Of a stretch of DNA of 64,000 nt, positions 1 through 64,000 are shown one piece after another (the first letter of the stretch is position 1; each line of letters begins with the position of its first letter). The translations under genes were made by a program, and so were the position numbers. Source of the DNA: Diacronema lutheri (Eukaryota; Haptophyta; Pavlovophyceae; Pavlovales; Pavlovaceae); NCBI GenBank assembly GCA_019448385.1, contig JAGTXO010000022.1, positions 193,501-257,500 of the forward strand, written 5' to 3'. Under the pieces are notes generated by a model. The model saw nothing but the letters and a program-made list of their open reading frames with translations. It searched no databases and had not been told where the DNA came from.

Positions 1-29
1 ATCCCAACATAATGAAGGAAGGGCGCGGC

Positions 30-69
30 GCTAGGCGGAGAAGGGCGCGGCGCTCCGTCTCCGCCTAGC
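30..69. repeat. Perfect 12-bp inverted repeat
   Basis: The 12-mer gctaggcggaga at 30-41 is the exact reverse complement of 58-69, with a 16-bp spacer. A direct repeat (gaagggcgcggcgct) overlaps its left arm. It lies about 220 bp upstream of the helicase start codon; no function can be assigned. Confidence 0.6.
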
Positions 70-287
70 GCGTCGACGAGTGCGCCGTGCGCACCGCCTC
101 TGTCGTGCGACCCGCGAGAGGCAGGCCACTTTTCGCACTGGAATGACCGCATGTAGATCGCAAGGATCGCGCCGCACAGCGGCGCCCGCGCGGCGGCGGC
201 CGACGACGGCTCGAACGCAGTCTGCGCTCCCCACTCGCGCGTGGCTGGGTCGAAGAGGGACTTCCCGCGCTTTTCTCGTCTGCCGCG

Positions 288-3200
288 ATGGAGGCCATCG
301 CGTCCATATCGCGCCCGCCACCCCCCTACTTGCCCAATGTGGCCAAGCGGGCGCGGCACGATGGGTCGGCGAGCGGAGCGCTCGGCTTGCCGTGGACCGC
401 ACCCGCGCGCGCGTCCAACGCGGCCGCGCGCGTATCGGTGCACAAGCCGGCTGGCGCGCGGCCTCGGCCGGCGCCGACGCTGAGCGAGGCAGAGGACCGC
501 GCGCGGCGCGAGCTGCCCGTGTGGGCAGGGCGCACGGAGCTCCTGCGCGAGCTCGAGCTCAACGATTCGCTCATCGTGATGGCCGAGACCGGATCGGGCA
601 AGACGACACAGATCCCGCAGTTCCTCCACGAGGCGGGGTGCGGAGCGTGGCGCAGTCGCAGCGCGAGGCTTCTCAACGCCGCCGCGCGCGTGCGCGCGTG
701 GGTCGTAGGGGGGGGAGGGGCCCACGCTCGCGTGCGCTGCCCGCAACGCGCGCGCGCGCGCAGGTTCTCTGCGCGCGGCGCCATTGCCATCACGCAGCCG
801 AGGCGCGTCGCGGCGATCACGATCGCAACGCGCGTCGCTCGCGAGATGGGCTGTGCGCTCGGCACGCGCGTCGGTTACTCCGTCCGTTTCGATGACACGT
901 GCGCGCGCCCCCCCCCCTCTCGCGCTCGCGCGCGCCTAGCCGGCGCGGGCGTGCGTGCGCGCGGCGCGCGGCGCGCTTGGCGTGCCGGGGCGGCGCACGC
1001 GCGCCATCCATCGACCGAGCGACCGCGGCTGACTGTTCCTCGAGTCACGGCGCGGGTGACTGTTCCTCGAGTCACGGCGCGGGTGCACCTTGCCGCCGTC
1101 TTGCGCGGGCGCGGCGTGGCGCGCAGGACGGAGCGCGGCGTGACCAAGCTCAAGTACATCACGGACGGCATGCTCGTGCGCGAGGCGATCGCCGACCCAC
1201 TCCTCCTCGCATACGCCGCTGTGCTCCTTGACGAAGTCCATGAGCGCTCGGTGCAAACGGACCTGCTCTGCGCCATCGTGAAGCGCGCGCAGGCCGAGCG
1301 GCGCCGCGCGCTCGAGCGCGCGCGGCGCGGGTGCGGCGCGGGTGGCGGCGATGGCGGCGGCGTTGCCCATGGCGGCGGCGCGGGCGCATCGCCGCCATCG
1401 CCGCCGCTCAAAGTCGTCGTGATGTCCGCGACGCTCGAGATGGCCACGTTCTCCGCCTTCTTCGGCGGCGCGCCGTGCGTGCACGTGCGCGGCCGCTCGC
1501 ACCCGGTAACGTGCTTCTACGCCGCGGCGCCGCTCGACGACTACGTTGAGGCGGCGGTCACGGCGACGCTGCAGGTGCATTGCGAGGAGGCCGGTCTGCG
1601 CCTTGACGCGGGCCGCGACGAGCTGCCGGCGCGCGCGGGCGACGGCGCAGACGGCGACATCCTCGTCTTCCTCACGGGCGCGGAGGAGATCGAGGCGGCG
1701 GCGCAGCTGCTCAACGCGCGCGCGCGCCGGCTGCCCGCCGGCTGCCCCAAGCTCTTGCCTTGCCCGATGTACGCGGCGCTCTCGCCGGCGGCGCAGCTGC
1801 GTGCGCTCGAGCCGGCGCCGCGCGGCGTGCGCAAGGCGATCCTCGCGACGACGATCGCCGAGACGTCACTCACCGTCCCCGGCGTGCGTTACGTGATTGA
1901 CAGCGGCCTCACCAAGAGTCGCCGCTTCCACGCGGGCAAGGGCGTCGACACGTTGCAGGCGCGCGCGCGCGAACGCTGGGAATGCTGAGAGCACGCGCGC
2001 GCGCACGCGCTGCGCATAGCGCCGCCGCCGACCGCGCCTTGGTGCACGCCGCGCGCTTGGCTCGCGCCCGTGCGCGCTGCCGCCCCACGCGCTGCGCGCA
2101 GGTCGTGCCGATTTCAAAAGCGGCGGCGCGCCAGCGCGCGGGCCGCGCGGGCCGCGAGCGCGCGGGCAAATGCTTTCGGCTGTACACGGAGCACACCTTC
2201 TTCAACGAGCTCGAGGCGAGCGCGCCCGCCGAGATCGCGCGCGCCAACCTCGCCGCCGTCGTCCTCTCGCTCAAGGCGCTCGGCGTAACGGACGTAACGG
2301 CCTTTGAGTTTGTGCAAAGCCCGCCGCGCGCGGCGCTGCTCGCCGCGCTCGAGCATCTGCTCGTGCGCGCGCCCGCGCGCCGGCTCGCGCGCCCGCGTCC
2401 CGCTCGCCGCGCGACACGCGCGTCCGCAGCCAGCAACCGCTTTCCCCAGACCACACAGCCTGCCCCGCCGCGCGCGCGTCCGGCAGCTGCTCGGCGTGTC
2501 CGGTGGTTGTTGGCGTTACGCGCCGCCTCGTCGTGCGCGCCCTGTCGTGCGCGCGCGCGCCCGGTGCGGCACGCCACCGCCGGCGCGTACGCCGCAGGTG
2601 CTCGGCGCGCTTGACGCCAAGACCGGCGCGCTCACGCCCACGGGCTCACTGATGGCGCGGATGCCCCTCGAGCCGTCATATGCACGCGCGCTGCTCGCCG
2701 CGCGCGCGCACGACTGCGTCGGGCCGATGCTCACGCTGACGGCGGTCATGTCCGTCGAGGGCGCGCTCTTCGTGCGAGGCGGGTCGGGCGGCGCCGCCGG
2801 CGCAGGCGAGGTCGGAGCGCGCGCTGACGGCGCGGCGCACGATGGAGGCGGTGGGATTGCGGCCGCTCACTCAGCAGCCGATGCGGCCCGTGCGCGCTTT
2901 GCGTCGCAATATGGCGACGTGCTCACGCGCGTGCACGCGATGGGCGCGGCGCACGCGGCAGGTTACAACGCCGACTGGTGCCGCGCGCACGGGCTGAGCA
3001 AGCGCACGCTCGCATCGGCGGAGCGCGTGCGCCGGCAGCTGTGCGGCCTGTGGGCGCGCTTGGTCGGCCCGCTCGCCGGCGCGGAGCGCGAGGCGGCGGT
3101 GCTGAGCGAAGACGAGCGGCGGGGCGTGCGACGCGCGCTCACAGCCGGCTTCTTCGCGCGTGCCGCTGTCCGCCAGCCCAACGGCCGATACGTCGCGCTC

Positions 3201-3383
3201 GCGTCGCGCGAGGAGGTCGCGGTGCATCCCTCGTCGGTCCTCTTCTCGCGCAAGGCGCCGTGCGTGCTCTTCCAGGAGCTCGTACTCACGACGAAGCGGT
3301 ACATCCGCGAGCTCACCGTGATCGACGAGGCGTGGCTTGCCGAGCTCGCTCCCGATTTCTTCGATGACGACGAGCGCGCGTGA
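288..3383 (+). CDS. DHX33: DEAH/RHA-family RNA helicase, DHX33-like, 5 exons
   Basis: ATP-dependent RNA helicase of the DEAH/RHA family. Inferred exons 288-637, 764-898, 1127-1958, 2102-2362 and 2598-3383 give 787 residues with all junctions in frame. Visible motifs: Walker A GETGSGKT-type (AETGSGKTTQIPQ, about residue 100), Ia TQPRRVAA, motif II as DEVH instead of DEAH (about residue 196), III SAT, V ATTIAETSLTV and VI QRAGRAGR. The helicase-associated region and a C-terminal OB-fold with HPSSVLF follow. Stretches such as LPAGCPKLLPCPMYAALSPA and the end (WLAELAPDFF) match animal DHX33 (about 707 residues) better than other DEAH helicases I can recall. DHX33 is linked in animals to rRNA transcription and translation initiation; here that role is inference. 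Intron 3 uses a GC donor. Introns 1 and 2 are multiples of three without stops, so the frame also reads through them. Confidence 0.88.
1031..1084. repeat. 27-bp direct repeat inside helicase intron 2
   Basis: Two exact adjacent copies of a 27-bp unit beginning gactgttcctcgagtcacgg lie at 1031-1057 and 1058-1084, inside intron 2 (899-1126) of the DEAH helicase gene. This looks like a simple tandem duplication. Confidence 0.85.
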
Positions 3384-3435
3384 CGACTTTTGAGTTTGCC
3401 GCCATTTTGTTGGTTCTTTCACGGCAGCGGACAGC

Positions 3436-4104
3436 ATGGCGGCGACGCAGCGCGTGGTGATCTCGTCGCTGACGGACAACGTGCGGACGGGGGACCTCGT
3501 CTTTTTCAACCAACGGTGCGATTCGTTGCTCGACGCGCCGCGCTTTGCCGTCGTCTGCGCCTTCCGCAAGTACGGCCTCTCGCACAGCGGCGCCGGCGTG
3601 TTTGACCACGCGGGCGTCGTCGTCCGGAATCCGCGCACAGACGTCCCGTGGCTGCTCGAGGGGTCGTCAAGCGCAGTGCGGCTGACGCCGTTTGAGGAGC
3701 GGGCGATGGAGGCAGCCAAAACGGCGTCGGAGGTTGTGCTCGTCCGCCTCGAGACGCCGCGCACACCCGCACTCGAGGCGCGCGCGCAGGGCTACGTTGC
3801 CGAGCTGGCGGGAGGCGAGCGCGGCGGCCGCACGGTCAGCCCGTCTCTCGCGCAGCTCTGGCGCGTGTACGACGGGAGCGCGCGCGAGTCGCGCCCACCG
3901 CCCGCCGCGAGCGGCTCGGCCGACCCGCTCTTCGGCGCGGCGCTCGTCGCCGGCCTCTATGCTCGGCTCGGCCTCGTCTCGCGCGAGGACGGCGAGCGGC
4001 AGTGGACGCCGCTTGGGCTGCGCTCGCGCGCGTTTGGGCGCTGCTTGCGGCGCGGCGCCAAGCTGCACGGCGAGATTCACATTCTCCAGCAATCGGCGCG
4101 GTGA
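3436..4104 (+). CDS. Permuted papain-like fold protein (YiiX/NlpC-P60 type), probable pseudoenzyme
   Basis: A 222-residue intronless protein starting 52 bp after the helicase stop. The pattern TGDLVFF (residues about 18-24), then FDHAGVVV (about 56-63), then a LLEGSS strand with a following acidic helix, then a late helix LFGAALVAGLYARLGL, resembles the permuted papain-like YiiX/YaeF fold. In that fold the His sits in the D-H-x-G motif and the nucleophile in a later F/Y-C-S-E-L-V helix. Here the His is kept, but the position expected to be Cys in the late helix is Gly (LFGAALV). If the alignment is right, the protein would be catalytically dead. The family call rests on motif order only. No signal peptide or membrane segment is seen. 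Same strand as the helicase; convergent with the next gene. Confidence 0.55.
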   Translation: MAATQRVVISSLTDNVRTGDLVFFNQRCDSLLDAPRFAVVCAFRKYGLSHSGAGVFDHAGVVVRNPRTDVPWLLEGSSSAVRLTPFEERAMEAAKTASEVVLVRLETPRTPALEARAQGYVAELAGGERGGRTVSPSLAQLWRVYDGSARESRPPPAASGSADPLFGAALVAGLYARLGLVSREDGERQWTPLGLRSRAFGRCLRRGAKLHGEIHILQQSAR

Positions 4105-4201
4105 GAAGTGCGCAGGTGCAATGTGAAGATTCGGAGAGAGCGCATCACAATTCACACACAGTGAAAGGCAACGGGAACGGCCATCTGATGGACGACGTCC
4201 T

Positions 4202-6259
4202 TCATGAGGCCTGCGCCCGCGGCGGCAGCCTGCGGCGCGCGAAAGACGGATCTGCGATCGTGCGGCTGCGCGCGCGCAGCCGGCCCGAGACCGACCACGT
4301 CAGCGCGGGCAGCTCGTCGGCCGGCAGCGGCGGTGGCGTCGCGGCTTCTCCAAACAAGTGGCGTTGCCGGTGCTCGACCCAGCGGAGCTCGTCGGCCAGC
4401 TGCGCGCGCGTGAAGAGTGCGTGCTGCGCGGCGTAGTGCGCCTCGACGGTCGCCGACGTCGCCCACAGCACCTTGCGCAGGCACGACGGGCAAAGGTGCG
4501 ACCCGGCATGTGCGCCATTCGCCGCGTTCACGCACACGAAGAGCCGACAGGGCGAACAGCCAATCAGCCGGGCGAGCTCGCGCGTCGCGTGTCGGACGAT
4601 GCGGCGTGCGCCCGCGTCGGGCGGCTCGGGCTTGCGCGCGGGCGGCGCGAGCAAGTGCACGTGGCCATCGCGGACCTTGCGCATGAGCTCGCCGCCGTCT
4701 GCGCCCGCCACCGCCGCCGCCATCGCCACCGGCGGCGCGACAGCGGCTGCATGAACAGCTGCACTGCCCGATCGCCTGCCCTTGAACGGCGGGCTTGTGG
4801 GGCCGGCGGGCACCGTCGGGATCACGACGATGCGGCTCTGCGTAGACGGCTGCAGCGAGAACGGGATGGAGGGTACGCCCGTCGCGCCCGCGCCCGCCAG
4901 TGCGACGGCCATCGTCGCCGCGCCGCCCGCCGCGCCGCCCGGCGAGCCGCCCGGCGATGCGGCGGCGCGCGAGCTGCGCGGTGACTGTGCCGCGCCTCGG
5001 CCGGACGTGCGCTGCAGCAAGAAGGCCGTCGCCGTGTCCGTCTGCGCGGGCGGGGCCGACGTGATCACGATCGTGGCGAGCGCGTCGACGCGGCTCGAGC
5101 GGACGCTGAACGCGGTCGCCGCGAGCGCCGCTGCGCGGAGGCCCGAGGCGCCCGGCGCAAGGCTCACGCGCCGCTCGCTGCCGCTGGCGCTAGCGCTGGC
5201 GCTGGCGCTGCCGCCATTGCTGCCGCCATTGCTGCCGCCATTGCTGCCGCCATTGCTGCCGCGGCTGTCAACGGCGCGCGCGCTGCCGCTGCCGACGGCG
5301 CGCCCGCCCGCCGCGGCGGTGGCGAGCGGCTGCGACAGCGGTGGTAATGGCGGCATGGGCGCGCGCGCGCGCGTCCCTTGCGTGCCACCGAGGCCGATCT
5401 TGGCGAGGTCGGCGGCGAGGCTTTCGGACGGGAGCGAACGACGGCGTACGGGGATCGGCTCGAGCTGCACGACGCGCAGGCCCGTCAGCGCGCGCGCGGC
5501 CTCGTCGGCTGCGCCCATCAACGCGGCCGGGACGGAGCCGACCGCGACAAGCGCGACGACCTGCCGTGTGCCGAGGCGCTGCCGGCGCGCGGCAATGAAC
5601 TCGTCAAATGTCTGCTCGTGCGAGCTCGCAGCGCCGCCGTCAGCCGCCGCCGGCGTGCGCTCGACGGCGCGGAAGAAAGTCGGGTTGGGCTGGAGAGCGA
5701 GCGCGAGCGCCGAACGGAAGGCGGAGTCGCGCGACTGGTTTTTAGAGTAGTGGCGGAGGGACGCAGGCTCGAGCGCGCAGACGCCCGAGCGGTCGGCCAC
5801 CGGCGCGATACCGATCGAACCGTGCCGCTGCACGGCCGTGCGGATCTCGCTGGCGATGGGCCGCAGCTTCGGGTCGAGCGGCGCCGCCTCGAGGATGTGC
5901 TCGTGCACCGTCGTGCCGAGTTTCGTCTGCTCCTCCGAAGGGAAGGACTGCGTGAGGCTGCGGTTGATAACGTGGCTCCACGATTCACGGTGCGTGTCCC
6001 ACCTCGTGCGCAGCCCGCCCAAATCGGTTGAGAGCGCGCTCACGCGCTCGAGCAGCAACCGTACGTCGTCCGCGGCGCCGCCGCCGTCGTCAGCGGTACC
6101 GCCGTCGGCCTCCGTGTCCGCGGCTGCGGCGCTACGCGCAGCCATCTGCACATCGCGGCGCGACACCAAGGAGCGTGCTCTGGCCCTGGCACTCAGGGGG
6201 CCCTCTGGTCGGTCCGCGCCTCGCGGCGGCTGCGGGTGCACCCTCGGTGGCAACAGCAT
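4202..6259 (-). CDS. Archaemetzincin (M54) homologue lacking the catalytic zinc site
   Basis: 685 residues, single exon from ATG at 6259; a later Met near residue 39 is also possible. Three blocks match eukaryotic archaemetzincins in order: GLRVVQLEPIPV (about residue 260), DALATIVITSAPPAQTDT (corresponding to DAFCVVGITMIDLYPRDS in AMZ2), and the C-terminal zinc region (about 555-595). In that region the family reads T-H-E-x-x-H-x-x-G-x-x-H-C...C.M...CPxCLxK. Here it reads TRELARLIGCSPC...VCVN...LCPSCLRK: the three zinc-binding His are Arg, Arg and Pro-like, while the Glu and the four-Cys structural site remain. It is therefore probably a pseudo-protease. Long low-complexity insertions, including SNGG repeats (plus-strand 5210-5265), separate the blocks. 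Convergent with the papain-like gene (97 bp between stops). Confidence 0.7.
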   Translation of the reverse strand: MLLPPRVHPQPPRGADRPEGPLSARARARSLVSRRDVQMAARSAAAADTEADGGTADDGGGAADDVRLLLERVSALSTDLGGLRTRWDTHRESWSHVINRSLTQSFPSEEQTKLGTTVHEHILEAAPLDPKLRPIASEIRTAVQRHGSIGIAPVADRSGVCALEPASLRHYSKNQSRDSAFRSALALALQPNPTFFRAVERTPAAADGGAASSHEQTFDEFIAARRQRLGTRQVVALVAVGSVPAALMGAADEAARALTGLRVVQLEPIPVRRRSLPSESLAADLAKIGLGGTQGTRARAPMPPLPPLSQPLATAAAGGRAVGSGSARAVDSRGSNGGSNGGSNGGSNGGSASASASASGSERRVSLAPGASGLRAAALAATAFSVRSSRVDALATIVITSAPPAQTDTATAFLLQRTSGRGAAQSPRSSRAAASPGGSPGGAAGGAATMAVALAGAGATGVPSIPFSLQPSTQSRIVVIPTVPAGPTSPPFKGRRSGSAAVHAAAVAPPVAMAAAVAGADGGELMRKVRDGHVHLLAPPARKPEPPDAGARRIVRHATRELARLIGCSPCRLFVCVNAANGAHAGSHLCPSCLRKVLWATSATVEAHYAAQHALFTRAQLADELRWVEHRQRHLFGEAATPPPLPADELPALTWSVSGRLRARSRTIADPSFARRRLPPRAQAS

Positions 6260-6447
6260 GTTTCTCCCTTCTGGTTGGGCGTCAAACGAGGAAACTTACT
6301 ATGACATGCGTATTGCAATATGCAACGTCGTAACCCTGTTCCTAATCATGTCCGGCGCAGACCTCGACTTGAGTGAAGGGCGTTGGGCACACTCCTGACT
6401 GTGAGTCCGCGCCTTCCAGGGTGATTCTGATCGCGCCAGTCACAGGC
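6260..6447. other. Intergenic spacer, relatively AT-rich
   Basis: 188 bp between the archaemetzincin-like start and the cyclin gene stop, both on the minus strand. The stretch about 6285-6350 is clearly richer in A/T than the genes around it and contains the near-palindrome tgcgtattgcaatatgca. It must hold the upstream promoter of the 6259 gene and the 3' end of the cyclin gene. No specific site can be named. Confidence 0.4.
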
Positions 6448-9400
6448 TCACAGCACCAGCGACTTGGAGAGCGGCCTGCCCGCCAGCGAGTCCCACAGCT
6501 CGTTGCGCGCGCGCTCCGACGCGGCGCACCGCCCGGCGATCCGCTCGTCGAGCGGCCGGAGCGCAAACGTGCCCGAGTCCTCCTGGCAGACCGCGCGCAG
6601 CAAAAAGTAGTAGCGCGCGTACAGACTGGGCGGCACGCTCAGGTCAAAGTCGACGGCGGTGAGGAACGCCGCCTCGAGCTCGTTGATGTCCTTCTCGAAC
6701 ATGAAGAACATGCGCGCAAGCGCCGAGTTGTCGATGGAGTCGTCGTCCCACATCTGAGCGCGCGCGCGCGCAGGCACGGGCCGGGGCCGCACGTCGCGGC
6801 CGTGGCGCGAAGGTGAGGCCGCGCGCGCGCGTGCGATGGCGCCGATCGCTGCCGCATCGTCGGCCGTTACATCGCGCGCGCAACGCACCTTGCCGGCAAG
6901 GAGCCAGGCGCCGAGCACGACGCGACGCCACGTGCGCGGGCCGAACGCGACGGCCGAGCGCGAGAGCAGGCGCTCAACGTACGCGATCGCGACGATGTTC
7001 GCCTCGGCGCCGATGCGCGCGGAGCGCGCGACGTTGCGCACGAACGCCGTCACGTCGGCAAGGGAGGGCGGCTCGACTGTCGCTTCGTGCGCTGCACTGG
7101 CCGCGCCGAGCGGGTGAGCGCGCTCGTCAAAGACGGCGTCGGCGTCCTCGCGCCGCGTGTAGACGCGGCTCCAGGTGACCGAGCGCGCGAGCGCGTCGGG
7201 CGACGTTGCGTCCTCCGCGCACGCGCCGTCCGCCGCCTCGATCCATTCGCGCTCGCCCACCGGCGAAAGCAGCGGCTCGTACGTGCCAAGCCAGCCGCCC
7301 AGGGCCGCCATCGACGCCTCGAGCGCGATGCGCGCGCCGGCGCTGAGCGCGGGTGAGCGCGCGGGCGCAGGCGAGGGCGCAGGCGCAGGTGCGGGTGCGG
7401 GCTCGGCGGCGGCGTTCTCGCCCTCGTTGAGCTCAACTTCAAAATAGTACTCGCCGGCGTCGGCGCCGGCCACAGCGCCCGCCGCGCCACCGCCCGCGCC
7501 GCCGTCCATCGCGCGGAGCGCGCGCTCGAGCGCGTCGGCCTCCTCGCGCGCGCCGGTCGCGCGCGCGGCGAGCTCGGCCGCCATCAGAGGGCGCTCGGTC
7601 GTAAGCCGAGCTCGGTCATCGCCTCGCGCGAGCGCGAGGGCGCCCTCTGACGAGCCGGCCAGCTCGTCCGCCGTCTCGTCAGAGGGCGGTCGGTCATCGG
7701 CCGAGCTCGCCGGCTCGAGTTCCGATGGCCGCGGCGACGAGGCCGTCGACGACGCCGACGACGAGGAGAGAGAGGCAGAAGGCGTCGCGCCGCCCACGCG
7801 CGCCGCGCCGCGCGCGTCGGCGCCGCCGCCGCTCGCGCCGGCGCGCGCGCCCGTAGCGGCCGCGACGGGCTGCGCGACGAGCAAGTGCTTTCCCGCCGTC
7901 ACGACGTGCTTGTGCAGAACAAAGGAGACGCAGCGGAACGTCTCGGAAGGGTCAGGCGCGCCCAGCGGACCAAGCTCACCGGCGCCGTCGGCGCGCGCCG
8001 GCGTGCCCGCGTCTGGCGGACGCACGCCGTCGAACGAATTGGCGAGCAGTCCGGCTGACGCGGCCGAGCGCCCGCCGCGCGAGTTTCGCCGGCCGAGCGG
8101 CGTCGGGCTCGCGCCGCCGGCCGCGCGGCGCGCGCTGCCGTTTGCGCGCGCGCGCGCCGCGCTGCCGCGTGCGTCGCCGTCGCCGCCATCGCCGTCACTG
8201 TCGCCGTCACCATCGCCGTCACTGTCCGTCTCAGACGATCTGTCGTCGCCGAAGAGCAGCAGCTCGGGCTCCTCCGACGGCACGAGCGCTACGTCGCCCG
8301 CGGGCATGGCCGACGAGGGCGCGCGGCCCGGGCCCGCCGCCTCGTGCGCGCTCTGCTCGCGCGATGGCGCGCTCGACGGCGCGGGCGCGCGCGCGCGCGG
8401 CGCAGGCAGCATGGCGTCAGCGGCGTCCGCGCCGCTGCGCTCCTTGCGCTCGCCCGCGCAGCCAGCCGACGGCGCAGCCGCGTCGTGTTCGCCTCGCTCC
8501 GCGGCCGCCGCGCTCGGCAAAGGAGCGCGCGGCGGCGGCGACGCGCCTCCGTGCGGCTTGGCCTGCTGGCCGCCCTCGTCGGCGTGCGGCGCGGCGGCCG
8601 TGGCGGCCGTGCTGGCGGTGCGCGCGCCGAGCGGAGCGACGCTCGGCTCGCGCGCCGAGCAGATAGCACCGTGCGCCGCGCCGGTCGACACGCCGACCGC
8701 CGGACCTTGTCGAACAATCGGACGGGCGGCACTTTGCGCAGCGTGCGCGGCTGGAGGGGCTGCGGTTTGGGCGACGTGCGCGTCGCGCTCGAGCGCGCAG
8801 CCGACGGAGGTGCAGCTCGCGCTCAGCGCGTCCTCGTCGACTTCGTCGAGCGGCGTGAGCGTGGGCTGGCGGATGCGCGTGTACGCGAGCACCGGACCTG
8901 CTGCACCGGTGCCCGGCACGGCCGCAGCGCCGCCACCGGCGCTCTCGACGGCCGCGCCCGCCGTGCCGGCCGCGTCGACGAAGGCGCGAGGCCCGTCGAC
9001 AGCGCCGAGAAGGCCGAGCACTCCGGCGCGATCCTCGGTCCACGACCTGCGCAAAAAGGCGAGCGCTTCCGCCTCGCTCGCCGCCAACTCCGCCTCGAGC
9101 TCGTCGAGCGATCTGGTTGGCGGCGCGCGCACGGGCGCCGCGTGCACGGCCGCAGTCGCGGCGGTGGTCCGGTGGTGGCGCGGCGCGGCGGCCAAAAGGG
9201 CGGGCCGCGCGGCTGCTGCAGCTCGAAACGGCCGCGGCGCCGCGGCCGGCGCGACACCACCGCCGCCCACGGGGGCGCGCGCGCGCGAGGCCACGGCCGC
9301 GCCCGAGCCCGGACGAGAGCGCGCCGCAACGACCGGCGCTGTCTTGTACGCGCTCGCGATCTGTGAGGCGCGGTCGGCGCGAGGTGCGGTGGGTCTGGGG

Positions 9401-9744
9401 TCGGGATGCCGTCCGGCGAGGATGCACGCCGACTCGCGCAGCGCGCGCGCCGCGCGCATCTCCTCGACCGCGTTGAGCAGGCGGACGGTGTGGCCAGGAA
9501 GCGGCTTGATCTGCTCGAGCGCGGCGTCGAACAAGAACGGGCGCGAGGAGAGGCGGACGAGCGAGGCGACGGTGCTGTGACCCATCTCCGCCAGCGCGCG
9601 CGCGTACTGCTGCAGGCCGTGCGCCTCGAGCGCCGTGCCGAGCTCCGTCGTGCCGCGAGAACGGCCGCTCGACGGCCGCGACATGGCGCAACCGCCAGCC
9701 GGACTGTTTCTCGCCTGCTGCGTCCGGGAATTTGGCCTCTCCAT
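6448..9744 (-). CDS. SAM-domain plus cyclin-Y-like cyclin protein, 2 exons
   Basis: Exons 9744-6889 and 6753-6448 (intron 6754-6888, GT-AG, 135 bp) give 1053 residues. The intron is needed: the cyclin block reads GAWLLAGK then MWDDDSIDN, as in cyclin Y (LLASKVWDDQAVWN). The N-terminus (about residues 33-95: LGTALEAHGLQQYARAL ... LEQIKPLPGHTVRLL) looks like a sterile alpha motif. Residues about 880-1030 form the cyclin box, very close to cyclin Y/PHO80-type cyclins (ANIVAIAYVERLL, WRRVVLGAWLL, INELEAAFLTAVDFDLSVP). The middle is long, low-complexity and Ala/Arg/Asp-rich (one DSDGDGDG tract). Cyclin Y proteins activate CDK14/16/PHO85-like kinases; that partner is inferred from family. The start is 9 bp from the divergent NDUFS6 start; a second Met at residue 21 (9684) is a likely alternative. 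Confidence 0.78.
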   Translation of the reverse strand: MERPNSRTQQARNSPAGGCAMSRPSSGRSRGTTELGTALEAHGLQQYARALAEMGHSTVASLVRLSSRPFLFDAALEQIKPLPGHTVRLLNAVEEMRAARALRESACILAGRHPDPRPTAPRADRASQIASAYKTAPVVAARSRPGSGAAVASRARAPVGGGGVAPAAAPRPFRAAAAARPALLAAAPRHHRTTAATAAVHAAPVRAPPTRSLDELEAELAASEAEALAFLRRSWTEDRAGVLGLLGAVDGPRAFVDAAGTAGAAVESAGGGAAAVPGTGAAGPVLAYTRIRQPTLTPLDEVDEDALSASCTSVGCALERDAHVAQTAAPPAAHAAQSAARPIVRQGPAVGVSTGAAHGAICSAREPSVAPLGARTASTAATAAAPHADEGGQQAKPHGGASPPPRAPLPSAAAAERGEHDAAAPSAGCAGERKERSGADAADAMLPAPRARAPAPSSAPSREQSAHEAAGPGRAPSSAMPAGDVALVPSEEPELLLFGDDRSSETDSDGDGDGDSDGDGGDGDARGSAARARANGSARRAAGGASPTPLGRRNSRGGRSAASAGLLANSFDGVRPPDAGTPARADGAGELGPLGAPDPSETFRCVSFVLHKHVVTAGKHLLVAQPVAAATGARAGASGGGADARGAARVGGATPSASLSSSSASSTASSPRPSELEPASSADDRPPSDETADELAGSSEGALALARGDDRARLTTERPLMAAELAARATGAREEADALERALRAMDGGAGGGAAGAVAGADAGEYYFEVELNEGENAAAEPAPAPAPAPSPAPARSPALSAGARIALEASMAALGGWLGTYEPLLSPVGEREWIEAADGACAEDATSPDALARSVTWSRVYTRREDADAVFDERAHPLGAASAAHEATVEPPSLADVTAFVRNVARSARIGAEANIVAIAYVERLLSRSAVAFGPRTWRRVVLGAWLLAGKVRCARDVTADDAAAIGAIARARAASPSRHGRDVRPRPVPARARAQMWDDDSIDNSALARMFFMFEKDINELEAAFLTAVDFDLSVPPSLYARYYFLLRAVCQEDSGTFALRPLDERIAGRCAASERARNELWDSLAGRPLSKSLVL

Positions 9745-9753
9745 CGTTCGGCC

Positions 9754-10206
9754 ATGCTGCGCCTACTCGCCCGGTCGGCGCTGCGCGCGGCCCGGCTCTC
9801 GCGCATGCTCGCTTCGGGCGCGGTGCCGTCCGTGGGCAAGGTGGGGATATTCGCTCGGCCGGTGCTGCCCGCGGCCCGGCTCTCGCGCACGCTCGCCTCG
9901 GGCGCGGCGCCGCCCAAGGACATGGTGGCGATGCTCGACACGCGCGGCCCGTCGCACGTTAGCCGCGCCGAGCCCCTTCACGAAATGGGCGTTGTCTACG
10001 CGCCGGGCCAGCCGTCGCCGCAGGAGTGCATTGACGCAATCCCCGTCATCCCGGTCGAGGGTCACCTCGCGATCTGCGATGGTGGCGGCGGCGCGCTCGG
10101 GCACCCGATCGAGTACATCCAGCTCAACACGAGGCACCATGACCCCGCGACGTGCAAGTACTGCGGGCTGCGGTTTGTCTCGGTCGGCGGCGGCCATGGC
10201 CATTGA
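9754..10206 (+). CDS. NDUFS6: NADH dehydrogenase iron-sulfur protein 6, mitochondrial complex I subunit
   Basis: 150 residues from ATG at 9754. The C-terminal half is the zf-CHCC domain: ICDGGGGALGHPIEYIQLN and CKYCGLRF supply the Cys-His-Cys-Cys zinc ligands typical of NDUFS6, an accessory subunit at the N/Q-module junction of complex I in the mitochondrial matrix. The N-terminus is an Arg/Ala/Leu/Ser-rich presequence. It appears internally duplicated: ARSALRAARLSRMLASGAVP (from about residue 5) recurs as ARPVLPAARLSRTLASGAAP (from about residue 31), and the DNA repeats as well. The gene is head-to-head with the cyclin gene, so both must share a very compact promoter. Confidence 0.9.
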   Translation: MLRLLARSALRAARLSRMLASGAVPSVGKVGIFARPVLPAARLSRTLASGAAPPKDMVAMLDTRGPSHVSRAEPLHEMGVVYAPGQPSPQECIDAIPVIPVEGHLAICDGGGGALGHPIEYIQLNTRHHDPATCKYCGLRFVSVGGGHGH

Positions 10207-10593
10207 GCGCCCCGACGCGCACGCCCAGACGCGCGCGCCGAGACTCGCGCGCGCCTCGTGCAGACGGCGCGGAGAGCCGTCCGGCTCTGCCGTGCGTCCC
10301 GCTGTGTGCGAGTGTCGGCACGCTCGGCGCGATTGGGCGATGCCCCTGCGATGCGAATCACACTGCATGGCCGCGGCACCGCCAGCCGCCTGGTCGGCCC
10401 ACGTTGTGCACGTTCAGCTCCAGCCTCCTGAAGCGGAACCATGAACGGGGACCAGAAATCGAGAGGAACTGCCTACGCGAATCGGCGTATGAGTCAAATG
10501 CGAACAGTGCGCGAATCGGCGTTTGTCCGCCCCAAAGGGTAGACGGGGCTCGACGCGGACTACGCGGGCTACCACTCCCGCGCCGCTCGCCTC
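10207..10593 (+). other. Spacer between NDUFS6 and the exchanger gene
   Basis: 387 bp. No independent gene is recognised. It must hold the NDUFS6 3' end and the exchanger promoter. The exchanger frame is open upstream to 10543, directly after an acceptor-like tag (10540-10542). A short upstream coding exon, for example starting at the ATG near 10441, is therefore possible but unproven. The 12-mer gcgaatcggcgt occurs twice (near 10479 and 10512). Confidence 0.4.
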
Positions 10594-13500
10594 ATGTCTC
10601 CCGACGTCCTGCAGCTCGGCGTCGAGGAAAAGCTTGAGCTCGTGCGCGCGCTGCTCGCGTCAGTGGACACGACCGTCGGCCTGGAGGAGCACCCTCTCGG
10701 CTACGTGGTCTACCGGGACGGCAATTACGACGCGTCGACGTGCACATCGTTCATCTCGTTCCCCGGGATCAACTTGGTCGACCACGGGCTGCTCGGCGCG
10801 CTCTACTTCGTGGCCCTACTCTACATCTTCCTCGGCATCTTCTTGATGACCGAGCCGTTCCTTGCCGCCATCGAGATGATCGTCTCCGCCAAGGTGACGC
10901 GCACGCGCACGGACGGCGACGGGCGCGTCGTCAGCTACGAGGAGGACTGGTGGAACGCGACGGTCGCCAACATCACAATGCTTGGCGTGGGGACAAGCGC
11001 GCCCGTGCTCGCGCTCGTGATCATCGGCGCGATTGTCACGCTCGACGACGAGCCCGACGAGCTCGGGCCCGCGTCCGTCGTCGGCGCGGGCGCGTTCAAC
11101 TTTTGCCTCATCCTCGCCGCGTGCCTTACCGCGCACCCGGCGGGCGAGGCGAAGAACATTGTGCGACCGGGCGTGTACTTGATCGCGCTCGCCTTCTCAA
11201 TTATCGCCTTCATCTGGCTCTACGTCGTCCTCGCCATCTCGTCGCCCGACGTCGTCGAGATCTGGGAGGCGATCGTGACGCTGCTGCTCTTCGCCGCGCA
11301 CATGCTCGTCTCGTACTGCCAGGACGTCGGCTGGCAATTCGGCGCGCCGCGCCGGGCGTGCGCGCGGCTGCTTGGCGGGCAAAGAGCCGCGTCGCGCGTC
11401 GGCTCGGACGCCTCGGGCGGTGTTGGTGAGGACGGCGGCGGGCGCGCCGGCGATGGGCGCACGCTGGGCGGCGCACACGACGGCGCGCGTGCAGGTGCCG
11501 CAGTGGGCAGTGGGCTTGCGCGGGTGCGGCTCGCGACGGCGCAGCGCTCGCACCCGCACTTTGTGCACCACGTGGAGGACGAGCCCGAGTGGCTGTTGAT
11601 GGAGGAGCTTGCGCAACTCCGCGACGCGCGCGAGCACAAGGTGCTGACCGCGTCGCTCTTCGACGTCGAGGTCAAGGCGGGCGCCGCGTCGCACATCCAC
11701 GCCTTCGACATGCGCTCGGCCGTCTCGGGGATCACGGGTGGGCGGCGTCTCAACGTGCACGCCGAACCCACGGGACGGCAGGTGCCCGCCTCGCCCGTCC
11801 GCCTCTTTCGCCCGTCCGCCGGGACGCGTGCCTCGCGGTTCCACCGCGAGTCGGACGGAGGCGAAGGCGACGATGGCGGCGGCTTTGCGCGCAGCCCGGC
11901 GCTTGGCGACGGCGGCGGCGTGCGGCGCAAGCGCTCGGTGACGGCGATGGCGGCGATGGCGGCCGGCCATCGCCCCGCGCTGCTGCACGCCGCGGCTGCC
12001 GGTGCGCGCGCCGATCATCTCGACGGTGAGCGCGCGCCCGAGCTCGGCACGGCAGACATGCATTTGCCCCTCGACCCGGCGTACGTCCGCTCGCGCGCGC
12101 CGTCCGTCGAGAGCGGCAGCCTGGGGGGCGGGCGCATACGCTCGCGCGCGACGACGACGGCGCTCTCCACGACGGGCAGCCTCGCGCGCCGCCCCTCCGG
12201 CGCGTTCGCGAGCGGCGGCGCGCCGTCCGGCGCGCAGCCGCAGTCCGGCGCGCAGCCGCAGTCCGGCGCGCAGCCGCAGTCCGGCGCGCAGCCAGTGCTC
12301 GAGGTGCCGTCGGTCAAAATCTCGCGCGGCCGCTCAAAAGGTGGCGGCAGCGGCAGCGGAGCAAGCGACCGGCTCTCGCGCGGGCCGCTCGTGACGGGCG
12401 CGAGCGATCGTACCGATGGCGGCTGTGGAGGCGGCAGCGACGCGGACGCATCGTCGCGCCGCCCTGCGTCGCGGCCGTCGCCGGCACGCGGGCCCACCGC
12501 CGAGGCGGCGGCGGGGTTGCACGCGCGCGTTGACGCCGACGTGCTCGTCGAGCTGCTCCCCGCGCTGCTCGTGTTTGACGAGGAGGCGGTGCTGTGCGTC
12601 GCGTCGGCGGGCGTAATTACGCTCGACGTCTCGCGTGCGCCGCTCGACGCGGACGGCGAGGAGAGCGATGGCGGCGGCGGGGAGGGCCCGTCGGCTGAGC
12701 TGCGCGCGACCGTCAGCGTCGGCGCCGACGGCGCGGGCGCGCCCGCGCGCGAGGGCGTGCACTTTCGGCTCCTGACGCGCGAGCTGACGGTGGGCGCGGG
12801 CGGCGAGGTCGACGGCGTGCAGGTCGAGCTGCTCACGCCGGGGCTCAAGCAGCAGACGGAGGAGCTCACGTTCACGCTGCAGCTGAGCACCACCACCGCG
12901 CCCGCCGCGCCCGCCGCCGACGGCGAGCGCGAAGGAGCGTCGCTTTCGATCGCGCCGGCGGATTCGCGCGCGCGCGCGCTCTCGGCGGTGCAGGTGACGA
13001 TCGTGGACGACACGACGTTCAACGAGCGGCTGGCGCGCGTGACGGGTCGGCTGCGCTCGGAGCTGTCGAAGCGGCTGTACGCCAACGAGGCGTGGGCCGA
13101 CCGCTTCCGCGAGGCGCTCACACTTTCGGGCGGGTACGACGAGCTGACGGGCACGGAGCTCCAACCGTCAGTAATTGATGGCGTCGCGTTTTTTGCGTGC
13201 CTCTTTTGGAAGGCGCGGCGCTCCGCCGCTCCGGTCGCTGCGCGTGCGCGGCGAGCCCCGCGCGAGGCGCTGCCCTCAGCTCGGTGCCTTCCCAAAGCGC
13301 ACGCCCCCCCCCCCCCCCCCCCCCCCCTCTTCGTGCGAGGCGCTACCCTCAGCTCGGTGCCTTCCCCGAGCGCACGCCCCCCCCCCCCCCCCCTCCCCTT
13401 CGTGCGAGGCGCTGCCCTCAGCTCGGTGCCTTGCCGGGCGCACGCCTCCCCCCCCCCCCCCCCCCTCTTCGCGCGAGGCGCGCGCGCGCGCGCGTCCTGA

Positions 13501-14111
13501 CGCCATCCGGCGCGCGCCACACCCGTCTCGCGCGCCCATGCGCTCTGCAGGTCCAGTTCGCCTTCATCCCGCCGGCCAAGTGGAAGGGCGGGCAATTGGC
13601 CTTCTGGACTTGTGTCGGCTTCGTCTGCTTTTGGACCGCCATCCTCGGCGAGGTTGCCAAGCTCTTCGGCTGCTCGGTCGGGCTGACGGACGCGCAGACG
13701 GCGCTCGCGTTCGTCTCGGCCGGCACGTCGCTCCCCGGGCTCTTCGTCAGCCGGCTCGCGATCCTGCACGACGACAACGCGCAATCGGCGCTTGAGAACA
13801 TGTGCGGCTCCAACTCGGTCAACGTCTTCGTCGGCCTCGGCGTGCCCTGGCTCATCAGCGCGATCTACCACGCCGCCGCGCCGCGCGGCAAGGGCGAGTA
13901 TCGCGTGCCTGCCGGTAGCCTCAGCTTCTCGGTCGCGCTCTACTGCGGCGTGGCCGTGCTGTGTGCGCTCTTCCAGCTCTACCGCCGCTTTGGCGTTGGC
14001 GCCGACTTTGGCGGCGGCAGCAAGGCGCAGTCGTTTGCGAGCGCCGCTGCGCTCGTCGCCGTGTGGGTGGCGTACACGAGTGTCGCGTGCAGCACAGCCG
14101 TTTCGCTGTAG
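10594..14111 (+). CDS. NCX-type Na+/Ca2+ exchanger with Calx-beta domain, 2 exons
   Basis: Exons 10594-13212 and 13551-14111 give 1059 residues; the intron uses a GC donor (aag|gcgcgg) and tgcag acceptor. The order of parts is that of NCX/SLC8 antiporters, which extrude Ca2+ against Na+ across a membrane. First come N-terminal transmembrane helices with the alpha-1 repeat ([20 protein letters not shown] ... [11 protein letters not shown], about residues 125-180). A very long cytosolic loop follows, with a Calx-beta-like domain near residues 640-815 ending [15 protein letters not shown]. Then come [14 protein letters not shown] at the splice, the alpha-2 repeat ([14 protein letters not shown] ... 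[17 protein letters not shown]) and terminal helices. The loop carries four 6-residue QSGAQP-type repeats and much low-complexity sequence. Plasma membrane versus organelle location cannot be decided. Its stop lies directly beside a decayed ankyrin repeat copy. Confidence 0.9.
12225..12294 (+). repeat. 18-bp coding repeat, four copies
   Basis: Four near-exact tandem copies of cagtccggcgcgcagccg encode QSGAQP repeats in the cytosolic loop of the Na+/Ca2+ exchanger. Confidence 0.85.
13266..13470 (+). repeat. Three-copy intron repeat with long poly-C tracts
   Basis: Inside the exchanger intron (13213-13550), three copies of a roughly 70-bp unit (containing ccctcagctcggtgcctt) each end in a poly-C run: 24 C at 13304-13327, 17 C at 13377-13393 and about 18 C at 13448-13465. 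Confidence 0.85.
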
Positions 14112-15035
14112 CCTGCTGCGATCCCAGCCACCGTGCTCTCGTACCAAATGCAGCACCTCGAGGTGGCCACCCTCAGCGGCTGCAGCCAAGCACGTGCTGC
14201 TGTCCCACTCGCAGCCGTGCTCGCGTGCCCACTGCAGCAACTCGAGGTGGCCACCCGCAGCTGCATAGGAGCACGTGCGGCTGGTCCATTCGCAGCCGTG
14301 CTCCCGCGCCCACTGCAGCACCTCGAGGTGGCCATTCATAGCTGCAGCGGAGCACGTGTTGCTGTCCCACTCGCAGCCGTGCTCTCGCGCCCACTGCAGC
14401 ACCTCGAGGTGGCCATTCTCAGCAGCAGCGGAGCACGTGTAAATGTTCCACTTGCAGCCGTGCTCTCGCGCCCACTGCAGCACCTCGAGGTGGCCACCCA
14501 TCGCTGCATAGGAGCACGTGAAGCTGGTCAACTCGCAGCCGTGCTCGCGTGCCCACTGCAGCACCTCGAGGTGGCCATTCTCAGCTGCAGCCAAGCACGT
14601 GCAGCTGTCCCACTCGCAGCCGTGCTCTCGCGCCCACTGCAGTACCTCCAGGTGGCCACCCGCAGCTGCTCCAGAGCACGTGTTGCTGTCCCACTTGCAG
14701 CCACGCTCGCGCAGCCACGTGATCGAGCCGACGCACCCAGCCCTCGCCGCCAGCGCGCACAGCTTGATCTGCTCCCGCGCGGGAAACGCGGCCGAGCGGA
14801 AGCCGGGAAGATCCCACGCCCAAGCGGCGAGCGCGCGCGAGCGCAGCATTGCAGAGCGCTGCGTGCGCGTCGGTGCGGGAATCGCGTGCGCAAAGGCGCG
14901 GCACGACGCGCGCATGCACAGCGCGTCGTCCGGCCCGATGAGCGTGCCGACGCGCGCGAGCACGTCGGCGGGCAGCCGCATGCGTATGTCCGCGCGCTCG
15001 GCGCGCGCGCGCGCCGTCGCGCGCCTCGTCAGCAT
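14112..15035 (-). pseudogene. F-box/ankyrin-repeat gene, inverted copy A1, 3'-truncated
   Basis: Starts at ATG 15035 (MLTRRATARARAERADI), the same start as the right-hand array copies. An F-box-like stretch follows (MRLPADVLARVGTLIG ... CMRASCRAFAHAI), then about eight 27-residue ankyrin-type repeats (GHLEVLQWAREHGCEWD). The last repeat breaks off near 14115-14130, and the normal C-terminal cap (AEDCFEEAL ... LALQQLP) is missing. The frame stays open antisense through the exchanger exons to 12015, which is not believable coding. The break coincides with the exchanger stop at 14109-14111, so this is a truncated member. F-box proteins with repeats usually select substrates for SCF ubiquitin ligases; for this family that is only a guess. 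Confidence 0.7.
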
Positions 15036-15164
15036 CAGCGGGCAGACGCGCGTTCGGCCAGCGGAGCAGTGGCACGCGCTGCGAGGTTGACTCGACGACC
15101 GCCGCCCTTTTGTGACGCGCGCTCATCGTCAAGCGTGAAGCCCCGGGGCGGCCCGGACATTGTA

Positions 15165-16325
15165 CACAGGATGGAAAGTGCCGGACTCTCGGTTCTCAGT
15201 TGTGCGCCCGATCCCGGCCGTCGTCAACGGCGGGCAACGGCGTCGCGCAAGACCACGTCGCAAATCTTATCCATAACTCCGCACTCGACCTGCTCGCCTC
15301 GCTCGCTCGCGGCTTTGCTGTCACGTTCGCCCCGCTCGAGGATGCGGATATCTTTGGCTTTCTGCTCGCCGGCCTGCCGCCGGCCGGGCGCGCGGCTCTG
15401 CGGCGTCGGCGCGTGCCCACCGTCGATCTGGTCGTCGTGCTCAACGGTGCGGGCTCGGCGCCTTAGCTCGTACAGACGCTGTGCGAATGTAAGTCGCCGT
15501 CAGGCTGATCGACCAAGGCGACTTTGGCCGCGCGGGCAGGCAACCCACGTCCTCCAGCCTAGCCAACTTTCGCGACCAGAGCATCCTTGCCGAGCTCGCG
15601 CAAAAGCACCCACAGAGCCGCGCGCCGATTCGCGCCGACTACATCGCAGACCAGACCATCGACCGGATCACGATCGACGAAGCCAAGCTCGTGCAGGTGC
15701 TGCGCAAGCTCGACCCACACGTCGCGCCAGGCTTCGACGGTTGGAACGACGCAATGCCCCGGGCGCTGAGCTTCACCGACTCATTTGCAAGCCCAGTAGC
15801 CAAGAAGGTCGTCATCTCGCTCGAGAGCTTTTCGTCAACACCGTGAAGCGCGGCGTGATCGTCGCCGCGCTCGCCGCAAGCGACAATCCGCCACGCGTCC
15901 GCGCGCTCGCGCGCCTCGCCGTTACTGTGCTCACCCCCGCGAGCCCCATCGTCTTTGGTCTGGGGCGAGGACGCACGATTGCGCCCTGCGCATGCGTGCA
16001 GGGCGTACAGCAGGGGCCGGTCGAGGGCATGCCTTTCTTCTGCGCCGCGCTGCACAGCGCCTTCGCCCCGAGCCATTTGCCGCAGTCCGTGCGCATTGTC
16101 GCTTTCGCGGATGACGTGTCCATCGTGGGCGAGCCGACCGAGGTACATGCCGTCGTGGGCCCGCTCGGCGACGCGCTCCGCAGCAGGCTTCATCTCGATC
16201 TTCAGCCGCACAAGTCCAAGTGGGCCTCGCACCCGGATGCCGACGCGACAATGCGCGCGATTGCCTCCGCCTTCCCACGCGGCGAGGTGCCTGAAGAGGT
16301 GCTCCGCGCGGAGGCGGCTGCCCCC
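15165..16325 (+). mobile_element. Reverse-transcriptase fragment RT1, decayed
   Basis: Several frames together resemble a non-LTR-type reverse transcriptase. Near 15600-15790 is a finger-region block with KLDPHVAPGFDGWNDAM. At 15965-16205 are the QQG block (GVQQGPVEGMPFFCAAL), the catalytic-loop block IVAFADDVSIVG (a YxDD-type motif with Phe-Ala) and HLDLQPHKSKW. The blocks lie in different frames with stops between (for example after 15843), and the first catalytic Asp motif is not seen. It is a dead relic. Orientation is antisense to the flanking A1 and C1 sequences, as in every right-hand unit. Confidence 0.7.
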
Positions 16326-19300
16326 GTAGTCGATGCCGTGGAGGACCATGTCGGGCAGGTGGCGGTCGAGCGCGGCGGGGTAGCCGACGCGCGCCCGCCA
16401 CGTTGCGGCGCAGCAGCTGCTCGCACAGCTCGCGCACGCGCGCGTTTCGCTGCATCTCGGGCAGCGCGACGAGCGCCTCGTCGCGCTCGACTGCCGCGCG
16501 GACGACGTCGCGGAGCAGCCCCTCCACGACGCGCGATGGGTGCATCAGGCACGCGGTGGACACCTGCGTCGCCTCCTTCTCGAGGATTTTCGTGAGGCCC
16601 ACCGCGCAGACGGGCTGGACGCCCTCGGCCATCTCGCCGACGCGCGCGCGGCGTCGCCGCCTTGGTCTGCGCGGCGGCTTGCTCGGCGGGCTTGCCTCGG
16701 GGCGCTGCACCGTAGTACGTGCTCTTGTCCGTGTGCCAGCCGATGGCCGAGAAGCTCGCGCCGACGGTTTTCTTGTCCATCGTGGTCGACGTGTGCACGC
16801 TGGTCGACAGGCCGCCCGACGCCGCGCCGGCGGCCTGCGCGCTCGCCACCGCAGCCTCGTCGCGCACCACCTTGTTGATGACGCGGTACGCCTGTGTCGT
16901 GAGCCTGTGCACGGCCGTCACGAGGCGCCGCAGCTCCTTCCGCGCACCGGGCTACGCCGTCACCGCCTGCGGCCCCACGTTGAGCGTAGAACGCTTGACC
17001 ACGAAGCCCGGGAGCACGCTGCCGCGCGTGCGCGCCGTCGCGCCGCCGGCGGCGCGCGCGCTCGGCGCAGCGGGCTCGTCCACGCGCGCGCTCTCGACGC
17101 CGCGCGCGCGAGGCGCGCGAGGCGCGAGCGCGCCCGCGGCGTCACGCGCGCCCGCGGCGGCACCCGCCGCGCCGCGCATGCCCGCGGCGCCCGGCACGCC
17201 GTGCGCGCGCAGCGATGCCGACGCCAACGCCGACGCCGCGCCCGCGCCGCCGCTGCCGCTGCCCGATCCACCCGCGCGCCGCTCCTGCTCGTCGCGCGCC
17301 GCGCGGAACTGGGCGACAAGGCCCTTGTCGATGTTGCCCTCGGGCTCCCACGTGTCGGCGCTCTCGTCGTAGCCCAGCCACCTGATCCGGAACAGGGACG
17401 TGCCTTTCTTGCCCGCCTTGCGGCGTTCGCCAGAAGTTCGACCTCGTACGTGCCCGCCTCCTCGTCGACGCTCGCGCCCGCCGCGCTCACGCCCGTGTCC
17501 GGCCACCCAGCGACCGTGCCGCCCAGCCTCTCGGCGGCCGCAGCTGCCGCTTGCGCTGGGCGGCCGCGGCGCCTCGCGCGACCAGCGCGGGCAGCATCCC
17601 CGCGCCGCCCGCGAGGCCGTGCGCGCCGACGCTGGCGGTCATCAGCGCGTCGAGGCACGCGAACGTCGCGAGCGCCCGCGCGCCATCGTCGCCGCCGCGC
17701 GGCTGCGAGCGCACGACGGGCGATGGCTGCGGCTTCCCCTCGGCCGCGAGCAGCGGCCAGATCGCACCGGCCAGCGCGACGGCATGCGCGCCGACCGCGA
17801 CGGCCACGTCCGCGTCGAGCGGCGCAAAGTCGTAGCGCACGAGCGCGGCCGGGCGCGAGTCGTCCGTCGACCGGTCAACGACGAGCAGCCCCACCGGGCG
17901 CGGCGGCTCGCCGGACGGCGCGGCGACGGGCATGCAGGGGAGCACGACGAGCAGGCGCGGCGTGCCGCCGAGCAGCGCGCGCCCGGCATCCGCCCCGTCG
18001 GCTCCGCCGCGCGCGGCCGCGGCGAGCAGCTCGGCCGCGCGCGTCGGGCCCAGCGCCGTGCGCGCGTCCTTGCGCGCGCGTGCGCGCGCCGTGTACGCGG
18101 CGCAGGCGTCGTCGAGCACCGCCGCGCCGGGCGCGGTGCCAGTCGTCGCCCACGCGCGCAGCGCGTCGCGCACCCGCGTGACGATCGCCTGGTCGACTTC
18201 AGCCTCGCCGGCAGCGTGCGCCGGCGCACACGCCGGCGGTGCGGCGGCAGGCGCGCGCGCGGGCGCGCCGTCGGCGCCGCCGTCGGCGCGCCGCCACGCG
18301 AGCTTCGCCTCGATCTGCTGCCGGACGGCGTGGCAGTGCCGGTCGATGCCGCGCGCGTCGTCGAGCGCGGCCAGCGCGTCCTCAGCGGCGGGACGGTCGC
18401 TCGCGTCCGCGACGGCCTGCACGCAGAGCAGCGCGGCCGCACGCGCGTTGCACGCGCTCTGCGGCTCGGGCGCGAGCGCGAGCTCGAGCTCGAGCGGCGG
18501 CGCGCCTCGCGCCGCGGCGATCGCGCCCGTCAGCACGTCCAACCGCTGCACCAGCGCCCCGTGCGCGTCGCGCGGCGCGCTCGACGACGACGCGCGCGAG
18601 CGCGTCGCCGCGAGCCCGAGCGCGCGCGCTGGCGCGTCCGTCGGCGTGTGCAGCACGAGAAGCGCCGCGCCCGCCAAAGCTCGCGTTGCGCGTGACGAGC
18701 GCGAAGATGCGCGTCGCGTCGTGCGCGCCCACCGACGCCCAGATCGCAGCGCGATCGGCGTCCGTCTGCGCGTCGCACAGGTCGCGCACGTCGTCCGGCG
18801 CGAGCAGCGCGCCGCCGCCGGCGGAGCGCGCGACGATCGCCCGCGCCTCCGCCACGAACACGGCCTGCGGCAGGTCGGCGTGGCGCGCGTCGACGATGGC
18901 GCGCGTCGCGTGCACGCCGAGCTCCACGCCGCGGTAGAAGGCGCGCGCGTTGGCCGCGCGCGCGTGCGCCGACCGGCCGTGCGCGTTGCGCCTCGCGCGC
19001 GCCTGCTTGCTCGTGCGCGCGAGGCCGTCGCGTGGCGGTGGCGGCAGCGTGGCAAGGAATCGCGCGGCGGGCGGCGGCGCGCGCACGCCGCGCTGCCGCC
19101 GTGCGATGGCCGCGAGCCGCCGGCCCGCCGCGCTGCCGCTTGCGCCGACGTGCTGCCGGCGGCTGAGCGCGGCCGGTGGCGACGGCGGCGGCGCGGTGGC
19201 AGGCGGCGGCACGGCGGGCGGCGGCGCGGCGTCGGGCAGGTTGCGCGTGGAGATGGCGGCGCGCTGCCTGTGCGCACGGCTGCGCGCGGCGCACACGCCA

Positions 19301-20010
19301 GCGCGACCGCGCGCGCCGCGCAAGCCGGCGGCGGCGCGTTGGTCGACGGCGCGCCGCGCACGCACGGCGCGCGGCTGCGCGGCGTCGCGGCGCCAGCGGC
19401 GCCCGCCACGCCCGTCACGGCTTTCACTGCCACGCTCGTCGCGTCGTTCGCGTGCGGGGCGTTCGCGTTCGTTGCGCTCCTCGCCGTCGAAATCGCCTCC
19501 CACACGGCGGCGCGCGCTCGCGCGGCGCGGCGTGGGATGGCGGGCGCAGCGCGCGGCGTTCAAAACGGGCGCTCAGCCGCCACGCGCGCGGCGCACCGTG
19601 GCGGCGGCGAGGCGGCGGCGCGCGCAGGCGAAGGGCCGTGCCCGGCGTGGAAGGCGCGGCTGCCGCGTGCGGCGTCGGCGCCTGCAGCAGCTGCACGTGC
19701 GGCAAGTGCGCGTGCGGCGGCCGTCGGATGGCCGTGCGTGCGCGCGCGCGGAGTGGATGGCGGCGTGGTCGGTTGCGCGGTCGAGCCGCTGCTCGCTGCC
19801 GGCGGTGATGCGCAGGGCGGCGGGGCGCGGTGCAAATGCGGCTGCGCGCCCTATTTTAATGCCGACGAGCAACGTCGGGGCTTTGAAAGACGGAAACCCA
19901 GGTTTGGCCCGGTTTCCTTGTTAACGGATTTGAAATGCATGGGCATCGAGTATGGGCACGCAAAGGCGCAGCAGCAGCAACCTGGACAGCTCGCATCTGG
20001 CCGCCTCCAA
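16326..20010 (-). pseudogene. Chromodomain-containing C sequence, inverted copy C1
   Basis: Reading the minus strand from about 20010. Next to the start is a remnant of the F-box/ankyrin 3' end (gatgcggaggattgcttgga, about 20011-20030) fused to the C upstream region. An Arg/Ala-rich N-terminus follows, then FYRGVELGVHATRAIVDARH (about 18940-18870) and a long unrecognised region with LLVVLPCMPVAAPSGEPP. A chromodomain follows (YEVELL then, one frame back, GTSLFRIRWLGYDESADTWE, about 17440-17320), and then a C-terminal block (MAEGVQPVCAVGLTKILE, DRHLPDMVLHGIDY). Frames change at least twice (near 18670 and in the chromodomain), so no single protein is made. In this copy the C-terminal block reads through CEQLL, where array copies have a stop. 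It joins RT1 at about 16325. Confidence 0.65.
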
Positions 20011-20121
20011 GCAATCCTCCGCATCCCCGAAGGACGGCCGTTTGTATTCACAAAGGGGGTGACAACTGATCGTCTGCCCTCGTCACGCCACATTCACAAC
20101 CAACAAGCTGCACATCGGTTT

Positions 20122-20152
20122 CACGCACGCACACGCACGCGCACACACACAC
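20122..20152. repeat. CA/CG dinucleotide-rich microsatellite
   Basis: Run of cacgcacgcacacgcacgcg followed by cacacaca, just beyond the DUR3 stop codon (3' side). Confidence 0.7.
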
Positions 20153-20260
20153 ATTCAGCGCGCTCGGCGATGCCGGCATACGAGGCGCACGTCAGAGCAC
20201 GCAGCATGAACTTCTTGACCTTCCGGCGCGCGTGCGCGCGCTGCGAAGCGCTGCAGAGCG

Positions 20261-22968
20261 TTACGCGCGGCTGGTGACGACCTTGGGCGACTGCACGCCG
20301 AGCAACCCGTACACCACGGCGAGCATGTCGTCTTTGGCCTCGTAGATAGGCAGCGCGATGATGACCACCGTCGCGAGGAAGCCCCACACGACGGCGATCG
20401 ACGACCACAGCGCGAAGAGCGAGCGCGGGAAGACGCCCCACGGGACGGTGGCAAGCGGCCACATGATGATGAGGATGATCGACACAGTCCACCCCCACTT
20501 AATGATCCACTGCCGCGCCTCGGCGAGCTTCTCAGGCGTCTCGCCCGCGTCCGGCACGTACTCGTCCAGCTCGACGACCGGGATACGCTTCATCGACTCA
20601 AAATCGTAGTTCTCGGGGAAGACCAGTGACCAGGCGACGGTAATGAACGCCGACGAGAGGAGCGCCACAAGGTTGCCCGCAAGCATCGGCTCGTTGGCGC
20701 CGAGCGTCGCAACGGTCACCTCGCCAAAGGTGCCCGAGGCCGTCGAGACCCACGTGATGATGGCCAAAACCGAGCTGATGACGACGGACGCCGTCGCGGC
20801 CTTGCCGTTTGTCTTGGACCAGGTGAGGCAAAGCGCCGTCGGGACTACACCTCCGCCGATCACGATGCCCATGAAGAGGTACACCCAGCCGAGCGAGATG
20901 CCGATCTGATTCAGTATCACGGCCAACACGCCCATGAGGAGGCCGAAGGCGAGGATGACGTAGCGCGAGAGGCGGAGGATCTGGTCGCCGCTCGCCTTCG
21001 TGTTAATATACGTGTAATAGACGTCATAGACAACGATCGACGAGACGGCAATGCACTCGGCAGAGCCCGTCGAGACGATGGCCATGAAGAGCTGCAGCAC
21101 GATGAGAATCGCGCCAGACCGGCCGACGAGCACGATCGCGGCGGCGGGCGGGACGAGGCCGGCACCGGCCTCGGCGGCGGTGAGCTGGACACCGAGCGCG
21201 TTGGCCGCGAGGCCGAGCGACGTGGCGAGCGCGAACGGGATGGTGAACCAGACAAGCCCACCGAGCATGTAGCCCTTGTGCGACGAGGACGGCTTGGCCG
21301 CGATCGCCGACTGCCAGTAGCTCTGGTCCATGAAAACGGTGCCTGCGCGCGGCGACGGCGGGGGGTCAGCGCGCGAACCGGGGGCAAGCGTCGAGAGGGG
21401 AGGAGGCGGAGCCGCGTACCAAAGTTACCAACGATGTTGATGATGCCTTGCGCGATTCCGGAAACGCGCGGTGGGGCGTGCGCGTCGCATCGCACGAGTC
21501 AGCGCGGACCGGGTCGCCGCCGCGCGGCGACGGCGGGCGCGCGCGTCGCATCACGCGAGTCAGCGCGGCCTGAGGGCGAGTGTCGCGCGAGGAGGACGCA
21601 CCGAAGACAAGGCCGTCGGTGGAGAGCATCGTCAGGTACGAGCCGCCGCGGTTGCCGCTCACGCGGCCACAGTGGTAGCCGGCGGCCAACTCGTCCTCCG
21701 TCGGGCGCGGGTACGAGACGATCGTCGTGAGCTTGTCGTAGACGGTGCCCGCGTCGCCGAGCAGCGGCGACGAAGCGTAGACGACGAAGACAAAGTAGAT
21801 GAGAACGGCAAATATGATCGCCGTGTTGAAGTAGGGCGCGAGGAACGTCGCCTTGAGACCGCCGGCGAGCGTGTACGCGATCACACCCCACGGGATGAGG
21901 AACGAAGCGAGGTTGAGGTCGACGCCGGTGAGCGCGTTGACGACGGCGGCGCCGCCGAGGAGGAGCATCGCACTGACGATCATGTTGCACATGAACGCGT
22001 ACACCATGAAGACGATGTGCGACGTCTTGCCCCAGCGCGCGTACACGAGCTCGAGGAAGGTGTGCGCCGTCGGGGCCTTTTGCTTCACTTCGATTGCAAG
22101 TATCCCGAAGAGCAGCACCTGGCGGTTTTAAGGTCAGGAGGCGGGGCCGGCGGCTGCAGCAGTTGGCCGCGCAGTTGGCCGGCGGCACGCGCGGCGTGCA
22201 CGCAAAACGCGCGGCCGGCGGCCGGCGCGGGCCGGGGCGCGCGCGCGTGTGGATACGGGCTGTGCGTGCACGCCGCGCGTGCCGCCAGCGCGACGCGCCC
22301 TGCGATGGGCACACACGCACGCACCTGGATCGACGCCCCGGCGGCATACCAAAACGGGCCCGAGACGCCGTACTGCCACGCGACGTTGGACGACTGGAGC
22401 AGCGTCGCGGCCCACGTCCACTGCGAGACGATAACGGACGCACTCAGGCCGGTCTTCACCGAGCGGCCGGCCGTGTTGAACTGCTCGGACGTCATCTTGG
22501 TGCCGCCATACTTGGTGTCGAGGTAGACGAGGAGCGACGTGAACACGGAGAAGAAGACGCCAAAGCCGAGCACGATGCCGTAGCCCGCGCCCTGCGGCAG
22601 CACCGTGTCGGTGCCCGTGCCCCCTGCGCGCGAGAGCGCAGCGCGGGAGCGTAGATGCGGGAGCACGGGTGTGAGAGCGCGCGTAGGCATGCGAGTGCAC
22701 GCCCGAACAGCGCTGCGCCACGCGGGGATCGAGCGCACGCGCGGGCGCGCGCGCGCGCGCGCGCGACTCACTCCACGGAATTGGCGTGTCTGCGTCGGCG
22801 GTTGGGGGGGGGTGTGGGGGGGGGGGGGGGGGGGGGGGAGGGGCAGCGAAGGCGGGTCAGGGTGGTTGTGCGGCTCTTCGCCGGCGTCACGCGCTCGCGC
22901 GCGCGCGCGCGGGAGCGGTCGGAGGTGCCGGGCGACGCGCACTCACAGAAGTCGGAGGCGCGTGACAT
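20261..22968 (-). CDS. DUR3: DUR3-like urea/Na+ or H+ symporter (SSS family), 5 exons
   Basis: High-affinity urea active transporter of the sodium:solute symporter family. Inferred exons: 22968-22947, 22623-22325, 22118-21602, 21446-21420 (a 27-nt microexon) and 21342-20261. All introns are GT-AG, all joints are in frame, and the product has 648 residues. Exon 1 encodes only MSRASDF plus one base, followed by an unusually good donor (GTGAGT). Family blocks include [94 protein letters not shown] (microexon), VSLGW-type [11 protein letters not shown] and [13 protein letters not shown]. Plant DUR3 aligns along nearly its whole length, with about 14-15 membrane helices expected. It would import external urea as a nitrogen source. 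Confidence 0.92.
22816..22838 (+). repeat. Poly-G tract of 23 bp in DUR3 intron 1
   Basis: 23 consecutive G on the plus strand (C on the DUR3 sense strand) within intron 22624-22946, preceded by a shorter G-rich stretch. Confidence 0.9.
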
Positions 22969-23458
22969 CGTCGGGCCTGTTCGGTTCTGCTGTGCCTTTT
23001 CGTACACGCGCCAAACTTTGGTTTGAGCTGTTGGGTCGTAAGCAATTTGCTACACCTCAAGTCTGAGAGCAGGCATGGTCTCGCTTCCAGTCTTCTCCGA
23101 TGCCTGTTGGATGCTAATTAATCTCATTCGTATCTCGGATGTCCGGGAATGATATCCGGCGAACCAAGCGAGCCGTTTTGACGTCCGCATATCACGTTGC
23201 TTGTCCTTGTGTCGATTCGAAACCTCGAGGAGTCACGGGCGGACGGGGCGTTCTCCGTTCACCGAGGCTAGTGAAGCGCGCCCGAGCAGATGCGGCTTTG
23301 ACTTGTCCCCCGCTCATGCCATCCTCGCGGTTGCGCACGGCCTTGGCCGCTCTGGATCCGACGCACCTGTCGCAGGTCCGCCCCTGCCGCCTTCGGGGGC
23401 CCCTCCCCACGGCGCGTGCGCTGGCTCGACCTGGACCGGGCGTACGGGCGGCGCTGCG
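22969..23458. other. Spacer upstream of DUR3 and downstream of the tRNA-binding gene
   Basis: 490 bp without a recognisable gene. The part about 23040-23170 is lower in GC than its surroundings (ctaattaatctcattcgtat) and may be the DUR3 promoter. The rest is the 3' flank of the minus-strand gene ending at 23459. Confidence 0.4.
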
Positions 23459-24079
23459 TCATTCGGCGCCCTTGCCCTGACCGCCCTCGCCCACTGCGCC
23501 ATCGGCTTCGCCCTCGCCGCCGCCCTCGGCCCGCGCGCCGCCTTCGCCCGCGGGCTCGCTCGCGCCGTCACCGCCGCCGCCCGCTGCGGCCTTTTTCGCG
23601 TCGCGCTCGGCCTTGCGCGCGGCGGCGGCGGCCTTCTTGTCGTCTCTCGACGGCTTCTTTGCGAAAAGCGGCTCGACCTCCCTGCCCGCGCCCGGCGGCG
23701 GCTCGCTCGCCGCGCCGGCGCCCGCGCCTGGCGGTCGCTCGTCAAGCCGCGGGCGCGTCGGCGGCGCGGCGTCTCCCGGCGCATACGAGGCGGGCACGAG
23801 AGCGGCCAGCCCGGCGCCACCGCCGGTCCAGCCGAGCATCGTCGCGTCGCACACCATCCCCTCGCTCGGCACGCCGCCTACCGTCGCGCGGCGCACGGCT
23901 ACGCCGCCCACCTCCGCGCCGACAAGCGCGACGACGATGCGCTTGCCCGCCTCCACGTTCGGCGCGTTCGTGACGAGCTGCACGGGCGCCGCGCCGCCAA
24001 CGTCGACGGAAAGCCGCTTCAGCTTGTCCTTCCCCGCCACCGGCTCGCACTCCCGCACAAGGCCCACGACGCGTGACAT
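23459..24079 (-). CDS. tRNA-binding OB-fold domain protein (EMAPII/Trbp111-like)
   Basis: 206 residues, single exon from ATG 24079. Residues 1-95 form a tRNA_bind OB fold: VVGLVRECEPVAGKDKLKRL, VQLVTNAPNVEAGKRIVVAL and GGVPSEGMVCDATMLGW match the conserved strands of CsaA/Trbp111, Arc1p and AIMP1 C-terminal domains, which bind the outside corner of tRNA. The remainder is low-complexity, with a Lys/Ala-rich stretch (DDKKAAAAARKAERDAKKAA, about residue 150) and a Gly/Glu/Ala tail. The order is unusual because the OB fold is N-terminal. It may act as a stand-alone aminoacyl-tRNA synthetase cofactor (inference). Divergent from the sirtuin gene with 70 bp between start codons. Confidence 0.8.
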   Translation of the reverse strand: MSRVVGLVRECEPVAGKDKLKRLSVDVGGAAPVQLVTNAPNVEAGKRIVVALVGAEVGGVAVRRATVGGVPSEGMVCDATMLGWTGGGAGLAALVPASYAPGDAAPPTRPRLDERPPGAGAGAASEPPPGAGREVEPLFAKKPSRDDKKAAAAARKAERDAKKAAAGGGGDGASEPAGEGGARAEGGGEGEADGAVGEGGQGKGAE

Positions 24080-24149
24080 GGCGCCTTGCGTATGCGTGGG
24101 TACTTAACCGTTGCCGCAACTGGGAAAACGGCGGGGGAGCTGCTGCACA

Positions 24150-25473
24150 ATGCCCGCCGTGGACACCGAGGCCGACGTCGTCGTGCGCGACGTGGTGGCG
24201 CGCGCGCTCGAGAGCGTGTTGGACGGCACGCTCGACACGCTCGCAGTTGAGCGCAGATCGGCAGCGCAGCCGCCGCCGCCGCCATCGCTGGGCGCGTCGG
24301 CCGAGCCTGGCGCGGACGGCGGCGGCGACGACGACGACGACGCCGACGGCGCGCCCGACGGCGCGGGCGCGCGGCACGTCGCGCGGCTGCTCGCGCACGC
24401 GCGCAACGTGATCGTCATGGCGGGCGCGGGCATGTCGACCGCGGCGGGCATCCCCGACTTCCGTACGCCCGGCACTGGCCTCTACTACCAGCTCGAAAAG
24501 TACGAGCTGCCCAACCCGCAGGCGGTCTTCTCGATCGACTACTTCCGCGTGCGGCCCGAGCCGTTCCACATGCTCGCGCGCGAGATGTGGCCTGGCAAGT
24601 TTGCGCCCACAGACGCGCACGCTTTCGTGCGCATGCTCGCCGACAAGGGCAAGCTCCTCCGCTGCTACACGCAGAACATTGATGGCCTCGAGCGCCTCGC
24701 CGGCGTGCCGGACGACAAGCTGATTGAATGCCACGGCACCTTCGCGAGCGCGAGCGCGATCGACCCGCCGAGGGGGAGCGTCGATATTGGCTATTACAAG
24801 GCGCAGCTCGACGCGGGCAACCAGCGCATCACATGCCCGCAGACCGGCTCGCTGGCCAAGCCCGTGCGCGCGCGCGCCGCGCCGCGCCGCGATGCGCCGT
24901 GCGCGCGTGCCGAGGCGCGGCGCCGCGCCGCGCCCTCGCGCCCAGGACATCGTCTTCTTCGGCGAGCCGCTGCCCGCCCACTTCTGGCCAAGCGTCGACG
25001 CCGACTTTCAACAGTGCGACCTGCTTCTCGTCATAGGCACCAGCTTAACGGTCATGCCCTTCGCAGGGCTCGTGCGCAACGTCGGCGCGCGCGTGCCGCG
25101 GGTGCTCGTCAATCGCGAGGCGGCGGGCGGCAAGCTGCTCGTCCTTGCGAGTGAGGAGGAGGCGCGCGCTGCCGACGACGAGGAGGAAGAAAGGGGGGAC
25201 GACGACGTCGGAGCGCCCCACGGCGATGCGCCCGACGGCGGCTCGCCCATCCGCCGAGACTTCGCGCTGCTGGGCGATCTGCAGGTGACGGTTCGATCGC
25301 TCACACGGCTTGCGGGCTGGCACGACGAGCTGCGCACGCTCGTGCGCGCCCAGCGCGCGCGCGCGCGGGACGAGGCCGCCGGCGGCGGCGGCGCGGCGCC
25401 CGTGGCGGCGGCCAGGAGCGTGGGCGCGCTCGCCGACGCGCTCGCCGGCGAGATGAGCAAGCTGGCCGTCTGA
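24150..25473 (+). CDS. SIR2-family protein deacylase (sirtuin), 2 exons, degenerate zinc module
   Basis: Exons 24150-24863 and 24946-25473 (GT-AG intron) give 413 residues. NAD+-dependent deacylase fold, closest to class I (SIRT2/SIRT3 type): GAGMSTAAGIPDFRTP (about residue 95), TQNIDGLERLAGV, ECHGTF with the catalytic His, then after the splice DIVFFGEPLP and VIGTSLTVMPFAGLV. The zinc ribbon expected between HGTF and the KPDIVFFGE block normally has two Cys pairs. Here it reads HGTFASASAIDPP and TCPQTGSLAKP, so only one of four Cys remains. The Rossmann core looks intact. The N-terminus is Asp/Ala/Pro-rich; the C-terminal extension contains an acidic insertion (DDEEEERGDDD). ATG 24150 was chosen; an upstream in-frame ATG at 24111 exists. 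Confidence 0.85.
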
Positions 25474-25481
25474 GCGGTATA

Positions 25482-25501
25482 TAGGGTTCTTCCGAACCCT
25501 A
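25482..25501 (+). other. 8-bp stem, 4-nt loop hairpin after the sirtuin stop
   Basis: tagggttc-ttcc-gaacccta forms a perfect 8-bp stem with a tetraloop, 8 bp downstream of the sirtuin stop codon and inside a tatata-containing stretch. It may be a 3' UTR RNA element; nothing more can be said. Confidence 0.45.
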
Positions 25502-25772
25502 CGCAGCCCCCTGCGCAAAAAGCAAGCTGTGAGTGCGAGGATGGGCGCTCGGGGCGCCCGATGTCGCGGGGGTGCCGCACATGGCGGCTCAAAGCGTCGC
25601 GCTGGGCCTTGGCGGCTGCACGTGGGTGGCTGTGGGCGCCTCGTCGGGCCCGCCTGGCCGGCAAGCCGCGCCGTCGCACGTCGGCGATGCCCCTCCCTCA
25701 TCATGAGCGCCATCGAGCGGACACCCTCCTTTTCGAACAGGAAAAGAAAGCTTGAGCGAAGTAGCGGTCGCC

Positions 25773-26870
25773 ATGCCGCGTGCTCACGCGGCGTGCGTCG
25801 CCGCGGTCCTGCTCGCGGCGGCGCGCGTGAGCGGAAGCGGCGGCGGCGCGGGCAGTGGTGCCACGCCGCCGGAGGTGCACGCGGCGATGCGCTGGTACGC
25901 CGAGCGCGGCGGTTCGCTGTCGCCGGCGCTCGAGGTGCGGCCGAGCGCGGCGTGCGGTGGCGGCCTCGGCGTGTTTGCGACCGCGCCGCTCGAGCCGCGG
26001 CAGGTGGTCGGCAGCTTCCCGCTCGGCGCGACCGTCTCGGCGGCGTGTGCGCTACACGACGCCGAGCTCGGTCCCGCCGCGCGCGCCTACCTCCGCGAGC
26101 ATGCCCCCGACGGCGAGTCGATCGTGCTCGCCGCGTTCCTCGCGCACGTGCGCGCGCGCACGCGCGACCGGCCCGACGCGGCGTCGGCGCACGCGTACGC
26201 GGCGTACGTGAACTCATTGCCGTGGGGCGACGGCCACGGTGACGTGCCCGACTCGCTCGCCGCCCACCCGCTCATCGCGCCGCTCGCCGCGGGCAGCGCC
26301 GGCGGCGCGCGGGACGTCCAGCTGGCGCAGCACGTCGCGGATGCGCGCGAGAGCGCGGCACAGGTGGGCGAGCTGCTCGCCGGCATCGCCGCGCCACGGC
26401 CCGACGCCGCCGCCTGCCTGCGCGCCGTCGCGCTCGTCGCGAGCCGCACGTTCGACTTCTCGACGCCGCTGCGCGCGGCCGGCATCTCCCTCGATGGCGA
26501 CGGCGGCCTCGTGCACGGGCGGTGCGTCGCCGTGCCCGTGTTCGACTGCCTCAACCATCCGTCGGCCGCCGCGCTCGCCGCGCACGGCGACGCCGGCCGG
26601 CGCTTCCAGGAGCACACGATCCTCGACGCGTGCCTCAGGTGGCGCATGGTCCCCGCCGCCGGCGCCACCGCCACCGCCGCCGGCGGCGCGGCCGCGCCGG
26701 GCGCGCCGGCGTCCATCGCGGTGCTCGCGCCATCCGCGCTCAAGGTGCGCGCGGGCGACGAGCTGTGGATGTGGTACGGCAACGCGGGCTGGGGCGAGCA
26801 GAACCGTGAGGCGTGGGAGGCGAAAGAGGTCAAGTTCCTCGCGCAGTACGGCTTCGTGCCTTGGGAGTGA
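25773..26870 (+). CDS. SET-domain lysine methyltransferase (SETD3/Rubisco-LSMT-like)
   Basis: 365 residues, single exon. ATG 25773 begins MPRAHAACVAAVLLAAARVSG, a hydrophobic N-terminus that could be a signal or transit peptide. A split SET domain is visible: GGGLGVFATAPLEPRQVV (about residue 68), the insert region, VPVFDCLNHPSA (about 250, the NH-S pseudoknot-type motif), and VRAGDELWMWYGNAGWGEQN (about 325) followed by FLAQYGFVP. This order is that of SETD3/SETD6/plastid LSMT proteins, which methylate lysine or histidine of non-histone targets using S-adenosylmethionine. No separate Rubis-subs-bind domain is seen after the SET core, so the protein is short for that group. Substrate unknown. 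Confidence 0.8.
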   Translation: MPRAHAACVAAVLLAAARVSGSGGGAGSGATPPEVHAAMRWYAERGGSLSPALEVRPSAACGGGLGVFATAPLEPRQVVGSFPLGATVSAACALHDAELGPAARAYLREHAPDGESIVLAAFLAHVRARTRDRPDAASAHAYAAYVNSLPWGDGHGDVPDSLAAHPLIAPLAAGSAGGARDVQLAQHVADARESAAQVGELLAGIAAPRPDAAACLRAVALVASRTFDFSTPLRAAGISLDGDGGLVHGRCVAVPVFDCLNHPSAAALAAHGDAGRRFQEHTILDACLRWRMVPAAGATATAAGGAAAPGAPASIAVLAPSALKVRAGDELWMWYGNAGWGEQNREAWEAKEVKFLAQYGFVPWE

Positions 26871-26952
26871 CCCAACGGGCCCTTTTTCCTCTTTTTGGGG
26901 CAGTAGCCTAGCCTTGCCGCCAAACTTTGCACACCTTGCCATCATCATCACT

Positions 26953-28278
26953 TCAGCCGAGCCGCCTGCCCCTGCCGCTCGCAGCGCCGAGCAGGCCGCT
27001 CACGTGCCTGCGCTCGTCGCGCACGGCGCGCACGATCTGCGACTTGTTGGGCAGCCGCTCGTCGTCCAGCACGGCGAGCAGCGTCGAGCGGCGCGCGCGC
27101 CTGTCGCGCTGCATCGCGCGGCGCGCAGTCGACGGCGAGTCGCCCGCGCCGCCGCGCGCCGCCGAGCGCGGCGGGCCACCGTCGGTCGGTTCGGCGGGCG
27201 GCATGGTGGGCGCGGCGAGGTCGACGAAGAGCCAGGCATGCGGCGCGGCGCGGCGCCGACTGGACGCGCTGCTGAGCGTCGCCGCCCCGCCGCTCTCCGC
27301 AACGGCCGAGCGCGGGCGCGCCGCGCCGCCGGTCGCCGCGTGGCCGGCGCCGACGGTCGGCGGCGCGCCGCGTGGGGGCGAGGCGGCGTCGGCGCCGGCA
27401 GCGCCCGCAGCGCGCGCGTGCGCGCTGCCGCCGTCCGACTCGCTGTCGCTCTCGAGCACCGAGAGCAGGCGCAGGCCGCCGTCGAAGGGCTTGATGAGCG
27501 GGATCGCCGGCATTTCTCGCCCTGCAAAGAGCTTGCCAACTGACATGGACGAGCGCGGCACGTAGCCGGGCGGGTGCGCGAGCAGCGGCGCCGCGCGGCT
27601 CGACTCGGCAGCATCGGTGCCAGTGCGCGCGCCGGGTGGTGAGCTCGCGCGCGCGTTGGGCGAGCGCGCGCCGCCACCGACGACGGCGCTCGCGAATCGC
27701 ACGGCGGCGCTCGTCGGTCGGCCAAGCGCGGCGCGCGAGAGCGACGCGTCGGCGCGTGGCATCGCGGAGCGCGGGCGCGCGGTGTCGAGCGCGGTGCCTG
27801 CCCGCGCAACGGGGCCAACGGGCGGCGCGCCCGCGCGCGCCCCGCCGCCCGCGCCGGCGGCCGCCGCCGGCGCGCGCGCGGGCGGCGCGCCGGCGCGCGC
27901 GGGCGCGCTGTGCGGCCGCGCGGCGTTGGCGGCAAGGTTGGGCGCGCGGCCGGCGGCGAGCCGCGCGCGCTGCTCGATGGCCATTGCCGCCGCCGCCTCG
28001 GCCCACTGCGCGCACTCGTCGGGCAGCAGGACGTAGGGCTGCGGCTCGGGCGGCAGCCGCAGCCGCCACGGGTTTGGTGGCCCGTGCGCGGGCGGGCGGA
28101 CGCCGGGCCGGAAGGGGGGCGGGTAGGCCTTGGGCGGCGGGAAATCGGGGCGCTCGCGCAGCCACGTGCGCGGCAGCCCCGCCTTCTCCTGGCGCGAGTC
28201 CCGCCGCGGCCTGCGGGAGCTGAGCGACACGCCCAGGGGACTCGCGGCTGTTTCGCGGTCCGCCATCGTCGTCACCAT
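26953..28278 (-). CDS. Unrecognised low-complexity protein, about 441 residues
   Basis: Open frame from ATG 28278 (MVTTMADRETAA; a second ATG at 28266) to 26953, head-to-head with VPS45 (54 bp between start codons). I recognise no family. Its first 100 residues are the least repetitive: GLPRTWLRERPDFPPPKAYP, then PYVLLPDECAQWAEAAAAMA, which could form a helix. After that it is Ala/Pro/Arg/Ser-rich, with GYVPRSSMSVGKLFAGREMP near the middle and a basic C-terminus (RDRRARRSTLLAVLDDERLP). No membrane segment. The divergent promoter, and the fact that this frame rather than its antisense contains non-repetitive blocks, support it as a gene, but introns could change the model. Confidence 0.5.
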   Translation of the reverse strand: MVTTMADRETAASPLGVSLSSRRPRRDSRQEKAGLPRTWLRERPDFPPPKAYPPPFRPGVRPPAHGPPNPWRLRLPPEPQPYVLLPDECAQWAEAAAAMAIEQRARLAAGRAPNLAANAARPHSAPARAGAPPARAPAAAAGAGGGARAGAPPVGPVARAGTALDTARPRSAMPRADASLSRAALGRPTSAAVRFASAVVGGGARSPNARASSPPGARTGTDAAESSRAAPLLAHPPGYVPRSSMSVGKLFAGREMPAIPLIKPFDGGLRLLSVLESDSESDGGSAHARAAGAAGADAASPPRGAPPTVGAGHAATGGAARPRSAVAESGGAATLSSASSRRRAAPHAWLFVDLAAPTMPPAEPTDGGPPRSAARGGAGDSPSTARRAMQRDRRARRSTLLAVLDDERLPNKSQIVRAVRDERRHVSGLLGAASGRGRRLG

Positions 28279-28332
28279 CGCGCATCGAGCGTCCTTCCTT
28301 CCACCTCGCCATCGGCGTCGCGGGTGGGCGCG

Positions 28333-31300
28333 ATGGACAAGGGCACGGCCAAGGTGGTGCGCGAGTACGTGACGCGGGTGGTCACGTCGGTGCAGGGGAT
28401 GAAGACGCTCGTGCTCGACCATGAGACCACCGCGATCGTCTCGATGGTCATGACGCAGTCGCAGATCCTGCAGCACGAGGTCTTCCTGATCGACACGCTG
28501 CACGCGCCGCACGCCGACCGGATGCCGCACCTGAAGGCGGTGTACTACGTGCGGCCGACGGCGGAGAACGTGAAGCGCATCTGCGACGCGCTGCACGACC
28601 CGCGCTACGGCGAGTACCACATCTTCTTAACCAACATTGCGTCGGAGAAGGCGATCAACGCGCTCGCCGAGGCCGACCACCACGAGGTCATCCAGCAGGT
28701 GCAGGAGATGTACGGCGACTACCTCGCGATCAACCCCGAGCTCTTCTCGCTCGGCGTGCCCACCGTCGCCGGCCTCCGCGGCTCCAACCACGACCAGGCC
28801 GTCTTCGACCGCGTCGTGCAGGGGGTGCTCGCCGCGCTGCTCTCGTTTAAAACGAAGCCCGCCATCCGGTACCAGGCCAACTCGAGCGCGTGCGAGAAGG
28901 TGGCGCAAAAGGTGGCGGGGACGATCGAGCACGAGGGCGAGCTCTTCGCCTTCCGCGCGCGCGACGTCCCGCCCCTCCTCCTCGTCGTCGACCGGCGCGA
29001 GGACGCGGTCTCGCCCCTGCTCAACCAGTGGACGTACCAATCGATGGTGCACGAGCTCATGGGGATCAACAACTCGCGCGTCGACATGTCGGGCTCGCCC
29101 GGCGTGAAGCCGGAGCTCAAGGAGGTCGTCCTCTCCGTCGACTCGGACCCATTCTACGCGCAGAACATGTTCCTCAACTTTGGCGACCTCGGCGCCAACG
29201 TCAAGGCCCTCGTCGACGAGTACCAAGCCAAGACGCACTCCCAGCGCAAGATCGACTCGATCGCGGACATGCAGGCGAGCGCGAGCGGCGCGGCGGCGCG
29301 CGCCGGGCGCGCGCGCGCGCGCCGGCGGCGGCGCGGCGCGGCGCGGCGGGGTGCAGGGCGGGGCGCAGGGCCGGGCGCAGGGCCGGGCGCAGGGCGGGGC
29401 GCAGGGCGGGGCGCTCGCGCGAACGCGCGCTCGGTGCACGTGCGTGCGCGGCGCGTACCGTGCGGCGCTCACACGCAGCGCGCGCGCGGCGGCACACGGC
29501 GCCGCACGCCGCGCAGGCCTTTGTGGAGAACTACCCTGAGTTCCGCAAGATGAGCGGCACCGTCTCGAAGCACGTCGCGCTCATGTCCGAGCTGAGTCGA
29601 ATTGTCGACGCGCGTGCGCTCATGGAGGTGAGCCAGGTCGAGCAGGAGCTCGCGTGCACCGAGGACCACTCGTCGGCGGTGCAGGAGGTGGAGAGCTTGC
29701 TCGCGAACCGCGCGGTCACGCCCGACGACAAGCTGCGTCTCGTCCTCCTCTACGCGCTGCGCTACGAGCAGAGCGAGACGAGCGCGCTCCACCGATTCGT
29801 CGACGCGCTCGGCGCATGCGGCGTGCCCGCCGAAAGGCTGCGGCTCATCCCGGCGCTTCTCGAGCAATGCGGCGCGCGCGCACGGAGCGGCGACCTGTTC
29901 CTCAACAAGTCCTTCTTCGCCGTCGCTAAGAAGCAGCTGCAGCGCGGCATAAAGGGCGTGCAGAATGTGTACACGCAGCACCAGCCCTACCTCGCGCAGA
30001 CGCTTGAGGCGCTCGCAAAGAACAAGCTGCCCGTGCGCGCCGCGTGGCGTCGGCGTGCGTGCCGTGCGGCGTGCGACGAGGCGGAGCGGCGGCTCTCAGC
30101 GCACGGCTCGTGCCCTCCCCTCCGCCTCTCGCGCAAGGGCGCGGCGCGGCCGCCCGCGCGCGCCGACTGGCCGGCCCTTCGCTCCCACGCGCGTCGCGCC
30201 GCGCCAGGAGGCGCACTACCCGTACGTGTCCGCCTTCCCGCAGCTGCCCGCACCCAACCGTGGCCGCCCACCGCAAGAGGTCATCGTTTTTGTCGTCGGC
30301 GGTACGCGCGGCTGGCACCCTTTTTCACAATGCACCGTGTCCCCTCCCTTGTCGGCTGGCGCCCTTTTCCACAATGCACCGTGTCCCCTCCCTTGTCGGC
30401 TGGCGCCCTTTTCCACAGTGCACCGTGTCCCCGCCCTTGTCGGCTGGCGCCCTTTTCCGCAATGCACCGTGTCCCCGCCCTTGTCGGCTGGCACCCTTTT
30501 CCGCAATGCACCGTGTCCCCTCCCTTGTCGGCTGGCGCCCTTTTCCGCAATGCACCGTGTCCCCTCCCTTGTCGGCTGGCACCCTTTTCCACAATGCACC
30601 GTGTCCCCTCCCTTGTCGGCTGGCACCCTTTTCCACAATGCACCGTGTCCCCTCCCTTGTCGGCTGGCACCCTTTTCCACAATGCACCGTGTCCCCTCCC
30701 TTGTCGGCTGGCGCCCTTTTCCGCAATGCACCGTGTCCCCTCCCTTGTCGGCTGGCGCCCTTTTCCACAATGCACCGTGTCCCCTCCCTTGTCGGCTGGC
30801 ACCCTTTTCCGCAATGCACCGTGTCTCCTCCCTTGTCGGCTGGCGCCCTTTTCCACAATGCACCGTGTCCCCTCCCTTGTCGGCTGGCACCCTTTTCCGC
30901 AATGCACCGTGTCCCCGCCCTTGTCGGCTGGCACCCTTTTCCACAATGCACCGTGTCCCCGCCCTTGTCGGCTGGCACCCTTTTCCGCAATGCACCGTGT
31001 CCCCTCCCTTGTCGGCTGGCACCCTTTTCCACAATGCACCGTGCCCCCTCCCTTGTCGGCTGGCACCCTTTTCCGCAATGCACCGTGTCCCCGCCCTTGT
31101 CGCCTGCCTCCCCCCCCCCCCCCCCCCCCCCCCCCCCTTGACTGCCCTGCCCGATCGTCGGAGGAGGCGACGGCGCGCGACGGCGAGGACGGCCGCGCGG
31201 CGTCCGGGCGATGCGCGAGCGAGCGAGCGAGCGAGCGAGCGTCTCGCGGCGGCCGGCTTTTCGCGTGGCGCGCGTGCCCAGCGCTCACCGCCGCCTCGCC

Positions 31301-31724
31301 GCGCGCCACGGGGCGCACCGCCCGTTCGCCCCGCGCGCGCGCAGGCGCGACCTACGAGGAAGCCATGCTGGTGCACCATTTCAACGAGCAGCAGAAGCAG
31401 CTCGCGGCGGGCGGCGCGTCCGCCTCGACGGGCACGCTCTCCGCGACCGTCGGCGTGCCGCTGCGCGTCGTGCTCGGCGGCACGACCGTGCTCAACTCGA
31501 CAGCGTTCCTCGCCGACCTCGCGGGCGGCAAGCTCGGCGCCACGCTCGGCACGCGGCGCGACTCGGTCGGTGGCGCGGCGCAGTCGGCGCTCGGCGCAGC
31601 GCTCGGCGCGGGCGCGGGCGGCAGCTCGAGTAGCGCCTTCGACCCGCGGCGACTCGCGCAGCTCGCCGCGGCGCCGATCGCGAGCGTGCTCGGCACGACG
31701 AGCACGACGAGCAAGACCCTCTAG
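28333..31724 (+). CDS. VPS45: VPS45-like Sec1/Munc18 vesicle fusion protein, 4 exons
   Basis: Exons 28333-29274, 29517-30032, 30208-30301 and 31345-31724 give 643 residues, all joints in frame. Sec1/Munc18 family; VPS45 controls SNARE pairing (Tlg2/syntaxin-16) at the trans-Golgi and endosomes. The match runs end to end: MKTLVLDHETTAIVSMVMTQ, LKAVYYVRPTAENVKRICDA, YHIFLTNIASEKAINALAEAD, DYLAINPELFSLGVP, LLLVVDRREDAVSPLLNQWT, YPEFRKMSGTVSKHVALMSE, RPPQEVIVFVVGG then, across intron 3, ATYEEA and RVVLGGTTVLNSTAFLADL. Intron 1 has a GC donor. Intron 3 (30302-31344) is about 1 kb, mostly a 44-bp minisatellite plus 28 C. Exon 4 ends in a longer Ala/Ser/Thr tail than usual. Confidence 0.93.
29346..29414 (+). 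repeat. 12-bp G-rich tandem repeat in VPS45 intron 1
   Basis: About six copies of gggcggggcgca / gggccgggcgca in intron 29275-29516. Strand-biased G-runs. Confidence 0.85.
30310..31106 (+). repeat. 44-bp minisatellite, about 18 copies, in VPS45 intron 3
   Basis: Unit begins cggctggcacccttttccac and continues aatgcaccgtgtcccctcccttgt. Copies differ at a few fixed positions (gcccttt/accctttt, cacaa/cgcaa, cctccc/ccgccc). The 44-bp period is not a multiple of three, but because no copy contains a stop, long fake ORFs with a 44-residue period run across it on both strands. Confidence 0.97.
31110..31137 (+). repeat. Poly-C tract of 28 bp
   Basis: 28 consecutive C directly after the VPS45 intron minisatellite. 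Confidence 0.95.
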
Positions 31725-31803
31725 GGGCGCAAATAATCTTATTTTAAGCATATATATTTAATATTCTCGGAAAGGGGGAGCAGGGCCCCCGATTGCGCGA
31801 ATG
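31725..31803. other. AT-rich convergent 3' spacer
   Basis: 79 bp between two converging stop codons. 31735-31770 (aataatcttattttaagcat and following) is strikingly AT-rich in this genome and probably carries the cleavage/polyadenylation signals of both genes. Confidence 0.5.
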
Positions 31804-34800
31804 CTATCTCGCGCCGCCGACGAGCGCCTTTTTGCTCGGCGGCGGCGGGCTGCTCGCGCTGCTCGTCGACCGATGCGCCGCGCCGTGGCCGCTCGCCATG
31901 CTGCTCGCCGCGTACGCGACGAGCGTCGCATTCTTGAAGGCCTGGCCCGGCGGGAGCGGCTTGTCCGGGCGCAGCGTGAGCAGCTCGTTGCTCGCCTCGA
32001 TCTTGACCGTCTTGTCCTCGCTCACAAAGACCGTGAACACGTCCCAGTAGAGCCGGTTCTCGACCGGGTTGGTCGGCACCTCCCACCGCTGCGGCGGCGC
32101 GCCGGTGCCGTCGAAGAGCTGCACCGACGCGATCGAGAGGGCGAGATCGTCGTCGACGGCGGCGTGCTCCAGCTTGGACGCCGTGTAGTTGTGCACGAAG
32201 ACGCGGTATGAGCGGCCGGGCGTCGGGTCGAGCGTGAGCGTCTCGGGGCCCTGCCCGCGCGTCACGTCGACGTCGATCCGCATCCGGCCCGCCTCGGCCT
32301 CCTTCTGCGCCCAGTAGACGTGGCCGCCCTTTGACGAGACGCAGTGCAGGTCGAGGTCGGCGGGGCGATCGGACCACGAGAGCACGACGCGCATCTGCCC
32401 GTGCAGCAGCGTGCCCGCGCGGTTGAAGAAGATCGAGTCGACCGCCTCCTTGCGCGTCATGCCGCCAAACTTGAGGAAGCGCACGTGCGCCGTCTCAAAG
32501 GTGGCGGACGAGACCTCGATGCGCGTGATCCCATCGGGCAGCGCGCCAAACTGCAGCACGATCTCATCCGCGCGCTCGCGCAGCGACTGCCGCCCCGCCG
32601 CGTCCGTCACAACGTACGACATGGGCGTGATGCGCTCGTTGTTGAGCGCGTCGAAGAACTCCCAGCGCGCGCTCGGCCGCACGCGCTCGGGCGGCGCGAG
32701 GAGCACGGCCGCCTTGGCGGCGACCGTGCCGTCGAGCGTCGCGAGCGTCAGCTCGTGCATCCCGTACGCGCGCACGTCCATCGCCGCGTCGCCCTCCGGC
32801 TCGGCCACCTGGAACTTGAGCGCCCACGCGCCGCCCGGCTCGCGCACGGCGACCGCGACGCCCTCGGGCTGCGGCGGCGGCGGGCCGCTCGGCGCTACCG
32901 CTGTCGTGAGCGCGCCCTCGATCGGCGCGAGCAGCATCGCCATCACGACGTGCTCGGGCTCGACGGCGAGGCTGCGCCGCGCCGCGCGCGCGCCGGGCGC
33001 GCGCGCGCGCGCGGCCGCAGTCGTGGGCGCGTCGCGCTCCACCGCGCGCTGCAGCTGGCCCTCGAGGTCCAGGGCGCTCACAACGGCGGGCGGGATGGGC
33101 ACGAGCGCCGACTTGCCCGCCGTCAGCTCGCCCGGCAGCAGCAGCCCGCCCCCGCTGCCGCCGAGCTGCCGCGGCCGCGCGCCGTCGGCCGCGCGCCCGT
33201 CGCGCGCGACCGCCGCGCGCGCGAGCGCGTGCGTGCGCTCGGCCATCCGCGCGGCCTGCTCGGGCGCGAGGCGCGGGAGCTCGATCCTCTGCGCGTAGCC
33301 GAGCCCCTCTGCGCGGCGCACGCGCGCCTCGAGCTCGGCGACGCGCGCGCGCAGTTCTGCCCTCTCGCGCTCGCACGCGGTGCACGCGCCGTCCGCACGG
33401 CGCAGCCGCTCGCGCAGCGCGGCCGTCTCGTCGGCCGCGGCCGCGGCCGCAGCCGCCGCCGCGCCGAGCTCGCGCGCCGCGCGCTCGAGCGCGGCGAGCG
33501 CATCGCCGCGCTCGCGCGCCGCGCGCTCGAGCTCGGCGCGCAGCGCCTCGTTGGCCGCGCGGCTCTCGGCGAGCGCGGCTGCACCGGCCGCGCCGCCCGC
33601 GCCGCCCGCGCTGGCCGTCGCGCGCGCGAGCTCGTCGCGCAGCCGGCGGAGCTCGGCGTCGTGACCGGCGCGGCCGGCGTTCTCGGCGGCGCGCGCGTCG
33701 GCGAGCTCGCCGCTCCGCTCGTGCAATCGCGCCTTGCGCCCGAGCTCGCCGCCGGCCGCGGCGTGCGCGCCGTCGCCTCCGTCGCCGCCGTCGCCGTCGC
33801 CGCCGTCGTCCGCGCTGATGTCGCGCCCGACGCCGGGCGCCGGCTTCGGCGCGCCGTCGACGCGGCGGAGGTGCGCGCGCAGCTCGGCGAGGTCGGTGCC
33901 CGTCATCGCATTCTGCTGCTCGCGCCCCCGCGCGCGCGCGAGCACGTCGCGGAGCGAGTCGCGCTCGCGCGCGAGCTGCGCCGTCGCCTCGTCGAGCTGG
34001 CGGACGAGGTCGCTCTCGCGCTGCATGAACGCGGCCTTGAGCTGCGTCGTCGCGACCTCGTGGCTCGCGACGTCAGCCATGTCGCTCCACCGCGGCGTCG
34101 CCGCGTGCATCCACATGCTCGACGCGAGGTGGCCAAGGCCGCGCTCCTTAGAGAGCGCGGCGAGGTCGAGCTCGAGCGCGCGCGCGCGCCGCTCCGAGTC
34201 GTCCGCCTTGGCCTTGGCGGCGTCGGCGGCCTCGCGCGCGCGCCTGGCCTCGTCGAGCAGCTTGTGCGCCTCCTTCTCCCGCACCTCCAGGTTGGCGCGC
34301 AGCTGCCGCGTGTCCTTGAGCATCTCGTGCCGCTCGCGCTCGCGCTTCTCGCGCTCGCGCCGCTCGGCCTGCAGCCGCTCGTCGCGCATCCTCGCGTCCT
34401 CCGACTGCCGCTCGGCGAGGTCCACGAGCACGGCGAGCTGGTCGACGGCGGAGCCGCGGCGTGACGTGCTGCGCGACGGCATGCCGTGCGCGCCGAGCGC
34501 GCGCGAGCCGCGTCGCGACGGGCTTCCGCTCGCCGGTGGCGCGGCACCGCGCGACGCCAGCCCCGCGCTCGATGCTCGGCGCGATGCGGCCGTGGACGGC
34601 GGCGGTCGGCGCGGCGAAGGCGTCTTGGAGGCAACGGTCGAGATGTAGTGGCCCCGACCCGAGATGTCGCGCACCAGCACCTGCTCGACGCGCCCACGCT
34701 CGAAGAGCTCGCCGCCAGCGCGCGGCGACCGCGCCACGCTCGCCCTTCGCCGCTGGCTTGGCGCGGCCGCGGGAAACTTTGCGCGTGGGTCGGAGGCGCC

Positions 34801-34920
34801 GATCACAAGGGCGGACGGCCGGCGCTCGAACAGCATGCCCTCCGGCCCCGCGCCCTCCGGCATGGTCGACGCCACCGACTCGAGCATGGTCGGAGGCGGC
34901 TGGTCGCTCGGGCTCATCAT
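31804..34920 (-). CDS. Coiled-coil protein with C-terminal YfaP/DUF2135-like domain
   Basis: 1038 residues from ATG 34920 (MMSPSDQPPPTM). The frame is open upstream to 35433, but the extension crosses an AT-rich promoter-like stretch. After a Ser/Arg-rich N-terminus, residues about 150-620 are heptad-rich coiled coil (REREKRERERHEMLKDTRQL; KEAHKLLDEARRAREAADAA; long Ala/Arg/Glu runs). The C-terminal 300 residues are globular: RPSARWEFFDALNNERITPM, IRIEV-type strands, and at about 845-905 LSWSDRPADLDLHCVSSKGG followed by DVTRGQGPETLTLDPTPG. The latter is the pattern of the YfaP/DUF2135 domain (DLDLH ... D.T.G.GPE). Function unknown; a structural or cytoskeletal scaffold role is a guess. Convergent with VPS45. 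Confidence 0.72.
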   Translation of the reverse strand: MMSPSDQPPPTMLESVASTMPEGAGPEGMLFERRPSALVIGASDPRAKFPAAAPSQRRRASVARSPRAGGELFERGRVEQVLVRDISGRGHYISTVASKTPSPRRPPPSTAASRRASSAGLASRGAAPPASGSPSRRGSRALGAHGMPSRSTSRRGSAVDQLAVLVDLAERQSEDARMRDERLQAERREREKRERERHEMLKDTRQLRANLEVREKEAHKLLDEARRAREAADAAKAKADDSERRARALELDLAALSKERGLGHLASSMWMHAATPRWSDMADVASHEVATTQLKAAFMQRESDLVRQLDEATAQLARERDSLRDVLARARGREQQNAMTGTDLAELRAHLRRVDGAPKPAPGVGRDISADDGGDGDGGDGGDGAHAAAGGELGRKARLHERSGELADARAAENAGRAGHDAELRRLRDELARATASAGGAGGAAGAAALAESRAANEALRAELERAARERGDALAALERAARELGAAAAAAAAAADETAALRERLRRADGACTACERERAELRARVAELEARVRRAEGLGYAQRIELPRLAPEQAARMAERTHALARAAVARDGRAADGARPRQLGGSGGGLLLPGELTAGKSALVPIPPAVVSALDLEGQLQRAVERDAPTTAAARARAPGARAARRSLAVEPEHVVMAMLLAPIEGALTTAVAPSGPPPPQPEGVAVAVREPGGAWALKFQVAEPEGDAAMDVRAYGMHELTLATLDGTVAAKAAVLLAPPERVRPSARWEFFDALNNERITPMSYVVTDAAGRQSLRERADEIVLQFGALPDGITRIEVSSATFETAHVRFLKFGGMTRKEAVDSIFFNRAGTLLHGQMRVVLSWSDRPADLDLHCVSSKGGHVYWAQKEAEAGRMRIDVDVTRGQGPETLTLDPTPGRSYRVFVHNYTASKLEHAAVDDDLALSIASVQLFDGTGAPPQRWEVPTNPVENRLYWDVFTVFVSEDKTVKIEASNELLTLRPDKPLPPGQAFKNATLVAYAASSMASGHGAAHRSTSSASSPPPPSKKALVGGAR

Positions 34921-35092
34921 CACCTTGCCGATTAATATGGGAGGCAAAACGCTCTTGTCCCGTTTTTCGCGGCTACTATGGGTATGGGAATACGGGGAAT
35001 ACCGCATATGGGTATGGCCGAGCGCGATGACGGCGACGGCGACGAGGACACGGGCGGCTTCCCGAGCGCAATGGGCCTTGGTTCGTGGGGCC

Positions 35093-35420
35093 ATGGGCGT
35101 GCTCGAGCTGGGCGTGGCGCCGGGCGTGGCGCTGGGCGCGGCGCTCGACGTGAACTTCACGGCGCGCGAGAGCCCGTTGCGCGGCTGCGTGAGGTGCGCG
35201 CTGACGAACCAGATGGCGATGCTCAACATGCCCGACGCAGCTGGCTTGATGCAGGACATGGTCGATGCGATCGACTCCAAGAAGGCGCGAGCTGGCAGAG
35301 AAGGGAGAAGAGGGGAAAGGCAAGCTGGTTGAGCTTGACGCCGCGGGCTTTGAAATCGGAGACCTCGCAGGCTTCCATGGGGGCGCAAGCTCGTTGTGCT
35401 CGTCAAGCGACAGAGGATGA
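35093..35420 (+). pseudogene. Possible small protein gene with an apparent frameshift
   Basis: From ATG 35093, a non-repetitive frame reads MGVLELGVAPGVALGAALDV then ESPLRGCVRCALTNQMAMLN and LMQDMVDAIDSKKA. At about 35288 the sensible frame moves by one base to ELAEKGEEGKGKLVELDAAG and ends at the stop 35418-35420. The two halves together look like one small acidic-tailed protein of about 108 residues. The extra base may be a real mutation, a sequencing error or a mis-modelled exon. No family recognised. It lies in the divergent interval before TRM1. Confidence 0.35.
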
Positions 35421-35592
35421 GCGGGACCGCCAAGGCGCGCGCCCAGCGCTGCCATTCGCGCCCTCATCGTGGGCCGTCACCTGACCATTTCGCGGCTCGC
35501 CCGACGAGGCGACCGTTTCCAAGTCGATAACGGTCGCCGGCCCGTCGTCGGGGAACACACACGATGGCGCCGGAAGGCATATCGTGACGCCG

Positions 35593-36682
35593 ATGGTTGG
35601 CCGCCTCGCCCCGCCCGCGCAGTCGGTGCACGCGGTGGAGGGCGCGGCGCGGCTCGTGATCCGCGGCGCCGTCTTCTTCAACCGCGACGGCGTGCTCCAG
35701 CGCGACCTGACCGTGCTCGCGCTGCGCGCGTGCGCGGCCGACGCGGCGGCGCGCGGCGAGCCGCCGCTCCACGTGCTCGACGCGATGGCCGGCGGCGGCG
35801 TGCGCGCGCTTCGCTACGCGCTCGAGGTCGAGGGCATCGGTCTCGTCGTCGCAAACGACGCGGACGAGCTCGCCGTGCGGTGCATCCGCGAGAGCGCGGC
35901 GCTCTCGGGCTGCGACGACCCTTCGCGGCTGCGCATCGAGCGCACCGACGCATGCGAGCTCATGCTCGCACGCCCCGCCCATTTTGCCGCCATCTGCCTC
36001 GACCCCTTTGGCTCGTGTGCGCACCTCCTGCCCGCCGCCGTGCGCGCGCTCCGCTCGGGCGGCGTGCTCTTCGCGAGCTGCACCGACTTGGAGACGCTAA
36101 GCGGGCTGCATGCGGGCGCGTGCGCGCAGCGGTACAACGTGCGCCCGCTGCCGCACGCGCCGTGCGCGCGCGAGCTTGCGCTGCGCACGCTGCTCGCGAG
36201 CGTGTCGGCGGCGGCAGGCGCGCTCGGCCGGACGGCGACGCCATTGCTCTCCGTCGCAGTCGACTTCTTCGTGCGCGTGATCGTGCGCGTCGACGACGCG
36301 CGCGGCGCGGGCGGCGCGCTCGATGCCGCGGTTGGCAGTGGCCGAGCCGGCGACGGCCGCGCCGACGACGGTGCACGCGGCGGTCGCCTGGGTGACGGCG
36401 TGGCACCGCTGCTCGTGCGCGTGTGCGCGGGCTGCGGCACGCACGCGACGCAGCGGCTGGGCGCGCACGCGAGCGCAGGCTTCGCGATCGGCGGCGCGGC
36501 GGCGTGCAGCGTGTGCGGCACGCCGGGCGCGGGCGGGGACTTGCGCGTGAGCGCGTGGGGGGGTCCGTACTGGGGTGGCCGTCTCTCGTGCCCGGCGTTC
36601 GTCGCGCGGCTGCTCGGCGGCGCGGAGGCGGCGGCAGCGGCGGCAGCGGCGGCGGCGGCAGCGGCGACAGCGGCGGCAGCGG

Positions 36683-36713
<31 letters not shown>

Positions 36714-39396
36714 CAGCGCAGGTCTGACGAGCGCGCATCAGCTCCGCGCGCTGCTCTGCGCGTTGAGCGACGAGGTGGGTACACCTAGTGCGCCCACGCG
36801 CGCGGCTGGCGAGAGGAACTTCGGCGCGCGCCCGCACGGCGACGGCGACGGCGCCGAGGCGGACATGGCGGGCGCGGACGAGGCTGGTGGACACGATGGC
36901 GGAGCTGACGATGGCGGCGCCGATCCGCTCGCCCTCTTCTTCCATCTGCCGAGCATGTGCCAGACGCTGCTGCTGGGCAAGGCGACCGCCGAGGCCGAGG
37001 CGTGCGCGCCGGACGGCCCGGCGGCGGTAGGGGCCGCCGCGGGCTCTGGCGAGCGCGCGGCTGGCGCGCGCGCGCTCTCGACCGCCGCCGCCGCGCGCGC
37101 CGCGTCGAGCCCGGCGCACGCGGCGCGCGCGTGCCCGCAGTTTGAAACGGTCTGCGCGGCGCTCGCGCGCCGCGGCTTTGCGTGCCGACGGTCGCACTGC
37201 TCTGCGCTCTCAATTAAAACGGACGCGCCCGCGATCGTCCTGTGGGCGGTGCTCGCCGTCTGGGCCGCGGCGGCGGCCGACGCGGGCGCGCGGCCGACGC
37301 CGCAGCCGGGCGGCGCGGGCGCGACGACGGACGTGGCGCGCGCGGCGGCGCGCGTGTGGGCGGCGGCGCGCGCGCACCCCGAGCTCGCCGCCGCGCCCGC
37401 AGGCGCCGGCAGTGCCGCGGCTGATGGCACGCGCGCGAGCGGGGGCCACCGCGCGCGCGCGCCCGCGGAGCGCGCGCCAAAACGGCGCCGAAACGGTCAG
37501 CCGGCGTCCAGCGTCGGCGCGCCGGCGTCCGGCGCCGGCGCGCCGGCGAGCTGTGCGCGCGCTGCTGCGCTGCCGGTGGGCGACGCGCCGACCGCGCGCT
37601 CGCCCGACGCCGGCCCTCTGGAGCGGGCGCTGCAGCCGGTCGCAACCCTCGACGAGCAGCTGGCAGCCGCGCGCGCGCTCGCGGCCGCGCGCGCGCAGCG
37701 CTGCTGGCTGTGCCCGCCGCGCGCGCACGCCGGCGCGGGCACGGCCGCCGTCGCCATCGCGCACGGCGGCTGGTACCCGCTCGCGGCGGCGTGCGCGACG
37801 GGCGAGTGGGGCGACGGGCGCACATCGCGCGGCGGCGACCACGGCGATGGCGGCGACCACATCGACGACGACGGCGGTGGCGGCGACGAGCGGTGGGCGC
37901 CGTACGGCTGCGACGGCGACGGCGGCCGCGCTGGTGCGTCGGCGCCAGCGTCGGACGCGCCGCCTGAGCGCGCGGCCGCCGCGCCGCGCGCCGGCGCGCC
38001 CGCGCCCGCGAGCGTGGCGAAGACATGGCACGTGCGGCCCGCCGCCGCGGCGAACGCCGGCGGCGCGGCGGACGGCGCGGCGGGCGGCGCAGGGCGGCGG
38101 GCTGAGCGCGAGTGCCGCACGATCGGCGAGGCGATCGCGCGCGCGCGCGCCTTTGACACAATCGTGCTCGGCGCGGGCACGTACCGCGAGGCCGTGCTCG
38201 TCGACAAGCCGCTCACCATCATCGGCGCGCCCGCGCTCGCGCGCGTGCAGGCGGCGCACGCGCGCGCGCGCGCGGCTGCAGGGGCCGATCGAGCCGCGAG
38301 CGCGCGCACGGACGACGACGCGTGCGTGGGCAATGGCGGGCCGGGGTGCGTGGTCCGGCTCGTGAGCAACCGGACCGATGCGATCCGCGTCCACCTCGCG
38401 CCGCCGTGGGCGGAGACGGTGGGTTCGGCGGACGCGCCGCCGGCGGGCGGCGCGTCGGCGCGCGAGCGCGCGCCCAGGGCCAGCGCGTGGCGCGGCGCTG
38501 CGGTGGTGGAGGTGCTGGTCGTCGGGCTGCACATCTCGCGCGAGCGCCATCGTGGCGGCGGCGGCGATGGCGGCGGCGGCGGCGATGGCGGCGGCGGTGG
38601 CGGCGGCGGCGGCGGCGGTGGCGGGCACGGTGTGAGCGTGCAGCGCGGCGCGGCGCGGCTGCGGCACTGCGACGTCACGTCGGCGGTGGGCGCGTGCCTC
38701 CTCGTGTCTGCAGGCGCGGCGGTGCGGCTCGAGCGGTGCGAGCTGCGCGGCGCGGCGTTCCAGGGGCTCTTCGCGTCGGGCAAGGCGAGCGTCGCCGCCG
38801 CGCACTGCGACGTGCACTCGAACGGCGCGGCGGGCATCGAGGCGCGCGGCGGCGCGGCGGTGTGGCTCCATGGCTGCCGCGTGGCGAGTAACGGCAAGTC
38901 GGGCGCGTTCGCGCACTCGTTTGGCCGCGTGTGCGCGGAGCGGTGCGAGTTCAGCGACAACGGCTACGCCGGCGTCGAGGTGAGCGCGCGCGGTGCCGCC
39001 GAGCTCGTCGAGTGCCACGTCTCGCGCGGGCGCAGGGGCGGACTTCTCGCCCTCGGCGGCGGCGCCGCGACGATATCGCGCTCGCAGCTCGAGGACAACG
39101 CGCTCGCGCACGTGGACGTGCGCGAGCACGGGCATTGCGCGCTCGACGACTGCTACCTCGCGCGCGGCGGCGCGTCCGGCGTGCACGCGAGCGACGGCGG
39201 GCGCGCGACCGTCCGGCGGTGCACGATCGTGAAGAATCGCGCGTGCGCGATCGAGGTGCACGGCGCGCCGCGGTCGGGCGTGGACGAGGCGGACAACTGG
39301 CTGGATGATGCGAGCAACCGCACCGGCGCGCTCGTCATCGACGGCGCGCGCGCCGAGCGGCCGCAAGCACAGGCCTGTGCTTGCGACGAGCTGTAG
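35593..39396 (+). CDS. TRM1: TRM1 tRNA (guanine26-N2)-dimethyltransferase fused to a parallel beta-helix
   Basis: 1267 residues in one open frame from ATG 35593. Residues about 15-250 are TRM1, the S-adenosylmethionine enzyme that makes N2,N2-dimethylguanosine at tRNA position 26: FFNRDGVLQRDLTVLAL, HVLDAMAGGGVRALRYALEV, VVANDADELAVRCIRESAAL, ICLDPFGS (catalytic D-P-F/Y-G) and LLSVAVDFFVRVIVRV. The TRM1 C-terminal domain follows with Cys pairs (CAGC about 279, CSVC about 305), interrupted by poly-Ala, then FFHLPSMCQTLLLGKA and FACRRSHCSALSIKTDAPAI. After a linker, residues about 810-1267 are right-handed beta-helix repeats: TIGEAIARARAFDTIVLGAG, VLVDKPLTIIGAP, then many C-x-V/F/E coils such as CEFSDNGYAGVEVSARG. 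The helix resembles FBXO11/NosD type. An intron could lie in the linker, or two genes could be fused by an open frame; the absence of any stop across 3.8 kb is not decisive at this GC. Confidence 0.75.
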
Positions 39397-39426
39397 CTTC
39401 ACTAGCTTGTAGCCTCGCGTCGCTTT

Positions 39427-39428
<2 letters not shown>

Positions 39429-39471
<43 letters not shown>
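39429..39471 (+). repeat. Poly-G tract of 43 bp
   Basis: 43 consecutive G in the 137-bp spacer between TRM1 and the ankyrin gene. Confidence 0.95.
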
Positions 39472-39472
<1 letters not shown>

Positions 39473-39533
39473 ATCTATTGCAAGGTTGGGCAGTTTCTCC
39501 GCCACCTTGCAGTTTCTCAACCGCCGGCACGCC

Positions 39534-40839
39534 ATGGCAGTTTTGCCGGCCTCCTCGCCGAGCGCCCTCGCCGCTCCGGCCGAGCCTCGGCCCAAGACGT
39601 CGCACGCGGACGCGCTCGCGCTGTTCGACGCGGTGGCGTCTGGATCGCTCGACGCCGTGCGCGAGCAGCAGGCCAGGGGCACACCGCTGGACGCGGCGGA
39701 CGACGGCGGCCGGACGGGGCTCATGGTCGCCGCCGAGGCGGGGCGCGTCGAGCTGCTCGACACGCTCCTTGCCGAGGGGTGCGCGCTGCGCGACGCCAGC
39801 GCGCTCGGATGGACGGCGCTCACCTACGCTGCCTTCGCCGGCAACGTCGATGCGCTCCGCCACCTCGCCGCGCGCGGCCTCGCGGTCGACGAGCCGGACG
39901 TGTCGGGCGCGACGCCGCTCTCGTGGGCCGCCGCAAAGGGGCACGCGCCCGCCGTGCGCGCGCTGCTTGACCTCGGCGCGGACGCAAGTGCGTGCGACGT
40001 GCACGGTCGCACCGCCCTGGCCCACGCCGCCGGCGGCGCCGGCGACCCGCTCACGATCGGCGCGCTCGCCGGCGCGACGTCGTGCGACGTGAACGCGCGC
40101 GACCTGTTTGGCCGCACGCCGCTCATCGCGGCGGTGCTCGCAAACCGGCCGCACGCCGTGGACGCGCTGGCCAAGGCGGGTGCGGACACGCGCCTCGCGG
40201 ACGCATACGTGCCAGGCGTCGTCGGCCCGCCCACCGGCCCGTCGCTCGCGTCGACGAGCGCAGGCGCCGAGCTCACCGACGAGGAGCTCGCCGCCGCGGA
40301 GCTTGCGAGCCGCGTGGGCAAGACGGCGCTCGACTACGCGCGCGAGCGCAACGTCAAGCACATCGAGCGGTGCGCACGCTGGGGCCGCGCCGCGCGCGCG
40401 CTGGGGCCGGGGAGGATTAAATTTGGGCGGTTCGTGGGTTGAAGCCGAACGCCACCCTCGCGCCAACCGTGCGCGCTCACACGCCCGATCGCCCCTTTCC
40501 GCGCCGGCCGCTCACAGGTATCTGCTCGCGCTCGCCGATGCGGAGGCAGACGCCTCGGGCGCGTCCGTCGTCGCCTTCCCGCCCGTCGAGGACCAGGTGC
40601 TTGTCCGTGGGCGAATGCGCGCCAAGCTTGCGCGCCAGGCGGAAGGCGGCGGCGGCGAGGCGAGCGCCGTCGGTGCGGCCGGGGCGGGCCACGCGCTGAC
40701 CGGCGGCAGCGAGGACGACGCCCTCATCTTTGGCGACGAGGACGCTGCGGGCGACGCCGACAGCGCGCGCGACGGCACGGGCGACGCCGGCGCGCGCTCG
40801 GTCGATGACATCGAGGGATCGCTCGAGGACCTTGACTGA
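39534..40839 (+). CDS. Ankyrin-repeat protein with acidic C-terminal tail, 2 exons
   Basis: Exons 39534-40369 and 40518-40839 (donor gtgcgc, acceptor ctcacag) give 385 residues. Classical 33-residue ankyrin repeats fill residues about 35-230: DDGGRTGLMVAAEAGRVELL, LGWTALTYAAFAGNVDALRH, SGATPLSWAAAKGHAPAVRA, HGRTALAHAAGGAGDP, FGRTPLIAAVLANRPHAVDA. A further segment ends TALDYARERNVKHIER, spliced to YLLALADAEADASG. The tail is acidic (DDALIFGDEDAAGDADS ... DIEGSLEDLD). It differs in type from the 27-residue repeats of the array genes. The last 70 residues are duplicated at 52.77-52.98 and 59.99-60.19 kb in the array, attached to unrelated sequence. Probably a cytosolic protein-interaction module; function unknown. 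Confidence 0.8.
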
Positions 40840-40851
40840 GCGCGGACTCGC

Positions 40852-41044
40852 GCCATGTTGGGACATACTCGACGGGGGCAAGGGGGGGGGGGGGGGGGGG
40901 GGTGGGGGGGAGGGTGCAGGCGCTCGCGAGGCGCGACGCGGACGGCTGGCCGGCGCACGCGCGCGCGGCGCACGCGCGCGCCTTCTACCGCGGCGTGGAG
41001 CTCGGCATGCACGCGACGCGCGCCATCGTCGACGCGCGCCACGT
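40852..41044 (+). pseudogene. C-sequence fragment with poly-G breakpoint
   Basis: Directly after the ankyrin gene stop. tcgcgccatgttgggacata matches 53137 onward; then a 21-bp poly-G (40882-40902) replaces part of the sequence; then the C block FYRGVELGMHATRAIVDARH appears before it joins RT2 near 41045. Confidence 0.6.
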
Positions 41045-41990
41045 CAGTGGGCTCGCCAATATGGACACGTCGTCGGCGAAAGCGACAATGCGCACGGACT
41101 GCGAGAGGTGGCTCGGAGCGAAGACGCTGTGCAGCGCGGCGCAGAAGAACGGCATGCCCTCGACCGGGCCCTGCTGTTCGCCGTGCACGCATGCGTAGAG
41201 CGCAATCGTGCGTCATCGCCCCAGACCAAAGACGATGGGGCTCGCGCGTGGGTGCACGCGAGCGCGCGGACGCGCGGCGGATTGTCGCTTGCGGCGAGCG
41301 CAGCGATGATCGCGCCGCGCTCTACGTTGTTGACGAACAGCTTTCGAGCGAGGTGACGACCTTCTTGGCTACCGGTCTCGCAAAGGAGTCGGTGAAGCTC
41401 GGCGCCCGGAGCATTGCGTTGTGCCAACCGCCGGGGCCTGGCGCGACGTGAGGGTCGAGCTTGCGTAGAACCTGCACGAGCGTGGCCTCGTCGATCGTGA
41501 TCCGGTCGATGGTCTGGTCTGCGATGTAGTCGGCGCGAATCGGCGCGCGGCTCTGCGGGTGCTTTTGCGCGAGCTCGGCAAGGATGCTCTGGTCGCGGAG
41601 GTCGGATGGGCCGGAGGACGTGGGGAATCTGTGATCGATCAGCCTGACGGCGACTTACAATCGCACAGCGTCTGTACGAGCTGGGGCGCCGAGCCCGCAC
41701 CGTTGAGCACGACGACCAGATCGACGGTGGGCACGCGCCGACGCCGCAGAGCCGCGCGCCCGGCCGGCGGCACGCCAGCGAGCACGATGCCAAAGACATT
41801 CGCGTCCTCGCGCCGCGCGAGCGTGACAGGAAAGCCTCGAGCGAGCGAGGCGAGCAGGTCGAGAGCGGAGGTGTGGCGGATCTTTGCGACGTGGTCCTGC
41901 GCGACGCCGTTGCCCGCCGTGGAGGGCGGCCGGGATCGGGCGCACACCTGAGAACCGAGAGTCCGGCGCTTTCCATCCTGTGTACAATGT
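41045..41990 (-). mobile_element. Reverse-transcriptase fragment RT2, decayed
   Basis: Minus-strand blocks: GEQQGPVEGMPFFCAALHSV and IVAFADDVSIL (about 41170-41055; the similarity stops right after this motif, at the junction with the C fragment), NNVERGAIIAALAASDNPP, and upstream DLLASLARGFPVTLARREDA with VDLVVVLNGAGSAP (about 41860-41690). Blocks are in different frames. Antisense to the adjacent F-box/ankyrin gene. Confidence 0.65.
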
Positions 41991-42112
41991 CCGGGGCCGC
42001 CCCGGGGCTTCACGCTTGGCGAAGAGCGCGCGTCACAAAAGGGCGGCGGTCGTCGAGTCAACCTCGCAGCGCGTGCCACTGCTCCGCTTGCCGAACGCGC
42101 GTCTGCCCGCTG

Positions 42113-43201
42113 ATGCTGACGAGGCGCGCGACGGCGCGCGCGCGCGCCGAGCGCGCGGACATACTCATGCGGCTGCCCGCCGACGTGCTCGCGCGCGTTG
42201 GCACGCTCATCGGGCCGGACGACGCGCTGTGCATGCGCGCGTCGTGCCGCGCCTTTGCGCATGCGATTCCCGCACCGACGCGCACGCCGCGCTCTGCGAT
42301 GCTGCGCTCGCGCGCGCTCGCCGCTTGGGCGTGGGATCTTTCCGGCTTCCGCTCGGCCGCGTTTCCCGCGCGGGAGCAGATCACGCTGTGCGCGCTGGCG
42401 GCGAGGGCTGGGTGCGTCGGCTCGATCACGTGGCTGCGCGAGCGTGGCTGCAAGTGGGACAGCAACACGTGCTCCGAAGCAGCTCTGGGTGGCCACTTGG
42501 AGGTGCTGCAGTGGGCGCGAGAGCACGGCTGCGAGTGGGACAGCTGCACGTGCTCCGCTGCAGCTGAGAATGGCCACCTCGAGGTGCTGCAGTGGGCGCG
42601 AGAGCACGGCTTCGAGTGGGACAGCAACACGTGCTCCGCTGCAGCTTACGGTGGCCAACTCGAGGTACTGCAGTGGGCACGCGAGCACGGCTGTGAGTGG
42701 GACAGCAGCACGTGCTCCTGTGCAGCTCAGGATGGCCATCTCGAGGTGCTGCAATGGGCACGCAATCACGGCTGCAAGTGGGACAGGAGCACGTGCTTCT
42801 ATGCAGCTTGGGGTGGCCACCTTGCGTTGCTGCAGTGGGCGCGAGAGCACGGCTGCGAGTGGAACAGCGACACGTGCTCTGCTGCAGCTGCAAGTGGCCA
42901 CCTCGAGGTGCTGCAGTGGGCGCGAGAGCACGGCTGCGAGTGGGACAGCAGCACGTGCTTCGCTGCAGCCAAGGCTGGCCACCTCGAGGTGCTGCCGTGG
43001 GCGCGAGAGCACGGCTGCGAGTGGGACAGCGGCACGTGCACGGGTGCAGCTAAGGGTGGCCACCTCGAGGTGCTGCAGTGGGCACGAGAGCACGGCTGCG
43101 AGTGGGATGCGGAGGATTGCTTTAAGGAGGCGCTCTATTCTGGCAACTTGCACGTGGTCGACTGGGTGCACGCGCAGCTGGCGCTGCAGCAGCTGATGTG
43201 A
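42113..43201 (+). CDS. F-box/ankyrin-repeat protein, copy A2 (intact)
   Basis: 362 residues from ATG 42113 (MLTRRATARARAERADI). The frame is open 240 bp further upstream, but other copies share the 42113 start. An F-box-like segment lies at residues about 18-52 (MRLPADVLARVGTLIGPDDA ... SCRAFAHAI). A linker AWDLSGFRSAAFPAREQI and a first WLRERGCKWD unit lead into eight 27-residue repeats of the type GHLEVLQWAREHGCEWDSCT. The cap is AEDCFKEALYSGNLHVVDWV. The DNA period is 81 bp. No disabling mutation seen, unlike copies A4/A5. A role as SCF ubiquitin-ligase substrate adaptor is possible from domain logic only. Confidence 0.75.
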   Translation: MLTRRATARARAERADILMRLPADVLARVGTLIGPDDALCMRASCRAFAHAIPAPTRTPRSAMLRSRALAAWAWDLSGFRSAAFPAREQITLCALAARAGCVGSITWLRERGCKWDSNTCSEAALGGHLEVLQWAREHGCEWDSCTCSAAAENGHLEVLQWAREHGFEWDSNTCSAAAYGGQLEVLQWAREHGCEWDSSTCSCAAQDGHLEVLQWARNHGCKWDRSTCFYAAWGGHLALLQWAREHGCEWNSDTCSAAAASGHLEVLQWAREHGCEWDSSTCFAAAKAGHLEVLPWAREHGCEWDSGTCTGAAKGGHLEVLQWAREHGCEWDAEDCFKEALYSGNLHVVDWVHAQLALQQLM

Positions 43202-43234
43202 CAATACGGCACCCTCCCCCAATCCACCTCTGAA

Positions 43235-46080
43235 TCGGCCAGATGCGAGCTGTCCAGGTTGCTGCTGCTGCGCCTTTGCGTACCCATACTCGATGCCCGT
43301 GCAATTCAATCCGTAACAAGGAAACCGGGCCGAACCTGGAACCTGGGTTTCCGTCTTACAAAGCCCCGACGTTGCTCGTCGGCGTCAGGGCGCGCAGCCG
43401 CATTCGCACCGCGCCCTGCCGCCCTGCGCATCACAGCCGGCAGCGAGCAGCGGCTCGACCGCGCAACCGACCATGGCGCCATCCACTCCGCGCGCGTGTA
43501 CGCACGGCCACCCGACGGCCGCCGCACGCATACTTGCCGCACGTGCAGCTGCTGCAGGCGCCGACGCCGCACGCGCCAGCCGCGCATGCCACGCCGGGCA
43601 CGGCCTTTCGCCTGCGCGCGCCGTTGCCTCGCCGCCGCTATGCCGCGCCGCGCGCGCGGCGGCTGAGAGCTTGTTTCGAACGCCGCGCGCTGCGCCCGCC
43701 ATCTTACGCCGCGCCGCGCGAGCGAGCGCCGCCGCCCCGTCTGGCGCGCGCGCCGAGTGGCGCGCGCGCAGCCGAGGCTGGCCGATGCGACGGCGGCGGC
43801 CATCGTCTGGGAGACAATTTCGACGGCGAGGAGCGTAGCGGACGCGAACGCCCCGCACGCGAACGACGCGACGAGCGCGGCAATGAAAGCCGTGACGGGC
43901 GTGGCGGGCGCTGCTGGCGCCGCGACGGCGCGCAGCCGCGCGCCGTGCGCGCGCGCGCCGTCGACCAACGCGCCGCCGGCGGCGGGCGCGACGCGCGCGG
44001 TCGCGCTGGCGTGTGCGCCGCGCGCGGTCGTGCGCACAGGCAGCGTGCCGCCATCTCCACGCGCAACCTGCCCGTCGCCGCGCCGCCGCCCGCCGCCGCG
44101 CCGCCGCCCGTCGCCGCGCCGCCGCCGCCGCCACCGGCGGCGCTCAGCCGCCGGCAGCACGTCGGCGCGGGCGGCAGCGCGACAAGCCGGCGGCTCGCGG
44201 CCATCGCACGGCGGCAGCGCGGCGTGCGCGCGCCGCCGCTTGCCGCGCGATTGCTCGCCACGCTGCCGCCACCGCGACGCGACGGCCTCGCGCGCACGAG
44301 CAAGCAGGCGCGCGCGAGGCGCAACGCGGACGGCCGGCCGGCGCACGCGCGAGCGGCCAACGCGCGCGCGCACCTTCTACCGCGGCGTGGAGCTCGGCGT
44401 GCACGCGACGCGCGCCGTCGTCGACGCGCGCCACGCCGACCTGCCGCAGGCCGTGTTCGTGGCGGAGGCGCGGGCGATCGTCGCGCGCTCCGCCGGCGGC
44501 GGCGCGCTGCTCGCGCCGGACGACGTGCGCGACCTGTGCGACGCGCAGACGGACGCCGATCGCGCTGCGATCTGGGCGGCGGTGGGCACACACGACGCGA
44601 CGCGCATCTTCGCGCTCGTCACGCGCAACGCGAGCTTGGCGGGCGCGGCGCTGCTCGTGCTGCACACGCCGGCGGACGCGCCGGCGCGCGCGCTCGGGCT
44701 CGTGGCGACGCGCTCGCGCGCGTCGTCGACGGGCGCGCCGCGCGACGCGCACGTGGCGCTGGTGCAGCGGTCGGACGTGCTGACGGGCGCGATCGCCGCG
44801 GCGCGAGGCGCGCCGCCGCTCGAGCTCGAGCTCGCGCTCGCGCCCGAGCTGCAGAGCGCGTGCAACGCGCGTGCGGCCGCGCTGCTCTGCCTGCAGGCCG
44901 TCGCGGACGCGAGCGACCGTCCCGCCGCTGAGGACGCGCTGGCCGCGCTCGACGACGCGCGCGGCATCGACCGGCACTGCCACGCCGTCCGGCAGCAGAT
45001 CGAAGCGAAGCTCGCGTGGCGGCGCGCCGACGGCGGCGCCGACGGCGCGCCCGCGCGCGCGCCTGCCGCCGCACCGCCGGCGTGTGCGCCGGCGCACGCT
45101 GCCGGCGAGGCTGAAGTCGACCAGGCGATCGTCACGCGGGTGCGCGACGCGCGTCGCGCGTGGGCGACGACTGGCACCGCGCCCGGCGCGGCGGTGCTCG
45201 ACGACGCCTGCGCCGCGTACACGGCGCGCGCACGCGCGCGCAAGGACGCGCGCACGGCGCTGGGCCCGATGCGCGCGGCCGAGCTGCTCGCCGCGGCCGC
45301 GCGCGGCCGAGCCGACGGGGCGGATGCCGCAAGCGCGCTGCTCGGCGGCACGCCGCGCCTGCTCGTCGTGCTCCTCTGCGTGCCCGTCGCCGCGCCGTCC
45401 GGCGAGCCGCCGCGCCAGGTGGGGCTGCTCGTCGCCGACCGGCCGACGGATGACTCGCGCCCGGCCGCGCTCGTGCGCTACGACTTTGCGCCGCTCGACG
45501 CGGACGTGGCCGTCGCGGTCGGCGCGCATGCCGTCGCGCTGGCCGGTGCAATCTGGCCGCTGCTCGCGGCCGAGGGGAAGCCGCAGCCATCGCCCGTCGT
45601 GCGCTCGCAGCCGCGCGGCGGCGACGATGGCGCGCGGGCGCTCGCAACGTTCGCGTGCCTCGACGCGCTGATGACCGCCAGCGTCGGCGCGCACGGCCTC
45701 GCGGGCGGCGCGGGGATGCTGCCCGCGCTGGTCGCGCGAGGCGCCGCGGCCGCCCAGCGCGAGCGGCAGCTGCGCGCGGCCGCCGAGAGGCAGGGCGGCA
45801 TGGTGGCTGGGTGGCCGGACACGGGCGTGAGCGCGGCGGGCGCGAGCGTCGACGAGGAGGCGGGCACGTGCGAGGTCGAGTTTTTGGCGAGCGCCGCAAG
45901 GCGGGCAAGAGAGGCACGTCCCAGTTCCGGATCAGGTAGCTGGGCTACGACGAGAGCGCCGACACGTGGGAGCCCGAGGGCAACCCGACAAGGGCCTCGC
46001 AGGGCGCGTTCGCGATGTCCGAGAATCTCGCCAACCAGGCTAGCGAGCAGTTTCATTGGGGAGGCAGTGTGCGAGAAAAT
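43235..46080 (+). pseudogene. Chromodomain-containing C sequence, copy C2, 3'-truncated
   Basis: Starts after the A2 stop with the shared non-coding leader (ccagatgcgagctgtccagg). The N-terminal Arg/Ala/Pro-rich region has a 4-bp length change against C1 just before TFYRGVELGVHATRAVVDAR (about 44382), so the halves are out of frame. From there one frame runs through LLLVLHT-like ALLVLHTPADAP, ELELALAPELQSACNAR, EAEVDQAIVTRVRDA, LLVVLLCVPVAAPSGEPP, ALVRYDFAPLDADVAV and GASVDEEAGTCEVEFL into the chromodomain start. The rest of the chromodomain is one frame back and has an in-frame stop (atcaggtagctgg, 45933-45945). The copy ends near 46080 at a poly-G tract. I recognise no family besides the chromodomain. 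Confidence 0.6.
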
Positions 46081-46086
46081 AGTCCT

Positions 46087-46125
<39 letters not shown>
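46087..46125 (+). repeat. Poly-G tract of 39 bp at the C2/RT3 junction
   Basis: 39 consecutive G followed by ggggaagaggg-type sequence, exactly where C2 is cut off and RT3 begins. Confidence 0.95.
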
Positions 46126-46126
<1 letters not shown>

Positions 46127-46139
46127 AGAGGGGGAAGAG

Positions 46140-47325
46140 GGGGGAGGGGTGGGGATGGGCAGCCGCCTGCGCGCAGGGCATCTCGTCAGGCACCTCGCCG
46201 CGTGGGAAGGCGGAGGCGATCGCGCGCATTGTCGCGTCGGCATCCGGATGCGAGGCCCACTTGGACTTGTGCGGCTGAAGGTCGAGATGAAGCCTGATGC
46301 GAAGCGCGTCGCCGAGCGGGCCCACGACGGCATGCACCTGGGTCGGCTCGCCCACAATGGACACGTCGTCCGCGAAAGCGGCACGTGGCTTGGGGCGAAG
46401 ACGCTGTGCAGCGCGGCGCAGAAGAACGGCATGCCCTCGACCGGCCCCTGCTGTACGCCCTGAACGCACGCGTGGGGCGCAATCTTGTGTCCTCGCCCCT
46501 GACCAAAGACGATGGGGCTCGCGCGGGGGTGGGCACCGTAACGGCGAGGCGCGCGAGCGCGCGGACGCGCGGCAGATCGTCGCTTGCGGCGAGCGCTACG
46601 ATGATTGCGCCGCGCTCCACGGTGTTGAAAGTTGTTGACGAACAGCCCTCCGTACATCTTGAGCAAGGTTGCGACCTTGGCAGCTTGGCTACCGGGCTTG
46701 CTAATGAGTCGGTGAAGCTCAGCGCCCGGGGCATTGCGTTGTTCCAACCGCCGGGGCCTGGCGCGACGTGTGGGTCGAGTTTGCGCAGCACCTGCACGAG
46801 TGTTGCCTCAACAGTCATGATCCGGTCGATGGTCTGGTCTGCGATCAAGTCGGTGCGAATTGGCGCGCGGCTCTGCGGGTGCTTTTGCGCGAGCTCGGCA
46901 AGGATGCTCTGGTCGCGGAGGTCGGCTAGGCCGAAGGACGTTGGGAGCCTGCCCGCGCGGCCAAAGTCGCCTTGGTCGATCAGCGTGACGGCGACATACA
47001 TTCGCACAGCGTCTGCACGAGCTCGGGCGCCGAGCCCGCACCGTTGAGCACGACGACAAGATCGACGGTGGGCACGCGCCGACGCCGCAGAGCCGCGCGC
47101 ACGGCCGGCGGCAGGCCGACGAGCACGAAGCCAACGATATTCGCGTCCTCGCGCCACGCGAACGTGACAGCAAAGCCGCGAGCGAGCGAGGAGAGCAGGT
47201 CGTCAGCGGAGGTATGGCGAAGCTTTGCGACGTGGTCCTGCGCGACGCCGTTGCCCGCCGTGGACGGCGGCCGGGATCGGGCGCACAACTTGAGAACCGA
47301 GAGTCCGGCGCTTTCCATCCTGTGT
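46140..47325 (-). mobile_element. Reverse-transcriptase fragment RT3, decayed
   Basis: Minus-strand blocks in several frames: DLIADQTIDRIMTVEATLVQ and KLDPHVAPGPGGWNNAMPRA (about 46850-46730), GPVEGMPFFCAALHSVFAP, AFADDVSIVGEPTQVHAVVG and LDLQPHKSKWASHPDADA (about 46270-46230). Upstream, VDLVVVLNGAGSAPELVQTL lies near 47060. A 20-30 bp loss near 46385 breaks the frame before the ADD motif. Most complete RT copy besides RT1, still dead. Confidence 0.65.
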
Positions 47326-47453
47326 ACAATGTCCGGGCCGCCCCGGGGCTTCACGCTTGGCGAAGAGCGCGCGTCACAAAAGGGCGGCGGTCGTCGAGTC
47401 AACCTCGCAGCGCGTGCCACTGCCCCGCTTGCCGAACGCGCGTCTGCCCGCTG

Positions 47454-49028
47454 ATGCTGACGAGGCGCGCGACGGCGCGCGCGCGCGCCGAGCGCGCGGA
47501 CATACTCATGCGGCTGCCCGCCGACGTGCTCGCGCGCGTCGGCACGCTCATCGGGCCGGACGACGCGCTGTGCATGCGCGCGTCGTGCCGCGCCTTTGCG
47601 CATGCGATTCCCGCACCGACGCGCACGCCGCGCTCTGCGATGCTGCGCTCGCGCGCGCTCGCCGCTTGGGCGTGGGATCTTCCCGGCTTCCGCTCGACCG
47701 CGTTTCCCGCGCGGGAGCAGATCACGCTGTGCGCGCTGGCGGCGAGGGCTGGGTGCGTCGGCTCGATCACGTGGCTGCGCGAGCGTGGCTGCAAGTGGGA
47801 CAGCAACACGTGCTCCGAAGCAGCTATGGGTGGCCACCTTGCGTTGCTGCAGTGGGCGCGAGAGCACGGCTGCGAGTGGGACAGCTGCACGTGCTCCGCT
47901 GCGGCTGCGGGTGGCCACCTTGCGGTGCTGCAGTGGGCGCGAGAGCACGGCTGCGAGCGGGACAGCCGCACGTGCTGTGTTGCAGCCAAGAATGGCCACC
48001 TGGAGGTGCTGCAGTGGGCGCGAGAGCACGGCTGCGAGTGGGACAGCTGCACGTGCTCCGCTGCGGCTGCGGGTGGCCATCTTGCGGTGCTGCAGTGGGC
48101 GCGAGAGCACGGCTGCGAGTGGAACAGCGACACGTGCTCGCGTGCAGCTAAGGGTGGCCACCTCGAGGTGCTGCAGTGGGCGCGAGATCACGGCTGCGAG
48201 TGGGACAGCAACACGTGCTCAAATGCAGCCCAAGGTGGCCACCTTGCGGTGCTGCAGTGGGCGCGAGAGCACGGCTTCGAGTGGGACAGCAACACGTGCT
48301 CCGCTGCAGCTTACGGTGGCCAAATCGAGGTACTGCAGTGGGCACGCGAGCACGGCTGCGAGTGGGACAGCTGCACGTGCTCCTCTGCAGCTCGGGCTGG
48401 CCATTTCGAGGTGCTGCAGTGGGCGCGAGAGCAAGGCTGCGAGTGGGACAGCCGCACGTGCTTCGCTGCAGCTGAGAATGGCCACCTTGCGGTGCTACAG
48501 TGGGCACGAGAGCACGGCTGCGAGTGGGACAGCGAAACGTGCTTCGTTGCAGCTGAGAATGGCCACCTCGAGGTGCTGCAGTGGGCGCGAGAGCACGGCT
48601 GCGAGTGGGACAGCCGCACGTGCGTCTTAGCAGCTCGGGCTGGCCACCTCGAGGTGCTGCAGTGGGCGCGAGAGCACGGCTGCGAGTGGGACAGCAACAC
48701 ATGCTTGGCTGCAGCTGAGAATGGCCACCTCGAGGTGCTGCAGTGGGCGCGAGAGCACGGCTGCGAGTGGGACAGCCGCACGTGCTCCGCTGCAGCTGCG
48801 AATGGCCACCTCGAGATGCTGCAGTGGGCGCGAGAGCACGGCTGCGAGTGGAACAGCAGCACGTGCTTGTGTGCAGCTGAGGGTGGCCACCTCGAGGTGC
48901 TGCAGTGGGCACGCGAGCACGGCTGCGAGTGGGATGCGGAGGATTGCTTGGAGGAAGCGCTCTCTTCTGGCGACGCGCGTGTGGCCTTTTGGGTTGCAGC
49001 GCAGCTGGCGCTGCAGCAGCTGCCGTAA
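47454..49028 (+). CDS. F-box/ankyrin-repeat protein, copy A3 (intact, long)
   Basis: 524 residues from ATG 47454. Same F-box-like N-terminus as A2, then WLRERGCKWD and fourteen 27-residue repeats, ending AEDCLEEALSSGDARVAFWV and AAQLALQQLP. It has six more repeats than A2, so repeat number changes between copies by whole 81-bp units. Variable positions in each repeat cluster around the segment after CEWDS (CT, RT, NT, ET) and the two residues before GHL (EN, AG, KG, RA), the usual pattern of recognition repeats. No stop or frameshift seen. Flanked by RT3 (antisense, upstream) and C3 (downstream). Confidence 0.75.
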   Translation: MLTRRATARARAERADILMRLPADVLARVGTLIGPDDALCMRASCRAFAHAIPAPTRTPRSAMLRSRALAAWAWDLPGFRSTAFPAREQITLCALAARAGCVGSITWLRERGCKWDSNTCSEAAMGGHLALLQWAREHGCEWDSCTCSAAAAGGHLAVLQWAREHGCERDSRTCCVAAKNGHLEVLQWAREHGCEWDSCTCSAAAAGGHLAVLQWAREHGCEWNSDTCSRAAKGGHLEVLQWARDHGCEWDSNTCSNAAQGGHLAVLQWAREHGFEWDSNTCSAAAYGGQIEVLQWAREHGCEWDSCTCSSAARAGHFEVLQWAREQGCEWDSRTCFAAAENGHLAVLQWAREHGCEWDSETCFVAAENGHLEVLQWAREHGCEWDSRTCVLAARAGHLEVLQWAREHGCEWDSNTCLAAAENGHLEVLQWAREHGCEWDSRTCSAAAANGHLEMLQWAREHGCEWNSSTCLCAAEGGHLEVLQWAREHGCEWDAEDCLEEALSSGDARVAFWVAAQLALQQLP

Positions 49029-49049
49029 TACGGCACCCTCCCCCATCCC

Positions 49050-52000
49050 ACCTCTCACTCGCCCGGTGCGAGCTCTCCGATGCCCGTGCAATTCAATCCG
49101 TTAAACCGGGGCCGAACCTGGGTTTCCGTCTTTCAAAGCCCCCACGTTGCTCGTCGGCGTCAGGGCGCGCAGCCGCATTTCTATCGCGCCCCGCCGCCCT
49201 GCGCATCACCGCCGGCGGCGAGCAGCGGCTCGATCGCGCAACCGACCACGCCGCCATCCACTCCGCGCGTGTACGCACGGCCGCCCGACGGCCGCCGCAC
49301 GCGCACTTGCCGCACGTGCAGCTGCTGCAGGCGCCGACGCCGCACGCGCCAGCCGCGCCTGCCACGCCGGGCACGGCCCTTTGCCTGCGCGCGCCGCCGC
49401 CTCGCCGCCGCCACGTTGCGCCGCGCGCGTGGCGGCTGAGAACCCGTTTTGAACGCCGCGCGCTACGCCCGCCACCCACGCCGCGCCGCGCGAGCGCGCG
49501 CCGCCGTGTGGGAGGCGATTTCGACGGCGAGGAGCGCAACGAACGCGAACGCCCCGCACGCAACGACGCGATGAGCGCGGTAGTGGAAGCCTTGAGGGGC
49601 GTGGTGGACGCCGCTGGCGCTGCGACGGCGCACAGCCGCGCGCCCTTCGCGCGCGGCGCGCCGTCGACCAACGCGCCGCCGCCGGCGGGCGCGGCGCGCG
49701 CGGTCGCGCTGGCGTGTGCGCCGCGCGCAGCCGTGCGCACAGGCAGCGCATCGCCATCTCCACGCGCAACCTGCCCGCCGCCGCGCCGCCGCCCGCCGCC
49801 GCCGCGCCGCCGCCGCCACCGGCGGCGCTCAGCCGCTGGCAGCACGTCGGCGCGGGCGGCAGCGCGGCGGGCCGGCAGCTCGCGGCCATCGCACGGCTGC
49901 AGCGCGGCGTGCGCGCGCCGCCGCCCGCCGCGCGATTCCTCGTCACGTTGCCGCCACCGCCACGCGACGGCCTCGCGCGCACGAGCAAGCAGGCGCGCGC
50001 GAGGCGCAACGCGGACGGCCGGCCGGCGCACGCACGCGCGGCCAACGCGCGCGCCTCTTCTACCGCGGCGTGGAGCTCGGCGTGCACGCGACGCGCGCCA
50101 TCGTCGACGCGCGCCACGCCGACCTGCCGCAGGCCGTGTTCGTGGCGGAGGCGCGGGCGATCGTCGCGCGCTCCGCCGGCGGCGGCGCGCTGCTCGCGCC
50201 GGACGACGTGCGCGACCTGTGCGACGCGCAGACGGACGCCGATCGGGGCTGCGATCTGCGCGGCGGTGGGCGCGCACGACGCGACGCGCATCTTCGCGCT
50301 CGTCACGCGCAACGCGAGCTTGGCGGGCGCGGCGCTGCTCGTGCTGCACACGCCGGCGGACGCGCCGGCGCGCGCGCTCGGGCTCGTGGCGACGCGCTCG
50401 CGCGCGTCGTCGTCGGGCGCGCCGCGCGACGCGCACGGGGCGCTGGTGCAGCGGTCGGACGTGCTGACGGGCGCGATCGCCGCGGCGCGAGGCGCGCCGC
50501 CGCTCGAGCTCGAGCTCGCGCTCGCGCCCGAGCCGCAGAGCGCGTGCAACGCGCGTGCGGCCGCGCTGCTCTGCCTGCAGGCCGTCGCGGACGCGAGCGA
50601 CCGTCCCGCCGCTGAGGACGCGCTGGCCGCGCTCGACGACGCGCGCGGCATCGACCGGCACTGCCACGCCGTTTGGCAGCAGATCGAGGCGAAGCTCGCG
50701 TGGCGGCGCGCCGACGGCGCCGACGGCGCGCCCGCGCGCGCGCCTGCCGCCGCACCGCCAGCGTGTGCGCCGGCGCACGCTGCCGGCGAGGCTGAAGTCG
50801 ACCAGGCGATCGTCACGCGGGTGCGCGACGCGCTGCGCGCGTGGGCGACGACTGGCAGCGCGTCCGGCGCGGCGGTGCTCGACGACGCCTGCGCCGCGTA
50901 CACGGCGCGCGCACGCGCGCGCAAGGACGCGCGCACGGCGCTGGGCCCGACGCGCGCGACCGAGCTGCTCGCCGCGGCCGCGCGCGGCGGAGCCGACGGG
51001 GCGGATGCCGCGCGCGCGCTGCTCGGCGGCACGCTGCGCCCGCTCGTCGTGCTCCTCTGCGTGCCCGTCGCCGCGCCGTCCGGCGAGCCGCCGCGCACGG
51101 TCGGGCTGCTCGTCGCCGACCGGCCGACGAACGACTCGCGCCCGGCCGCGCTCGTGCGCTACGACTTTGCGCCGCTCGACGAGGACGTGGCCGTCGCGGT
51201 CGGCGCGCATGCCGTCGCGCTGGCCGGTGCGATCTGGCCGCTGCTCGCGGCCGAGGGAAGCCGCTGTCAACGCCCGTCGTGCGCTCGCAGCCGCGCGGCG
51301 GCGACGATGGCGCGCGGGCGCTCGCGACGTTCGCGTGCCTCGACGCGCTGATGACCGCCAGCGTCGGCGCGCACGGCTTCGCGGGCGGCGCGGACATGCT
51401 GTCCGCGCTGGTCGCGCGAGGCGTCGCGGCCGCCCAGCGCGAGCGGCAGCTGCGCGCGGCCGCCGAGAGGCTGAGCGGCACGATCGCTGGGTGGCCGGAC
51501 ACGGGCGTGAGCGCGGCGGGCGCGAGCGTCGACGAGGAGGCGGGCACGTACGAGGTCGAGTTTTTTGTGAGCGCCGCAAGGCGGGCAAGAAAGGCACGTC
51601 CCTGTTCCGGATCAGGTGGCTGGGCTACGACGAGAGCGCCGACACGTGGGAGGCCGAGGGCAACCTCGACAAGGGCCTCGTCGCCCAGTTCCGCGCGGCG
51701 CGACACGGGCAGGAGCGGCGCGCGGGCGGATCGGGCAGCGGCAGCGGCGGCGCAAGCGCGGCGTCGGCGTCGGCGTCGGCACCGCTTCGCGCGCACGGCG
51801 TGTCGGGCGCCGCGGGCCAGCGCGGCGCGGCGAAGGCCGCCGCGGGCGCGCGCGGCGTCGAGAGCGCGCGCGTGGACGAGCCCGCTACGCCGAGCGTGCG
51901 CGCCGCCGGCGGCGCGACGGCGCGCACGCGCGGCAGCGTGCTCCCGGACTTCGTGGTCAAGCGCTCGACGCTCAACGCGGGGCCGCAGGCGGTGACGGCG

Positions 52001-52978
52001 CAGCCCGGTGCGCGGAAGGAGCTGCGGCGCCTCGTGACGGCCGTGCACAGGCTCACGACACAGGCGTACCGCGTCATCCACAAGGGGGTGCGCGACGAGG
52101 CTACAGTGGCGAGCGCGCAGGCCGCCGGCGCGGCGTCGGGCGGCCTGTCGATCAGCGTGCACACGTTGACCACGATGGACAAGAAAACCGTCGGCGCGAT
52201 CTTCTCGGCCATCGGCTGGCACACGGACAAGAGCACGTACTACGGTGCAGCGTGCCAAGGCAAGCCCGCCGAGCAAGCCGCCGCGCAGACCAAGGCGGCG
52301 ACGGCTCGCGCCGTCGGCGAGATGGCCGAGGGCGTCCAGCCCGTCTGCGCGGTGGGCCTCACGAAGATCCTCGAGGAGGAGGCGACGCAGGTGTCCACCG
52401 CGTGCCTGATGCACCCATCGCGCGTCGTGGACGGGCTGCTCCGCGACGTCGTCCGCGCGGCAGTCGAGCGCGACGAGGCGCTCGTCGCGCAGCCCGAGAT
52501 GCAGCGAAACGCGCGCGTGCGCGAGCTGTGCGCGTAGCTGCTGCGCGGCAACGTGGCGGGCACGCGCGCCAACTGTCCCGCCGCGCTCGACCGCCACCTG
52601 CCCGACATGGTCCTCCACGGCATCGACTACAAGTGCACGCCCACGCCCAGGTGAAGCTACGACCGGCACACGATGCGCTCCTTCGTCGTGCAGATCCGCG
52701 ACATGCAGCACGTGGCCGAGGGGCAGGCGCTGCTCTGCCGGCTCGCGCGCCTGTACACACAGCAGCTTGCGCGCCAGGCGGAAGGCGGCGGCGGCGAGGC
52801 GAGCGCCGTCGGTGCGGTCGAGGCGGGCCACGCGCTGACCGGCGGCAGCGAGAACGACGCCCTCATCTTTGGCGACGAGGACGCTGCGGGCGACGCCGAC
52901 AGCGCGCGCGACGGCACGGGCGACGCCGGCGCGCGCTCGGTCGATGACACCGAGGAATCACTCGAGAACCTTGACTGA
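49050..52978 (+). pseudogene. Chromodomain-containing C sequence, copy C3, full length but broken
   Basis: Most complete C copy. Leader and Arg/Ala/Pro-rich N-terminus; FYRGVELGVHATRAIVDARH (about 50057); a one-base insertion at about 50245 (gatcggggctgcg against gatcgcgctgcg in C2) shifts the frame. Then come ALLVLHTPADAP, VRVRDALRAWATTGSASG-type sequence and YDFAPLDEDVAVAVGA. A base is lost near 51257 (gagggaagccg against gaggggaagccg). The chromodomain VDEEAGTYEVEFF (about 51530-51567) and, one frame back, GTSLFRIRWLGYDESADTWE (about 51597-51656) follow. The C-terminal block runs KRSTLNAGPQAVTAQPGARK to RVRELCA, stop at 52536-52538, where C1 reads on. Downstream are DRHLPDMVLHGIDYKCTPTP and the captured tail of the 39.5-kb ankyrin gene (52770-52978). 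Confidence 0.65.
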
Positions 52979-53136
52979 GGGTTCACGTCAGAGTAGTCGA
53001 TGACTCGGGCGCAGCATGACAGCATGTCACCCAAGACGCCCGAGCTGTCTTGGACTCGGCGCGTTCGTCACCGCCAGGTACTGAGTGCACCAGTCGCCTG
53101 CCGCTCCCAAGGACATGCGCTCTGGCCGAATCCAAC

Positions 53137-53375
53137 TCGCGCCATGTTGGGACATACTCGACGGCGGCAAGCAGGCGCGCGCGAGGCGCGACGCGGACGG
53201 CCGGCCGGCGCACGCGCGCGCGGCCAACGCGCGCGCCTTCTACCGCGGCGTGGAGCTCGGCTTGCACGCGACGCGCGCCATCGTCGACGCGCGCTACGCC
53301 GACCTTCTGCAGGCCGGCGGCGGCGCGCCGCTCGCGCCGGACGGCGTGCGAGCTCTACCGAGCCCCTGACGTGGC
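53137..53375 (+). pseudogene. Short C-sequence fragment between C3 and RT4
   Basis: tcgcgccatgttgggacata, then GVELGLHATRAIVDARYADL (about 53250-53310), then a jump to GGGAPLAPDGVR. It is an internally deleted C start that joins RT4 near 53376. The 158 bp before it (52979-53136) match nothing I recognise. Confidence 0.55.
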
Positions 53376-54325
53376 TCGGGGCGAAGACGCTGTGCAGCGC
53401 GGCGCAGAAGAATAACATGCCCTCGACCGGCCCCTGCTGTACGCCCAGCACGCATGCGTAGGGCGCAATCGTGCGACCAAAGACGATGGGGCTCGCGCAA
53501 GGGTGAGCATCGTAACGGCGAGGCGCGCGAGCGCGCGGACACGCGGCGGATTGTCGCTTGCGGCGAGCGCGGCGACGATCGCGCCGCGCTCCACGGTGTT
53601 GAAAGCGGGCAGGTCCGCGCGGACACGCCTCTGTTGACGAACAGCTCTCCGAACAATCTTGAGCAAGGTGACGACCTTGGGAGCTTGGCTACCGGTCTCG
53701 CAAAGGAGTCGGTGAGGCTCAGCGCCCGGAGTAACGCGTTGTTCCAACCGCCGGGGGCTGGCGCGACGTGTGGGTCGAGCTTGTGTAGCACCTGCACGAG
53801 CGTGGCCTCGTCGATCGTGATCCGGTCTATGGTTTGGTCTGCGATGTAGTCGGCGCGAATCGGCGCGCGTCTCTGCGGGTGCTTTTGCGCGAGCTCGGCA
53901 AGGATGCTCTGGTCACGGAAGTTGGCTAGGCCGGAGGACGTGAGGAGCCTGCGCGGCAAAAGTCGTCTTGGTCGATCAGCCTGACGGCGACTTACAATCG
54001 CACAGCGTCTGTACGAGATAAGGCGCCGAGCCCGCACTGTTGAGCACGACGACCAGATCGACGGGGGGCGCGCGCCGACGCCGCAGAGCCGCGCGTCCGG
54101 CCGGCGGCACGCCGGTGAGCACGAAGCCAAAGATATCCGCGTCCTCGCGCCGCGCAAACGTGACAGCAAAGCCGCGAGCGAGCGAGGCGAGCAGGTCGAG
54201 AGTGGAGTTGTGGCGCAGCTTTGCGACGTGGTCCTGCGCGACGCCGTTGCCCGCCGTGGAGGGCGGCCGGGATCGGGCGCACACCTGAGATTCGAGAGTC
54301 CGGCGCTTTCCATCCTGTGTAGAAT
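53376..54325 (-). mobile_element. Reverse-transcriptase fragment RT4, lacks the ADD motif
   Basis: Minus-strand blocks: LANFRDQSILAELAQKHPQR, DYIADQTIDRITIDEATLVQ and KLDPHVAPAPGGWNNALLRA (about 53930-53720), and GVQQGPVEGMLFFCAALHSV (about 53445-53385). The similarity ends before the YxDD-type motif, so this copy is catalytically dead by truncation. DLVVVLNSAGSAP lies near 54050. Confidence 0.65.
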
Positions 54326-54448
54326 GTCCGGGCCGCCCCGGGGCTTCACGCTTGGCGAAGAGCGCGCGTCACAAAAGGGCGGCGGTCGTCGAGTCAACCT
54401 CGCAGCGCGTGCCACTGCCCCGCTTGCCGAACGCGCGTCTGCCCGCTG

Positions 54449-56023
54449 ATGCTGACGAGGCGCGCGACGGCGCGCGCGCGCGCCGAGCGCGCGGACATAC
54501 TCATGCGGCTGCCCGCCGACGTGCTCGCGCGCGTCGGCACGCTCATCGGGCCGGAGGACGCGCTGTGCATGCGCGCGTCGTGCCGCGCCTTTGCGCATGC
54601 GATTCCCGCACCGACGCGCACGCCGCGCTCTGCGATGCTGCGCTCGCGCGCGCTCGCCGCATAGGCGTGGGATCTTCCCGGCTTCCGCTCGGCCGCGTTT
54701 CCCGCGCGGGAGCAGATCAAGCTGTGCGCGCTGGCGGCAAGGGCTGGGTGCGTCGGTTCGATCACGTGGCTGCGCGAGCGTGGCTGCAAGTGGAATAGCG
54801 ACACGTGCACCAGAGCAGCTTGGGCTGGCCACCTGGAGATGCTGCAGTGGGCGCGAGAGCACGGCTGCGATTGGGGCAGCTGCACGTGCTCCGCTGCAGC
54901 TGAGAATGGCCACCTTGCGGTGCTGCAGTGGGCGCGAGAGCACGGCTGCGAGTGGGACAGGCGCACGTGCTGTGTTGCAGCCAAGGGTGGCCACCTCGAG
55001 GTGCTGCAGTGGGCACGCGAGGACGGCTGCGAGTGGGACAGCTGCACGTGCTCCTTTGCAGCTCGGGCTGGGCACCTCGAGGTGCTGCAGTGGGCGCGAG
55101 AGCACGGCTGCGAGTGGGACAGCCGCACGTGCTTCGCTGCAGCTGAGAATGGCCACCTTGCGGTGCTGCAGTGGGCACGAGAGCACGGCTGCGAGTGGGA
55201 CAGCGGCACGTGCTCCTCTGCAGCTCGGGCTGGCCACCTCGAGGTGCTGCAGTGGGCGCGAGAGCACGGCTGCGAGTGGGACAGCCGCACGTGCTTCGCT
55301 GCAGCTGAGAATGGCCACCTTGCGGTGCTGCAGTGGGCGCGAGAGCACGGCTGCGAGTGGAACAGCGACACGTGCTCTGCTGCAGCTGCAAGTGGCCACC
55401 TTGCGGTGCTGCAGTGGGCGCGAGAGCACGGCTGCGAGTGGGACAGCGGCACGTGCTCCTCTGCAGCTCGGGCTGGCCACCTCGAGGTGCTGCAGTGGGC
55501 GCGAGAGCACGGCTGCGAGTGGGACAGCGAAACCTGCTTCGCTGCAGCTTGGGGTGGCCAACTCGAGGTACTGCAGTGGGCACGCGAGCACGGCTGCGAG
55601 TGGAGCAGCCGCACGTGCTCCTATGCAGCTTGGCGTGGCCACCTCGAGGTGCTGCAGTGGGCGCGAGAGCACGGCTGCGAGTGGGACAGCTACACGTGCT
55701 CCGCTGCAGCTGAGGGTGGCCACCTTGCGGTGCTGCAGTGGGCACGAGAGCACGACTGCGAGTGGGACAGCAACACGTGCTCGGATGCAGCTGAGAATGG
55801 CCACCTCGAGGTGCTGCAGTGGGCGCAAGAACACGACTGCGAGTGGGACAGCGGCACGTGCTCCGCTGCAGCTCGGAATGGCCACCTCGAGGTGCTGCAA
55901 TGGGCACGCGAGCACGGCTGCGAGTGGGATGCGGAGGATTGCTTTGAGGAAGCGCTCTCTTCTGGCAACGCGCGTGTGGCCGATTGGGTTGCAGCGCAGC
56001 TGGCGCTGCAGCAGCTGCCGTAA
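54449..56023 (+). pseudogene. F-box/ankyrin-repeat gene, copy A4, nonsense codon
   Basis: Same start, total length (1575 bp) and ends as A3, but TAG at 54662-54664 interrupts the linker (RALAA-stop-AWDLPGF), where A2/A3 have TGG. A restart at ATG 54839 would give 394 residues of repeats without the F-box. Fourteen 27-residue repeats follow the first WLRERGCKW unit; the cap is AEDCFEEALSSGNARVADWV. The repeat order differs from A3. Confidence 0.75.
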
Positions 56024-56044
56024 TACGGCACCCTCCCCCATCCC

Positions 56045-59000
56045 ACCTCTTGAATCGGCCAGATGCCCGTGCACGGTTTACCGGGCCGAACCTGGGTTTC
56101 CGTCTTTCAAAGCCCCGACGTCGCTCGTCGGCGTCAGGGCGCGCGGCCGCATTTGCACCGCGCACCGCCGCCCTGCGCATCACCGCCGGCAGCGAGCAGC
56201 GGTTCGACCGCGCAACCGACCACGCCGCCATCCACTTTGCGCGCGCGCACGCACGGCCGCCCGACGGCCGCCGCACGCGCACTTGCCGCACGTGCAGCTG
56301 CTGCAGGCGCCGACGCCGCACGCGCCAGCCACGCCGAACACGGCCCTTCGCCTGCGCGCGCCGCCGCCTCGCCGCCGCCACGCCGCGCCGCGCGCGCGGC
56401 GGCTGAGAGCCCGTTTGAACGCCGCGCGCTGCGCCCGCCATCCCACGCCGCGCCGCGCGAGCGCGCGCCGCCGTGTGGGAGGCGATTTCGACGGCGAGGA
56501 GCGCAACGAACGCGAACGCCCCGCACGCGAACGACGCGACGAGCGCGGCAGTGCAAGCCGTGAGCAGCGTGGTGGACGCCACTGGCGCTGCGACGGCGCG
56601 CAGCCGCGCGCGATGCGCGCGCGTCGTGCCGTCGACCAACGCGCCGCCGCCGGCGGTCGCGGCGCGCGCGGTCGCGCTGGCGTGTGCGCCGCGCGCAGCT
56701 GTGCGCACAGGCAGCGCGCCGCCATCTCCACGCGCCGCCTCCCGCCGCCGCGCCGTCCCCCCGCCGCCGCGCCGCCGCCGTCGCCACCGGCCGCGCTCAG
56801 TCGCTGGCAGCACGTCGGCGCGGGCGGCAGCGCGGCAGGCCGGCGGCTCGCGGCCATCGCACGGCGGCAGCGCGGCGTGCGCGCGCCGCCGCCCGCCGCG
56901 CGATTGCTCGCCACGCTGCCGCCACCGCCACGCGACGGCCTCGCGCGCACGAGCAAGCAGGCGCGCGCGAGGCGCAACGCGCACGGCCGGCCGGCGCACG
57001 CGCGCGCGGCCGCGCCGCCGCCACCGGCGGCGCTCAGCCGCTGGCAGCACGTCGGCACGGGCGGCAGCGCGGCAGGCCGGCGGCTCGCGGCCATCGCACG
57101 GCGGCAGCGCGGCGTGCGCGCGCCGCCGCCCGCCGCGCGATTGCTCGCCACGCTGCCGCCACCGCCACGCGACGGCATCGCGCGCACGAGCAAGCAGGCG
57201 CGCGCGAGGCGCATCGCGGACGGCCGGCCGGCGCACGTGCGCGCGGCCAACGCGCGCGCCTTCTACCGCGGCGTGGAGCTCGGCGTGCACGCGACGCGCG
57301 CCATCGTCGACGCGCGCCACGCCGACCTGCCGCAGGCCGTGTTCGTGGCGGAGGCGCGGGCGATCGTCGCGCGCTCCGCCGGCGGCGGCGCGCTGCTCGC
57401 GCCGGACGACGTGCGCGACCTGTGCGACGCGCAGACGGACGCCGATCGGGGCTGCGATCTGCGCGGCGGTGGGCGCGCACGACGCGACGCGCATCTTCGC
57501 GCTCGTCACGCGCAACGCGAGCTTGGCGGGCGCGGCGCTGCTCGTGCTGCACACGCCGGCGGACGCGCCGGCGCGCGCGCTCGGGCTCGTGGCGACGCGC
57601 TCGCGCGCGTCGTCGTCGGGCGCGCCGCGCGACGCGCACGGGGCGCTGGTGCAGCGGTTGGACGTGCTGACGGGCGCGATCGCCGCGGCGCGAGGCGCGC
57701 CGCCGCTCGAGCTCGAGCTCGCGCTCGCGCCCGAGCCGCAGAGCGCGTGCAACGCGCGTGCGGCCGCGCTGCTCTGCCTGCAGGCCGTCGCGGACGCGAG
57801 CGACCGTCCCGCCGCTGAGGACGCGCTGGCCGCGCTCGACGACGCGCGCGGCATCGACCGGCACTGCCACGCCGTTTGGCAGCAGATCGAGGCGAAGCTC
57901 GCGTGGCGGCTTGCCGACGGCGGCGCCGACGGCGCGCCCGCGCGCGCGCCTGCCGCCGCACCGCCAGCGTGTGCGCCGGCGCACGCTGCCGGCGAGGCTG
58001 AAGTCGACCAGGCGATCGTCACGCGGGTGCGCGACGCGCTGCGCGCGTGGGCGACGACTGGCACCGCGTCCGGCGCGGCGGTGCTCGACGACGCCTGCGC
58101 CGCGTACACGGCGCGCGCACGCGCGCGCAAGGACGCGCACACGGCGCTGGGCCCGAGACGCGCGGCCGAGCTGCTCGCCGCGGCCGCGCGCGGCGGAGCC
58201 GACGGGGCGGATGCCGCGCGCGCGCTGCTCGGCGGCACGCCGCGCCTGCTCGTCGGGCTCCCCTGCGTGCCCGTCGCCGCGCCGTCCGGCGAGCCGCCGC
58301 GCCCGGTGGGGCTGCTCGTCGTTGACCGGTCGACGGACGACTCGCGCCCGGCCGCGCTCGTGCGCTACGACTTTGCGCCGCTCGACGCGGACGTGGCCGT
58401 CGCGGTCGGCGCGCATGCCGTCGCGCTGGCCGGTGCGATCTGGCCGCTGCTCGCGGCCGAGGGGAAGCCGCAGCCATCGCCCGTCGTGCGCTCGCAGCCG
58501 CGCGGCGGCGACGATGGCGCGCGGGCGCTCGCAACGCTCGCGTGCCTCGACGCGCTGATGACCGCCAGCGTCGGCGCGCACGGCCTCGCGGGCGGCGCGG
58601 GGATGCTGCCCGCGCTGGCCGCGCGAGGCGTTGCGGCCGCTCAGCGCGAGCGGCAGCTGCGCGCGGCCGTCGAGAGGCAGGGCGGCACGGTCGCTGGGTG
58701 GGCGGGACACGGGCGTGAGCGCGGCGGGCGCGAGCGTCGACGAGGAGGCGGGCACGTACGAGGTCGAGTTTTTTGCGAGCGCCGCAAGGCGGGCAAGAAA
58801 GGCACGTCCCTGTTCCGGATCAGGTGGCTGGGCTACGACGAGAGCGCCGACACGTGGGAGGCCGAGGGCAACCTCGACAAGGGCCTCGTCGCCCAGTTCC
58901 GCGCGGCGCACGACGAGCAGGAGCGGCGCGCGGGCGGATCGGGCAGCGGCAGCGGCGGCGGCGGCGCGGGCGCGGCGTCGGCGTCGGCATCGCTGCACAC

Positions 59001-60194
59001 GCACGGCGTGTCGGGCGCCGCGGGCAAGCGCGGCGCGGCGGGTGCCGCGGCGGGCGCGCGTGACGCCGCGGGCGCGCTCGCGCCGAGCGTTCCCCGCGCG
59101 CGCGGCGTCGAGAGCGCGCGCGTGGACGAGCCCGCTGCGCCGAGCGCGGCAGCGTGCTCCCGGGCTTTGTGGTCAAGCGCTCGACGCTCAACGCGGGGCC
59201 GCAGGCGGTGACGGCGCAGCCCGGTGCGCGGAAGGAGCTGCGGCGCCTCGTGACGGCCGTGCACAGGCTCACGACACAGGCGTACCGCGTCATCCACAAG
59301 GGGGTGCGCGACGAGGCTACAGTGGCGAGCGCGCAGGCCGCCGGCGCGGCGTCGGGCGGCCTGTCGATCAGCGTGCACACGTTGACCACGATGGACAAGA
59401 AAACCGTCGGCGCGATCTTCTCGGCCATCGGCTGGCACACGGACAAGAGCACGTACTACGGTGCAGCGTGCCAAGGCAAGCCCGCCGAGCAAGCCGCCGC
59501 GCAGACCAAGGCGGCGACGGCTCGCGCCGTCGGCGAGATGGCCGAGGGCGTCCATCCCGTCTGCGCGGTGGGCCTCACGAAGATCCTCGAGGAGGAGGCG
59601 ACGCAGGTGTCCACCGCGTGCCTGATGCACCCATCGCGCGTCGTGGACGGGCTGCTCCGCGACGTCGTCCGCGCGGCAGTCGAGCGCGACGAGGCGCTCG
59701 TCGCGCAGCCCGAGATGCAGCGAAACGCGCGCGTGCGCGAGCTGTGCGCGTAGCTGCTGCGCGGCAACGTGGCGGGCACGCGCGCCAACTGTCCCGCCGC
59801 GCTCGACCGCCACCTGCCCGACATGGTCCTCCACGGCATCGACTACAAGTGCACGCCCACGCCCAGGTGGAGCTACGACCGGCACACGATGCGCTCCTTC
59901 GTCGTGCAGATCCGCGACATGCAGCACGTGGCCGAGGGGCAGGCGCTGCTCTGCCGGCTCGCGCGCCTGTACACACAGCAGCTTGCGCGCCAGGCGGAAG
60001 GCGGCGGCGGCGAGGCGAGCGCCGTCGGTGCGGTCGAGGCGGGCCACGCGCTGACCGGCGGCAGCGAGAACGACGCCCTCATCTTTGGCGACGAGGACGC
60101 TGCGGGCGACGCCGACAGCGCGCGCGACGGCACGGGCGACGCCGGCGCGCGCTCGGTCGATGACACCGAGGAATCACTCGAGAACCTTGACTGA
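56045..60194 (+). pseudogene. Chromodomain-containing C sequence, copy C4, broken
   Basis: Same architecture as C3. It shares the one-base insertion at the gatcggggctgcg site (about 57448). An extra G (tgggtgggcggg, about 58696) shifts the frame ahead of the chromodomain; TYEVEFF and, one frame back, CERRKAGKKGTSLFRIRWLG (about 58755-58830) are both present. About 30 bp are missing near 59147 relative to C3. The C-terminal block ends at the same TAG (59752-59754), followed by DRHLPDMVLHGIDYKC and the captured ankyrin-gene tail to 60194. The N-terminus contains a 237-bp in-frame duplication. Confidence 0.65.
56796..57269 (+). repeat. 237-bp direct duplication inside C4
   Basis: The segment starting ctcagtcgctggcagcacgt at 56796 recurs from 57033 (ctcagccgctggcagcacgt) with a few substitutions. 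237 is a multiple of three, so the open frame is kept. Confidence 0.85.
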
Positions 60195-60352
60195 GGGTTC
60201 ACGTCAGAGTAGTCGATGACTCGGGCGCAGCATGACAGCATGTCACCCAAGACGCCCGAGCTGTCTTGGACTCGGCGCGTTCGTCACCGCCAGGTACTGA
60301 GTGCACCAGTCGCCTGCCGCTCCCAAGGACATGCGCTCTGGCCGAATCCAAC

Positions 60353-60591
60353 TCGCGCCATGTTGGGACATACTCGACGGCGGCAAGCAGGCGCGCGCGA
60401 GGCGCGACGCGGACGGCCGGCCGGCGCACGCGCGCGCGGCCAACGCGCGCGCCTTCTACCGCGGCGTGGAGCTCGGCTTGCACGCGACGCGCGCCATCGT
60501 CGACGCGCGCTACGCCGACCTTCTGCAGGCCGGCGGCGGCGCGCCGCTCGCGCCGGACGGCGTGCGAGCTCTACCGAGCCCCTGACGTGGC
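60353..60591 (+). pseudogene. Short C-sequence fragment, duplicate of 53137-53375
   Basis: Identical by eye to the fragment 7,216 bp to the left; part of the tandem duplication. Confidence 0.55.
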
Positions 60592-61541
60592 TCGGGGCGA
60601 AGACGCTGTGCAGCGCGGCGCAGAAGAATAACATGCCCTCGACCGGCCCCTGCTGTACGCCCAGCACGCATGCGTAGGGCGCAATCGTGCGACCAAAGAC
60701 GATGGGGCTCGCGCAAGGGTGAGCATCGTAACGGCGAGGCGCGCGAGCGCGCGGACACGCGGCGGATTGTCGCTTGCGGCGAGCGCGGCGACGATCGCGC
60801 CGCGCTCCACGGTGTTGAAAGCGGGCAGGTCCGCGCGGACACGCCTCTGTTGACGAACAGCTCTCCGAACAATCTTGAGCAAGGTGACGACCTTGGGAGC
60901 TTGGCTACCGGTCTCGCAAAGGAGTCGGTGAGGCTCAGCGCCCGGAGTAACGCGTTGTTCCAACCGCCGGGGGCTGGCGCGACGTGTGGGTCGAGCTTGT
61001 GTAGCACCTGCACGAGCGTGGCCTCGTCGATCGTGATCCGGTCTATGGTTTGGTCTGCGATGTAGTCGGCGCGAATCGGCGCGCGTCTCTGCGGGTGCTT
61101 TTGCGCGAGCTCGGCAAGGATGCTCTGGTCACGGAAGTTGGCTAGGCCGGAGGACGTGAGGAGCCTGCGCGGCAAAAGTCGTCTTGGTCGATCAGCCTGA
61201 CGGCGACTTACAATCGCACAGCGTCTGTACGAGATAAGGCGCCGAGCCCGCACTGTTGAGCACGACGACCAGATCGACGGGGGGCGCGCGCCGACGCCGC
61301 AGAGCCGCGCGTCCGGCCGGCGGCACGCCGGTGAGCACGAAGCCAAAGATATCCGCGTCCTCGCGCCGCGCAAACGTGACAGCAAAGCCGCGAGCGAGCG
61401 AGGCGAGCAGGTCGAGAGTGGAGTTGTGGCGCAGCTTTGCGACGTGGTCCTGCGCGACGCCGTTGCCCGCCGTGGAGGGCGGCCGGGATCGGGCGCACAC
61501 CTGAGATTCGAGAGTCCGGCGCTTTCCATCCTGTGTAGAAT
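60592..61541 (-). mobile_element. Reverse-transcriptase fragment RT5, duplicate of RT4
   Basis: Same blocks and the same truncation before the YxDD-type motif as RT4, offset 7,216 bp. Confidence 0.65.
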
Positions 61542-61664
61542 GTCCGGGCCGCCCCGGGGCTTCACGCTTGGCGAAGAGCGCGCGTCACAAAAGGGCGGCG
61601 GTCGTCGAGTCAACCTCGCAGCGCGTGCCACTGCCCCGCTTGCCGAACGCGCGTCTGCCCGCTG

Positions 61665-63239
61665 ATGCTGACGAGGCGCGCGACGGCGCGCGCGCGCGCC
61701 GAGCGCGCGGACATACTCATGCGGCTGCCCGCCGACGTGCTCGCGCGCGTCGGCACGCTCATCGGGCCGGAGGACGCGCTGTGCATGCGCGCGTCGTGCC
61801 GCGCCTTTGCGCATGCGATTCCCGCACCGACGCGCACGCCGCGCTCTGCGATGCTGCGCTCGCGCGCGCTCGCCGCATAGGCGTGGGATCTTCCCGGCTT
61901 CCGCTCGGCCGCGTTTCCCGCGCGGGAGCAGATCAAGCTGTGCGCGCTGGCGGCAAGGGCTGGGTGCGTCGGTTCGATCACGTGGCTGCGCGAGCGTGGC
62001 TGCAAGTGGAATAGCGACACGTGCACCAGAGCAGCTTGGGCTGGCCACCTGGAGATGCTGCAGTGGGCGCGAGAGCACGGCTGCGATTGGGGCAGCTGCA
62101 CGTGCTCCGCTGCAGCTGAGAATGGCCACCTTGCGGTGCTGCAGTGGGCGCGAGAGCACGGCTGCGAGTGGGACAGGCGCACGTGCTGTGTTGCAGCCAA
62201 GGGTGGCCACCTCGAGGTGCTGCAGTGGGCACGCGAGGACGGCTGCGAGTGGGACAGCTGCACGTGCTCCTTTGCAGCTCGGGCTGGGCACCTCGAGGTG
62301 CTGCAGTGGGCGCGAGAGCACGGCTGCGAGTGGGACAGCCGCACGTGCTTCGCTGCAGCTGAGAATGGCCACCTTGCGGTGCTGCAGTGGGCACGAGAGC
62401 ACGGCTGCGAGTGGGACAGCGGCACGTGCTCCTCTGCAGCTCGGGCTGGCCACCTCGAGGTGCTGCAGTGGGCGCGAGAGCACGGCTGCGAGTGGGACAG
62501 CCGCACGTGCTTCGCTGCAGCTGAGAATGGCCACCTTGCGGTGCTGCAGTGGGCGCGAGAGCACGGCTGCGAGTGGAACAGCGACACGTGCTCTGCTGCA
62601 GCTGCAAGTGGCCACCTTGCGGTGCTGCAGTGGGCGCGAGAGCACGGCTGCGAGTGGGACAGCGGCACGTGCTCCTCTGCAGCTCGGGCTGGCCACCTCG
62701 AGGTGCTGCAGTGGGCGCGAGAGCACGGCTGCGAGTGGGACAGCGAAACCTGCTTCGCTGCAGCTTGGGGTGGCCAACTCGAGGTACTGCAGTGGGCACG
62801 CGAGCACGGCTGCGAGTGGAGCAGCCGCACGTGCTCCTATGCAGCTTGGCGTGGCCACCTCGAGGTGCTGCAGTGGGCGCGAGAGCACGGCTGCGAGTGG
62901 GACAGCTACACGTGCTCCGCTGCAGCTGAGGGTGGCCACCTTGCGGTGCTGCAGTGGGCACGAGAGCACGACTGCGAGTGGGACAGCAACACGTGCTCGG
63001 ATGCAGCTGAGAATGGCCACCTCGAGGTGCTGCAGTGGGCGCAAGAACACGACTGCGAGTGGGACAGCGGCACGTGCTCCGCTGCAGCTCGGAATGGCCA
63101 CCTCGAGGTGCTGCAATGGGCACGCGAGCACGGCTGCGAGTGGGATGCGGAGGATTGCTTTGAGGAAGCGCTCTCTTCTGGCAACGCGCGTGTGGCCGAT
63201 TGGGTTGCAGCGCAGCTGGCGCTGCAGCAGCTGCCGTAA
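61665..63239 (+). pseudogene. F-box/ankyrin-repeat gene, copy A5, same nonsense codon as A4
   Basis: Identical by eye to A4, including TAG at 61878-61880, so the mutation preceded the 7,216-bp duplication. Restart possible at ATG 62055. Confidence 0.75.
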
Positions 63240-63260
63240 TACGGCACCCTCCCCCATCCC

Positions 63261-64000
63261 ACCTCTTGAATCGGCCAGATGCCCGTGCACGGTTTACCGG
63301 GCCGAACCTGGGTTTCCGTCTTTCAAAGCCCCGACGTCGCTCGTCGGCGTCAGGGCGCGCGGCCGCATTTGCACCGCGCACCGCCGCCCTGCGCATCACC
63401 GCCGGCAGCGAGCAGCGGTTCGACCGCGCAACCGACCACGCCGCCATCCACTTTGCGCGCGCGCACGCACGGCCGCCCGACGGCCGCCGCACGCGCACTT
63501 GCCGCACGTGCAGCTGCTGCAGGCGCCGACGCCGCACGCGCCAGCCACGCCGAACACGGCCCTTCGCCTGCGCGCGCCGCCGCCTCGCCGCCGCCACGCC
63601 GCGCCGCGCGCGCGGCGGCTGAGAGCCCGTTTGAACGCCGCGCGCTGCGCCCGCCATCCCACGCCGCGCCGCGCGAGCGCGCGCCGCCGTGTGGGAGGCG
63701 ATTTCGACGGCGAGGAGCGCAACGAACGCGAACGCCCCGCACGCGAACGACGCGACGAGCGCGGCAGTGCAAGCCGTGAGCAGCGTGGTGGACGCCACTG
63801 GCGCTGCGACGGCGCGCAGCCGCGCGCGATGCGCGCGCGTCGTGCCGTCGACCAACGCGCCGCCGCCGGCGGTCGCGGCGCGCGCGGTCGCGCTGGCGTG
63901 TGCGCCGCGCGCAGCTGTGCGCACAGGCAGCGCGCCGCCATCTCCACGCGCCGCCTCCCGCCGCCGCGCCGTCCCCCCGCCGCCGCGCCGCCGCCGTCGC
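63261..64000 (+). pseudogene. C sequence, copy C5, cut by the window end
   Basis: Leader and Arg/Ala/Pro-rich N-terminal part, identical by eye to 56045-56784. Confidence 0.6.

Follow-up and report, generated by a model that had tools for sequence, protein, structure and literature searches.

Fungal NOD-like receptors (NLRs) carry ankyrin, WD and TPR repeats that are highly internally conserved, and in their ankyrin repeats the selected positions lie on the inner helices and the hairpin, on the concave side, according to the available passages of Dyrka et al. 2014 (PMC4986451). As far as those passages go, near-identical tandem repeats in variable number, with diversifying selection at few repeat positions, are common to these receptors and to the family reported here from the haptophyte Diacronema lutheri. 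In this family, 1 to 29 near-identical 27-residue ankyrin-type repeats come after an N-terminal domain that resembles an F-box in some relatives. A second point of comparison is offered by the F-box A1/A2 adaptors of Caenorhabditis, reportedly studied by Thomas in 2006. The consulted part of PMC12062965 describes these adaptors as a large, expanding family whose substrate-binding domain is under positive selection. A large, expanding F-box family and positive selection on the substrate-binding domain, presumed in the present case, are shared features; in the nematodes, as described in that part, the substrate domain is FTH and the F-box is under purifying selection, whereas here the corresponding domain consists of ankyrin repeats and the F-box is only mildly constrained.

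Fanzor/TnpB-like nucleases, relevant to a neighbouring sequence of the locus, are carried by transposable elements of eukaryotes (Bao and Jurka 2013, PMC3627910; PMC10711439; both in the parts available). A term search for chromodomain in the same parts of the two papers returned no passage, apart from one word in a reference list, and no chromodomain-Fanzor fusion appears in the examined passages of PMC6338049. Within the literature covered, which was partial and mostly at title level, neither the present family nor such a fusion is described. When the main text of the D. lutheri genome paper (PMC8379373) was searched by term, there was no occurrence of ankyrin, F-box, telomer, tandem, transpos or retro.

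The window is the whole stretch of 64,000 nucleotides analysed, and the contig carrying it is called C78. We denote by A the F-box/ankyrin gene, by C the chromodomain-bearing piece and by RT the reverse transcriptase-like (RT-like) relic. The features are as follows, in window positions.

14131..15035, minus strand: A0, F-box/ankyrin copy in inverted orientation; 7 repeats follow the N-terminal domain before the frame is lost; broken
15049..16323, plus strand: RT-like relic belonging to the inverted unit; weak resemblance to RVT_1 (E=0.03 in 15300-16600)
16326..19291, minus strand: C0, internal fragment, diverged, related to a Fanzor-like element of ~21.6 kb; 93.9% to one element copy
41047..42099, minus strand: RT-like relic upstream of A1
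42113..43201, plus strand: A1, 362 codons, 8 repeats, native C-terminal tail in frame; Ank_4 E=4.3e-24
44060..45984, plus strand: C1, shorter fragment related to the same part of the ~21.6 kb element; 94.8%
46157..47440, minus strand: RT-like relic upstream of A2; 47002-47260 is also a dispersed 259-bp repeat
47454..49028, plus strand: A2, 524 codons, 14 repeats, native C-terminal tail in frame; Ank_4 E=4.1e-38; ankyrin fold
47787..48934, plus strand: repeat array of A2, 14 copies of an 81-bp (27-residue) unit
49674..52763, plus strand: C2, fragment related to the same part of the ~21.6 kb element; 91.6%
51584..51694, plus strand: chromodomain in C2, PF00385 E=1.1e-6
52764..56880, plus strand: tract identical to 59980-64096, which ends 96 bases past the window; 0 mismatches in 1685+1575+857 aligned bases
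53369..54435, minus strand: RT-like relic upstream of A3
54449..56023, plus strand: A3, 14 repeats; codon 72 is an in-frame TAG; broken in its present form
56882..59979, plus strand: C3, fragment related to the same part of the ~21.6 kb element; 91.6%
60585..61651, minus strand: RT-like relic upstream of A4
61665..63239, plus strand: A4, identical to A3, including the TAG at codon 72

C78 carries eight A copies (A0 to A7), five of them inside the window. Past its end the array continues with A5 at 68266 and A6 at 71810 (window numbering) and with A7 at C78:299968 on the minus strand. An RT-like relic lies upstream of A in 8/8 of these copies, and C lies downstream only of A0 to A4. A sequence-only reading of the window had placed A starts at 42113, 47454, 54449 and 61665 and an inverted unit at 14.1-20.0 kb, with an RT stretch upstream of A on the opposite strand, a chromodomain-bearing C after A in the same orientation, and a repeat number varying between A genes. 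All of this was borne out: an RT-like stretch was seen immediately upstream of A in 5/5 window copies, the inverted A copy starts at 15035, and A1 and A2 have 8 and 14 internal 81-bp repeats. Of the four RT-A-C units proposed at the right end, three are complete, C1 being shorter than the others; the fourth is cut off, C4, the partner of A4, starting at 64098, beyond the window end.

The repeats of A are ankyrin repeats by sequence and by fold. Their period is 27 residues, against the 33 residues of the PF00023 model, so that the A repeat is a shorter variant of the ankyrin repeat. The F-box label used in the sequence-only reading found no Pfam match in A2 itself or in the three other members first scanned, but it is supported by relatives: among 26 family members, PF12937 matched 8 and PF00646 matched 4 at a loose limit of E<=5 (best E 3.8e-4 and 2.9e-4, respectively). 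When the N-terminal profile was compared with PDB sequences, the 6 matches listed contained no F-box (four ankyrin, two aminotransferase). A first structure model had an unreliable N-terminus, and a better one was obtained from 26 diverse members. Searched with Foldseek, the N-terminal model gave 18 listed matches, none at E<=0.001; three of these were Skp1/F-box complexes, the best F-box structure scoring weakly (E 2.6). Together these results weakly indicate an F-box in the A family. The D. lutheri genome encodes Skp1 (C9:861871; E=2.2e-27) and cullins (best E 7.1e-91). Contrary to the fungal NLRs, the A1 and A2 frames showed no NACHT or NB-ARC domain in scans at E<=0.01 and E<=1; the partner domain is the F-box, and the repeats have 27 residues. 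No viral relative of A was confirmed in IMG/VR with two peptide patterns (21 stretches).

According to the sequence-only reading, RT, A and C form one block multiplied by segmental duplication, in which ordinary selection maintains the frame of A whereas C and RT degenerate. The fixed order in the window speaks for this, as do the A3 and A4 units, which show no difference across 4,117 aligned bases; on that identity, the tract pair 52764..56880 and 59980-64096 is the most recent duplication or conversion. Local block duplication is thus supported. Extending it to all three parts meets the divergences between copies, which are 6.8-9.3% for RT, 0.8-4.0% (mostly 3-4%) for C and 0.9-4.9% for the N-terminal 327 bp of A, RT thus being about twice as divergent as C and A. 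Because these divergences differ and 3/8 of the RT-A units on C78 have no C, the three parts do not look like one jointly multiplied block, even if A5 to A7 may have lost C rather than never had it. RT copies are 7-9% apart, against C copies mostly 3-4% apart, so that RT-A is probably the older unit. Gene conversion in A, proposed from its low silent divergence, was dropped since C is equally low.

The sequence-only reading had itself named separation of the parts across the genome as evidence against it, and elsewhere, as far as scored, they lie mostly apart: 35/40 C places of at least 1 kb (40 of 400 candidates scored) and 55/63 A N-terminal matches are on contigs other than C78. Its claim that the A genes stay open failed too. 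The native end is reached in 2/5 copies in the window and 3/8 on C78, where A0, A3, A4, A5 and A6 fall short of it, A3 and A4 through the TAG at codon 72 and A0 through loss of frame after 7 repeats. Over the 21 A copies examined, 10 do not reach it, nor do 3 further copies outside that count. In antisense, frames of 927 and 1200 codons run across A3. At a GC content of 73% long frames are little evidence in any case, and we consider the one-block account unlikely.

Evidence for selection on A was found inside the repeats. Over 212 repeats, the differences between repeats cluster on a single face of helix 1, the repeat positions at issue being 7, 10, 11 and 14, and amino-acid change there exceeds silent change: pN/pS is 2.3 on this face (2.31, a value inflated because the positions were picked by their own variability), 0.04 on the opposite face and 0.2-0.3 in helix 2. 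These are pN/pS ratios, not codon-model likelihoods, and the repeats are not independent, because they recombine and, within one gene, a block has been duplicated. In the reverse cross-check, where positions chosen elsewhere were tested on C78, the ratio was only 1.15 (0.90-1.56). Judged from the helix positions and the ankyrin fold in general, the variable face would be exposed on the concave side. Selection at few positions of a presumed concave face is thus found in A as in the fungal NLRs, more weakly in the C78-only test (1.15). Between-repeat identity is lower than the >85% of the fungal repeats: the mean protein identity within a gene is 0.792 (79%) over 17 genes with at least 5 repeats, and 2/17 genes are just over 0.85.

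The N-terminal domain of A is only mildly constrained. It has a pN/pS of 0.70 over 20 A copies (0.49-1.05) and 0.98 among 7 C78 copies, its F-box part 0.91 (0.42-2.28), and the dead C and RT 0.71-1.20. One could suppose a relaxed, largely neutral array, kept similar by duplication or gene conversion, with the repeat variation reflecting lost constraint at surface positions. The N-terminal ratio near 1 on C78, the similar range of C and RT, the 10/21 incomplete copies, the C78-only value of 1.15 and a repeat pattern shared by complete and incomplete copies all agree with it. Relaxation nevertheless predicts a ratio near 1 where 2.3-2.8 was observed, and leaves the 0.04 on the opposite face of helix 1 unexplained; we hold this reading to be rather unlikely. 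The sequence-only statement that A is what selection keeps may thus be right, on grounds internal to the repeats and not through open frames.

The neighbours of A look like passengers. For RT, no RVT_1 match exceeded the curated cut-off: the best, in 1/9 frames near A0-A2, reached 14.5 bits (cut-off 29.6, E=0.03), and none was found in five of the six frames of 49000-54500 or in five frames of C60 and A7 relatives. Further RT features were seen by eye only. The label kept here, RT-like relic, is accordingly weaker than the reverse transcriptase first proposed. As to C, it is an internal fragment with a relationship to a large mobile element of ~21.6 kb that bears a Fanzor-like domain and is present in high copy number, many copies being near-identical. 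In this element a chromodomain is encoded directly upstream of the Fanzor/TnpB-like domain in the same gene region. PF07282 (TNB, Cas12f1-like/TnpB zinc-binding) scored 28.4 bits on a sub-stretch (cut-off 26.3) and 25.2 bits, below the cut-off, on the whole frame; against PDB sequences the Cas12f1 match had only E=0.21. The zinc-binding domain is shared with Fanzor elements, and RNA-guided nuclease activity is putative. The upstream chromodomain and the size set this element apart from them, as does the absence of terminal repeats in a local alignment of one copy. No target duplications were seen by eye among the few copies with both ends, and nothing useful on further element genes came from L008, L024 or the minus strand of L004.

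A mobile element, either the RT or the C element, might have spread A as cargo. RT-like sequence adjoins A in 8/8 C78 units, parts of it lie near A on C60, C64 and C103, and on C103 an element copy takes up at least 11 kb between A genes. However, what 11 off-contig stretches share is A itself with 0-190 bp of upstream sequence (two copies have about 450 bp) and, in 6/11, about 90-100 bp downstream; C was seen in 0/11, and, compared with the C60 copy, the RT copies have in common a gap of ~290 bp. Such a spread is very improbable. The adjoining relic also recalls diversity-generating retroelements, in which a nearby RT would alter the variable codons by targeted mutagenesis; the repeat changes fall mostly on codon positions 1 and 2 of few fixed codons. 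The relics look damaged, with no intact RT among those scanned, the full RT query is confined to C78 although A is widespread, and selection accounts for the same pattern, which leaves this mechanism a negligible chance.

We therefore favour, with a probability of about 0.66, the reading of A as a local cluster of a genome-wide birth-and-death F-box/ankyrin family with a diversifying binding face, encoding candidate substrate receptors of SCF type. The variable face of helix 1 would be exposed and bind a target, the F-box would dock Skp1, and the bound target would be ubiquitinated. Selection would favour novelty in the binding surface, which is what one expects of recognition receptors, the likeliest targets being pathogen, non-self or selfish-element proteins. 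Local duplication enlarged the cluster, whose copies frequently break, and C and RT were presumably carried along. More tentatively, A could represent a germline-encoded, fast-diversifying recognition repertoire of this single-celled haptophyte, in which ankyrin modules on E3-ligase adaptors serve innate immunity or self/non-self discrimination through protein destruction and not through NLR signalling.

Fungal NLRs already provide examples of modular recognition repeats under selection, and nematode F-box families of substrate domains under selection; A would combine both designs. A separate point is that the parent element of C, large and present in many near-identical copies, has a chromodomain beside its Fanzor-like domain. 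To our knowledge, recognition receptors of this kind are poorly known in haptophytes, and the A family would be a testable candidate for the recognition of viruses or non-self in unicellular algae.

The F-box/ankyrin gene A occurs in eight copies (A0 to A7) on C78, the contig holding the window (at C78:193501-257500). Comparing the window with itself recovered the four starts and the inverted unit of the sequence-only reading, and reading the contig onward revealed three further copies:

Window 15035, minus strand: A0 (window self-comparison)
Window 42113: A1 (window self-comparison)
Window 47454: A2 (window self-comparison)
Window 54449: A3 (window self-comparison)
Window 61665: A4 (window self-comparison)
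Window coordinate 68266, past the window end: A5 (contig read onward)
Window coordinate 71810, past the window end: A6 (contig read onward)
C78:299968, minus strand: A7 (contig read onward)

A stretch resembling reverse transcriptase (RT) lies directly upstream of A in all eight copies. The chromodomain-bearing piece C follows A in A0 to A4 only (that of A4 past the window end); a search of contiguous C78 sequence as far as C78:305000 found none downstream of A5, A6 or A7. Thus, the RT-A order of the proposed fixed RT-A-C set stood and the constancy of C did not. The A7 flank follows the array unit up to window 49773, near the C start in the A2 unit, then diverges; past this point it contains no element sequence, and elsewhere only short, low-complexity-like matches were seen. 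A5 to A7 may never have acquired C or may have lost it later, one genome being compatible with both. GC content in the window is 68-79% in 4-kb steps. The rest of the window has ordinary neighbours, with recognisable domains in 4 of the 9 frames scanned, and a minisatellite:

Window 147-1988: helicase C-terminal domain (frame scan)
Window 10543-13500: sodium/calcium exchanger domain (frame scan)
Window 27643-29553: Sec1 (frame scan)
Window 30309-31106: minisatellite, 44-bp unit, 18 copies, 95% matches
Window 35485-39396: TRM tRNA methyltransferase and beta-helix region in one frame (frame scan)

The searches covered a 103-contig assembly of 43,492,796 bases; excerpts of PMC8379373 give 43,502,671 bp, 103 contigs and 73.25% GC for Diacronema lutheri NIVA-4/92. 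All 95 first-look candidates for the A N-terminus were scored, yielding 63 matches (slightly fewer loci, a few rows being pieces of one gene), 8 of them on C78; the matched stretch has no stop in 57 and a stop in 6. With 40 of 400 candidates scored, C was found among them at 40 places of at least 1 kb, 5 on C78 and 35 elsewhere, the closest of the latter to an A match being about 11 kb off (C63). Genome-wide, as far as scored, the parts lie mostly apart, 35 of the 40 scored C places and 55 of the 63 A matches being off C78, which goes against multiplication of the set as one block. On C103, outside what the C search scored, at least 11 kb of a large-element copy lies between A genes. Scoring 40 of 143 RT candidates gave 43 rows: 9 on C78, partial matches on C60 (3), C64 (1) and C103 (2), and 28 consisting of a 259-base repeat alone. 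This piece of the RT relic (window 47002-47260) recurs, at about 86% identity, as a dispersed repeat within a repeated sequence of about 1.5 kb (L008, L009, partly L010). In 11 fetched off-contig A stretches, the part resembling the array unit is A itself with 0-190 bp upstream of it (two copies have about 450 bp); 6 of the 11 also match for about 90-100 bp downstream. None of these stretches shows C.

One A copy (C86:1-8000, position 778) lies within about 800 bases of a contig end of CCCTCA repeats, a pattern found in telomere-like orientation at the C5 right and C17 left ends (first 100 of 1,548 places), and some further A matches lie within a few kb of contig ends (e.g. C65, C30, C40, C42). 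On C37, other ankyrin stretches near 42.9, 55.0 and 67.1 kb, with identical scores and a spacing of about 12 kb, suggest further tandem arrays.

C matches about 16.1-19.3 kb of an element of about 21.6 kb:

C27:146428-168022: one element copy (L027, L026, L024, L005)
Window 16326-19291, 44060-45984, 49674-52763 and 56882-59979: related element fragments

Element copies are far more alike to each other (99-100% identity) than C is to the element (92-95%). A 5-kb segment was recovered in full at the former level in 29 of 30 rows scored among 1,344 candidates, the query's own place included. The element encodes a chromodomain (PF00385, E=4.4e-13) followed by a Cas12f1-like/TnpB zinc-binding domain (PF07282, 28.4 bits, cut-off 26.3). 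The reading frame changes between the two, possibly at an intron; chromodomain and Fanzor/TnpB-like domain possibly form one fused protein. In one copy, no terminal repeats, inverted or long direct, were found; inspection by eye of the few copies fetched with both ends showed no target duplication. It is a mobile, high-copy element.

RT copies differ pairwise by 6.8-9.3% substitutions (15 pairs, 6 copies, those of A4 and A6 left out) and C copies by 0.8-4.0% (10 pairs, 5 copies; 9 pairs at 2.7-4.0%). The first 327 bp of A differ by 3.4% on average (0.9-4.9%; 21 pairs, 7 copies; A4, a perfect match to A3, was omitted). Immediately 5' of A, the first 150 bp differ by 3.7% and the next 300 bp by 8.2%. 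No mismatch separates the A3 and A4 units across 4,117 aligned bases; C2 and C3 differ by 2.8%, C3 and C4 by 0.88%. Uneven conversion could produce such unequal ages. The simplest history would be an older RT-A unit, a later arrival of C, and ongoing local duplication or conversion. Relative to the C60 relative, a gap of about 290 bases is common to 6 of 7 C78 RT copies, and the seventh lacks more. The gap may be an insertion in that relative; we read it as probable damage older than cluster growth.

The A genes had been said to stay open. The native C-terminal tail is reached in frame by 11 of 21 copies examined and missed by 10; A0, A3 and A4 fail, leaving 2 of 5 in the window (A1, A2) and 3 of 8 on C78 (A1, A2, A7). 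Three tail-reaching copies have no ATG at the aligned start. Three extra fetched copies, outside the 21 and outside the repeat set, also fail, so that 11 of 24 in total reach the tail. Open frames alone are weak evidence here because two antisense frames, 927 and 1200 codons long, run across A3.

Selection was sought in the 27-residue ankyrin repeats, 214 from 20 copies (A4 omitted), of which the 212 without a stop were used. Entropy peaks at positions 7 (3.06 bits), 14 (2.95), 11 (2.06), 10 (1.74) and 15 (1.65), the eight highest all falling within 3-15. These variable positions resemble those randomised in designed ankyrin proteins. Pooled pN/pS over the 212 repeats is 2.31 at positions 7/10/11/14 (2.36 in tail-reaching versus 2.19 in non-reaching copies) and 0.04 at 8/9/12/13. 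It is 1.15 at 3/5/6, 3.71 at 15, and 0.20 and 0.33 for two sets in helix 2. Resampling put the variable set at 1.8-3.7 and the scaffold at 0.14-0.28. Because the variable positions were picked by their variability, we cross-checked: positions picked on C78 gave 2.81 (1.9-4.8) elsewhere, and those picked elsewhere gave 1.15 (0.90-1.56) on C78. The entire repeat scores 0.67; dead sequence under identical scoring scores 0.84-0.98 (C) and 0.71-1.20 (RT). The N-terminal domain shows only mild constraint, at 0.70 over 20 copies (0.49-1.05) and 0.98 within C78. Deeper pairs (300 pairs, 25 of 26 members, one dropped without a matching DNA row) give 0.55-0.87 outside and 0.68-1.06 inside the F-box, by divergence class. 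Repeat selection is therefore better supported than F-box selection, and the claim that A is what selection keeps may be right, on the evidence of the repeats.

The closest published patterns are fungal NLR ankyrin repeats (in sections of PMC4986451) and Caenorhabditis F-box adaptors (in parts cited via PMC12062965). A fungal-type NLR was ruled out because no NOD domain was found in the A frames scanned and mean internal repeat identity is below 85%. F-box counts among family members rest on a loose limit, which, together with the possible loss of C, slightly lowers confidence in the explanation. Overall, we give the explanation of the A cluster as F-box/ankyrin receptors about a two-in-three chance. 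The F-box would dock the protein on Skp1 and the ankyrin stack would use the variable face of helix 1 to bind a target; new specificities would arise from mutation, repeat gain or loss, and gene duplication.
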